64,000 nt of DNA from Liolophura sinensis (Eukaryota > Mollusca > Polyplacophora > Chitonida > Chitonidae): contig NC_088295.1 of assembly GCF_032854445.1 (NCBI RefSeq), positions 65,019,249 through 65,083,248 of the forward strand. Direction: 5' to 3'. Of the stretch, positions 1 through 64,000 are shown piece after piece. Under the pieces are notes generated by a model. That model saw nothing but the letters and a program-made list of their open reading frames with translations. It was not told the DNA's origin and ran no database searches. Every line of letters starts with the position of its first letter. Positions within the stretch are counted from its first letter, which is position 1. The position numbers and the translations under genes are program-made.

Positions 1-912
1 CACCGATACAGGCTTAAGTTTATACCATCATGAAAAACGTGACAAGACTACAGGCTCGAAGCTGCTTCTTTTATCAACATTCACCTAAAAGATTCATGTA
101 ATACATGCAAAGGTAATTTACAATGTCAAAATTGAAACTATCACTCTCGTCGTAAAGTCTTGGTTTTGGTCTTTCACAGCCCTTGCTGTATATGGATTGT
201 TTAAATCTAGCAGATCATCAATATAGCGTTTAAGGAATAATCGGGCCTACTGATGATTACTCCTTAATAGTTTCTGTATATAGTCGTATAAAAAATCATC
301 CAAAAGGGTGGGGGGGGGGGGGGGCACAATTTGTACCCCCAATTTGTATGCGAATATCTATAAACTGTTGATATATGGTGTTGACGGTTCACGTAAAGAT
401 TTGGTGTGGCGATTCAAGCATGTAAAGTTTTAGTTTGACCATTCATGTAAAATTTTGCTATGAGGATTCAGTCATAAAGGCGATTTTAAAGACCTTCTTC
501 CGTATTTGTGTTGAGCAAAAAATTCTGTATATACGTACATAATATGAGTATAGACTTTTACATCAATCTGCAGAGGTAAATAGTTTCGGATACATTATAT
601 GTCCTACCAACAGAATGACACAAAGCATATAGCATTAGTATATAGTAATGAAGAGCATTTACCACCTTTAGTATCTCCAAATCTTTTTCTCTTGTGCTAC
701 CTCTCAGTCAATAACAACACAGAAACTACGTGGGCATGCCAAAGGCGTATATAGACCTAAAACTTGGCTTGCATTGAAAGGTAAACTTTTTAGATCAAAA
801 CTACTTGACTTCAAGACTGCATGGCGTATTTGTCACGATACATGTACATGGCTAGAAATTTCCCTTGAAGACAAGCATATTTTTTAAAGTTTTGTCACAA
901 ATGTTAACCTAC

Positions 913-3900
913 CTGCTGTAAAGTTTAAACTAAACTCTTTAGGCGGGTGACCATCGTCTCCCATGGTGTAGAACTCGAAATCTGTAGAGGATACAGCGTC
1001 CATTCTGCCATCTGGTTGAAATACGTAACCCACAATTAACCTGTTGATAAATAATTAGTATGATGCAGAACCGTAATCCTATAACTAACCTGTCCTCTCC
1101 GGCCGTACGTGGGAAGGTCTGGTAACAACCTGCGGATGGTCGTGGGTTTCCCCCGGGCTCTGCCACCATAATGCCGGTCGCCGCCGTATAAGTGAAATAT
1201 TCGGCGTAAAACACCAATATAATAAGTAAATAAATGAATATAACTAACCTGGGGTATACAAGGACACACTTACTGAAGGACGCACACAAAGCTACACACG
1301 GCCTCGCCATTTATAGAGAAAAAGTGGACAGTCTTTAAAAATATTGATTTATTTATTTGACTGGTGTATTATGAAGTCCTCAAAAATATTTCACTTTTAC
1401 GACGTCGGCCATCATTATGGTGGGAGGAATCTGGGTAGAACCCGATGAGAAGCCCAAGACAACCTGCATGCAGGTTGCTGCCAGACCTTTCCACGTATTG
1501 GAGGAAAGAGGAATCAGCATTAGCTGGGCTTGAACTCACAGCGACCACATTGGTGAGGGGCTCCTTGGCCATTACGCCGTTCTGGCACGCTAACCACTAG
1601 GCCACTATGGCCCCATTATTTATTTAACTATTAATGTTTAACGCCATAAATCACATGCCCGGCGTAAACCACCGACTTTTGGCAAGTTACTGCCGATCGT
1701 GTCATGTACAATAATATGTACACCATACTGCTGGGAAACACGTGATTTACAACAAATGCTAGAATGCCAAAAAAGTCATTCGAGCGACGTTGACAGCTTA
1801 TTGCCCCCAAGGCTCTATGCACTGTGACAGCGGGAGAACGCACAAGTTCTGGCTCTTTCCAAGGCTGGAATTGATCCCGTAACTCGTCTGTGTTCTACCG
1901 AATAAAAGCCAAGTTAGTGCCTCGAATCTCCCTATAGTAATAACAAGATGTAAGTGTCAAAGTGCTAAGGTAACTGAGCCGACGGCAACCATGAGGTTTT
2001 TGAAACAAGAGAGGCTATAAAGGCAATACTTGGATCATCGGCCACGTCTCCAGTTCGCGTAGGATTTAAAGATAAATTCAGTATGTCTGCTTCTCAGCAG
2101 CGGCCCTTTACTCCACAGCTGCCACAGTATTGGGTCAAGCGCATTTACCATGGCGATATATGTTGCTAATTACTGATTTATTTTTTATCACATATGGATG
2201 TTACTGCAGTTTACCTAGACATGAGATTCGGTATGCAAATCGCCCCAAAGCAAACTGAAGTCCCATCTTCCATATATGCATACTGCAGGATGTATCTATG
2301 GAAACTCGACCAGTCACGTTTATTTCCTGTGAAAGGAAACAGAAATCATTTTTAATGTTTATTTTACTGATGTTTAAGGTCAAATTCAGACAGTTTCAAC
2401 CTGAAAGTTCGTTGGTTGGTTAAAACCGAAAACCTCTGTGACGGTGGTCAAGTTTAGGATGCAGGGAGTAAATCACCGACTTTTTGCAGGTACCTGACAA
2501 ACATTCTGACTTAAAGCCGCTTCCAAGTGTGTACCAATACATACTGCCATGTTGAACAGCATTATGTGAATATTTATACCTGGTAATGATAGCTGCAGAA
2601 CTACATGTACACGCAGGTAATTCTATTTGCTTTTTGTTTATATTTTTAGACTGACACAAATTTGGGGACATTAGGTTACCATAAGAATGATCCCGAACGC
2701 CTTGTAACTTCACATTCCGGATACCATGTTTCTCAATGTCAATATTTCCAGTTATCTCTCCAAACTGCTCATAATGCGTCTGATGGGACCTGAAACAAAA
2801 TGGCAAAGATCCACTGTCATCATATTGTGCGCAATAATTTTATAAAGCTTCTTCATTCATAAACTTTTATCTCATGACTTGGTTTCGAGCGATTATATAC
2901 AACACAAGCTTTGGTTTGAAAAACATCCAACACATCCTGCAGTGCGTTTTAGTGTGCTGAAATTACGCACTCCACTTTGCAAAGAGCCAGGCAACTTTCC
3001 GTCACTGACTTGATAAAGCTGTTTGCTCATGAGAGAGATCCTATACTCTAACTGGTACATGTAGTATCAGAAGTACTATGAGACATCCACACCCTATTCA
3101 TAGTTTTGCAGTGATGTCTTGGCTGCCCTGAGGCAAGCATCAACACACTCTTTGGTCAAGTAACTAAAGTACTGGAGGTGACAACAAAGAGAATTTAGCC
3201 CAGGTGAGAAAAGCACTGAAGGAGACTTTACCATAAAAAATGAAAAATATACCATTTATAACTCATCCTTACGATTTCAAGGGAAAAAAATCATACCGCT
3301 TTAAAGTGTCAAAGAACTGCCTTGACCACTTTTCCCGAGCGATGGCGTCACACATCACAGCTGGGTGTAAATCCGTGTCAAAGTCGAAATATTTGGTGAG
3401 GGCCGTCCAATCCAGCGAAAATTTTACCTCCAATAGCTCCATTGTTCTTTGCAACCTGTGTCAAAAATGTGAAAACATTAAATTATCCACACATTTTGAA
3501 TTTTTGTTAAGAAAAGACACTATTTTACAAAATATGGCAAACAAAAAAATCCACGAGCACATTAATACCGGTATTGTTACAAAAGGCAAAAACGTGACTT
3601 GTAATTACATATCAAGCCAAAAAAGTAAGGAAAAGCTTTACACACCCGATGCCTTTCGTGCAGTATTACTCTGAATAGGTATTGATTTATTATTTGATCG
3701 GTGTTTTACGCCCTCCTCAAGAATATCTCTCTGAATAGGTATTGATTTATTATTTGATCGGTGTTTTACGCCCTCCTCAAGAACATCACTCTGAATAGGT
3801 ATTGATTTATTATTTGATCGGTGTTTTACGCCCTCCTCAAGAATATCACTCTGAATAGGTATTAATTTATTATTTGATCGGTGTTTTACGCCGTACTCAA

Positions 3901-6626
3901 GAACATCACTCTGAATAGGTATTGATTTATTATTTGATCGGTGTTTTACGCCCTCCTCAAGAACATCACTCTGAATAGGTACTGATTTATTATTTGATCG
4001 GTGTTTTACGCCCTCCTCAAGAATATCACTCTTAATAGGTATTTATTTATTATTTGATCGGTGTTTTACGTTTTACGTTTTAGAAAACTCATTTATTCAT
4101 GGAATAAATAACCTTAGCTTTGACAAATTTCGCTCTTAATTTATTTACCTACTGAAGTCACAGCTATAAATTTATTTCAAAAGATTCTCTATATACAAAT
4201 ACTTCAAGGAAACTGTAAATATAATTTCTATAACGGAATGGTACTGGATAAAACGACTGAGCCCTCAATCTAAGAGACATGTCATTGTACAAGCACGTAT
4301 GCTTGGGTTTTTACGTCGTCTACGTACTTTTTTAGTCATATGACAACGAGAAATCATCAAGTATGTCCATATATACTGTGTCTTCCTTTGGCTCTACTGA
4401 GTCCATTTCGCCAAAGAGCAGCCGCAAAAGTACCATGCGGAAAACACCAGACATGACACCCTACCCTCTGATCCAGTCACATTATACTAACATCGGGCCA
4501 ACCACTCCTGTTTCTTAGCTCTAACCTCTCAGTGCAAAGCCCCAAGCGACGAGTACCAATTTTAAAGTTTGATTCCAGCAAGGTCTCACGATTTGGAGGC
4601 GGACGATCTAACCGTTAGGCCACCGAAACGGTCTGAGACATGTCTTAGAACCATACTGAAGGCTCGGTGCTTCTATTATGACCATCTTCAAATTAAACAT
4701 AAAAACGTGGAACCTAAATCACTAAAAACTTTTCAAGGGCTAGGATAAAGTTTCTTAGCACCCTAAAGCTTGGGCAAACCAGAAGGTTCTTGTCTTTGTT
4801 TTCTGCAAACACGCACTGGTTGTCAATTATCCAAGCTCTGGCACTATTCTCCTACGTCAAGTTGTACCGTGGCAATCATACTATACCCAAGTTTTCCATT
4901 GAATGTGAGTTTCCATGTTTTCATTGGCAGCACTATTCTCCTACGTCAAGTTGTACCATGGCAATCACACTATACCTAAGTTTTCCATTGAATGTGAGTT
5001 TCCATGTTTTCACTGGCAATCTATTCTCCTACATCAAGTTGTACCATGGCAATCACACTATACCCAAGTTTTCCACTGAATGTGAGTTTCCAAATTTTCA
5101 TTGGCAGCACTATTCTCCTACGTCCAGTTATACCATGGCAATCGCACTATACCTAAGTTTTCCACTGAATGTGAGTTTCCATGTTTTCATAGGCTCCACG
5201 GCTTCCAACTTCAGCCCTCCAGCAGCAAACTCACCAGGATGTGTTCCCTCTAGGTTAGTTTCTGGCAGAGTAGGGAACTCCAACAGGCCAACATCAGGGA
5301 TCTTTCATGTCAACGACAAAAATAAATACATACATAAATAAATAAATAAAATTACAAAAAAATATTGAAAAAATCATTAAATTTTTTATACAATTTCCTG
5401 TGTGGTGTGTTGCAGTTATTCTACTTGGTTCGTTGCCATTAATATATGAATGTAACTTAGGGCATAATAACCCCATCATGGTAACCCCATTGCGATAACC
5501 CCCTCTTGATAACCCCATCATGATAACCCCATCGTGATAACCTTATCCAAAGGACATGGAAGTATATACTCCCAGATTAATGATCAATCACATTATCATG
5601 ATAATGAACTGAGCATGGGAATATAAACTTATCCCACATTAATCTTGATCATACATGTATTCTCACCCAGTGGGACTACAAACTCCCATCTTACTGACTA
5701 CACATGGGACTACATACTCCCATCCCTAGGACTACAAACTTCCATCTCAGTGACAACAAACAAGGACTGCATACTTCCATCTTACTGACTACCCCCTAGG
5801 ACTACAAACTTCCATCTTAGTGACTACCCCCTAGGACTATATTCTCTCCCATCTTAATGACCACACTGTAGGACTACATTCTCCCATCTTAGTGAATACA
5901 CCCAATAACTACATATCCCCATCTTAGTGAATACACCCCAGGACTACATACCCCCATCTTAGTGAACACACCCCAGGACTACATACCCCTATCTTAGTGA
6001 ACACACCCCAGGACTACATACCCCCATCTTAGTGAATACACCCCAGGACTACATACCCCCATCTTAGTGAACACACCCCAGGACTACATACCCCCATCTT
6101 AGTGAACACACCCCAGGACTACATACCCCCATCTTAGTGACTAGATCTAAGGGCTACATACTACCATCTTAGTGAATACACCCCAGGATTACATACTTCC
6201 ATCTTAGTGAATACACCCCAGGGCTACATACCCTCATCTTCGTGACCACACTGTAGGACTACATACCCCCATCTTAGTGACTAGATCCAATGACAACCAA
6301 CCCCCATCTTAGTGACTACACCCAAGTACTACATACTCCCATCTTAGTAACCACACTGTAGGACTACATCCCCCTATCTTAGTGACCACACACAAAGACT
6401 ATACATACTCCCACATTAGCGGCTACACTAAATGACTACAAACTTCCATCACAGTGACTACATTCAAAGACTACATACTCCCATCATAGAGACCACATTA
6501 AATGATTACATACTTCCATCTTAGTGACCACACACAAAGACTATACATACTCCCCCATTAGCGACTACACTAAATGACTACAAACTGCCATCATAGTGAC
6601 TACGCATAAAGACTATACATATATAT

Positions 6627-6685
<59 letters not shown>

Positions 6686-8124
6686 CATACATACATAGTC
6701 TCACCTGACTTTATGTACTCAGTGTGATGATGATTACTAATTACATTAATGGAAATATCATCTCATTTATATTTAAGTGACAATGCACATTGGGAGGGTC
6801 TACCAGCAGCCTGTTGATAGCCGTGGGTTTCCCCCGGGTACAGCCTGGTTTCCTAAAATCAAAATTATTGCAGCCGACATGTAAGTGAAATACTCTACAG
6901 TATGACATAAAACTCTAATCAAATAAATAAATAAATTGACTTTATTCATGTTCATGGATAAAGGGAATTAACTCATGGATAGATCAATATTTATAGCTGT
7001 CTGATTGTGCTTTCAGACAGGTGACCATATAGAAATACATCTATATCTTCATGCCCATGTTGGTTTAACTGGAAATAAATCTCTTGGAGACCAGAGTCAA
7101 GGACATGCATTCTCACAGATCTATCAGTATATGTATCAGCATTACTGGTATGCATAGGTTTAGCCAGGGGGGTGTCTCAATCTCTTTAAGACGCCCTGTT
7201 TTGACAAAATTAACATGGGAGAGATATAATAGGAAAATGGGAGAAAAATGGAAATAAAACCGTCTCATTTCAAACTCTGGACAAATCTTTGCAGGTATGA
7301 AATGTCTTCAAATCTCCTATACATACCCTGATCAATAGGATTGTCTGTACAATATTATTATGTCTGCGTGCTGTAGCCGCCACTAGGTAGGTCCCATTCC
7401 TGTCACCACCATTGAAGTACACAGCATCAACTGCCTTGTTAAAATACAAATGGTAGAGAACTTAAAAGACCTGTGAATTTTGGTTTTTTAATAACCGGTA
7501 TAACAAAATATTGAAATCTAAAATTTTGGAATACTAATAGAGACAATACATTTTTTTTTATTTATAAAAATTGCATTTTACATTTTATTATGGTTGAATT
7601 ACTAAGATCATTATACAGACACCGTGAAAAATGTATATATTTAAGTACAAGGATGTGCTGATATGACCCCTACAGCTGTATGTCTGTCATTTCTGCAAAT
7701 GTTACCATTAAGTGGTCTATATATCTATAGGCAGCAATTTAACACATTCTATAGAGGTGGGCCCTGTACATTTACATCCGCTACTTGTAAACTATATGGC
7801 ATGTACAATAATTCTCCTGCCCAATTTAGTGTACATGCATGTACTAACAAGTGGGTGTTCTGGGGACAGGTCCTGTGGCTTGTCCATATCACCGGGACTT
7901 GATCTGGACCTCATGCCGTAACCGGCGCCATCACCCGACGTCACTTCTGCTTTAGAGGCATTCTGACGCCGACGTAACTGCATCAACAGGCGAAACAAGG
8001 CATACTTGATAGGGTACCAAGTACCGGGAAGAGAGTACACCCCATTAACAGGCCTTGGGTCACCACCTAAAATCCATCTGGCCAGAAGAAATAATGAAAC
8101 AGACGTAGCAATCCAATACAACAT
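913..8124 (-). CDS. Phosphoenolpyruvate synthase/PPDK-like protein, N-terminal seven exons (partial)
   Basis: Seven coding exons join in frame: 7849-8124, 7327-7434, 5153-5301, 3297-3455, 2680-2789, 2215-2326 and 913-1040; the last ends in phase 1 at a GTAGGT donor, so the gene continues off the left edge. The start is the ATG at 8122-8124, followed by a hydrophobic N-terminal segment (about residues 1-18, possible membrane anchor). Recognisable blocks are AVDAVYFNGGDRNGTYLVAA, KYFDFDTD, HQTHYEQFGEITG, GVRDHSYG, KRDWSSFHRYILQ and GYVFQPDGRMDAVSS. From memory these belong to the N-terminal region of long invertebrate proteins annotated as PEP synthase-like, whose ATP-grasp (PPDK_N) and phosphohistidine domains follow; none of those catalytic parts is in the window, so the activity is inferred. 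It is divergent from the tetraspanin gene. Exon 3's donor is embedded in a tandem array (4841-5190). Exon structure is well supported; the product name is less so. Confidence 0.7.
1091..1238 (+). mobile_element. SINE family A, 5'-truncated copy
   Basis: Body and tail only: 'tctccggccgtacgtgggaa', 'ggatggtcgtgggtttcccc', 'ggcgtaaaacaccaat'. The tRNA-like head is missing. Confidence 0.85.
1342..1614 (-). mobile_element. tRNA-derived SINE, family A, near full length
   Basis: On the minus strand this starts with a tRNA-like head (A-box-like 'gtggcctagtggttagcg', B-box-like 'gagttcaagcc'), continues with a body holding 'ggaaaggtctggcagcaacc' and 'accataatgatggccg', and ends in 'caaataaataaatc'. 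Same family as 37013-37276. It lies in the first kilobases, within the intron between exons 6 and 7 of the PPS-like gene by flanking position, or just beside exon 7. Confidence 0.85.
3669..4075 (-). repeat. 60-bp tandem array built from a SINE tail
   Basis: Seven near-identical units of 60 bp (last one truncated) begin at 3669, 3729, 3789, 3849, 3909, 3969 and 4029. Each holds 'tgatttattatttgatcgg' followed by 'tgttttacgcc', the inverted 3' tail of the window's main SINE family. The array lies in intron 3 of the PPS-like gene and appears to be a fragment of a SINE expanded by tandem duplication. Confidence 0.92.
4377..4640 (-). mobile_element. SINE family B (tRNA-derived), minus copy
   Basis: On the minus strand a tRNA-like head reads 'ggtggcctaacggttagatc', then 'gagaccttgctggaatcaaa' (B-box region). 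The body resembles copies at 41294-41512 and 51470-51800, with shared 'tgtcatgtctggtgttttcc' and 'gcactttggcgaaatgg'-like blocks. It lies in intron 3 of the PPS-like gene. Confidence 0.65.
4841..5190 (-). repeat. 89-bp tandem array duplicating an exon end and its splice donor
   Basis: Four units of 88-89 bp. On the minus strand each unit contains about 38 nt matching the end of exon 3 of the PPS-like gene (ending GGAAAACTTRG), a GTATAG donor, and about 50 nt of intron. Exon-intron boundaries of the four copies fall at 5153 (the real one), 5064, 4976 and 4887. Two copies carry a T-A-G exon end and two carry T-G-G. Use of a distal donor would add an in-frame TAA within 9 codons of the real junction. 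Confidence 0.9.
5680..6600. repeat. 35-bp minisatellite
   Basis: Degenerate tandem units of about 35 bp with core 'ggactacatacccccatctt' followed by 'agtgaacacacccca' fill intron 2 of the PPS-like gene. The most regular stretch is about 5935-6130; both ends decay, with units such as 'gactacaaacttccatc'. It is followed directly by an AT microsatellite. Confidence 0.9.
6614..6697. repeat. (AT)n / (ATAC)n microsatellite
   Basis: An uninterrupted run of AT dinucleotides flanked by ATAC tetranucleotides, at the end of the 35-bp minisatellite. Confidence 0.95.
6789..6935 (+). mobile_element. SINE family A, diverged 5'-truncated copy
   Basis: Contains 'gatagccgtgggtttccccc' and the tail 'ctaatcaaataaataaataa', with many substitutions in between. 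Confidence 0.8.
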
Positions 8125-9910
8125 TGTCCTTCAAGAAACAGTGAACAACTAAAATAACAAGCGACAACTATATACATAATCTGGGCAAAGTTCACTTTGA
8201 GCTAAACAGGTTTTTATCGCGATAGGTTTACGAAACTGATGAAAGTTCAAGTTGTCTCCCTTTAAATGATGCCCAACAGCGCTGGCGGGAAATGTCAACC
8301 AAATGACAGCTGAAAAAAGCCAAAATGTTTGACAAACTTCCAGATTTCCCCCTGTCCAGACGTCAGGTTTGTAAAGTTTTGCGAGCTTGTTGTGTTTAGC
8401 GTATGATGATTCAATAGTGAAAACAGTATAATATCTTTTAAGTGTATTATATCAGATTATGTGATAGCTCAGCCTTGTCTTTACGCAGGGTCCAATTTTC
8501 GAGACGGGAATTATTTGGCATGATAAATTGTTGCAATGCTAATGATAATGTTTTGAAATCTCCTAAGTTGACTTTGTTGTAATAAGGCGCAAACAACACA
8601 TTACAAAATTTCTATCCTAATTTTTGTGTTCATGTTCGAGCATTTGAATTGTGATTCAATCGCCCAAGAGACAGCTGAGAGAGTAAACTCTTCGCTCAAT
8701 GTTGGTAGGTAAACAGTTTAGGGCGATGTATTGGTGTCGTAGTAGTGAATGTTACACCATTTCATTGAAGACTGCTTTTCACAATTAATGAACACTTTGT
8801 CAGGCCTATGGCAGACAGTGGGCTGGCAATACCCTAGTCCGAGTACACTGAGTTCAATGTAGAAATATTGAGAAATATTCCACCACAGCAGCCATGAATA
8901 TGGTGTATTCGAATAACAGCGTACTCGAACTAGCAATGCCCTTAGTTGCAGAATGTAACTGTGAAATCAAGCATTGCAGTTGCAAGAATTACAGAGAGAA
9001 ACAGCTCTATACAGTATGTGTCGGATTGACGGTAAGGAACATTTATTGCATATTTGCACTTGCATTAAAACCAATGTAAATGGAGGTCAACAGAGTTATC
9101 TCTGTAAACAACTAACCTGTTTTGAGTTTTGCTGAATCAAAAGCGATCCATGGCAACCACACAATTAAGTTTCAGAAAACAAATACATTTTCAGACATTA
9201 CCACCACTATGGCCCAAGTCTGTCACCATTTCAGTCACTATTTCAGTCACTTGTGAGGACGAACAAGACTGACCTAAATGCTGTAAGCTATGATGTACCT
9301 GTGCCAGTCTAGATCTGATGGGCGACTAAGCTTGCCTAGTGTTAGGGCCCACTGTAAGGATTGCCACAGGGATTATCTCCCATGAGCGACCTATTTTTTT
9401 TTCCTGTGCTCACATCAGTCACATGACTTGTCCCATTCTTCTACTTGTTGGTTAAGAGGTAGAAGTTTTTCAGACACTACCCCCTGATGACAATCCCAGA
9501 GGGGGTAGTGTCTGTAAATGTATATGTCTTGACATGCATTGTTTTTGGCTCAGGGAGAGAGGTTAATTGAAAATGGGGACAACTCGGTTAACATCGATTT
9601 ATGCTAGGAAAGTTTTAATGCGCATGTGATGATGCCGTTAGTTTTTCTTACCGTTGATCCGACACATTTGGAACTGTTTCTCTGCATAATCCTTGCAGCT
9701 TTGTTGCTCGATTTCAAAGTTACATTCTGCATCTAGCAACACCCTTAACTTTACGTCTACACCTGTCCCCAATATTTATATATGAAGGTTGTCTGCTTTT
9801 AGGCTGACTCTACAACTGAAGATTTTATTGGCGAAGTATGATGAGGGGATGAGTTTCCTGGTCAAGGCTGTCATCCACCCGTCCTGTCCTCTTGCACCCA
9901 AGGCTACACA
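8125..9910. other. Divergent intergenic/promoter region
   Basis: About 1.8 kb between the start codons of the PPS-like gene (minus) and the tetraspanin (plus). No convincing coding exon is visible. A short ATG frame at 8326 ending in a TAG after 24 codons has no supporting features. A 15-bp perfect inverted repeat lies at 9471-9514. Untranslated first exons of either gene may be here but cannot be placed. Confidence 0.6.
9471..9514. repeat. 15-bp perfect inverted repeat (hairpin)
   Basis: The arm cagacactaccccct at 9471-9485 is exactly complementary to agggggtagtgtctg at 9500-9514, with a 14-nt loop. It is 397 bp upstream of the tetraspanin start codon. Confidence 0.85.
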
Positions 9911-12900
9911 ATGGCCAGGAATGTGATGGATCTACATGTAATGGAGGTGGACTTTGGCTACAGTCTCTACCAGCCACCTCGGTGTCTCCAGTGTAGTTGC
10001 TGGGTTAAGTACAGCCTCTTTTTCATCAACTTCTTTTCATGGGTATGAAAATTGTTCATTCAGACTTTCTGATTTCCTTAAAATCAACAGCATTTTCCCC
10101 ACTATCTTCATGATTATGGCAGGCAACAAAAAGCACATAAATGTATAGGTTGTCCTCTAGCCTCAAACTAATGTTGCCAAAAGTTTGAATTTGATGTTAT
10201 CTTCATTTTGTATTTTACACCATTTCTTGCTTTGTACATTTATTAAATTTCTTTTCAGTAAGTTTGTTTATGTAGTGGTAAAGTGTTGCTTGGATTTGCT
10301 TTGGTCTGCAGAGAATGGTTTGGAATAAGACAATCCATACAGCGGGAAATTGGCTTAGAACTGAGTGTCTGATGGGCTAACAGTCATTTAACTGTCATTT
10401 CAGGATTGAAAGAGAACTGAAAGAGTTATTGACAAGTCCAAATTTATACCTGATCAGCCATGACAAGGGAAAATGAATGTTCCTTTGAGGTTCTGTCTTG
10501 AACGGGTTTCTAATACAACACTTCTGGATATCAGATGAATGGCATAATGATAACCATGTACTAAGTTTGCATGTTTTGCTCCATAAACATAAACCGATAT
10601 TTACTTCCACTTGTACAGCATTTGTTTCACATTTAATTTCAGCAGTGTACTATTAAAACTGTGATTGGGGTTTTAGGTAGGAGGCAGTTTCATGTTTGCT
10701 GTGGGAGTCTGGGCCAGGCTTAACAGTACCAGTGTGGGAGCTCTGAATGATATAGCGATTGACCCCTCCCTTATGGTGATAGCCGTAGGCTGTATTGTGT
10801 TCATCATCAGTGGTATTGCTTGTATTGGAGCTGTCAGGGAAAATGTCTGTCTCCTCTTAATGGTAAGTTTGTGTTCCGGAATTGGTGATTTAGTTGTACC
10901 ATCTTAGTTCTTGGGAAATTGTTTTGACATATACTGTCTGCATTTTGATTAACACTGACTTTTTTGTTGGACAAAAAATAGTGTAGTTTGGGAAGGAATT
11001 TCATTTTTGGTTGTTTTGACTGATGAAGGAAATAAGAATTTTAGAGATACTAACATTAAGAGAGAAAAAGATATTTATCAAAAGCCCAATAAAACAGTAG
11101 GGCCTACTGGATGTTTGGTTGGGTAGTAAAAAAGCTCAGTGAACAAGTTTTTGAAGATGGCCTGAACCTAACTAAAATACATGCAACTTCAGAAAATATC
11201 CACAATATCAATTTGTGGTTAATAATCACATTGCCTTAACAGAGGCAGAGTACTGAAAGAAATTTCACGTATTTCCATTGTGCTCAGATTTTTTTTAACT
11301 TCAAGAATGCACTTATGTGATGAGTTAAATAAAAAGGAGCATATATTATTGATGAATAAGTCACCTACCTACTTCTTACAGTTTTGCATCGCCCTTGGAA
11401 TTGTGTTTGTACTGGAGGTTGTGGCCGGCATTTTAGCCTTTGCTCTTCTGGGCCACGTTGAGGGTCACATGACCGCCCAGATCACATCCGCCATCGTGCA
11501 GTATGAGGATTGCAACACAATGAAAACTGTTATGGACTCATTACAGGAATGGGTGAGACATTTGTGTTCATTTTCCTTTTTCATCAGTGTTTATCTTCTT
11601 TGTTATGGGCTAAAAGCAGTTTCTTTAAGCTGCTGCAGTTCTGTCTTATCTGTCTGTCGGTTGGTCCGATTATTTTATTATTAATGGAACAGGTAGTGAG
11701 TAATGATTGTGGTTCAGCCAGTATAGTCAGTCAGTCAATCAGTCAATCACTATATGATTAAAACTAAACTGTCCAGTAAACCAATCAATTTTTACATTAG
11801 TCTGTATTTTCCTGCCCAGTACAAGTGCTGTGGGGCAGGCAGTTTCCGTGACTGGCAGCACAATGTCTATTACAACTGCTCCTCCCCGGCCAACACCCGC
11901 TGCGGAGTCCCAGCGTCCTGTTGTCAGCATGCCACGGACCTCAAGTGTGGATTTGAAGTCCAGCGGTATTTGGTGAGAATTGATGTATAATACTGTAGTT
12001 AAAGTAAGTGACCTAAACTTTTGTCCCCAAAAATGCATTTGTAGAGGCTCATAAATGTCACGAGATATTACTTTTGGTGCTGAAACTTACATTTTCGAGT
12101 AGGATATCACCCTACCTTCGAAACAAGTCTGAAAGCGCCTTACTAGGATCGGGAAAACTTTTGGGCAAAATGAACAGTTTAGTCATGGACAAAGTTATGT
12201 CATTTACCGCTCACCTATTTCTCTATGATGCAGTCTACAGTTGTGGTGGGCATAGTTTAATGCCAAGGGATAGACTGTCCATGAATATGGCAGATTATTA
12301 TTGTATTAAAGCTGCTTTAGTAATACACAATTTGCTTGTGTTTTCTCTGCATGACAGTAAAATAGAAGTCACAAAGAATTGGTGGTAGGTTTAACTGAAA
12401 TAATTATATTTTTTATAAGAGTAAAGCACTAAACACCAATAAATAAGAAATGAATACAAATGAAAGAAATTAATAAATGAATAGTCTGATATTTTTAACT
12501 ATTTAGCAATCTGGTATCTGGGAAAAGCACAGGTTTCACACAGTGCTGAATGATTAGGGTCTTCACACACTAAATTAGGCTTACTCAGTTTAAGGAAAAG
12601 AACATTTGTAAATGTGTGTGTGTCAAAAGTTTTTCTGTCTGAAATAAAGACAAGTGCAGTCTGACTTGCTCAGACATAACATAATACAGATTGAATTTCT
12701 TACACTGAAAGAACTACTGCAAGACCAATGAAAATACAGGATTGCGTAACACACAAACTCCAGATTTAGGTGTCTAACCTTCATGCTCTACACACTGAGC
12801 TACCAGACAAGATGGGATGTGAGTGCAGGGAAATATGTAAGATCTTGCTAGGTACATTGATTTTCTGACCAGTCAGTTAATTTCCAAAACAAGTGCAATC

Positions 12901-14878
12901 ATTTCCAGGGAATACATCTGTGAAGATTGAATTTCCAACACTGAAACAACTATCTCATGTCGGACCAGTGAAAATACTGGCTCAAAGAGAGAAAGACAGT
13001 GTTAAAAAATTCAACTAAATAGAAGTCATCACTGAGATAGCAGGGTCAAATACAGGGATAGTTTGATACCCTTCCTGGGTTCCTCACTTACAGGAGACCC
13101 TATAAAAGATGCCCAAATTACAGGATACCCTAAACAAGGCCCAAATTAGAGGAAATAATGTCTGATATTCCTGGTATTCATTTGTACTGACTATAGCATT
13201 TTACAGGTATTTTTGACACTAAAATTTAGTATATATGGCTTGAATTTCTTAATATCTGAAAAATATTTTAGGCTATTTAGTTTTCTAAAAAGGTGCACAA
13301 ATTAGGAAGCTTGTATTTGGGCCTGGGTAGACATTATTAAACTCTATGTGTTAGAGGGTCATTGACACATTTTTCCAGAGGCTTAATCAAATTAAACACA
13401 CCCAAAATAGGTTACAACAGCATCTTGGAAAGGTTGGAAATTTGAATGCTGTATTTACTGGGGAATGCAACCAAATCATAACTAAACGTGTAAAAAGAAA
13501 CAAGTTAATACTTATTTTTTTTTTTTTTTTTTAATAATTTAGGTACTGATTGAGTGCTTAAAAATAGCCACAAGTTGCCTTAGGATGGGCTTCTCCTCGT
13601 AGAACAAAAAAGCAACAAATTTACTGCACCTCAGTTTTCAGTTTTATCACTTTCTAATATACAACTGTAAGAGGCAGTGTATCATATTTTTGTCATTTTC
13701 AGGACTGTAAGTGGCAATATATCATATTTTTGTCATTTTCAAGACTGTAAGTGGCAGTGTATCATATTTTTGTCATTTTCAGGACTGTAGGTGGCAATAT
13801 ATCATATTTTTGTCATTTTCAGGACTGTAAGTGGCAGTGTATCATATTTTTGTCATTTTCAGGACTGTAAGTGGCAATATATCATATTTTTGTCATTTTC
13901 AGGACTGTAAGTGGCAGTATATCATATTTTTGTCATTTTCAGGACTGTAAGTGGCAGTTTATCATATTTTTGTCATTTTCAGGACTGTAAGTGGCAGTGT
14001 ATCATATTTTTGTCATTTTCAGGACTCCTATGCATCAACCGTGGTGTTCACAAACGGGTGTGTTCAAGAGCTTTTGAATGTTTTCAAAAATAATTTACTT
14101 ATCATTGGCTTTATTGCGTTTGGATTTGGATTCATGGAAGTAAGTGAAAGGATTTTTTTGTATTAAAAAAGTATTCAGACTGGTGTATTACTGCAGGGTT
14201 TTACTCGCTCATTTGTCTCTGGCCTCAGCCTGTCAACTTTTCATCAGGGGGTCATTTTTCTAGAGCCCATCTTAGGTTGAACTGCGACTTCAAGGAGATT
14301 TGTCATGTATGCTTGGCCATTTTAATGCTGGTAAAATAGTACGCCGTAGAACACCAATCAGATAAAGAAATAAATCAAGTATGTTTGGAAGGGTGGTTAT
14401 AGCAGTTGTACAACTACATGTAGATAGATGTACTTTAAAGTTCATCATGTGACAGATGCTATACATGTCTGAAAATGACAATTTAAGATTCAGTTTCGAA
14501 ATGATATATAGAAAAGCTTTAGCTGTTATATCAGTCAACAGTATCGAAACAGGTGACAAACTTGAATGCAAAAATGATTTCACACACAAAAGAGACAAAG
14601 TGATACTAAAAGAGGGAAATGTTAAAAAAAAAACAAATTTACAAGGTACATTGATGATGGGATCTCTTCATCAGGTGCCTGACACGTCATTTGCCTAGTA
14701 GCAGCAGCTTAATAAGGTAGAGGGAAACAGTTGATGATTTGTATAGTCGTTGTAAATGTTTGTTATATTTCAGCTGTTTTGCATGATGCTGGCGTATAAC
14801 TTGATCCGTTCAGTCACCTCCGTCCCACGAAGGCCGGTCTACCATTATGACGACAGTAATGATGACACAGATGATTGA
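9911..14878 (+). CDS. TspanC8-type tetraspanin (complete, six exons)
   Basis: Exons 9911-10042, 10677-10862, 11382-11552, 11820-11972, 14023-14139 and 14774-14878 are all phase 0 and give 287 aa. The start is the ATG in 'acaATGGcc' at 9911; in-frame ATGs at 9926 and 9941 are alternatives. TM1 carries the family signature VKYSLFFINFFSW, followed by FMFAVGVWARL; TM2 and TM3 are hydrophobic (FIISGIACIGAV, IALGIVFVLEVVAGIL). The large loop has YKCCG, YNC, TRC, ASCC, LKC and NGC, the eight-cysteine pattern of TspanC8 proteins (TSPAN5/10/14/15/17/33), which in animals bind and traffic the metalloprotease ADAM10. One further Cys (EDC) lies before CCG. TM4 spans exons 5-6 and the cytoplasmic tail is acidic (HYDDSNDDTDD). 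It is convergent with APEX1. The acceptor of exon 5 sits at the end of a nine-copy tandem array. Orthology to one vertebrate TspanC8 member is not resolved. Confidence 0.88.
12027..12195 (+). repeat. Dispersed repeat E, copy 1
   Basis: Shares 'gaggctcataaatgtcacga', 'ggtgctgaaacttacatttt' and 'aaaatgaacagtttagtca' with copies at 19889-20065, 20549-20635 and 60395-60580. No coding potential or terminal repeats are evident; family not recognised. Confidence 0.7.
13657..14022 (+). repeat. 40-bp tandem array duplicating a splice acceptor (with donors)
   Basis: Nine 40-bp periods precede tetraspanin exon 5. Each holds 'atatttttgtcattttcag' + GACT + GTAAGT. Acceptor AGs end at 13702, about 13743, 13782, 13822, 13862, 13902, 13942, 13982 and 14022 (the real one). 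GTAAGT/GTAGGT follows four bases after each of the first eight. Only GACT is shared with the start of exon 5, so the array was seeded at the exon boundary. Confidence 0.95.
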
Positions 14879-17800
14879 CCACCCTATCGCCGTGGCTACA
14901 GTGGCACAGCTGATTGACTTTCTACAGGTCATGACCTCATCACTATGGTAACAGCAGGAATGTCATCTCATCTGTACGTGTTCCATCATCATATTTTATA
15001 AATGACTTCGGATTAATATTTCAGCTGTCACTTGATACTGATTTACCACTGCCAGTATTTAGCATAAAAAACATTTAAAAATAACTTTGTTTGTGAAAAT
15101 TGTAAGAAGTAAAGTAAAAAAAAATGAACAGTTGTTGAATATTGAATTAAAAACCCAAAATAGAAGAAAAAGTCATTGAACATATTTTGGAAAGTTTTGG
15201 GAAATTTGATTAATGTATTTTTTTCCAACTCAACATCTGGATTGTAAGATGTTTTGTTAGAGTGATCAGGTGGTAGGGTTTTAGGTAGTGATATTTAATC
15301 AATAACGTTATATGGTTTATACTGGTTGAACTTTATTTTGCAGCTTCCAGTTTGTTGTGAAATATTGAAGTCTAAAAAAATATGTTTTATTGTGTGCAAT
15401 ATTTGTGCATTTTTGTGATTTCCTTTTACACAAATTTCATATTTTTATGCCTTTTTATTAAACCATTTGAAATGATTTGTCTTACATTGGTGAAAATACT
15501 GCATTTATACAATTTTTTTGCATATAATATGCTGTTGAACATGCCGGAGGAAATTGTGTCTGTCAACACATGGGACAGTTTTGTTGTGAAAAAGGTAGCG
15601 ATACAGGAAGATAGCTCTGCACATACATGTATATATGTGTAGATCTAACAACTGGCAAGAGTGTGGAGTAAGGGATAAGAGCCTAAATCAGTGGATTGCA
15701 TTCTCACCGCAATGGTAGTTTTACAGGAACACTAATTCACAGTGTGGCTGCAGGATCTTCATGTAGTGTGGTTTGTAATATGTGTAGATCTAAAAGGGTG
15801 GATGGGGAGATGGTGGGGGGAGGGTAAATTGAGGAAGCTGGAATAAGTGGAAGTGATGTAATGGGTTTTAGACGATTTTACTTGTCGCTTTGTCAGTATA
15901 TAGACTTTACTACATTGTTACATTTTTGTCTCTTAGTCTTTCATAATTCAAAGCCTGTTTTAGGCTCTAAGCTGTTGTTCTTTGTTACCTATCCATAGAT
16001 AGGACATTTTGTTAAATAGTACATGTATGTATAGTTTTATGCTTACATACATTTTTGACTTCTATTGCTGTGATATAGTGCACATCATGTGTTCATAGTA
16101 ATGCTATTTTGCTCATCTGTCTGCTGTTCAGTATGTTAAGACACGTTTTTTGGTGTGGAATAGTTTTTATTCAGCAGACTAGTGAATTCTGCGGATGAAT
16201 TTGAAGTGTGAAGGTTAACCAGTTTATCAAACTTGAACACCAACATTCGCCATTTCCAGGGTCTTTTCTGCAAAACCCTCTGTTATATGTGTATATCTGC
16301 ACCTTTCTTGTGGATGAAATAATTAAACTAGGAAACAAAAAAAAAAGGTCTGCTATACATGTATTTTATTATCTCTGTATTATAAATAGCGCTCTGCAAA
16401 TCTCTCATTTTAATATCAAATGTTGGCTCACGTTCAGTTTTGAGGAAATGGTAGCTATAAATATGAATAGGATGAAGTGATTATATTTGTGTATCCCTCT
16501 CAAACCCCCCATGGGTTTGCAGCCTCTGTAAATATGATCATTGTTTTACCCCGTTCTTAAATCCTTTTGAAAGGCCAGTCTCATGTATACATGTACAAAA
16601 TGAATCATGGTAATTGTATTAGTATAGCAATGTATTGATGTAAATTGCTCTAGGAGCATGTAAATCAGCTACATAATCAAGATGTCGGCGTTAGTATCTG
16701 CAGCCTGTTAAATATTTGCATTATCATAAATTCCTGTTCTTGCCAGTTGGTGTCTGCTTCTTAACATACTGCACTTTCAGACTAGAGAATTTACTTCATT
16801 ATTTATAACTCATATTAAGTTTAGTTCTCCAGAGGGTGTGAAATTGAAAAAACGTAATAACTTCTCTTCCTATGTCTGTAACTATGGAGACCAGAGGCAG
16901 CTTATACTCAGGGCTTCCACTGGTCCATGAAAGTACTTGAATGTTTTTGAAAGGTTTTCAAGGCATTCAAAGTCCTTGAAAAAAAGTTTATTTTGGTCTA
17001 AAAATTTCTTAATTTTCCCATTGTTAAATATCTTGTTGCATTATTTTTGAAATGGACTGATAAATAATTTCCCAAAATACTATCCATTAATCTGAACATG
17101 AAGGTTTGATTCATCTGAACTGTCACTGATAGTGCTATAAAACATATAAGTCCTTAAAGAACATTTCCCCTCACTAGCAGGAACCCTGTATAGTGCATCT
17201 ATATGGTGTATATGTTAAGAGTCCATTCTTAAATTTATCACCTCTAGAATAAATAATTGTGCTTAACTCCAGTGTATGGTCATTGTCACGCATGCTGTGT
17301 AGGGTGAGATGGACTAGCTTATACTGTGGTGATATGTATTTGTGAGATGCAGTAGATCTACAGTAGCAATTGTTTGTTGTTACATGTACCAACACAGTAG
17401 AATTATTCACAAATTTGCATGTATGTGCATTACAAATCATTCCTCTGAGTAGCATGTGCTGTATTTTTAAATGTTAAGAGAGTAGCACTGTCAGTATATC
17501 CTAAATTTCCATGGTGTGAAAGCATATAACTACGTAAATTTAGTCTTTGTTTCTCATGGAAGGCATTTCACCAGCCCTACACGATGTATATGGCAATATC
17601 ATATCTGTATGGTTATTCTTGTACACCTGTCATCACCGATATACTTCATGTACAACCCCGTGAAAATTGACGTTTTCTATTTCCTCCATTATATGCAAAC
17701 TGCAACAATAAAGTCTATATTTCTTCCTTGTTCAACTAAAAGTGTTAAGGTTCTTGGCACTCTACTGCAGAGATGGTATACAGCCTTGGTGTTCCCTGCT

Positions 17801-19579
17801 TGACAAAATCTTGAGAAGGTGGGGTCACTGTCGTATGTATAGAGTTATCAGCATCAGCCCGTAGGTGGTCGTACTAGGCCACAGTAATTTGGGTCTAAAC
17901 TGTATAGTTTGTTGTTCATTCCTGCTTGTGCAATGGCGATTTGTGAGAAAACCTGTAATGTAATACTCATTCATTGCAAGAGAACAATGGTCAATTCAGT
18001 TTTGACTCACCATTGCGTGGCAAGGTGTACCCCACTGAAGTGTTGTTCCTTTATGTCGGGTACATAGACCTGCATATGAAACTACATACAATTAAAGAAT
18101 CACAAATCAATACTAAAATGTTTCTTGATGTGATCATGAAATTTTATTACAAATGAGATGAATGATTTATAAAAAAAGATCACTAATCTTCGTCATCCCA
18201 AAAACACACCAGGTTAACTTTGACAGGGTAACCAGATTTCTGCCAGCAAACAATGCATGTATGTTGTAACCATTCATTCAAACATGATTTGATAAAGTTT
18301 TGTTGTGCAACCAACATTGTGATCCTAAGTTATAATATCATCTGATAAAATTGAATTCTAGCATACAGACAGGCCAGAACACTGCTTTCAGAACCATGAG
18401 TAAAGTTGTTAAAACAGCATTTCTTGTATCAAACAAAACAGTGCCCAAAAGATGGACTTAAATGTGTATTTTAACACTGCACACACTGCTTATAGTGCAT
18501 TACAGAATGTAATCTTAAGACAATCTAATACAGCTATACAGGAGATGGTGAATAATGACTTTCAAAGAGCCATCAATTCTCTGGGTCTCCAGAGACTTAC
18601 CAGCAATTACTATTTTTTTTGTACTTTCAAGAGTAATTAACACCACAATGATACTTAGTTTTGCACGGACTGAAACATTAACAGAGTTTGATCGCTCAAA
18701 CATGGCAAATAAAAGGCATGTACAGGTAATTTCATGATAGCTTTTTTTTTTTTTTTTAGAACCCACTCATTTTCAACTGTGTTAAATTTATTACACAAAA
18801 TTTTAGCATTTTGATGAGCAAATTCGAACAGTTGTCCGAGCCAGCTTGCACATATATGTGACTACCTTGGCAACCAGCACTGAAGACATTAAGTTGCTAA
18901 TCATGTTATGAGGTATTTGTTCAAGTGGACCCTGGCCTTGATGAACAATACGCCTGGTAAATTTTACATGATCATGATGTTATATCCAATCAAGAAAGTA
19001 CATGTACATGTATATCATAAGCAACACATTTATACTATTGGAATTTTGACGGACATAGTTCACTATTTGTGGATTTCAGTTGTACAAAGGGTCCTGATCG
19101 TCATGAATTTTAACACTTGCACACTTGGTCAGGGCAGAGCTGACACATCACACACTATTTCTTCTGATTTTTAGGACGCCCAGTCTGTTCATTTTAGCCA
19201 CATGTATATGTAGTTGTGGTAGGAATACTGAGTTTCTTTTTTTTTCGCCTGGACGATCTAATGAACATTCCCATATCTTTACTTTTTCAAAAGGCTGGTA
19301 AAGAAATGTAGTATTCTACTCTTCAACACTACTAATATCTGTCCGAAAAATTAGAAGAATTAGGGTATGTGTTCAGAATAAAGACCAGAAAATAATCCGG
19401 GAAAACTACAGAGTTTTCTGAGAACATCACCGGATAAAACATTACCATGTACATACAAATGCTAAGAATCCAGAGAAGCCTACAGACTTTACTCCTTTCT
19501 AAAAAGTATTAATCCTAAATCCGAGTTTTGCCATGTTGAAGTGGTTGTTGCTTGGGACGTACTGATAGTGCCTTCATGT
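14879..19579. other. Intergenic region between convergent TSPAN and APEX1
   Basis: AT-rich sequence of 4.7 kb with only short random frames. The tetraspanin 3' UTR must occupy its left part; no single polyadenylation signal can be singled out. A stretch at 16905-17010 (runs of 'ttgaaaggttttcaaggcat') resembles 36826-36930 and looks like a diverged dispersed repeat. Nothing else is supported. Confidence 0.6.
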
Positions 19580-22500
19580 CTACATGGCCAAAAACAAAGC
19601 TATGGGACAATGATCACTCCCCATCACATCTTTCCGAATAACACTGTCACAAAGTTTGTGCTTCAAGCGCTCTGATAACACAAAGTAATCCAATCGCCTG
19701 AAAAATAAAAGAAAAAAAATTTCAAATAAACATGAACTAACTTTGCAACGTATGTGTATGTAAGAGAGCATACAACTGTTTACAGAAAACAGTTTTGTAC
19801 ACTTGACAAGTTGGGATATGAAATACTGTATTGTTGCTAAAAAATTCAACTAAAACTAGAGTGTGTTAATATTTAGAGAAAAATAAATATCATGATACAT
19901 TACCTTTGGTGATAAAACTTTTTCCAGTTCTATTATTCTACTTTTCAAACAAACCTCAAAAAAACCTTTTTAAGCTAAAATAAAACTCACAATAAGGTGA
20001 AATGAGAAACTTAGTCATTGGTGAATTTTTAGGTCAAATACAGTAGGTTTTATAACTCACGGATTAGCCAAGCATTGTTTGTCCCAATGTGGAATTGGTA
20101 TCTTTTTTAAATGAAGCTGTCTGCTGCTACTGTAATTTTTCACACATTTTACATGTTTGCACTGTGTTTATTCAAGCATATTCTGAAGGCCTAACTCCAT
20201 GTAGAATGATTAACTTATATTTTTAGTGAAGCCCTGAAATTGGTCAACCCAACAAAGGCAGAGTAGTTTTGTCTTCAGAATCAGCTTAAAAATGTGCATA
20301 AATTGTACTGAAAATTTCTCTTGCATATGCAAAAAGGTTCAGGAATTAGGGTGCATATATTTTGTTCTTTTCAATGCTGTTTGCCTCAGGAGACCATGTC
20401 ATGTACATATAAATATATCTCACACAGGGTGATGTGACATTCAGTCTTCACATCACAAGAACACACTATCATCATGATCTTCATTGCAGTGTCCACATGT
20501 ACCCCAACCTTTCTTGGAATTCCTTAAGTAAATCACCTAACATATTGCCATAAAAATTGCATTTCTAGAGGCAAATAAATGCCATAAAATATTATCTATG
20601 AAGCTGAAACTTATCACCTCAAAACATCATTCTTGTTAAATTTATTTATTTATTTATTTGAACACTATTCCTTTCTAATCCCAAATCAAATAAGTAAATA
20701 TTTCACTATTACTGTACTGAAGTACTAATTTTCCAGGGCTTCAAAGGATCAGACCAATACCCTGTACATCCTGATGTAAACTGAATACAGAATATTAATT
20801 AGCTGAAATGGTCAACTCACCATCCTACGTTCTTTCCCCGAGCATTGCCCATGTACGTCCAGAAGGTGTAAGCTTCAGTCTGTTCGGGGTAAAGGTGACG
20901 GAACGAGTCAAAGAATCCCATCCCTAGAGTCTCGGTGAAACTCTCGCGCTCCTGTGGGGTAAAGCCTGCTGTTTTCTTGTTTCCCTTTGGATTCTTGAGA
21001 TCTGCAGAGAGAAATGTGTACGAGTGACTCACATGATTCAGATTTTGTGTACATGCATAGAAACCCAGGACAAGGTGGCAGATGTAAACACTGATGCTTG
21101 TTCCTAATGCTGAACCATTATACCATGCTGATGTCGTTGTATATTACTCTATTATGGTCTGCTGCATAGTGGAACATCATAATTTGTCAGATACATTTAA
21201 AAGGTGTACCAGTGTGAAGCAATGTGGTGTACAGGTATATGCCTAATAATCACCCCAATTTGCCATCCTGTGGTAAGGTCTGTCAGCAACCTGTGGATGA
21301 ATATGGGTTTCCACCAGGCTCTGCCCGGTTTCCTCACCCCTTAAATGCTAGCCACTGTAGTATAAGTGAAATATGCTTGAGTATGGCGCAAATCTCCAAT
21401 CAAATAAATAAATAAATCAATTTGCCATCCCAAAATCCCAAGTGCTGGCAGAGAGTGCATAAACAAGCATTTTAATAGACCTCCACAGAATTACCTCCCT
21501 TGTCACATGACAGCAGCCCAGACCTAAGTCTTGAGGTGTGAAACTACAAGAAGTTGGCCTAGCCTATATATATATTGCACTGAAGTTGGTCTATACAGTA
21601 GGAGTGCTAATTATGTCATGACAGTGAGAATTAATTTCTGGGTAAGAGAATGTAGAAAAACATGACTTCAACCAATGAGAGTCGATGGGATCTTTGATGA
21701 AGTTGATGTTTGGCAACATAGGTAGAATACATATTTGATAAAATATTCCCCAAAGCTCTCTGTTCACTGGGGCATTTTCAAATTTCCCCCAAATGGCTTA
21801 AAAGAATATATACCTTTAATCCAGGCTTTCCAAATCAGTTTACAGAACTTAAATCTGTCTTGCATGTATGTTTTTAACTCGCACTTAAACTTCAAAACTA
21901 ACAAGTAATCATTGTTTTAAAAATTTGATTTTTTTGTTAACTGCACTGCATTTTTAGCTTAAATCCTTAATACACCCAGTGAGGTTGTATGTGGAAGGTC
22001 TTCAAACAACCTATGGATGGTCGAGGGTTACCCCTTGGGCTCAGCTTAGTTTCTGTCCACCATAATGCTGGCCGCAGTCATATACATGAAACATTCTTGA
22101 GTAAAAAAAATCAAATAATAAATCAATAAATAAATTAAATGCTGAACAGTTACATGTGCAACGATGTTAACTGTTAGGTTCGACCTGGAATCAGGACAGA
22201 CAGGAGGGATATGAAGCGGTCTTGTTCACGTTCATTCAAGCTTCAGAATCATGTATTTGCTTCACTTGATCACGCGGCAGTCAGAGACAGAGCCACAGAA
22301 ACACAAGCAAGTATAACACTGTGGGCTCATACAGTGGAGCTTTGTATCCCTCCATTTATCAGTTAGGTTTACAACCTCATCACATATGACATACCTATCT
22401 CCTGGTGAGCGACATTTAGGTCACCACACCATATCACAGGCTTCTTCTCATCAAGCTTTTTCAGGTACTCTCTGAAGTCTTCATCCCATTCCTTAGTTCT

Positions 22501-25500
22501 GTAGTCTAGGCGGGGAAGCCCGCGACCCGAGTTTGGAACATCTGTGCTCAGGTAAACAGACAAGTAAAAATAAACAGGTTTGCATTTTGTCAGTGTGGAG
22601 GTATTAATCTATCATATAGAGAAAAAATAAACAATCCTTAAAGTAAAAGAAAGCTAAAGTATGAAGTAAGGTTTATCACACAGACAACTGAGAACTATGC
22701 GTGAAATGTACTTTCATTTATTTTATTCAGATTTTTTTACGAGTGTTGAAAGGCATTCAAACCTTTCAATACTATGGTGGGCTTTATGAGCCATACTGAC
22801 AGTATCTAGGAACTTTGACATCACATCACATTTCTTTCTTGATGTCACCAGAAAGAGGGAATGTTTGGGAGCATTTTTTCAGTAATCCTTTACTGAAGAG
22901 TAATTTCAACATTCAATGTCATGATTACAGTTAGAAAAACTTCATGATACCTCAGAGTTCCTAAACTCTGATAGAATGGTCCATAAAGCTCATCTTAGAA
23001 TTCAAATGTTTGAATGGCTTCAACTCTCTTCACAACAATCTAAAAAAATAAATGAAAATATATTTATGCATCGTTTTAAGCGGTCTATTTAATGATGCCT
23101 ACTTTGCTTTTTAGAGGTCTTTATCTTTAATAAAAGTTTCAAAAAAACACCAGGGGCCACTTTCACAAAATTCCGTGAATCAATTTTTCATAACTTTTCT
23201 CATAAATGATGTTGATATAAGCACTACAACCTACACAATGTTTTTTACGACACTATAACAGACACAATGTTTTTTACGAAAAAAGTACAAGAAGTGTGAC
23301 ATACCCAGTTTTGTGAAAGTGGCCCCAGACATATATATATATATATTTACGATACTGCTGTCACTTACTTGTCAATAACTTGTCAGGTACAGTACAATTT
23401 TTCAAAGGAAAACTAGCTACACACACCTACGTATAAGCCGACCAGAGCCAATCGTGCTCATAGGGACTATTGTAATTCTTCAACCTTTTCCACCACTGAA
23501 GCACTTTTCTCAGCGTAATTTATGCATACAATCGTTATGAAAATCACCCCAAAATTGATTTGCTTGCGTCAATAAAGATGCTAGCTTGATAAAATGGTGC
23601 AAATTAATTCTCTTTGCTCCATAGTTATTTCAGAGTGTTTCAAAATATTGGGCGGGCAGTTCGAAAAAGTTGAAGAATTAGCGTACATGCAAATGATGTT
23701 ACGCTGGGATAGTAAATGTACAGTACAGCCAGATCCTAGCCGAATATGCCCATCCTGGCCAGACCATATGCTGGCGGTTCAGCCATTGTAAATGTTTGAC
23801 ATCTCATTCTAGAGCTCAGGAAAAGAGCACATCTGCATTCTACAAGAATGCGACAATAAAGTTAATAGGTAAACACTTTGAAGAGTGACATAAGCAATTA
23901 AAGCGTTGATTCATTTTACTTACATGTTGAGACCACATAATAGTTCTCAAACTCAGCAGTAATTGTGCGCCCTTCTTTGTCGTGTTTCTCTTTACCTGGA
24001 AAATACCAAAAATATGTTCATGAGTTAATATTAAGGTTTCTAAATAACCATAATAAGAACTGATTTCGTTGTATCTGATCAGTGTTAAACTATCTGCACT
24101 TAACAATCATTTGCTTTTTTTATCAGAAATATTTAAAGTGTTTAACGCCAATCTGACTACACGTTTCATGAAACTAAATTTATCAGTGCAAAGCACTGGT
24201 GGTAAGACAAGTTACAAAAGGAAAGAAATTGTAAAAACGAAGCAAACATGAGTAGAAACCCAAATGAAAACTGTACACAAAAATATCTTCAATTAGTGGG
24301 GGGTTTTTTTAGAATTTTTTTCCAAGGAGTCAAATGCGGATAAATGTTTTGATTGTTTGGTGGGCTTTATGACCATGTTGTCAACGTATGTCATCTAAAG
24401 TGTCAACATTAAGAACAATTTGCTTACTTCAAATTTGAAACCCCTTAACTTGGTTATCTTAGAAGTGTGTCAGGATAAAAAGCAACTATGCAACGAAATG
24501 ACAGTCAAGTATAATTTGCATGTGACACTCACCAATACCAAATGTGACATCCAGGGGTTTGGTCTTGCTGTACATGCCCGTCCCCGCATAACCCTCTGTA
24601 TCACCCGATGACCAGTATGCATGATAACCCTCAACTTCACACGTCTTGGGGATTTTACTGACGTCACATTTTGTTTCTTGCAAACAAAGAATGTCAGGCT
24701 TTTCCGATGTCAAATATGAAATGCCATTTTTCTGCAAGAGAGGAAAAGCATAACACAGGTGAATGTCAAGTTGTCATGGTTGTGTGGCATCACTGACTGC
24801 ATACATTATCAACAACACAGTCCATAAAGCTCACTTTGCAATCCACATACATTCATTCTACACTTAATTACGTGTTACACATACTTCCTTTTTAGCTTTT
24901 ATTTTCCAACAAAAGATTCATGAAGAGTAAGTCTAAAAGTCTGAAGATTAAGATTATTTGGGATTTACAAAAAAGAGAGAAAAAAAAAGAGAAAAAAAAT
25001 TGCGGCTTTTACATGTATATCTCTTAATCACTACTCTATTTTATGCATATTTTCCAACAATAGTCAGAAATTTTAATAAATATTATCGACTGTGAACTTA
25101 TTCAGGGCAACCTTAACCCTTACTTACGGACTCAAACTGTCAAAAAGTTGTTTTCTCAGCTAACACTGCTGACATGGTTGACCCACAGTTGGGACATTCG
25201 GAAGACTGTAGTTTCAAGTGATTTTTATCTCATCCCCAAACCCCAAGAACAAGGCGCACAAGCTTTTTTACACTTTTAACATGTTTATATGTTTGAGCAC
25301 ATCCCAAATTGCACAAAGTTGTTGATGTTTACCTCCATCCATGCCCTAATACCATTGATATTCCAAGAGGCTATCTTCAGGTTCCAGGGTTTACCATCAC
25401 TTGTTACCGCAGATGAACTGAAGTCCATGGCTTCCAGAGATGGTATTTCCTCTCGGCTTGACATCTTTTTAACTTTTGGCACACTTGCCGAACCATTTTT

Positions 25501-26796
25501 TGCCGCTCCACTTTCCCCATCTTCTTTGTCTGCTGCCTTGAACCCCAAAAAAGACAGTGAATTTCTATTAGTCATTGTTGACAAAATTTAAGAAATGCAA
25601 TACTGATGCTAACATACCATGCCATTTCCATACAAGGTATACATTAGTGCAAATATCATTAATTAGTGCACATGTATAAAATTTATTTATTTATTTGATT
25701 GGTGTTTTACGCCGTACTCAAGAATATTTCACTTATACAACGGCGGCCAGCATTAAGGGGTGAGGAAACCGGGCAGAGCCCAGGGGAGACCCAGGACCAT
25801 CCGCAGGTTGCTGACAGACCTTCCACACGTATAAAAAATAATGCTCTTGCTATGGGTGTCAAAAGCCAGTTTTACAGTCAATAAGGTGGACAAAAGTTTT
25901 ATTGTAGGTTGAAGTCCCAGCCACAGATGTAAATTTATGAACCTCCTCCATACTTAACCCTTGAACGTTTTGGTTGGACATAAACAGAATTGAAGACTAT
26001 GACTCTCAAGATAGATTTCCTTTCGCACATGCAAAATGCGAGTGAAACACATGGGTTTATTTATAAAACGAGACGGTTTTGTTGGTTTTAAGAACACCAC
26101 AAGTTATCAAGAACATGGTGGACTCCACAGGGTTTTCAGGGTGAAAAGTAGCACAACTTTGAACATCAAACACCTAGGTCTACATCATTTCTAAAAAGCT
26201 GAGAGATGAAAGAGAAAGCTACATACAGAAATCTGATTAGTGTTTGACTCCTGGAGGTAGTAAAGACAAAGCTGATGTCTTTGTTGGTCGCTGATCAACT
26301 CCTATGATGTTCACTGTGAAAAGGACATTCTTCAATGAACTGACATCACTCTACCATGTGACACCAACCCTATCTTTAGAACAGCCCGAGTCTTGTCCTA
26401 ACTATTTGTGTAAAGCTGCCAACAGACAGACACAAAGAAAGACAAATAAATACCGGCAAAACCATAGGCCTAACCTGGATCCTAAGAACGGCGGATGATT
26501 ATCACAACTTTGGCTTCTCAGAATTTATACTACATATTATAATATCTCTTCTCAATTAGCACATCCAAAATATTTTCATGAGCACTCCAATGCCTGTAGG
26601 TCTACACAATACTATAGCCAAACATAAGAAAGCGAATATAGTCATCCACTCCAGTGCTAAGCCTTATATGCACATGGCTACACCATTATTGTGCCCCATT
26701 ATCACTAAAAGCAAAATGATGCTTCGCTGCACTATAGCAAGCACTTGCACGATTTACACCACTTACAGATTTTCTCTTGCTACCTTTGGGTGGCAT
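19580..26796 (-). CDS. APEX1: DNA-(apurinic or apyrimidinic site) endonuclease APEX1
   Basis: Seven exons, 26767-26796, 25333-25536, 24533-24731, 23924-23995, 22395-22541, 20821-21001 and 19580-19697, join in frame to 316 aa (human APE1 is 318). It is the class II AP endonuclease of nuclear base excision repair: Mg-dependent incision 5' to abasic sites. Active-site positions are all present: Asn in SWNING, Glu in LCLQETKC, Tyr in [10 protein letters not shown], Asp and Asn in [12 protein letters not shown], Asp in RLDYFVLS, and Asp-His in GSDHCPI. Human Asp70 is Asn here, as in bacterial exonuclease III. Exon 1 encodes only [10 protein letters not shown], a basic start like the human nuclear localisation segment, followed by an acidic/Ser-rich linker. 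The residue matching human redox Cys65 is Ala (KIASWNING), while the Cys pair in LCLQETKC is kept. It converges on the tetraspanin gene. Introns hold SINEs and MITE-like elements. Confidence 0.96.
19889..20065 (+). repeat. Dispersed repeat E, copy 2
   Basis: Aligns with 60410-60580 through 'cattacctttggtgataaaa' and 'gaaacttagtcattggtgaa'. It lies in the last intron of APEX1. A shorter third piece is at 20549-20635 ('tagaggcaaataaatgccat'). Confidence 0.65.
21236..21419 (+). mobile_element. SINE family A, 5'-truncated copy
   Basis: Carries 'ggtctgtcagcaacctgtgg', 'ctctgcccggtttcctcacc' and the tail 'tccaatcaaataaataaata'. Located in APEX1 intron 5. Confidence 0.85.
21975..22137 (+). mobile_element. 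SINE family A, diverged copy
   Basis: Carries 'gtggaaggtcttcaaacaac', 'ccaccataatgctggccgca' and an A-rich tail 'aatcaataaataaat'. Located in APEX1 intron 5. Confidence 0.8.
22716..23110. mobile_element. MITE/foldback-like element F, copy 1
   Basis: The left half ('gttgaaaggcattcaaacct', 'gggctttatgagccatactg') recurs inverted in the right half ('ggtccataaagctcatctta', 'tttgaatggcttcaactctc'), giving long imperfect inverted repeats. A second copy is at 38096-38460. Partial pieces are near 24345-24410 and 24800-24840. It sits in an APEX1 intron. No transposase is present. Confidence 0.65.
23153..23326. mobile_element. Short MITE with 18-bp perfect terminal inverted repeats
   Basis: ggggccactttcacaaaa at 23153-23170 is the exact reverse complement of 23309-23326. 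The 174-bp element has no coding capacity. Its interior holds a direct duplication of 'acacaatgttttttacga'. It lies in APEX1 intron 4, directly after element F. Confidence 0.8.
25680..25832 (-). mobile_element. SINE family A, truncated minus copy
   Basis: Begins with the inverted tail 'atttatttatttgattggtg' and runs through 'gcggccagcattaaggggtg' to 'gcaggttgctgacagacctt'. It lies in APEX1 intron 1, just upstream of exon 2. Confidence 0.88.
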
Positions 26797-29700
26797 GGCT
26801 GTCCGTGTTATAAGACGTCTAATGATGCTCTGTGTTGGGGACTGAAGGCTGAAAAAGTAAATTCGCAAGCTGACCGAAAAGACGGCCAGTTTTTTACTTT
26901 GTATCTTTGTTGTCCCACGCGCACTTGTTATTCTCCGCGATTCGGTAGTAATCAGAAAGGGAGAGTGTCTCTGTCTCGTATCTTGCTTCATGTTGGCACC
27001 ACGGACATAACCAGTTTTCTAAAGATGAATTTAGAACTAAATACCGTCCCCAAAAATCAATATCTGAGGAAATTGCAAGAAAATGCGCTGTGTTGAATAG
27101 AGGGAGTAGAACTAGCGATGTGCCGGAATTCAAATAACCGAAAATGTATGTCTACATGTATTTACATGTAGCTCTTAAAATTGCTCATAGGCATAGGCCT
27201 ATACCTGTATAACGTTACGGATATTTTAGGCCTATGGGTATGGTAAATATAAAGCACTGAACTTAAACAAATATGCTGTAGGTCTACATGTATAACCACA
27301 GTTGAAGGGATTTTCCCTGGGGATCACCACAATCAGTTTTAGTTGGCCGTATATTTTTTCTTATTTTTCTGAGCCATTTTATCTGTCCAATTAATAAATT
27401 CCTCGCCCAAGACCGGAACTGAACTGGCAGCTAGCTCATGTCATATATTTATTTGTTTACAAGACTGGTGTAAAGAATATTTCACTTATACGACGGCGGC
27501 CAGCATTATGGTGGGAGGAAACCGGGCAGAGCCCCGGGGAAACACACGACCATCCGCAAGTTGCTGGAAAACGTGTGTCATATAAGACCATAATGGTAGA
27601 AAGGCAAGCGTCTTAAACTGGTCCAAACATTTTTGAGTATGGCGTAAAACACCAATCAAATAAATAAATAAATAAATAAATAAATAAGTTTAAGGGCCAT
27701 TTAATTTAGCCATAAGCTATATAATTGTTTGTCACGGTAGAGCAAGGAATAGGTTATAGTCTTCATGTAAGACAAACGGAGCTGCTACATGAATGTCCGA
27801 ATCCAAACAACGGCACAATCAGTTTAACGAACAGACAGACATGTACATCTTCTAAAAGTTGATCAGTTATATTATCGCCGCTGTTCTTAAGCGATGGGGA
27901 TTGGTCCATGAAATACATCTTCATGGATATAGTTCCGTCTGAATTTATATTAATTATCGGTATACTGCCTATCAAAACTGCCTATCAAAATGTCAAACTA
28001 TACAGACGTAACGAGTTATATAGCCATGGACAAATCTAAAAATGTTATCATTTATCTACATAGGGCTCTATTAATTAATTGTCATTAATCTCAATCGATT
28101 AATTCGAATTTGACGTAATTCCCAACAGACGATCAGACAAACGAGTGAAAGAGCTTTGAAGTTGATAAAGTGTAAATCTAAAAGTCCAGTCGATATGCGT
28201 TTAATTACCACTCGTAGACCATGATTGCCCCAAATCGATGAACGCAAGACCCATTGTCAAAGCAACCTAATTTAGGCACATAATGCCATGAAGCTCAGCG
28301 GCAAATTTCGGAAAGATCGTCTTTTGCTGTAAGTTCTGGAGATATCATTAGAGGACAAGGCGGACACCGGATATCAGACACTTGTACAAACACACAAGTA
28401 AGTCCTTCACAACATATATAAAGGGAATACAGCGTGAAAAACTGCTGCTTTTTGCTCACAAATATATATACAAGCCTTAAAAGTTAATTAACGATTAGGC
28501 CTAATTTATCTTTTATCCCCATATCGTTTCTCTTAAGACAAAATCTGTCGTACATGAAATGCAGACCATGCATAAAAAACTTATGTCAAGCTTCATTGAA
28601 TGGCATATATGTGCAGGTACGATGCACCTTTGGTCTAATGGCATTAATGTTGAATGTAATATGAATATGCACCTTGATTTAAGAGTACACCGCGTGTCTT
28701 CAGTACCGGATGTTGACAAATTGTTACTTGGAGACAATACAGTACAGGTTAATTAATCAGGCCGTATGCCCACCTGGCATATAGGTGCTAAGTGGAATTT
28801 GCCATTACTAGTGCATGGGCCTTACACGCAGAAATTAACATAATTGATTAACTGAAACTATGCACAGATTCACATGAGTGTGTGCAAGCTGATGACAGAC
28901 AATTGAGGACATGTGTCAATATATATACTGCACAAATAAATTGTAAATGATGACAAATGTCCAACAAGTAATTGGAATAACGGTTTATTTAATGCATGGA
29001 CCTAAATCTATAGGTGATGAAATCAGTTCCATACTGAAACTGTCTATGTTCATTTTCGGTTCGTCTCACCTTCCTGTGCTGTATACATAAGTCATTCAAG
29101 CTGAACAGGTTGGCACAGTTTATTATTAATGAACTTCGAGTTAAGGAAGCCATATAATCTCCGGTGTATATAGGCCTTACTTCTGCATTAGAAGAGGTAT
29201 ACGAACTTATGACCTATATGCTATGTGAATAGCTGTTTTCGGCAGATTGGCCAGCTCTCTATATACAACGGCTTGTAGGCCCTATATGTGACATAATTCT
29301 TTCATGAAGTATTTGGGCGAACTACAAGGCGGTATACCGTGTGGCCAAGACGGGCTTAATTATCGGCGAGAGGACTTGATGACGTATGTACAGCGTAAGG
29401 ACTTCGGTATAGGGAACTGTGTAACGTATGTGACGGTCTATACATCGGTAAGAACTGTTCAAGCAGTCTTTAAATGATAGATGTATAATGGAATGAAAAC
29501 TTCTACGTCCCCCTACGCATCTGCTCAGGTATATGTAGCGGATATTATATGCCATACATCTATGGGCTTATGATCAACGGCATTTATAAATACATTATGA
29601 AATTCACAGTGCATTGTATACAGGCCTGTTAAGCTTTGTATGTAAATTTGAGTCTAACTTCTAGATTTTGACGCGGATGTAACGTATGTATTTTCTGGGA

Positions 29701-30119
29701 TTCTGACGATTACACACGAGTGTACATAACGCTGTACGAATATATACATGGATAAAGACATTGGCAAGTTAATGTGATGCAACTCGCCCACAGGCTCGAT
29801 TATTAAATATCCAGTAGACGCTCTGTATGGTTGCACTGTCTGGAGGGAACCTTGAAGACGTTTAGTGAAAAGGCCAAATTCATACTGGCCTATATTCTCA
29901 TTTTAGACCTCATCATGCCAGTCAAATTCGCACATGTGGCCTTATAGAGGATTACAAGAATCTCCAGTGACTCTCCAAAATTTGAGCATTCAACTGATAC
30001 AGTGTCAAAATATATACATTTCTGAGAATCAAGAATCCAGAATCCATGTGGACCATGCAGAAACTGACGTGTAAAGTTCTATTTAACTACCTCCGGAAGT
30101 GTTAAAGTCTCATTGCCAT
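26797..30119. other. Intergenic region between APEX1 and the ASB-type gene
   Basis: The first few hundred bases upstream of the APEX1 start (26800-27100) should hold its promoter and 5' UTR. SINE family A pieces lie at 27447-27690. The rest is AT-rich with no supported gene; frames of up to 172 codons here lack any recognisable domain and one is antisense to APEX1 exon 1. Confidence 0.6.
27447..27690. mobile_element. Two SINE family A fragments in opposite orientation
   Basis: A minus-strand fragment (27447-27560: 'gaatatttcacttatacgac', 'gcggccagcattatggtggg') is followed by a plus-strand tail fragment (27628-27690: 'gagtatggcgtaaaacacca' plus an AAAT run). Confidence 0.85.
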
Positions 30120-31127
30120 ATGGATTACATAGAAGGTGATTTGTTTTCCTGTATAGTGACTGGTGATATTCGGCGCCTCAAGGTTTTCGTCGGAAAAGGT
30201 TTGAGTGTTAACCACGTGTTTCGCTCAACGGAGTTTCCCGAAAGACTGGGCAGGACGCTGTTGGAGATAGCAGTCCGCGAAAAACAAACCGATGTGATCC
30301 AGTTCCTCGTGGAGAAGGGATGCAATGCAAATTTAACCTATGTTGTGAGTGTGTCCGAAATTGGTTATATTATAAAACCGTACAGAAATCCGGACCGCTT
30401 GAAGATCACGGTTCTGTTCAGCTGCATCGTGCAAGGTGATGTTGAAACTATACGGTTGTTAGTTCAAGGCGGATTTGATGTGAATGTGGTTGATGACAGA
30501 GGTTGCAGTGCGATCTGGCATGCTGTCGACTTGGCAAACTATGAGATGGTTAAGGTTATGTTATGTGCCAAGGGCAGCGACGTCAATCTCCCAGACAGAA
30601 CCAAACTACGACCTCTGCACATCGCGGCCATCCATGGAAACACAAAGATACTGACACTTTTGCTGAGACACGACGCCGAGGTGGACGCTGTCCAGGTACG
30701 AGGTTCAACGGCGTTGTGTTTGGCGAGTCGCAGAGGCGATTTAGACAGTGTTCGATACTTATTGCTGAACGGGGCGGACCCCAACCACGTGGATTGTCAA
30801 GGACACACTCCTCTGTCGTCTGCAATTCGAGGAATCTCTGACGTCAGAGTTGTGAGTTTACTGATTGATGCCGGTGCTCGAGTCACCATGGGGATAATAC
30901 AGGCTTGTCAAGACGAAAATCCACTCCTTGTAAAAGAACATCCAAATGTCTTCAGTCAGCTTCGAACATTATCCTGCAGACCTCAGACGTTACAGATGTT
31001 GTGTAGTTTGAAAATACGACGTTGTCTTATGAAATCGTCTCGTAAACTTGATTTGTTGCGAAAATCGTGCCACTTACCATTGCCAAAAGCTTTACGGGAA
31101 TATGTTATCCTTAGTCATCTATGCTGA
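30120..31127 (+). CDS. Ankyrin-repeat and SOCS-box (ASB-type) protein, single exon
   Basis: An uninterrupted 335-aa frame. The ATG at 30120 is chosen because the seven codons before it in the open frame begin with GTG. Ankyrin repeats cover about residues 44-256, best seen in RPLHIAAIHGNTKILTLLLR (164-183), GSTALCLASRRGDLDSVRYL and GHTPLSSAIRG. The C-terminus (285-335) looks like a SOCS box: TLQMLCSLKIRRCL fits the BC box that binds elongin B/C, and LPLPKALREYV fits the Cul5 box. Proteins of this type are substrate receptors of Cullin-5 ubiquitin ligases; the target here is unknown. No intron is needed, so it may be an intronless gene or a retrocopy; an untranslated 5' exon cannot be excluded. 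No closer ASB subfamily is claimed. Confidence 0.85.
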   Translation: MDYIEGDLFSCIVTGDIRRLKVFVGKGLSVNHVFRSTEFPERLGRTLLEIAVREKQTDVIQFLVEKGCNANLTYVVSVSEIGYIIKPYRNPDRLKITVLFSCIVQGDVETIRLLVQGGFDVNVVDDRGCSAIWHAVDLANYEMVKVMLCAKGSDVNLPDRTKLRPLHIAAIHGNTKILTLLLRHDAEVDAVQVRGSTALCLASRRGDLDSVRYLLLNGADPNHVDCQGHTPLSSAIRGISDVRVVSLLIDAGARVTMGIIQACQDENPLLVKEHPNVFSQLRTLSCRPQTLQMLCSLKIRRCLMKSSRKLDLLRKSCHLPLPKALREYVILSHLC

Positions 31128-31438
31128 TTTATGTTTTATCGTATGTTCGCATGTATAATGTACAGAATATAGACCATTATGGCAACAGCGTTTTGAAAAA
31201 ATTCTTGAAGAATGTATTTCCTCAGAAGTCTATTGACCAATACAAATAGGTGGTATCGCCTAAGTATAAAGGTCTATTTTATTGCATTTAGCTGAATGAA
31301 AGCTATAAGAATACTGTATGTAATTTTGTAGGCTATATACCATACATATCGTATAGGCCAACTGTGGCAACTCCAACAAATGATACAAGGGGATACACGG
31401 TTCAGTGTTTCTGTGTCGTTCTTGAAAATGATTTATAT

Positions 31439-31444
31439 AATAAA
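31439..31444 (+). terminator. Possible polyadenylation signal of the ASB-type gene
   Basis: AATAAA 312 bp after the stop codon. Plausible by position only. Confidence 0.35.
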
Positions 31445-33527
31445 ACCGCAATATTGAATCATCTATCGCCTTGCGTCATTTATTGGAGTTGCCGGACATG
31501 TAGGCCTAGTATTCTACCTTGCGGAGCTTATCAGTAGAAATAGAAATGCGTGATAGACATGCGTTGTTTCCCTTTGTTCTTGTCCAATGCTGTAAATATG
31601 CAACCGCAGATTTACATCATTCTATACACAGATATATATGCAGGCCTATCCAATGTTTGCTGGCTGTATGTAGGGCCCTTGCTGTAAAGGTCTAACAACT
31701 ATACGTATACCGGTACACCCTTTAAACGCAAAAGTTTTAAGATGTCAACATTTTTAAGCCTTAAGGTCAAACAACATTAATTGCAGTTAAGATTATGGCC
31801 TCAGGCGACTTAAAGTATTACTTCGTGTAATGACTGTTTGCAAGTTGCATTAAGTAATGTAAGATTACAAGACAACATTTACAATACTGAACACAACATC
31901 TAAAAGTTTTAATTTCACATATAGTGTTAGAATACAACATTTTCTAAGCACTTTGTATCAATTAAGTGTTGATTTCTAACTCTTTTAGATAGTGTTTTCC
32001 CAACCGTGATTACAAATGTTTTTCCTCATTCATTACTTCCAAATGTTGAATTTATTTTAAAGTTCTATACAACAATTATATATACTTTGTCCATACACAC
32101 CTACTGCATTTTGGAGTCTGGTTACGCGCTACTTTAGAAAAATGATCGTGTATATATGTTATATATATTTTATAAAACTGAATCCTGCTACATATTCACG
32201 ATTCAACAACAAATATTTAAAAACTTGTCACTCGTGACTACAAATTTTACTGGAATAGTTCCTATGCTATACGGTGGTTCAAGCTTCTGGTTTCAGCATG
32301 CATGTAATATGACACGGTGCTTGTTCGATGAACAAACAGGCCTATATGCTTCAGGCATTAAGCGCGTACTTAAGGGCAATTTGCATGGCGCAAATGTAAT
32401 CCAGAAACCTTGTGTTCCACAGATTAGTTTAACGAGTACTGTGTATCTGCAAGAAATCACTCTCTATTTGGACATTTTATTTTGCCATGTTTTGCATCAT
32501 TAGTTCTTGTCAAATTAAACCTTTCGTCATTTGGAGTTACACTACTTGTGCATTACAAATGTTATTGTTCTCCTGAGAACGGAGAGAAGAAACAACAAGA
32601 ACAACTTATTCAAGGCGGATTTTTTTTGAACGATTTACATCTGTGAAAGGCAATGAAATGTTAAACGTATAATTGTAATTTTTACACATATATATGCACT
32701 TATAGATTTGTGATCAAAATCATTAGATCTATTCTGACTCCTAACGGAAGGGGCTTCGCAGAATACCATACATAAAGAACATCCTGCCTCCAAGAAACCT
32801 GCACGGCACACAACTCGAAGGCATCAAGCTGAAACCGTATCTTGGGTCAAGATGTGAGTTCTGTTCTATGTGTATATACATACATGTGTGTCTATTGTAT
32901 TTCACCTAAAGTTTAGCATTTTCCAATTGACACATTTTTTGCTTGATTCTGATTTCTTATCTGCTTTACATGAGACCATTTAAGAATGTTTTGTGAAGTT
33001 TGATTAATTTGTGATCAGAAAAGGTCAAGTTAAGTGTTGACTTCAAAAATATAATTTTACGGTGTTTTTGTGCTTCTGAAAATGTAAGGTAAAATAGGTA
33101 AAATACCGTATACCGTATTATTTATACAGATGTTATACTTGATCTCAAATGAGTTAACGTGTAGAATGACAAACAGACCAAAACACGTGGTAATAAACAC
33201 GATAAAGTTTTTGTTAAGCTACAGTTCTGCTCTGGGTTATACGCAAAGTCCCGGTATTATACATATGTGTGTTGTTTATAAATGTGCGTATTAGTTGTAT
33301 ACTTCATTTGAATCTCAACTGGTGATGTAAAATATTTGGAAACTAAATGTTTTAACATGAGATAGGCTACAAAACGTCACAATAAAAGATATGTGTGTTT
33401 TTCTTCAAAATTACTTAAATGAGCTGTTAGTAATGTAACATTATAAGGTATTAATCTCATTCACGTATTGTACTCTGATTGGTCTGATTGGTTGTTTACG
33501 CCATACTCTATATCTGTATCTATTATA

Positions 33528-33598
33528 ATATATATTGTAAATATTTTTGAGTACGGCGTAAAACACTAATCAAATGAATAAAATAAATAAAATAAATG
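33528..33598 (+). mobile_element. SINE family A 3' tail fragment
   Basis: 'tttgagtacggcgtaaaaca' followed by 'ctaatcaaatgaataaaata'. An inverted piece ('cgccatactc') lies just upstream. Confidence 0.75.
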
Positions 33599-34024
33599 TA
33601 ATATACGTTCCGGTTCTAAAGCTATGGGCTCATATTTATCAAGCGTCATGTAAGACTTTAGTAAAAAAATTCACACAGCTGCAATTTCAACAATTTTTAT
33701 AGAATGTATATCGTCAGAAGTTTATTGACCGATATACACTCCTGGTATCGTTTCTTAAACGTCGATTTCATCGTATAGTTGTATATATCAGAGTACTGCG
33801 CGTAATTTGTAGGCTGTACACTATAGAGTAGGCCTACGTACTTTGACAACTCCAACAAATGACATTCGAAAATCAAAATGATGTAGAGAGTTTAAAATTT
33901 GTGCGCTGATTTTTTATTGCAGAACAATGTATCAGCCTCATTGAAACCACAATTTTATTTCTTTATTTTCGTTTTTTTTTGTTTTTCGTTAAGCACTTGC
34001 AATTTATGATTTAAGTCTATGAGC

Positions 34025-34150
34025 CCTAGTTCAGGGTTTGGACTAATGAGGACGCGTGTTCGAGTCCAGGTCTCGGTGGTTGGGTTGAGGCTTTAATTCA
34101 GGAGGTTTGTCGGGATTTGTGTCTGATACTGTTACTATTTTACTGATACT
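34025..34150 (+). mobile_element. Possible tRNA-like dispersed repeat C, copy 1
   Basis: Contains a B-box-like 'gttcgagtcc' followed by 'aattcaggaggtttgtcggg'. The second copy at 48605-48770 shares 'gagttcaaatacagctc' and 'aatcaggaggtttgccaggt'. Confidence 0.45.
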
Positions 34151-34207
34151 ATGATACTGTTGTGTTACGGCCACGGACTTGCGTCTGCGTTAGCGTTTAC
34201 TCGTCCG

Positions 34208-34375
34208 TTAAATTTTCTGAGAACAGGGATTAGATAAATTCGCTGGAATGTTTCCATGGATTCCAACCACAATAATGTTGACCACCGTCACATAAGTGAA
34301 AATTCTTGAGTACGGTATAAAACACCAATCAAAAAAAAAATAAAATAAAAAATAAAAAAATAAATAAATAAAATA
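34208..34375 (+). mobile_element. SINE family A, diverged copy
   Basis: 'ccacaataatgttgaccacc', 'tcttgagtacggtataaaac' and an A-rich tail of AAAT/AAAAT units. It ends about 85 bp upstream of the GET1 start codon. Confidence 0.75.
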
Positions 34376-34459
34376 CTTCTTGTTTAAAAAATACATGCAT
34401 CTATCCAAGGTAAAAACACAAGGGAGATAACCGTAACAACATTAAGATTTTGTACACTC

Positions 34460-37400
34460 ATGATTAGCTCCCATAGCCTACTCTCCTTGACGAAGTTACA
34501 AAAGCTTCAGTTTCTGATTTTTAGGAAAATGTTTCTGTTGATTTTCATTTTGGTGCTTGTCGTTGTGTTTTCTTACCTTCCACAATATTCGCCACTTATT
34601 TCAAAACATGTAAGTATTTGGCTTATTCGCGTTGTAATCAATGTGAACAAATGAACTTAATCTATGCACTCAGAAGCGTCTAACTCTGAAAGCTGCAGGG
34701 TATACGATGCGATTGAGGGCCCTAACTCCGTTACCGTGAACGTTTAAGCTTATCAACACTGGTAGCCCCGAAAGACTCCAACTCCTTTTCTTATACTGGC
34801 CTAGCGTCGTTGGAGTCTCTACGCTTACAATGTTAATTTCGTGCTCAACCAGGTTCAGTGTCGTTATCGATTTGTTATCGAGTAAGTCTTGCTCAAGTGA
34901 AAGACACCAACCTAAAGACCTGCTTTCCGCACCATTCGCACCGCCACCATATGCCCCTACTCGATTTAGAACAGATTAATTATAGTCACGAAGGCTTCTA
35001 CGGTATGCGCTCCTTGGCGAATGCCGTCATCTTCCCACTGATCCACTATGAGGCAGGAGATTCACGTAGCTGCTCAACATACTTAGGAAGCCTTTGTGGC
35101 GATAATAAATAAACTATGAACCAGATATGGACGCTTGCAGCAGTGCGGTGGTGCAGAAAGCAGGTCTTTTATTTGTGCGAGATTGTTTTAATAGCAAAGA
35201 CAATCGGCCTGGTCCTTTGTTGAGTATGAAATTAACATGGTAAATGGACAGACTCCAATGATGCTAGGCCAGTATAAGAATAGGAGTTGGAGTCTTTCGA
35301 GGCTACAACACTGGCTGCGTCTTGTGAGCAAAAAATAGAAAATAAAAACAGTAAGTTAGATATGGTCCAAGTTTAACAACATGATAAACTTCATCAACAA
35401 AAAGATATACTCCCACCTGGCATTCTATAATTGCGAACTAACTCTCATGGCGATCAAAACAGTTGCAAGGATTACAGTGTGAAACATCCCCAAATAGGTC
35501 GGATTAACCGCATCTTCACATGCATATTAAAACTTCCCTAGCATAAATTGATGTCAACTAAATTGATGTCCATAATCAACTACCCTGTTCTGACTCTCGC
35601 CATAACAAAAACAGTGCATGATCACCAATTCACAAAACAAGATATTTTCAGACTCTACCCTGCTGTGGTTACTATCTTGTTCAGATAGATGCGCATACAA
35701 TCACACAGGTGATGAGCTCACAGAATTTAGGTCCGTCTCATTCATTCTTGCAAGTGATCGAAATGGTGGCTGGGGTAGTGTGTGAAGATGTACATGATTT
35801 ATGAATTTATGCGGTTGTCATGGATCGTTTTTGCTTTGATGAGACTCACAACACGATAGTTGATTATGTGGACCACTCGATTGGCACTGATTTACACTAG
35901 GGAAGTTCTAATGTGTGTGTGAAGATGCGGTCAATCTGACCTGTCTGAGACTGTTTCACACTGTAATCCTTACAACTGTGTGGCTTGATCTGAGAGTTAC
36001 TACGAAACTAGAGAATGCCAGGTGGTAGAGTGACTTTGAAGACTGTCTCTTTCACAGTGAATGTCTGAAAAGCAGTTCAATGACAAACACGGTTACCACC
36101 AGGTTCTTCACAGGATGTTCTAAGCCTGAGTCTCACAAATCTTCACATATATTTCTAGCTACACATGGTATATGTCTCTTATTCACTTTAAACTGATTTA
36201 GCATACTTCTTTTGATAGAGAGGTTCAGTTCTTCTCCATTCATTCACATATCTGCTTTACAACCTGCGGTTGTTCACACTGACTGACGTAGGCCATCAGC
36301 TGAACTGCATATTTTATTTCCGTTTACCTGTTGACAGATAAGCAAGAGGTTGTTCAAGATCACAGATGAAGAACTTAATTTAAGAACCCAGGTGAAGGAT
36401 CTCAAAACTCAACAGGAAAGCATAAGTGTGACGGACCACTTTGCCAAATATTTCAAACTTCAGAGGCAGATAGATAAACTGCTGGATAATGTCAAAGGGA
36501 AAGGTTTGTAGTTTGAGTTGTAGTTTAGTAACTTAAATAGTCTTCTCAATATATTCCTGCACACCAAACATTTGGCATACTTTCACCCAAAGATCCACGC
36601 CCTGGAATCACAAAGCAATCTTAGACTTGAGTAAAGATTTCAAATCGTGTTGAAATTGTTATTTCTGATATAATGATGTCAAAAAATTGCTTGGTAACAT
36701 AAATTCTGGATATTAAGTTATTGTAGAATAAATTTCAGTCAAAATAACGGAAAGGAACATGCCAGACTTAATGATTACAATTTTGATTTAAGTCATGTAA
36801 GTCTAAGATTGTTTCCTGATCACGGGGCCTGGTTCCCACTGGTTCTTGAAAATTTTTCAAAGTACTTCTGTTTAAAATGTTTTCAAGACATTCAAAGCTG
36901 TTCAAAAAGAGGTACTTTTCAGGATTAAATCCTTGTAAGCCACTTGACATTTCAGTGTTAATTATCATATTACCTGTACATTGTCCAATAAATGAGCTAC
37001 CTAAATACTTGGGGGCCTCCGTGGCTCAGTCGGTTAGCGCACTAGTGCAGCGTAATGACCCAGGAGCCTCTCACCAATGCGGTCGCTGTGAGTTTAAGTC
37101 CAGCTCATGCTGGCTTCCTCTCCGGCCATAAGTGGGAAGGTCTGTCAGCAACCTGGGGATGGTCGTGGGTTTCCCCCGGGCTCTGCCCGGTTTCCACCCA
37201 CCATAATGCTGGCCGCAGTCGTATAAGTGAAATATTCTTGAGTACGGCGTAAAACACCAATCAAATAAATAAATAATTAAACCTAAATACATGTATGTAG
37301 TATCTAATATTCTTCACATAATTGAAGGTTTGTACATAAACTGAACAGTTCTTTAAAGTGCTGGGAAGTATTAGATATTAGGTTCTTGAAAGGTTGATTC

Positions 37401-40186
37401 ATAAGTGTGAATCCTGAAAGTTTGTGCATGCCTATTGTTTGATGTAACTCTGTAACACAAGAGTTTTGAGTGGGACGGTCTGGCAGCAACCTGCGAATGG
37501 TCGTGGGTTTCATCCGGGCTTTGCCCTTGTATAAGTGAAATATTCTTGAGTACGACGTTAAACACCAATCAAATAAATAAAACAAAAGTTTTAATGAACA
37601 TTATACCTTCAGGCAAAATATATTACATATGAATCAGTAATGGCGAAAAAATACCAATTAAGTAAATAGACATTACATATGATGTGTACAGCTGAGGTAA
37701 AGATGAACTGTGAATTGATCAGGAGTAGTAAAAGTTTAGTGTATAAAATATGAAGTGTAGTTTTAGTGAACTGTTTGTTAGTGGGAATAATCCATTGACA
37801 ACTGAGAGAGCAGACTGACTGCCTATGAACAGTATACATTTAAGTCTGTCATTTCCAAAAGCTATGGGTTTGGTACAAAGAGACAAGTGCAGATCTTAAC
37901 TTCAGTGCTATTGGCTCCTGGCCTTCAAACATCTTATAAAGTACCGGTACTGTACATATACTGACTTAAAATAACTGGGTCCATAAAACATTGTTATCAC
38001 AGTTCCCAAGTTCGCAGTGTCTGTTAAAGAAAAATACCTCTGAAAGTCAAAGTAGGCAATCACTAAGTAGGCCACTAAAAACTGTGCATAAATATTCTTT
38101 CATTTATTTTTTGGGATGTTTTTGAAGAGAGTTAAAAGCACTCAAACATTTGACTTTCTGTTTGGGCTTTATGGGCCATACTATCAGAGGTTAGGAACTC
38201 TTGACATCATAATAACTCTTTTTACCCATGAGTGAAAGATTACTGAAATAATAATGTTCCCAAAAATTACTTCCTTTTGGTGAACATCAGGAAAAGAAGC
38301 GATGTGACATCAGAGTTCTTCGTTACCGTCATCATGGCTCATAAAGTCCACCATTTTTCAAATATTTTAGTGGCTTTCAACACAAAAAATAAATGAAAGT
38401 ATTTTTACGCATAGTTTTCAGTTGTCTTTAAGGGGAAACCTTACTTTGTATTTTAGCTTAATTTTTTGAAAATTTGATGATCGTAAAGTCAAAACTGATG
38501 TGATTAAAATCTTATTTCAAGAGAACTAGTATAATTTTATATTTTGAAATAAAACCAGAAGTTCTGTCAAATGTATGTAAACCTTTATTTTTTCGTTTTA
38601 TTTCCAGCCAATGCTCGTCTGCAGAAAACCACCATGGTGACAATGGCTGTGAAAATATCAATTCATATTATTCATGTAAGTGAACCATTTTTATGGTAAT
38701 TATGTAATTAAAATGCAAAAAAAATATATATATTAATAAATTATTAGCAATGCATCATGACTTTTTATTTCCTTTGATTAGCTTATTCCATGACTGTCAA
38801 GAAGTCTTGCATTAGTTTCATCACCCAAAGTTTGATAGGAATTCATGTATATACATGTATAAAATTAAACAACATATTATATTGACAGCAAAAATGATAT
38901 TGATACAAAATATCGTTTTGAGACAGGTTGTATCTGTCTTCTTGTTTTGTTCTCCTCTGTTAGATCTTGTTCATGTTGTCGTTGATCCTGTCCTATAGAC
39001 GAGAGCCATTACTGGTCATGCCTGCACAGTGGTTCACTCCCCTGGCTAAACTCATCGCCTTCCCAACAGGAATAGCAGGTAGGATTGTGAGAGAATTCAA
39101 GGTGCCACAAATCCTAATAGGGTCATTACTCTTTCTCAGGCCAATTTCTTCAACTTTCTCGCATGTTCAGGTGATGTTAAGCATGTTTAGGCATTTTGTC
39201 TGCCTAAACTGAAAAAATATTATTTTCTGTGAAAGCATGATGCCAGGTAAACCACCAAACATAAATTATAGCCACCATCACAGCATTGAGATGAACAAAC
39301 TACAAGTGCATTCAAAGTGGCCCTTAAACATGCAAGAAGTGTGAAGAAATGGGTACTGTAAACCTTCAGCTTGCTTGTGACATTAAGTAACATTAACAAT
39401 ACATTAAGTAGCTAACTGTAAGTTGAACATTATGCCAAAAATTAAAAAAAAAAAAATTGGAGTGGAGTGGATTTGGGGGGGGGGGGTGATATTTTATGTA
39501 CCAAAATTAACCCACTATTTTATTCATCTTTTCCATCATCGGTCAGAATTTAATGACATCAGCAGTGGACTTACCTGTTTTGTGGACTTCATCCAGCAGG
39601 AGTTGTTTAAACAGCTATCATTGCTGAGTTGAAACCACACCAAATCATTCTGGGTGAATTAAAGATGGATGGATGTGTTGTGCTAATCTTAACAGTGATA
39701 GTGATTTGTGAGAAGTCTCTTAATAACTTTAGAACATTGTCATCAATGTTTTTGTTACCACCATGGGAAGTCTTTTCTGCAGACAGTGTACGTTTGATTG
39801 GCTGTACACATTGTGAAAGGAATTAAAACATGTATTTTGATCTGACAATCTCAGCCCAAGTCTGTACTCTGTGTTGATCTTTATCTCACATTTGAAGTTT
39901 TTTAGCTGGTAAGCCAAATGACAGTATGCTAGGAGTGGGTGGAGCAAAATAAGGTTGAAAAGCAGCATTAAACCCCAGGCTTGCGTCCTCTCATGGATTA
40001 TCTATTTTCTTCTTTAGAGCAGCTCGTCACCTTTAATAAAACCATTGTATTGTGATAATTAATTTTTTTAATATGTACTAATTAATGAATTCACTTATTT
40101 TATTTTCAGGAGGAGTTGGCGTGACATTTTGGATTTTGGCATGTAATACGGTGGTGCAGAAAGGAAGAAGGTTAGCTGGTGTGTGA
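34460..40186 (+). CDS. GET1: Guided entry of tail-anchored proteins factor 1 (GET1/WRB)
   Basis: Five exons (34460-34609, 36338-36503, 38608-38675, 38964-39078, 40110-40186) join in frame to 191 aa. The in-frame ATG at 34529 would give 168 aa, closer to human WRB (174 aa), so the start is open. GET1 with CAMLG forms the ER receptor that takes tail-anchored proteins from the GET3 ATPase and inserts them. TM1 is FLLIFILVLVVVFSYL; a cytosolic coiled coil (about residues 52-105, ITDEELNLRTQVKDLKTQQE) is the GET3-docking part in this family; TM2 and TM3 follow around VKISIHIIHILFMLSLILSY and GGVGVTFWILACNTVV. The block WFTPLAKLIAFPTGIAGGVG matches the most conserved stretch of WRB. It ends in KGRRLAGV. 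It converges on LCA5. Intron 1 holds a long inverted-repeat element. Confidence 0.93.
34757..35312. mobile_element. Foldback element with ~190-200 bp terminal inverted repeats
   Basis: The left arm (about 34757-34950) and the reverse complement of the right arm (about 35118-35312) align over most of their length. Shared blocks include 'cgaaagactccaactcct', 'cttatactggcctagc', 'attggagtct'-like, 'atgttaatttc' and 'aaagacctgcttt'. A central unmatched segment of about 165 bp separates the arms. It lies in GET1 intron 1 and encodes no recognisable transposase. Confidence 0.85.
36826..36930. repeat. Diverged dispersed repeat G
   Basis: 'ccactggttcttgaaaattt' and 'ttcaagacattcaaagctgt' resemble 16910-16990 ('ccactggtccatgaaagtac', 'ttcaaggcattcaaagtcct'). 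Family not recognised. Confidence 0.5.
37013..37276 (+). mobile_element. tRNA-derived SINE, family A, full-length reference copy
   Basis: Reads from a tRNA-like head ('gtggctcagtcggttagcgc', A box; 'gagtttaagtcc', B-box position) through the body ('gtgggaaggtctgtcagcaa', 'gtgggtttcccccgggctct', 'accataatgctggccgcagt') to the tail ('gtaaaacaccaatcaaataa' with TAAA repeats). About 265 bp. It lies in GET1 intron 2. The intact pol III-type head and clean tail suggest a relatively recent insertion. Confidence 0.92.
37468..37580 (+). mobile_element. SINE family A with internal deletion
   Basis: 'ggtctggcagcaacctgcga' and the usual tail are present, but the 'accataatgctggccg' block is deleted. It lies about 200 bp from the full-length copy. 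Confidence 0.88.
38096..38460. mobile_element. MITE/foldback-like element F, copy 2
   Basis: Left half has 'tttgggctttatgggccata' and 'gttaggaactcttgacatca'; right half has the inverse 'catggctcataaagtccacc' and 'acatcagagttcttcgttac'. Same family as 22716-23110. It lies in GET1 intron 2. Confidence 0.65.
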
Positions 40187-41293
40187 CATGGGTTGGAGCA
40201 CGCATGTAATAGATGAAGTGAATATCATTGGTTCGCACACTAAGTGGACAGGGTGCTATTGTCCCTCAGGGTGGACCCAGTGAGTTTTGAATTCTGACAA
40301 TTATATGACTGATATACATGTACAACACTATATGCGAGAGTTGTTAGTCAGGTGATGTGCAGATGAGATCAAGAGGTGACTCAAGATGCCATGATTGCAA
40401 ACTACAGGTGTGTTGGAGTTAAGAGCTCATGTATGTTTGTTGCACAGATCCTGATCCATTAAGTGAAAGACTGTCAAGATTTTAAAAATGACCTGCCAAT
40501 ACCTGTATCACCAACAGCTGAAGTTCGGACCAGACTTACATAATTAAGAGGGAGGAGTCCATTTGGGGGAATGATAAAAGTTTTCCATGTCAGTCCTTAT
40601 GGATCACTATCATGTGTTGTTCTCTTCAGATTCTGTCTGAAATAGCTGGAAATTTGTGTTGATTTTGGCTTTACAAGATCAAATGTTTCCTGAAATCGCT
40701 TGTCCAAAATGGCCGGTGGTATGACATAAACATACTTGGGATTTGGTGATGCATGGAAGTCCTCTTTTTCTTTGGCTCTATTTTTATTTCATTTTTTTGC
40801 AACGTTTGGTGATCCAGTTTGTGTGAACTGTTTAGATCTATACATTATTCTGCTTGTTACTATAAAGCAGAGTTGAGACTTGTGGTTGAATGTTGGTGAA
40901 AAAGCGCTAATTCACAATGGCTGTGACATCCGTCTTCTATAACTGAATCTCTCCTCAAGTGAATGGCCCATGTTGAAAAAAAAAAAAAAGATTTCAAAGA
41001 AATGATCAACCAGCAAAAAGACTGAGCGACTAGAACTGCTGCATGTCACAGCTAAAAAATTAGCGTGAGCAATGGGGGTTAGAAGGAAGAGCTTCCTACA
41101 AGTGCATTATTATTTGTTGTTTTATACATGGTATACCTTACTAGTTTAATCATTATTCATACTTTCTGTGAATAAATGAGTAACTTAATGCGAATCCGGT
41201 ATTATTTTGTTATTTGGAGGAGTGTTAAGATTTCCACAGAAATGGGATTTCTTTTTGGAATGGTTCACCTATTCCCCTGCAGTGGAGACTTGG

Positions 41294-41512
41294 CTCCAAG
41301 CCAAACTGGCCTAGTGGTTAGAGCATCCGCGTCAAGTTGGGAGACCTCGGGATCAAACCAGGGTGGGGTCATACCAGAGACTTTAGAACTGGAACTTGTT
41401 GCTGCCTCACTTAGTGCTCAGCACGGAGCAGTTAGAGCAAGGAAACAGGACTGGTTGGCTCGGTGTCAATGTATGGTGACTGGGTGGGGTGTGAAAGAGC
41501 AACTTTCAGTGT
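41294..41512 (+). mobile_element. SINE family B (tRNA-derived), plus copy
   Basis: The tRNA-like head has 'actggcctagtggttagagc' (A box) and 'gggagacctcgggatcaaac' (B-box region). Body ends near 'gtgactgggtggggtgtgaa'. Related copies at 4377-4640 and 51470-51800, both minus. Confidence 0.75.
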
Positions 41513-41680
41513 AATTTATGCACATTCTTAATTTAATTTTGGAGACAAAACTACAATAGTTGGTTTGGCAAGTTTCAGGGCTTCACAGAAAGTATAATTT
41601 TATCAGTCAACACAAAATAATGCCTTCAGAGTATGCTTGAATAAACACCTTGCAAACATGTGAAAAGGTTGAAGAATTAC
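41503..41680 (+). repeat. Dispersed repeat D, copy 1
   Basis: Shares 'gaaagagcaactttcagtg', 'ttttggagacaaaactacaa' and 'ataatgccttcagagtatgc' with 53497-53665. It starts where SINE family B ends, so it may be the downstream half of a longer element. Confidence 0.75.
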
Positions 41681-43933
41681 AGGGGTTGCACTGTGGATCT
41701 ATAGTCCACATTCTCTCCATATAATAGCTTTCATCATGTAGTACATTTTTGGACAAAAGGGAATGCACATTACCGTAAATGACCAGAAAATTCTTCCGTG
41801 GCAAAGTTGCTCATTTTGCCTAATTTTTAGAGTTTTACTAAAATCCAGGAAGATATTTTCTAGTTTGTGTGCAAGGTACATATAGCATGACACTGGAAAA
41901 ATGTTGCAGGACCAAAAGTTCTATTTTATATCCACATTTATTTACTTCTGAAAAAGGCACTTCTTTGGGCGAAATCTTAAGTCGTTTACCACACGTGTTC
42001 CTGTAAATGAAAGGTTGATATAGAGTTTGTCAAACACCATGCGTGCCTCAATACCTCAGCTTGACCTTCATGATTTTCTGTCGGGAATATTAGTCCCTGT
42101 GGGGCCACAGATGTATCAAAGCAAGCATGGCAAGCTGAGGATGGGATGTTGAGGAGTATGAGTCAACAAAGGCATGCATGCATTGTTCTAACGCACACCG
42201 CGTGGAGCTGTACCAGATTTCATTGCACTGAAGTAGGAAACTTGAGAACGGCATTTTCTGGTGATCAAAGTCTCTTAACAGCCATGTACCTGACCACTGG
42301 TCAGATAACAGATATCTGTATCTGTTACATCTGTTTCTTTTGGAAACCAAATTTATATTGGTGTATTCCTTGACGATCTACTGGTCACTTATGTAAAATG
42401 CCATATTTTTGATATTAGTAATAATAAACCCAAACACAGAATTCAGAATACTGAATATCATAATAAATATATTCCACAAATATGTATTTACATCAGATTT
42501 TATCGAAGAAGTAATGAACAAATACACCTGTACATGTATTAGAATATCACAACCAAACCTATCACCCTTCCTCTGTTTCATCATACATGTTCATACATGT
42601 AAATCTGGAGAGGGAAATGGAGGATAACAAGATAAAACAACATAAGAACCATGACACGCCCCCCTCCATCCCAAATAAGGAAAAAAAAAAGAAATGAAAC
42701 TGAATGAAGTGAGAAACACGTCAAAAAATCATGTCAAATAATAAATTATTCTCATGTATGTATATGCAAGTCAAATAATGTGGTGAGTGTGTAAATGTGG
42801 ATGTCTTCTGAACTCAGTTTTCTGAGTATGCTGACTGTCTCCTTTCCTTACACAAACATTTATGATCAGTTTTTGGTAAAAAATATCTTTGGTACACACA
42901 CTATTGCTGTTGACTTCAGGCCATGCTATAAGAGAACAGCCACCTTAATTTCACAATGAAATGAAGGATTAAAACATTTAAAAATTTTAAAGTAAAACCA
43001 ACAAAGAAAAAAAAGAAAAAACCTCATGAACATGAAGGTGGCTACTCGGTACACGTTTAATTATCCCAATGAGTATAAATGTAAATGTACACATACATGT
43101 GTGTGTGAGTAAACAAAGTGTACATGGGTACGCAAACCTACATATATATGTAGCCTATATTACAGCACCTGGGCAGTCTAATCCAGCTGAGCTGTAAGTG
43201 CCCTACACAATACCATTACACAGGGCTCGATGACCTTCGAATGGAGATGGATATGTATACATACATACAACAAACATAACAGAGAGGTATACCTGGTGCA
43301 TATACTGTATAACAGAAAATTTTTAATAGGAACAACCGTCAAGGGATTTAGAATCAGCACTGATTGGCTGATGCTGGAGGTTATCCTGGGTTATTGCCTG
43401 TAGCCGTGTTCACGATTGAAGAATTGCGCCAAATCTAAAATTCTATTTAGGCTGGGCATAACCTGGACTTAATACCTATCTCACAGCAGCCAATCAGCGA
43501 TAATTTTGTATTCCTTCAAAAGTGACAAATAGCAGTGAGCAGATAAAAAGGTAAGTGCACTGTAGTGAGTCGCCATGCTTGCGAAGTCAGACAAACAGAA
43601 ACCTTATGTTTACATTTTAGGTACCAAAAAAAAAAACCCAATAAAGTATAAAAATATGAATATAAACGTAATAGGGTCAGGCCTTACACTATGAGGAATT
43701 ATCTCAATGGCAGATAACTTGCCTCACGTTAGAAAGCATGAAAGCCTGAAAGCCTAAGGAAAAAAAACTGTTGAGTATGTAATTAATGTCTAAATAAATT
43801 TCTGTAGTTATTTAAAAAAAAAAAAAAGGACCTTAAGAAAGATGAAATCAATCTTGTGATACCAGAATTATAAATTATGATTTCTGGATATGCCTGTCCT
43901 GTATTTTGCTTTTGGTAACCATTTGGACCAAAC

Positions 43934-46900
43934 TCAGAGAATGACTTCCTCAATGTCGTCATCAAAGTTATCAACTGCATTAACGGTGGGTTTGTTCTGT
44001 ATTGTCGTTGGTTGTTGGCGAGTGCGTAGCGGTAATAGATTTCCTTGGTCCCTTATCAGATTTGTGTCATCATCAATCAAGGCTGACCCTCCTCCAAACA
44101 AGGCACTAGAATTCCTTGGTTTCTTGGAATTGCTGTCAGCGCTTTTGTCACCATTGGCATGATTCGTTTTCTCATCCCATGGAAACTTTTTACGTGCTGG
44201 GGAAGAATTTGTTTTTGGTCCTAAAAAGTCGTTCAAGTCTGACAATTCTGCTTTAGGAGCTACAGACGAATTTTCACGGCTCTTACCGAACAATTCATTC
44301 ATGAGATTATTTTTGCGAGCCTTTTGACTGGCAGTAATGTCACCCTGAGGAGATTCTTTAGTGTTTGAAATCACAGCAAATGAGTTCTTAGGAGGTCTCT
44401 TTTCTTTGAAGACAGAGTCTGTAAACGAAGGCTGGTAGCCTGACTCCTCTTCTGTAGACAACGATCGATTTCTCCGTTTCTCCAAATATGGGACAACAAT
44501 TTCCTCATGTGACGGTTTCCCGTTGTGGAGATTTTCTGTGACTTGACTGAAGCTATAGGCGCTCTTCTTACTGGCTGAAGATGATGTCCCACTCTCATGG
44601 TCATTAGTGAGAAAGATGGCATTTTTCTCTTCTTTTTTCTGTGAATCAGAACCAGAATCCAGTGCCTTGAGGCGTGCCAGAAGATCGTCCTTCTTCCTCC
44701 TCTCCTCTTGAAGTTTAGCTTCGTTCTCCACTCTCTCCCTTTCCTCATGGGCTCGCCTCTCCTCCTCTTGCCTCATGCGCTCTTCTTGCGCTTGTTTCTC
44801 CTTTTCTGCACGTTGGCGTTCCATCATTTCCTCGTGTCGTCGTCTTTCTCTCTCCTCTTCCAAACGCTTCTCCTCCTTCATTGCTCTATCTCGCTCTTCT
44901 CGCTGTCGTTTTTCTCGTTCCTCTGCTTCTACTTTAAGTCGGATTTCCTGTTCTTCACGTTCGACCCTCTCACGAATGGCGCGCTCCTCCTTTTGTTTCA
45001 TCTCTCTGTTCTCGCGGTCGCGACGCTCTTTCTCTTCCCTCAGGCTCTCTGCTTGCTGCCGCTCAAACTCAAGGTGCTCCCATGCCAGTTTATCATCAGC
45101 AGCTGTTTTATTTTTCTGCAAACAATAAAAATAGTCATAATGTCACATATGGTACTCACCTTATGATGTCTGCTCACTGGATTCATACCCATGCATCAGT
45201 AATCACAAGATCACAAATATGGCGAGCTAGAAGCTCAACGTTTGCAAAAAGTCTTTTTGTTTTTTTCTCTTAGCCAACTTAAACTTCCATATTCCCAAAC
45301 TTCAAGAAACATAGGGGAATTCCCTCTAATAAATAGGGAATTAACAATACCCAGTGGAAATGATATTAAATTAGGGGTAAGCATGACAAGATGCAAGACA
45401 TGCCATGATGGGTACATTGCCCTCTTTTCAGGAAACATAAAATATTTAAGAAATGTTAGCATAATTCCACTAACTATTAAGATATATACCCAAAAAACAT
45501 TTCTTACAAGACACACAGCATTGATATGATCCCATGATCCCATAGCATCTAGGAGGGGCCAACCGATTTTTGACACTAGTCAAAACTGGAAATCAAATGT
45601 GATTTCACCACATATATGTGTTAGAATCTGTGGCACATTCCTGCCTGACAGCTACCTCTTTTTGTCTGCGCTCCTGTTCGTATGCCTTTGCTTTCTGTCT
45701 CGGCGTTGCCTCAGAGTTGGAGAGCCTACGCTGTCTGTCAGCTTTCAAAGGGGAGGGGCTTTCGTGGGGTGTGCCCCCGTATGAGGCAGGCTGTCGTTTT
45801 GATAATCGATTGGCGTATATGTTTTTTATGTCCAACTCCTTTTCTTTTTCCTGATAATAATCGAAGAAAATAAATTAAAACACTATGGTCTCTCAAGATG
45901 GATACCAATGGAGTTAATAAATAATCTCTAGGGCAGCATAAAATGTGAATACAGTGCATACTATTAATATTAATATTTATTAATAAAGTCTCTCGCAGTC
46001 CCGAATTTTTGGTCACGTGACATGCAGTTACCATGGTAATGTATGTTCAGAGGTTATGTACCCAATCTCCATGTAGTCTTCTGATCATGAATCTGAAAAA
46101 CTAAGTTAATAACAAATATTTTGTCAAAGTTGCTTTTCAATATGTTAGATGTGCTTATGGAACTGTAAAAAATTCCCCATAAAGCCTATGATAATTAATC
46201 TTAATCATGCAACCACTTGTTCCTGTATGGACAAAGCATCCAGGATTAACACAGGTTTCTTTCATCCAGCCAAAGAAATGACTTGCCTTTAACTGGATTT
46301 GAATTTTGTTGAAAGTATCAGTTAGTTCTTCATGCTTGCGTTGTAACTCTCTGTGGCGTGCAATTTCGATGCCAATTTGATGCTTGTGGTTTTTTGTTAA
46401 GTTTTCTAAGTGACGTTCCAACTCCTGCAAAGAAAAATAGATGACACAATTCATAACTAAGCAATAGAGGGAATCAGACGAATCAGACAAAAATGATCAA
46501 CTTTGATGTGGAAGCATTAACAATTGTCAGTATTTGCTAAAATTTTGTGCAGAATTGCACAGCCTTAGCACTACACGTACAACTAATAATAGTGCCATTG
46601 CTTAAATCACTACTTGCTCAACAGGTACAATGTATCTGTATATCAGATGCCACGGATAATAAAAGCTGCCTTTGAAAGTATTATTTTAATACTAAAGATG
46701 AAGTCTGATTAAATCAAAGACAGCCTTGTGAAGCCAGGTACAATGCTTGTGATTGAGGAGCAGTTTTATAGTCGACTGCCCAACCTCTATGAATTTCATC
46801 CAAAAAAAAAGAAAAATTTGTCCAAACTTCAACTGAAATTGACCATCACAAAACAAGATGTTTACCTTGACTCTTTTGTTCTTTTCCTGAACGTCAGCTT

Positions 46901-49900
46901 CGGCCGCAAGAAGACGCCGGTGCATCTCATCTCGCTGAGGCAGACCTCGCTCCTCCGCCAAATCACGGTATTTTGTCACCTGACGCTTCAGCTGATCTCT
47001 CTCTGCGTCTGCTTCGTGAAGGCTGCGCTCAGTGCGACTGTTCTTCTCTCGCGCCTTCCTCAGCTGGTCTTTCAGACTGCGGAGTTCATTGTTGTGCCTC
47101 TGTAGTAACTGAGGCAAGTCACTTTCTTCATGCTCAAACTTTTCTAAAGCTTTCTCCTGTCGTCGTTGGAGTCGTTTTAGTACCTTGTTTTCCTCCTCCA
47201 AGTCATGGCACTTCAGAGACATTGAGTCTAACTCACTCTTCATTTCGTTGTACTTCATCCTCCTGGTTTCCTGCATCGCTTTTGTCACTTGGTCTACGCG
47301 CATTAAGTTTGTCGTAGCTTTTTGGAGTGATGGTTTGGATTTCTTCTTTTTTAATGGAACTGTTGCAGGTTTTCGCACTAAAAAACAGATTAAAGCACGA
47401 AATGAAATGTTGAATTGTTTTCATACATAAGATAAGAAACAAGAACTCAGCCGCTGACTGAGATCTTCACCCAATTCTTCATTATCCTCGCTAATCATGC
47501 ACATGCATCATAGTTTCACCATAGTTCTCAGGCCTCAAGATCATCAAGACTTAAATTTAAGTCACAATTTCAATTACTAAACTTGGTATGTTCCTTCCTG
47601 CTATTTCAGCTGCCATTTGTTTTACAATAACTTACCCAGGATTTGACCCTGTTACCTCAGAAGTAACAATTTTAAAGTGACTAGAAATTTTGACTAAAGT
47701 CTAAGATCACTTTGTGATCGCACACCTGAATTACAGAAAATAATAATAATATATTTAGCATTTTTATCATAGATCTTTATTTTTAATTATGTGTCTTTGA
47801 AAATATCATGTTTTCAAAAATGTAACATTTGTGTTTTACATCATTTACGACCATATGAATAAACTACAGTGCCCTTTTTGATGTCACAATGTTCCAAAAT
47901 CCAAGCATATAAGCCATGACGTTTTGAGCAAATTAAATAGAGAGCATGTCCAATCACTGTTAGGCTATACATTACATACAGGAATACAGGAACACCACAG
48001 AAAAATATTAATCAAGATTTATTTATTCCGAAAACTTTCAGATACATATTAAAAAGCTTTGCAGTTCACCATTAAAATGGTAAGCTATAGTATATACATG
48101 TAACACATACATGGAACAAGTTTACCTGAACACAGGTAGGTTTATGTTCATTCCCCTCTAGGCTAGCTACAGCATAAAAACTACACTATACTAGCTGGCA
48201 TGTGGCCAGACACAATCAATATCAGCAGCTATCAGATGTAATAAAAGCTCTTTGGGACAGCAAATGTTTTACCATGATTAATCTAATACATTAAAGTCAT
48301 TAAGCCACTAAAAGTCAGTAACAACAGGTTATTTGATCCCCATAGTACATGCACAGTAAGGTACAATCAGCAGATGATCGATGGCATATAAGTTACTAAA
48401 CAGTCCATCTATATGTACATGACGTTAGTCACTATACCTATACAGTTACCTATTATCACTAAACGTCTATGGGATTAACAATTTAAACAAATTTATACCA
48501 AGTATACTTTAAACTGAGCAGTTGTAGTTTACATCAGAAGTATGCAAGATGCATATTTCCCACACAAAGTACTCATGTACATCTAATGCACGTACATGAT
48601 GTCATGGCGCTTGCTGGTAATGAGGTCGTGAGTTCAAATACAGCTCTTGTTTTCGTTACACATTAAAAATGAATTTGAATACAGCTCTGTTTCAGCTACA
48701 AATTTAAATCAGGAGGTTTGCCAGGTATGTAGGACTGGGTCCCTTTATCCAATCTTGAGCAAGGTGTTAATTTATACATGGTATTAATTAAATATGTACA
48801 CTACAGTAAGACTGTGGATCAATTAAGAGTCTATGATGATTTAACTGAACTACAACCTGGAATTTCAAATTCTACACTTTTCTCTGCACCGGTACTTGCC
48901 TTCCTCTTCACCATTTTCATTTTCTCCAAACGCTTGATAAAAAGATGATAATGGCTTGATTATGTACTACATGTATGGGTACCTTTAATAAACTGCTGCA
49001 CAAATAGGATGGTGGAACATAATAGGATGCTGTAACATAACAGGATGGTGTAACACAGTGGTTTTGAGCCATGCTACATGAAGTACCATAATAAATGTAA
49101 ACAGTACACATATTAATGATCTGTTTTATGTTTTGTCATCTTGCTTACTTTTATGCCAGTTGTACATAAAACCAGACTGCCTTTTTTTAAGAGGCATAAA
49201 CATATATTCACAAGTTGCAGCGATAGATGAACATGATAACTGAATGATTAACAACTATTCTTTTCTGCGCCACAATGATGCTTACAGAATGTTAAGAGTG
49301 TTTGATGCTTAAAGGGTGTTATAAATGTACTGACATTGTATATATGCATATACGACGTATAATCCACCTTTCGCATGAATAATAAAGTTCTGTGCATTAC
49401 AAAAAGCAACAATTTAATGAATAAAAAGGGTTTTAAAATGAAGAAAGTTGTATATATACAGTTATATATATATATATATATATATATATACTCGACATAA
49501 TGATATAATCTCCAGGCTGTATTACCTGTCAGGCATGGATGATCAGCCCTGGGGATGGACTGTGTATAATCTATGTACATGTACTCTACTCTCTATTAAG
49601 ACAGATTTTACTTTGATCATGCTGGCTGATAGGGTTGCCATACAGGCTTGTTTTAATCCCAACTCTATCATCACATTACAACTGTCACATGTGTACCAGT
49701 GCTTCTATGTAGACAGGTCAACATTCAAAACACTCTCCTGTTGTGTTTGACCTCAGTGCCTGAATGACTGTACACATGAAAGGCCAAAAGCATGACAAAA
49801 GCTAATGGTCTAGGGACAGTCTATCATATCAAAACCATGACATCTCTAAGGTGTGCTAGTATACAAAAAATAAAGTGAAGCTCACTTACATGTTAGCCCA

Positions 49901-52211
49901 TTTATGTGGGTATGACAAAAACCTACACTGTCACCACTGTGCTGGCTCTGTATGTCAATGTACACAACACAATACTGATTCAGCTCCCAGGTGGTGAGCG
50001 CCCTGTCATGAAAATTTAACAATCCACCTGAGAGATTTCATTACACTAAACTACTCAAGATACTGCTTACCCTTGATGGTTGGCCTCACCCTAGAGTCAA
50101 TATAGTACAATTGGGGTCTTTTAGGAGGTGACAAAAGCCAGTGCCATACCTTAGGTGTACATATTTCAATATAGCTAGCCACTGGTGTCACTTCTCCCAC
50201 AGCTCTGCCTTACACACATACTTCTACCACTGACATACTCTGTTATCAGGTTGCCATGGAGACATGGAAACATGGTTGGATGTGAGATTGTTGTAATCTG
50301 CTAACCCCCATGCCATCCCCCTTTCTACATAAGGTTTTCCAGGTTGGTTGGAGAGACTGGTGTGACAAGAGGGAATCCTCTGACAAATTACGCACTAATC
50401 AATTGTGCCACGAAGATTCCTTTGAAAATTAATTAACTCGTTCCTTCTCAAATGTCTCAACAAATAACAGTATAAAAGGAAGAATTGATTGCAACAGTTA
50501 CCATGTACAGCCAAGGTTTCTTACTTTACCTGTCTACTGAATATCCAGGTAGTTAAGCTTACTGCAATCTCATACTGTACATTCTGACTAGAATTGAGCA
50601 GTTAGATCTTCAAACATAATGGAGAGTGTTCAATCAAGCTACAAAGGTTTTAAAACATTCATAATGTTGAGAGTAGAATTACAGCACTGTATTACATGAA
50701 GCTAGCCTTGTAGGACAGATCAAGTTATTTTTAAACACGATGGTGCTAAAATTCTTGTATTTACAAAGAACACCACTGTTTGATGCCTATCTCTTGAGTC
50801 ATGAGTCCTCAAAAACCAAACCTTTGTTTTTGTTTCCAAACAATTTGCCTGGTATGATTTGAAAAAATTCCTTTTAGTTGATACATATATGTGAGGCTGA
50901 ATTTTTAAAAATACAGCATCATTTCTGGCTATTCATCTTGTATGCATAAGTTAAAATGTTTAATACTTTGTTCTTTAGAGTAAGGACATTTGTGAAAACT
51001 GTGGTCAACCAACATGATTAAAATGTGTGAATACCATTAATGTCACTGTACAATAACATACTTGCCAAAAATACTACAACCGGCCATGAATTTGTCAAAA
51101 CATGAATATTTCCATGATATAAAGTCATCTTTATGTGATGACCTGGGTTGAATTTTGGGGTCATCATTTTCATTTTGAGCTCTAATAAACGAGTGAATGT
51201 CAAAACAATTTGACGTCTCTGTATGTCAGTGACACGACGCCTTTCCTTCTTGCATGACATACCACCAGTCAACAGTGAAAGCAACAGTAATTTATGTCTT
51301 CAGCAATGTCTAACAAAACTTCATGGTTTTTAATTAATAATCAGTTTTTGCCATTTGTAATATGAATTGATGGAATCTCAATTCTCTTGGCAACCATGTA
51401 TAAACCGCACAGGCTTTCTCAGCGAGTGTGTACACTGACTCCCAGGATTCCATCCATCTGTATGTATGTGTATGCTTGGGGTTAACATCGTACTCAACTA
51501 TTTTTAAGTCACATGACGACGACCAATCCTTAGGTGTCTGTACATATACATTTACTGTGTCTTCATTTGTCAGGGAGAGTCCATGCATGCTGCCAAAGTG
51601 CTGCCGCCACTGAAATATCATGCCGAAGACACCAGGCATGACACCCCACCCAGTCACTTTATACTGACATCCTGCTTCCTTTCTCCAACTTCTCTGCGCG
51701 CAGCACCACGCAAGGCAGCAAAAAGCGCAATTTTTGAAGTCTTTGGTACAGCCCGAACTGGGTTTGACTCCAGATCTCCCGATTTCAAGGCAGCAACTAA
51801 AACTTAGACATATATTGTTCAATTAAGCACCTATTGGTGGTTGGCCGATTGATGGCAGCAGCAGATCAGCAGAGGTGTTGAGGGGAACAGGAAGATTGCA
51901 AACAAGGTCAAACTTTGCAACATGAAAAGCAATAGGACATAGTGCACCACACATGAACTAAAATGATGTGAAATCTTACCATACTTGGGGCCAGTCGCGG
52001 GCTTGTTTCTCCGTGAGGGATATGGATCTTCGTCAGATACGAAGGAGTCTGAATAATCTGTATAGTCGTCACTGTAATCATCACTGTAGCTCCTGTCACG
52101 TGAACGTCGTCCATAATGCCGAGAGGCCTTGGGGGTAAGTGACCTTCGTCCATGTTGTCGAGGCCCTCGAGGAGAGCGAGAATTTGATCGTCGAAATGCA
52201 GGTTCTGCCAT
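43934..52211 (-). CDS. LCA5: Lebercilin (LCA5), ciliary coiled-coil protein
   Basis: Exons 51980-52211, 46866-47377, 46287-46424, 45656-45850 and 43934-45115 join in frame to 752 aa (human lebercilin 697). Lebercilin is a microtubule/IFT-associated protein at ciliary bases; human loss causes Leber congenital amaurosis 5. An Arg/Ser-rich basic N-terminus (residues 1-70) precedes the conserved coiled coil with LKRLQRRQEKALEKFEHEES, QRHNNELRSLKDQLRKAREK and AEERGLPQRDEMHRRLLAAE, then ELDIKNIYANRL, a lebercilin hallmark. A long charged Glu/Arg helix follows (last exon), then conserved islands ARKNNLMNELFG and the terminal DDDIEEVIL. The exon 3/4 intron appears to use a GC donor. The join between exons 1 and 2 across a 4.6-kb intron is by phase and splice sites only; a small missed exon is possible. 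It is head-to-head with ZMPSTE24, though its 5' UTR exon is not placed. Confidence 0.92.
48605..48770 (+). mobile_element. Possible tRNA-like dispersed repeat C, copy 2
   Basis: 'aggtcgtgagttcaaataca' then 'aatcaggaggtttgccaggt'; compare 34025-34150. Located in LCA5 intron 1. Confidence 0.45.
49450..49490. repeat. (AT)n microsatellite
   Basis: A run of about 20 TA dinucleotides in LCA5 intron 1. Confidence 0.95.
51470..51800 (-). mobile_element. SINE family B (tRNA-derived), minus copy
   Basis: On the minus strand: 'cgggagatctggagtcaaac' (B-box region), then 'gtgactgggtggggtgtcat' and 'cagcactttggcagcatgca'. It lies in LCA5 intron 1, about 180 bp downstream of exon 1, and makes an unrelated 162-codon open frame. 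Confidence 0.7.
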
Positions 52212-53496
52212 GGTGTCAAGAAGAGCTAGGACATCTGGAATATGAGCAACAGAGGTTAAATATAATTACATGTAACCATTACAATATGGCAGGGCTGGTT
52301 CATTGCCTGGTGAATAGTCAGATCTGCTAGCAGATAAAACAACACTGTCATGCAAGCAATTAATTAAACTAGATCGGTATTCACTCCATTTGTGAATGTT
52401 ACTGATGTATCTGCAATGCCAATAACCTGATTAATCCCTGTGATCAACACAACACTAGGAGATGGCATGCTGTAATCACCTAAATCGCGTTCACTTCAGT
52501 GCATGCATGACCATGGCCTTACATATAAAAAATGACAAATTCTAGAGCACATTGTCAATCAGATAAACCATATGTACTGAAATCCAAATGACACAGCACT
52601 AGTTTCATAAAAACACATCTCTGTATGCGCAGACCTGAAGTCGGAACTGGGAGACATGTATCAGGTACTGAGATTGACAGGTCTAGCCACCTATGAAAGC
52701 CATACTCAAACAATTCATTGTTGGGGGTATTATCCAACCCTATCAGAAAAAATAGTGTAGGAGAGGAGGGGACTGTTTTTTTTTTTATTCTGGCTACTGA
52801 ACAATGTAGGAATTTCATATACTAAGACAGCAAAAAAAAAATGATATTCCATTGAAAGCCCCAAAAAACTTTAGAATACCTCCCTTTTCTGGAGAGTTGT
52901 TTAGGTCACAATCAAAAAAACATATTTTTGTACCTTAATACTCTAGTACGTACCTTTATGTTAGATACTAGAGTCAGCATAAAAATTTGGATAAGTAAAA
53001 TGTATTGGTCTGCATGTTGTCAGCTTATTTCAACTGCATATTAATTGGCGTCATGTTTGCTGTCTTCTATGTGACAATCTAGTTTGGCACCATTAATGTA
53101 CGTAAATTTGTTATCATTTACACCCATTTTCACTGTAGTATGACCAAAATTAAATTTTAATGTCAAATCATAAAGAAACATCATGGTCATCAAAGCAAAG
53201 TATTAAATAAGCCTGTGCATGCCATCTCTCTCATACAAGCAGATATCACTCGGGGTTCATTTCATCATGTGGGTGACCTATAAATCAGCATGACTGAGAT
53301 AAACAGCAACAGATATCACATAAAACCTGCTGCAAATTGGTTGCTATTGATTTTATTGAAATATGTAAAACAGAAAGCAACAAGACTGAGATAACAATTT
53401 CACAGCTACGAGCTTTTGAACAGAAAGAATGTCATTTCAGGGCAGATTTCATAAGAAACTGAAACCACTATTATCCTAATTCCTTAACCATTTCAC

Positions 53497-53665
53497 CTTT
53501 GAAAGAGCAACTTTCAGTGGAACTGATGCACGTATTTAATTTGATTTTGGAGACAAAACTACATTGGTTGGATAGGCCAATTTCAGTTAAAGAAAAGTAT
53601 GATTTTACAGTCTACACAGAATAATGCCTTCAAAATTTGCTTGAAGAAACACCTTGAAAAATTCC
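53497..53665 (+). repeat. Dispersed repeat D, copy 2
   Basis: 'ttgaaagagcaactttcagt', 'gattttggagacaaaactac', 'cagaataatgccttcaaaat'; same order and orientation as 41503-41680. Confidence 0.75.
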
Positions 53666-55889
53666 AGGAATAATTGAATTCCTGATCATTAATTCAGTGC
53701 ACTACATATGATAAACATTCCGCAAATGCATACTCGTGTACATCTGTACAAGTAAACTTTGTACAAGTTTTAGGGTCAACATACATGTACTGTTTGTCTA
53801 GACCTTCAAACATGTCAAAGCTACAGCTACTCCCTTGGAAATTGGCCAAAATGTATCTGTAGAAAAAATTTATAGCAAGACAAAAGAGGTGACAGTCCCC
53901 AAGTCACCATTCCAAACCATACTGCTGAATTATGTTACCTACACATGACCTTTATATCACTTCTTGCAAAGTCTTCGTGTATAATTTGCATTAACTAATG
54001 CTACATTATGGTTTTATGACTACACTCAGGCAAAAAACATCCTTCCGTGGCTGTTGGGGGCTTACGCTAACCTGCATATGGTGACATAATGCCGACATAA
54101 ACAGGGAACACTTTAATATGCCCATTTTTTTTATCCTTCCCATGTCATCTTTCACCTTGTTGTCTGCTAATAAAAACTGGAGGCAAGCGAAGTGTCTGGG
54201 CATGCACACTTTTAATGGTTTCTAGTTTTGCAGCTATCCTATTTTTACAGTATGTACGCTGATGCACAAAGAGCCACAGAGAAAAAGTTAACAAAATTGT
54301 GTGGATCCAGTCCAGTTCAAAATGAGGCTACGATGGCACTATGGAGGATTTCTTTGTGGAGAAACTGATTATTGCGAGGGATTTCAAGACTAAATATAGT
54401 GAAACTGCACGGAAGTAAAAAACACTCTGACTCAACAAAACAATACAGATTTACTCTACCTGTTGACAGACTGCTCAGGTACCAGAAAGTTGCATGTATA
54501 TGTGTAAGTGATCTGGCTGTTACAGCCACAGGCCAGAATGCAAAACTATTTCTACTGCAGTCACCTAAGAAAGATGATTTTTGCGCAGTTCTTCAAATAA
54601 AATCAACGGCTCCATACACAATCTTCACTGATTGCTGTATACTGTATTAATGCACTTACCATTAAGAGAAATCTCACCAACACGTTCACATTTTTGCAAT
54701 ACGTCTTTTTCATTGTAAAAATTTTCAAGCTCTTTTTTCACTCCAAACTCTTCTAAACAGCTACTGCTAAAGAGTTCATTTTAGGCAAGGTACCTGAAAA
54801 ATTTTACTGTTTCGGGCATAGACAATATCCTATGACACAAGGTGAATTTATTTCATGTCACATGTTAACTCTGGTGGCTGTGCCACTCAAATCAGAGTTA
54901 CATGTTTGCATGTAAGGTGCCTGCAAACCATTATTACTTGTACTGATGTATAAATCTAACAGGTCAGGGTAATACTTAAGATTTTATGATGGCATATAGT
55001 GTGTAATTTCCATTTTATACAGAATCAATCATACCAGGAATGCATGATGCTGACAAATTCACACTGGCAGAACATTAACTGTTAAATCTGGTATCAGTTT
55101 CATTTTGTAGGGTCTCATAAATTTGTTCGACATGTCAGATGAAGTTAAATATGGTTTGAAATGTTCAGGTTTTTAGGCTTACAAGATTAATTTACCTCAA
55201 ACAACATGACATTTACTTGAATACAAGATGACACGGTAAGAAACTACACCTCTCAAATAGCTTGCATCTCAAATTCATTTGTAACAGGTATCAGAAATGT
55301 TGACATCGGCATCTGAGGTATTCTGCTGCAGTTAGGTACATGTAATCTGCCGTGTTTTACTTTGTTAGGACAATGCATGTTTAATGGTCTGAGGGAAATT
55401 TTCAGTCAGTCAGTCAACTGACAGTCACACTGACAAAGATCTCCGCGTTTTCATTCATTAAAACTCCACCTTCTTTTATCTGAATACAATACGCTTGCAG
55501 TTGGATGCCTACATTTTCGTCAAAAGAATTCGTTAAAACAGATCGTCATTTGATGCTGTGTGCCTTCAAACCTCCTTTTGAAAGGTCAATGGATGCTCCG
55601 ATCTTTTATCTAAATATCGCGAAAACCGGCCACTCAACAATCATGACCCATGTGGCGGAAGGCTTATAAACTTTCTGAAATATTTCAGACGTAAATCAAA
55701 AATACAAAACTTACCATGATGCCAGTAAAGTAGAAACGTAAGTGTCTAATTAATAACACCAAAAGCAGAAAGTTGCAACACACAAAAATCCCTTGACTTT
55801 TCCAAACTTTCCTTTTGTTTTTCCTGCCAAGCAACAAGCAGTAATCCGCAAATTTGACTACGACAATGATGTTTGAGCACAAAAATCGA

Positions 55890-55897
55890 TGACGTCA
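55890..55897. promoter_or_regulatory. CRE/ATF palindrome TGACGTCA upstream of ZMPSTE24
   Basis: A perfect 8-bp TGACGTCA lies 51 bp before the ZMPSTE24 ATG, in a locally CG-containing stretch. Position fits a proximal promoter element or 5' UTR; function is inferred from the consensus only. Confidence 0.45.
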
Positions 55898-55947
55898 GAC
55901 CTTCCGCGAAAGTTACAACACGTTGTTCAAATTGCAAAGGGTGAACT

Positions 55948-58900
55948 ATGGAACTGACAGATGTCGATATCTTCAAAGCTGTTCTTATTTTTATGTGGAT
56001 TGTTTATTTGTGGGAAGAATATTTGTCTTTCCGACAGGTAGATTATGCGCTGAAACATTTCTAGTTTGAATATTGTCCTCCATTGAATCAGTAGGTGTTT
56101 GTTATCCATCGCATTATTCATGCCCTGACATTGTGACTCTGACAAAGCTGGTGGGTAGCAGATACCATAGAAACATGTGTGTTGCCACAGAAGTTACAAT
56201 GGCCCAGACATAGGATTTTTGTTGTTGTTTTTTTGTGTATGTGTGTGGAAACGGGGTACGAGGTCTGCACAAACGCAGGCCTCAGAGAGTGACTCAGTGA
56301 CTAACACAAACAAACATTAGACTGTACATGCAAGCATGTGGCTGTTCATTGTGTCTGGGAAGAACATTCTCCTCCCAGGTTGTGTAGAAGCATAATAAGC
56401 AATACCCTAAAGAATTAGACATTGTATGCTAATGATACAATGTATCATTAGTATATAGCATCTAGTTCATGAGACTAGATAGGCAACATGTAGACTAGCA
56501 CACAAAGTACAAACATCCAGATGGTCTCAAATGGAAAGTGCAAACTTAGACCTCAGATAGAAACATAAAGCTCATAATGTAGGAGCACAAATCTCACAGT
56601 CAGTGTTAAACATTGTTCATGGTCGTCCAGACTTTGATTTCGGATCACCTGGGCTGAGAAGCATACAGTAGCAGGATCGAACGTTCATGTAGTATGAAAA
56701 ACACCAAGGGTGGATACTGGATACTAGAGTTTTGAGAGCTACTAAAACTAGAATGTTTTAAGACGTACAGCTTAAGACGTAAAGCTGAGAGTTAAATGTT
56801 TGAATTGAACGAAGCAAAAATGAATTTTATAACCATTTTAAAGTATGGACACAGCGCCTTCCATGCCTGAATGGGAACCTGTCAAATGCCGGGCAGCATG
56901 ACCTTCACACATGTTATTGACATCAAATGTTCCTTTCCAAGGTCATCATGATATCACATTAAAGACAGTATGACATTACAAAACTCATACATTGTAATGG
57001 TGTGAATTTTACACCCAGACGCCATGACGTGGAAAAAAGAAACATTTGTTTCATGACCTTACAATCTGAGCTTAGCAGCATGATGTCATAATACATTGGT
57101 ATTATTGTCTGACACAGGAAACTTTTGCATTTCTACGTCACACAAAATGAGACAGTGAAATACATATGCAGCTGTGAAGTGTCTAGGTCGATTGCAATGG
57201 CCTAAACTTGCTGTTGATTGGTCTAAAATGCATGATCTTTGCAGAAGGAGTGAAAGAGAATGGCAGCAAAAGGCTTCATGAAGCATGTCATATTTACTTC
57301 ATTTCTTCATTTTTTTAGAAGAATAGACTTTAGCATCTTAATCATGGTGTTTGTTGTGTAATCTGATACAGCTGAACCTTGTTTCGTACCTTGTCAAATC
57401 CCTTGAATGTGCACGGTCGGTGTTAAACCCTTAGACCCCTTGGCCTACCAATTGTAGACTGAAATATTGAGCAATCTGATGTTTGTATACTACTACAGAT
57501 GTCAGCATAACATAATATAACACAAATGCAGACATGTCAGATTAAGCTGACCAGGGTTAATTTCAAGCCCTGTTACTGAGCTTGGAAATTCCAGCAGTCT
57601 GCAAGGTCATGGAATAATACATGTAGTTACATGTATGTATTCTTTCTCCTCTGCAGAGAAAGCTGTACAAGTCAGTGACCAAAGTACCATCCGTTCTAAC
57701 AGACGTGTTGGATCAAGACACCTTTGACAAGGCTAGACTGTACAACCTGGACAAAAACCAGTTCAAATGTTGGTCAGATTTGTATTCCCAGGTGGAAACT
57801 ACGGTGAGTGAATCCTTGGTGCTAGAAGCTAAAAAGCTGTTGTGTTTCAACCTCTGAGCGAAACTTAGCTATGGTGTTTCAGAAACTTCTGATCTGACCT
57901 GGTATTAAATATTTGATAAGCATTACATGTAAATGTTTCAAACACAAACTGTAAACATGATGATAAAGGAACGTCCTTGTTTAGGCTATCACGATAGGAC
58001 CAAAATGATGTTGGTTGCCTGCCAATTATAAACATGATGATACAGGGACTTACCTGTATACGCTATCACGACATGAACAGAATGATGTTGGTTGCCTCCC
58101 AACTATTAACATGATGATGTAGGAACTTCCCTGTTTATGCTATCATGATACGAACAGAATGATGTTGGTCGCCTCTCAACTATAAACATGATGATATAGG
58201 AACTTCCCTGTTTACGCTATCATGATACGAACAGAATGATGTTGGTTGCCTCCCAACTATAAACATGATGATGTAGGAACTTCCCTGTTTACGCTATCAC
58301 AATACGAACAGAATGATGTTGGTTGCCTCCCAACTATAAACATGATGATATAGGAACTTCCCTGTTTACGCTATCACAATACGAACAGAATGATGTTGGT
58401 TGCCTCCCAACTATAAACATGATGATATAGGAACTTCCCTGTTTACGCTATCACAATACGAACAGAATGATGTTGGTTGCCTGCCAACTATAAACATGAT
58501 GATGTAGGAACTTCCCTGTTGGTTGCCTCCCAACTATAAACATAATGATGTAGGAACTTCCCTGTTTACGCTATCACGATAGGACCAGGATGATGTTGGT
58601 TGCCTCCCAACTATAAACATGATGATATAGGAACTTCCCTGTTTACGCTATCACAATACGAACAGAATGATGTTGGTTGCCTGCCAACTATAAACATGAT
58701 GATGTAGGAACTTCCCTGTTGGTTGCCTCCCAACTATAAACATAATGATGTAGGAACTTCCCTGTTTACGCTATCACGATAGGACCAGGATGATGTTGGT
58801 TGCCTACCAACTATAAACATGATGATGTAGGAACTTCCCTGTTTACGCTATCACGATACGAACAGAATGATGTTGGTTGCCTGCCAACTATAAACATGAT

Positions 58901-61900
58901 GATGTAGGAACTTCCCTGTTTACGCTATCACAATACGAACAGAATGATGTTGGTTGCCTCCCAACTATAAACATGATGATGTAGGAACTTCCCTGTCTAC
59001 GCTATCACGATACGAATAGAATGATGTTGGTTGCCTCCCATCTATAAACATGATGATATAGGAACTTCCCTGTTTACGCTATCACAATACGAACAGAATG
59101 ATGTTGGTTGCCTGCCAACTATAAACATGATGATGTAGGAACTTCCCTGTCTACGCTATCACGATATGAACAGAATGATGTTGGTTGCCTCCCAACTATA
59201 AACATGATGATGTAGGAACTTCCCTGTTTACGCTATCATGATACGAACAGAATGATGTTGGTTGCCTCCCAACTATAAACATGATGATATAGGAACTTCC
59301 CTGTTTACGCTATCACGATATGAACAGAATGATGTTGGTTGCCTCCCAACTATAAACATGATGATGTAGGAACTTCCCTGTTTACGCTATCACGATATGA
59401 ACAGAATGATGTTGGTTGCCTCCCAACTATTAACAGGATGATGTAGGAACTTCCCTGTTTACGCTATCACGATATGAACAGAATGATGTTGGTTGCCTCC
59501 CAACTATAAACATGATGATATAGGAACTTCCCTGTTTACGCTATCACGATAGGACCAAGATGATGTTGGTTGCCTCCCAACTATAAACATGATGATGTAG
59601 GAACTTCCCTGTCTACGCTATCACGATATGAACAGAATGATGTTGGTTGCCTCCCAACTATAAACACGATGATGTATGAACTTCCCTGTTTACGCTATCA
59701 CGATATGAACAGAATGATGGTGGTCGCCTCCAACTTTAAAACTGAAATGTAAACACTTTTAATGTTGAGTATGGGTTTCGTGTTAACTATCCCGCATGAC
59801 ACCGTTTGTATTTTGATTGATTATGCAGTATATTCCAAGAGCCTTGTCATATAGGATCTAGTATTATTTGTTGCTTTATGATTATTGTCTTCATTGTTTT
59901 CTACATTTATATCAGGCTATCCTGTTACTTGGTGGATTACCATATCTTTGGAACTTGGCCGGGAAACTCACTGGGTATTTTAAATATGGACCAGAATATG
60001 AGGTAAATGTTTTAAATATTAATTCAGAAGTCTAGAGTTTCAACATCTGTAAGTAAGATGTTCAGCTGTATCTTACCATGGGAATGTCATAATTTTCTCC
60101 CTTGTTTCAGTTCATTGTCCAGTCAATTTGATTCTCAACGAGGTGTAACTTGTGGATGGTTGTAGGTTTCCCCTACCCTGGTTTCCTCCCGCCATGATGC
60201 AGGATAGGGTCATATGCATGAAATGTTTTGGAGTATTGTGTAGAACACCAATCAAATAAATGAATAAATCAACTAGGTGCAGCGTACCCAAATACCTTCA
60301 ATGTATATTCTCTGGTATTGGACAATTTTCACTAGTCGTTAAACCACAATTAAATATACGAACGTACCGTAAATGACCTAAGAATTTGAACAAGATAAAG
60401 CATTTTTGGAGGCAAATAAATGTCATGAAATATTACCTCTGGTGCTAAAATTTACATTTTCCCAGTAGTATATCCTGATATCTTCCAAACACCTCTCAAA
60501 GCACTTTTGTAAAATCAACAGAACACCAAGAAAAATGAACAACTTAGTCACGGGTGAAATTTTAGGTTTCAGTAGCCGGATTAGATGTGCATATATCTGC
60601 TGTTAGACCTAAGTTCTACATTTACTGAAAATTGGCAAAAATAATACAAGATGGATAATGTGTGTGCAAATCATTCTGTTGGCTTTAAGTTATCATCTGT
60701 CAAAGCCTGTCTTCCATCAGCTTGAGTTAGTGACTTGTAGTAAAAAAATCATTCAACATTTACTGAAAATTACATGTATAATGATACAGGATGAAAATTA
60801 TTCAAGGTCTCACATCCTGTACTGTAGTTTGTCATGTGTAACAACCTGTTAAGAGTTATAACCAGCTGTACTGTTGAGTATTTTTTGTCTTCACAGTACT
60901 GAGTTTTTCTCTACCATTTGACTGTTTAACTTACTTCCTATAAATGCAGTGCACTAAGCTGGGGAGTAAGCATATATGCAAATATCAACTGCAATAAGCT
61001 TCATGTAAAATGGTCAGGTGGTGTTATTTGGTAATGTGGTGTCTTTTTTTTCCATGTTTATTTTTTAGATTTTGCAGTCTGTGTCCTTCCTATTCCTGGC
61101 TTCTATCTACACCACCATCAGCAGTCTCCCGTGGAGCCTCTATAGCACGTTTGTTGTTGAGGAGAAGCATGGATTCAACAAGCAGGTAAAGACAGTGAAT
61201 CTGATCATCTCATGTTTACTTACATACAAAATGATTTTTTGGAAACCGAAAATAACCTGGAGAGCATGGTAAAGTCTTTCAAAACCTTAATGACGATAAG
61301 CCTCCGGAGCATAAAAAATACAAATGTCCGATCCTAATGGCAAGTTCTTCCATTGACTACATGTATCTTGCCAAGTAGTCAGCCATCTATAAATGCCAAT
61401 CTTCAGTGTCATGTTTGTTGGTTAACTCTGTTAGAATAAACAAACCTGAGGTTCAGTATCCTTGCCTCATCTAAATTAATGTTAACCATGTGTGGGACTA
61501 TCAGGACTTAGCCAGCGACCCCTCCACCCATTTTTTGGACGGGAAGTCCCCAGCAGCAGACAAGAAAATTATGAAAATGAGTTAAAGACGGGTAGCTAGA
61601 AACTCTCAGACTGAACCCACAGGGATGTGTACTGTAGTGTCGTTTTCATTTTTTCAGACTCTTCCATTCTTCTTCAAAGATCTGGTTAAGAAATATTTTG
61701 TGATGCAAGCCTTTGCCCTGCCCCTGACCGCGGGACTGATCTACATCATCAAAATTGGGGGTGATTACTTCTTCATATACACCTGGGTGTTCACTTTTGT
61801 TGTGTCTTTGGTAAGTTTTCTTGTCAAAACAGGAAGTGCAAAAAGTTTGCAGGAAACCATTTACCTTTTACCAGCATACATGCAGCCCTCTTTAGCTATG

Positions 61901-63596
61901 TTCACGCCATGCCCGTAAATGGGTCCGGAGTCTGAACCAAATATTGTACGAATGATGTGGGAAATAAAGTGCTAAAGCAGAACAGACTGATTTCCTGCGG
62001 CTGCCCTTTAATGAATTCAAACAGATAGCTCGCAGACTCATTTTGTCGGTTTGGGAAAGAAAATCGAGATGGATTTTGACTTTCGACCAATCATCATCAA
62101 CAGTGTTGACTTACATGATAATTGCACTCGAGACATTAGCATCAGGCAACGAATGAGCTGAACTGCTGATTACTGAAACTGCTGTGTGACCTGTATGAAA
62201 ACGGGGACATGTACAAAAAAATGCTCAGCATGTGAAATTTGACAGCGGTAACTTGATTTTTGGTGGGCGAGCATACTTTGAGCTGGTATCGTAAACTGGC
62301 TACCTTATGATATTTAAGAGATAAAAGCCATATGGTGCATTTCACATTGGAAAAAACAGAAAGAAATAAATGCAGTAAATGTAATGCTGAATTATGAATT
62401 CCATGATCACACGCCTTGCTAATTATTTGTCTTTATCTGGATGTGATGCGTTACTGATCAGTGCTTCATGCACACAATATATGCAGGCCTACGTATGCAT
62501 GTAATCCATTCCATGCCCGAAATTTGATTGTGTGGATTCATCCTACCGAAAACATTATCATCCCCGAAAATTGATTCAAACTCTGGACTGTAGCTTTAAT
62601 TAGGATCCTCTCCGGCCGTACGTGGGAAGGTCTGCCAACAACCTGCGGATGGTCGTGTGTTTCCCCCGGGCTCTGCCCGGTTTTCACCTACCATAATGCT
62701 GGTCGCCGTCGTATAAGTGAAATATTCTTGAGTACAGCGTTAAACAGCAATCAAATAAATAAATAAATTTAATTAGGAAAATTTGCCAAAGCATGTAAAA
62801 TGCTGTTATGATCGTGCCTTTTTATTGGCAATCATTTTACTTGTAATAAACTACTAATTATGATGGAAGTTGAATAGTGATTGACAGCAACACAGCCCAG
62901 AAACACAGCCCAGCAACACAAACCACCATCCTGAAAGTGAACATTTTTTGATTATGGAATTAAGCAGTATCAAGCAATAAATAAAACAAATGCCCTGGAG
63001 GGAATTACTACAAACAGTTCTTGGATTGTGACTACGTTAGGGTTTGATGTGAAAATAATACATATTTTAGCAGTGCGATGTACTGTAAATATATTTATTT
63101 GCCTGAATGTTTTGAGTAAATTCATGTTTTGCTTGTATGAATTTCAGTGTTCACAGTTTTACAGGAATCAAGCGCTCACCTTAATTACGATATATTCTTT
63201 ACTTTTAGCTTATTGTCACCATCTATGCCGATTATATTGCTCCTTTCAGCTTATTGTCACCATCTATGTCGATTATATTGTTCCTTTCAGCTTATTGTCA
63301 CCATCTATGCCGATTATATTGCTCCTTTCAGCTTATTGTCACCATCTATGCCGATTATATTGTTCCTTTCAGCTTATTGTCACCATCTATGTCGATTATA
63401 TTGTTCCTTTCAGCTTATTGTCACCATCTATGTCGATTATATTGTTCCTTTCAGCTTATTGTCACCATCTATGCCGATTATATTGCTCCTTTGTTTGACC
63501 GGTTTACACCTCTGCCTGATGGCGAACTCCGCACAGAGATAGAAAAAATGGCTGCCAGCATTGATTTTCCACTCAAAAAGCTCTATGTTGTAGAAG
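55948..63596 (+). CDS. ZMPSTE24: CAAX prenyl protease 1 (ZMPSTE24/STE24), N-terminal six exons (partial)
   Basis: Exons 55948-56037, 57657-57803, 59916-60002, 61069-61185, 61658-61810 and 63455-63596 join in frame (216 codons plus one base); the gene continues past the right edge. ZMPSTE24 is the seven-TM zinc metalloprotease of ER/inner nuclear membrane that removes the AAX tripeptide of prenylated proteins and processes prelamin A. Matches to the human protein run along the whole length: [94 protein letters not shown] and [14 protein letters not shown]. The HExxH zinc site is encoded beyond the window. Exon 6 has seven consecutive tandem acceptors; the 3'-most (exon start 63455) gives the family-like protein without insertion and is the one used here. 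Intron 2 carries a 77-bp minisatellite. A CRE lies 51 bp upstream. Confidence 0.94.
57960..59735. repeat. 77-bp minisatellite in ZMPSTE24 intron 2
   Basis: About 23 tandem units of 77 bp; core blocks 'gatgttggttgcctcccaac', 'tataaacatgatgatgtagg' and 'aacttccctgtttacgctat'. Two units lack about 30 bp (near 58519 and 58720) and are each followed by the same 'taggaccaggatgatg' variant, showing that a block of about 200 bp was itself duplicated. Confidence 0.95.
60130..60272 (+). mobile_element. SINE family A, diverged copy
   Basis: 'tggatggttgtaggtttccc', 'ctcccgccatgatgcaggat' and tail 'gaacaccaatcaaataaatg'. In ZMPSTE24 intron 3. Confidence 0.8.
60395..60580 (+). repeat. Dispersed repeat E, copy 4
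   Basis: 'ggaggcaaataaatgtcatg', 'ctggtgctaaaatttacatt' and 'gaacaacttagtcacgggtg'; longest copy of the family in the window. In ZMPSTE24 intron 3. Confidence 0.7.
62607..62770 (+). mobile_element. SINE family A, 5'-truncated, well-preserved copy
   Basis: 'ctctccggccgtacgtggga', 'gggctctgcccggttttcac', tail 'caatcaaataaataaataaa'. In ZMPSTE24 intron 5. Confidence 0.9.
63203..63495 (+). repeat. 41-bp tandem array duplicating the acceptor and start of ZMPSTE24 exon 6
   Basis: Seven units starting at 63209, 63250, 63291, 63332, 63373, 63414 and 63455. Each is the first ~38 nt of exon 6 (CTTATTGTCACCATCTATGC and following) ending in CCTTTCAG, a new acceptor, where the real exon continues CCTTTGTTTGAC. 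Units differ only at a few sites (atgCcg/atgTcg, gCtcc/gTtcc). The first unit is preceded by a separate acceptor, 'ttctttacttttag'. Six extra units equal 246 bp, a multiple of three. Confidence 0.97.
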
Positions 63597-64000
63597 GTAA
63601 GTACTCCTTCTGTGTATTTCCTTCTGTCAGATATATATGTTGTACATTCATGACTATCTAGTTGTAACATTTTGTGTTTTGTTGTTTTGGTAAGAAGCCA
63701 GTGAACTGATACCAATTTTATTTTGTGTTTTATGAGTGAGCAGACATTACAAAATTTAAAATGGAACAAAAATGAAATTGAAAATCCATCTTTTCATTTT
63801 GCCTGATGTTAATGTTTTTGATGATTTTTGTATTTTTCAATGCTCTCCGATCACGTAAATATGTTTTCTAGTGTGGACATTTGCTGGGATAGTCCACATC
63901 TCCCAAAAATTAGATGATTTTTTCAGTTTTATTTTTATTCTCTCCTTATACATTATGTTCAAAATATTCATTCTGCCAGTGAAAAAATGTTTAATTGGTG

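What the first reader, a model, noticed from the sequence alone, without database searches (positions are those of the whole stretch)
4841..63496. Three unrelated genes carry tandem arrays grown exactly across a splice junction
Seen directly: in the PPS-like gene (4841-5190, donor x4, 89 bp), the tetraspanin (13657-14022, acceptor x9, 40 bp) and ZMPSTE24 (63203-63495, acceptor x7, 41 bp), the repeated unit includes part of a coding exon edge plus its splice site. Ordinary minisatellites in the same window (35, 60 and 77 bp) do not touch exons. Three such cases within 64 kb suggest a recurrent process that duplicates DNA at exon-intron boundaries in this lineage, or tolerance/selection for multiplied splice sites. 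I do not know of this as a described general phenomenon, though single tandem-acceptor cases are known. An assembly artefact is a less likely but real alternative.
Basis: partly seen in the sequence, partly recalled or inferred. Interest (0 to 1): 0.88.

Follow-up and report, generated by a model that had tools for sequence, protein, structure and literature searches.

The report
Tandem repeats straddling chiton splice sites
In this chiton genome short DNA repeats have grown across the edges of exons in about one exon edge in twenty, multiplying splice sites; this kind of repeat ("mirage") was known from lancelets, and here it is common and hits 5' splice sites more often than uniform seeding predicts.

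Summary
All three arrays exist at the stated places, and each spans a splice junction supported by homology (ZMPSTE24 by solved human structures, tetraspanin by Pfam, the PPS-like exon by an array-free paralogue). The genome is the chiton Liolophura japonica. The phenomenon is not new: minisatellites spanning exon-intron boundaries are described in lancelet genes as "mirages", where they leave splicing intact. What is new is the lineage and the scale. In an independent sample of 112 exons from four protein families, arrays span 10 of 224 exon edges (4.5%), so three in 64 kb is typical here. Exon edges are covered by arrays less often than introns, but that comparison is unfair, because array growth inflates introns; counted per founding unit, spanning arrays are 3-5 times commoner than uniform seeding predicts, mainly at 5' splice sites. 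A genome-wide pattern test agrees: tandem 5' splice motifs outnumber the same motif reversed 2332 to 660. Most likely each array began as a duplication across the junction and grew by slippage or unequal exchange; it is tolerated because the exon-proximal site still splices while the other copies leave with the intron. The splicing step is inferred, since no RNA was available. ZMPSTE24 is ambiguous: its array is mostly exonic and stop-free.

The parts
   Evidence: translation ...IPDVGLLEFPTLPETNLEGTHPGEFAAGGLKLEAVEPMKTWKLTFSGKLR; paralogue on C9 48% identical over all 50 residues with the same donor position; no Pfam family matched
4841..5194 (-). array A1, 89 bp x4: 40 nt exon end + donor + 49 nt intron; donors at 5152 (exon-proximal, presumed used), 5063, 4975, 4886
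   Evidence: TRF; copies aligned; the exon-distal copies carry missense changes (T>I, M>V, S>N, R>G) and reading through donor 1 meets a stop
13664..14026 (+). array A2, 40 bp x9: 36 nt of intron 3' end (GTAAGT...TTTTCAG) + 4 nt exon (GACT); nine acceptors, the last at 14022/14023 presumed used
   Evidence: TRF; copies; reading in from earlier acceptors meets stops
14023..14139 (+). tetraspanin exon (DSYASTVVFTNGCVQELLNVFKNNLLIIGFIAFGFGFME)
   Evidence: PF00335, E = 5.6e-38 with the upstream exons
63202..63492 (+). array A3, 41 bp x7: 34 nt ZMPSTE24 exon start + CTTTCAG; acceptors before 63209, 63250, 63291, 63332, 63373, 63414, 63455
   Evidence: TRF. No stop in any of the three frames; acceptors before 63209, 63332 and 63455 keep the reading frame
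63455..63596 (+). ZMPSTE24 exon as read from the last acceptor ([17 protein letters not shown]...VVEG)
   Evidence: joins upstream exon 61658-61810 without gap against human CAAX prenyl protease 1 homolog, E = 6.8e-41

Best explanation
The three arrays are 'mirages': minisatellites founded by a tandem duplication of a short segment that straddles a splice junction, then grown by slippage or unequal exchange. They persist because the splice site next to the exon body stays intact and (inferred) remains the one used, while the extra sites lie in the intron and are removed with it, so the mRNA is unchanged. In this chiton they occur at about 4-5% of sampled exon edges. Seeding is not uniform: arrays are founded on or beside 5' splice sites several times more often than at an arbitrary intron position; why is unknown. 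Shown: arrays, junctions, prevalence in a sample, excess over uniform seeding. Inferred: which site is spliced, the growth mechanism, the cause of the 5' splice-site bias.
For: Arrays and junctions. Extra copies carry missense changes while the exon-adjacent copy keeps the conserved residues (ZMPSTE24 copies 2, 4, 5, 6 have A>V at one or both of two positions, the last copy has neither; A1 distal copies have T>I, M>V, S>N, R>G). In A1 and A2 use of a distal site meets a stop codon. Survey in tetraspanin, ABC transporter, AMP-binding and myosin exons: donor arrays L020, L024, L043, L048, L081, L094, L119 and, more diverged, L005 and L100; acceptor arrays L019, L076, L107. Ten of these pass the TRF criterion, out of 224 edges. 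Per founding unit 2.0-2.9 were expected; donors 7 against 1.0-1.5, P 8e-5 to 8e-4. Motif MAGGTRAGT in tandem at 30-60 bp: 2332 genome-wide against 660 for the reversed motif; distinct arrays in the first 5.47 Mb of C1 15 against 3; single motifs outside arrays 17 against 16. One of these donor arrays sits on an Fe-hydrogenase-like (CIAO3/NARFL) exon, PF02906 E = 3.1e-13. Lancelet mirages do not disturb splicing (RT-PCR results reported in PMC3087553; PMC3902484).
Against: No transcript was examined, so the claim that the exon-proximal site is used is untested; in A3 the native intron end lies beside the first acceptor, not the last. The sample is 112 exons from four families, not a random draw, and match ends were taken as exon edges where no clear splice site was called. 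Raw coverage of edges by arrays is below expectation under rotation (5 against 12.2). The excess rests on a collapsed-coordinate null with assumptions about array-free space, chosen after the coverage test had been seen. Two of three pattern-found donor arrays whose start could be read do not abut a recognisable coding exon (L127, L128).
Confidence: 0.78

Rival explanations
1. Ordinary background: the genome is rich in minisatellites (10-20% of exon flanks) and some fall on exon edges by chance; nothing targets the junction.
For: Array coverage is about 10-20% of flanks and only 1.3% (acceptor side) and 5% (donor side) at the edge, rising with distance into the intron; random rotation predicts 12.2 spanned edges, 5 observed.
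Against: Coverage of introns is inflated by array growth. With each array reduced to one unit, 2.0-2.9 spanned edges are expected and 10 seen. Tandem 5' splice motifs are 3.5 times commoner than the reversed motif although single motifs are equally common outside arrays in the loci. Exon-facing array ends within 60 nt of donors are about four times denser than deeper in introns.
Confidence: 0.25
2. Functional use: the multiplied sites are used as alternative splice sites and selection keeps them, for protein diversity or to strengthen splicing.
For: ZMPSTE24 A3 is stop-free in all frames and three of its seven acceptors keep the frame, giving 0, 41 or 82 extra residues; L024 has a 33-bp in-frame unit with a long open frame. 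Tandem dual-specific splice sites in human UBC are used stochastically (PMC10809524). Human boundary repeats can alter splicing (PMC2812944).
Against: Most units are not multiples of three (89, 40, 41, 91, 50, 32, 32, 104 bp); stops follow distal sites in A1 and A2; exon-distal copies carry missense changes; insertions in ZMPSTE24 would interrupt a membrane-segment stretch conserved with human.
Confidence: 0.12
3. Assembly artefact: copy number was inflated by misassembly.
For: The reads were not examined here; one lancelet mirage was itself misassembled in the draft genome (PMC3087553).
Against: HiFi reads of 8.3 kb mean length at 14x span arrays under 400 bp; copies differ from one another; many independent loci show the same anatomy.
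Confidence: 0.03

Closest known systems
Lancelet 'mirages' (Adh3, globins BflGb6/BflGb9, TnC, PGBD5; PMC3087553, PMC3902484)
   Same: minisatellite-like tandem duplication of an exon-intron boundary, at 5' or 3' boundaries, copies with AG/GT signals, several units, units of 10-160 bp, found in several genes
   Different: here a mollusc; about 4-5% of sampled exon edges; a measured bias to 5' splice sites; normal splicing and copy-number polymorphism were tested in lancelet but not here
Internal tandem repeats at exon-intron boundaries of human duplicated genes (PMC2812944)
   Same: minisatellites of about 30-bp units and several copies placed at exon-intron boundaries
   Different: the human cases were found through copy-number differences between recent paralogues and often change the gene structure; here the surrounding exon structure looks ancestral
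Intron gain by tandem duplication of AGGT-bearing segments (Rogers 1989; Zhuo 2007; Gao and Lynch 2009, cited in PMC3087553)
   Same: tandem duplication of sequence carrying splice signals
   Different: no new intron is shown here; the junctions in the three window genes are supported by homologues and the repeats sit beside them
Tandem dual-specific splice sites of polyubiquitin UBC (PMC10809524)
   Same: tandem units each delimited by AG/GT-like signals
   Different: UBC units are whole coding domains and are spliced stochastically; here units are 32-104 bp and usually out of frame

Membership tests
mirage (lancelet junction-spanning minisatellite) | tandem repeat whose unit contains both exon-edge and adjoining intron sequence | tested here: met
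   A1 40+49 nt, A2 4+36 nt, A3 34+7 nt
mirage (lancelet junction-spanning minisatellite) | at a genuine, homologous splice junction | tested here: met
   ZMPSTE24 against PDB 2ypt, tetraspanin PF00335, PPS-like against paralogue
mirage (lancelet junction-spanning minisatellite) | occurs in several unrelated genes and at both 5' and 3' boundaries | tested here: met
   three window genes plus 12 survey edges and a CIAO3-like gene
mirage (lancelet junction-spanning minisatellite) | regular splicing is not disturbed | not testable with these tools
mirage (lancelet junction-spanning minisatellite) | allelic or somatic copy-number instability | not testable with these tools
   haplotypic duplications were purged from the assembly; no second haplotype of A2 or A3 was found
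intron gain by tandem duplication | a new intron bounded by duplicated AGGT copies and absent from relatives | not tested
   no related mollusc genome was available; the PPS-like junction is shared with a paralogue that has no array

The most novel reading that the evidence does not exclude
A duplication process acts preferentially at 5' splice sites in this lineage (for instance linked to transcription or to the 5' splice sequence itself), founding a very large number of junction-spanning minisatellites genome-wide and so supplying raw material for new splice sites, exon extensions and introns.
Probability: 0.4. Interest if true: 0.75.

Novelty: new member of a known kind. Interest (0 to 1): 0.55.

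Why it matters
In the papers found here, junction-spanning minisatellites were a lancelet curiosity known from a handful of genes. Finding them at several percent of sampled exon edges in a chiton, and founded at 5' splice sites more often than uniform seeding allows, makes two open questions directly testable in one genome with existing long reads and RNA-seq: whether splice junctions are mutational hot spots for tandem duplication, and whether such arrays give rise to new introns and alternative splice sites. It also warns that gene predictors and splice-aware mappers face many near-identical sites at these junctions.

Tried and rejected
1) Locus orientation: minus-strand loci came unrotated, so the first edge profile had donors and acceptors mixed; redone. 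2) Raw coverage and rotation tests suggested depletion only; kept as a fact, but rejected as the test of seeding because array growth inflates intron length; replaced by the one-unit-per-array null and the pattern test with reversed motif. 3) A related array elsewhere (L002, alternative-oxidase-like gene) matched the A2 unit at 65%; taken as shared 3'-intron composition, not homology, because the shared stretches are mainly AT-rich and pyrimidine-rich; not tested further. 4) A coding-potential scan to count exons in the window was too weak (9 strong exons against 4 in a reversed control at the same threshold), so the number of window exon edges (about 60) is only an estimate and its P-values are not relied on. 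7) The original lancelet Adh paper and the two PNAS papers on introns from tandem arrays were not held.

Full report
Source. The window lies at C1:65019249-65083248 of a 609-Mb genome with 632 contigs. Contig 1 is 96,433,062 bases, which is exactly the longest scaffold of the Liolophura japonica assembly (609.5 Mb, 632 scaffolds, PacBio HiFi, mean read 8.3 kb, haplotypic duplications purged; PMC11068029). The host is therefore a chiton, a mollusc.

Observation. All three arrays are present as described and their copies were laid out. A1 (89 bp x4, minus strand) repeats 40 nt of exon end, the donor and 49 nt of intron; the same exon end and donor position occur in a paralogue on C9 that has no array. 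A2 (40 bp x9) repeats 36 nt of intron end and 4 nt of a tetraspanin exon (PF00335); nearly every unit also carries GTAAGT four bases after its AG, so it looks like a string of 36-nt mini-introns. A3 (41 bp x7) repeats 34 nt of a ZMPSTE24 exon (human structures, E = 6.8e-41) with only 7 nt CTTTCAG, so it is mainly exonic.

What splicing must do. In A1, reading past the first donor meets a stop, and in A2 reading in from earlier acceptors meets a stop, so the exon-proximal site is the only one that gives the conserved protein. The other copies carry missense changes where the exon-proximal copy keeps the conserved residues. A3 is different: no frame has a stop, and the acceptors before 63209, 63332 and 63455 all keep the frame, so proteins with 82, 41 or 0 extra residues are possible. 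The last acceptor reproduces the human-like protein and is favoured, but the native intron end sits beside the first acceptor. Only RNA can decide.

How common. Pfam searches of the own genome gave 78 exon loci with 1.5-kb flanks and 40 myosin exons with 170-nt flanks. After dropping six near-identical single-exon copies this is 112 exons, 224 edges. Junction-spanning arrays were found at donors of L020, L024, L043, L048, L081, L094 and L119, in a more diverged form at L005 and L100, and at acceptors of L019, L076 and L107. Ten of these pass a uniform TRF criterion (4.5% of edges). Three in the window, with perhaps 60 edges (an estimate; could not count them), is thus typical of this genome.

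Is the junction special? Two views disagree and both are reported. By coverage, exon edges are less often inside arrays (1.3% at acceptors, 5% at donors) than flanking DNA (10-20%), and rotation of arrays predicts 12.2 spanned edges against 5 seen among 83 edges with a called splice site. But a junction exists once per intron while arrays multiply intron length, so this null is too high. With each array reduced to one founding unit, 2.0-2.9 spanned edges are expected and 10 were seen (P 4e-5 to 1e-3); donors 7 against 1.0-1.5, acceptors 3 against 1.0-1.5, the latter not significant. This second null was set up after the first result was known. Exon-facing array ends are about four times denser within 60 nt of donors than deeper in introns. 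An independent genome-wide test used the motif MAGGTRAGT repeated at 30-60 bp: 2332 matches against 660 for the same motif read backwards; in the first 5.47 Mb of C1 these are 15 distinct arrays against 3 (binomial P 0.004), while single motifs outside arrays are equally frequent in the sampled loci (17 and 16). One of these arrays sits on a CIAO3/NARFL-like exon (PF02906, E = 3.1e-13) and repeats its last codons with the donor; two others whose start could be read have no recognisable coding exon beside them. A bias towards 5' splice sites is therefore likely but rests on a small sample and one control motif.

Comparison. Tandem repeats spanning exon-intron boundaries are described in lancelet Adh3, globin, TnC and PGBD5 genes and called mirages; there they do not disturb splicing, and copy number varies in Adh3 and globin (PMC3087553; PMC3902484). 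Boundary minisatellites are also described in human duplicated genes (PMC2812944). The window arrays meet the structural definition; normal splicing and instability could not be tested. The literature searches found no mollusc report, within a library that lacks most subscription papers.

Conclusion. The new content is the lineage, the prevalence and the evidence for preferential founding at 5' splice sites, whose cause is open.

Noticed in passing
window 3668-4070: The 60-bp array appears to be built from the 3' tail of a dispersed SINE-like element (compare ...cgttaaacagcaatcaaataaataaat near 62740-62770), i.e. a minisatellite born from a transposon tail; judged by eye only.
   Followed up: no
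L002 (C1:77836109-77839440), 1367-1907: An alternative-oxidase-like gene (by eye: RICFLETVAGVPGM) has about 13 copies of a 40-bp unit ending just before an exon acceptor; the unit contains TATTTTAG, but the array stops short of the exon.
   Followed up: partly
C1:4178060-4179799, C1:2202175-2202723, C1:5265757-5267898: Arrays whose unit both begins with GTRAGT and ends with CAG, so every unit boundary reads AG|GTRAGT, like strings of dual-specific splice sites; the flank read for the second of these showed no coding exon, and for the third the array simply continued.
   Followed up: partly
L024 (C7:11291252), 1685-2213: A tetraspanin donor array with an in-frame 33-bp unit x16 and a long open frame; alternative donors would add 11 residues per copy.
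   Followed up: no
C1, first 5.5 Mb: Listed donor-motif arrays are several times denser there than the genome average, as if minisatellites gather near the chromosome end.
   Followed up: no
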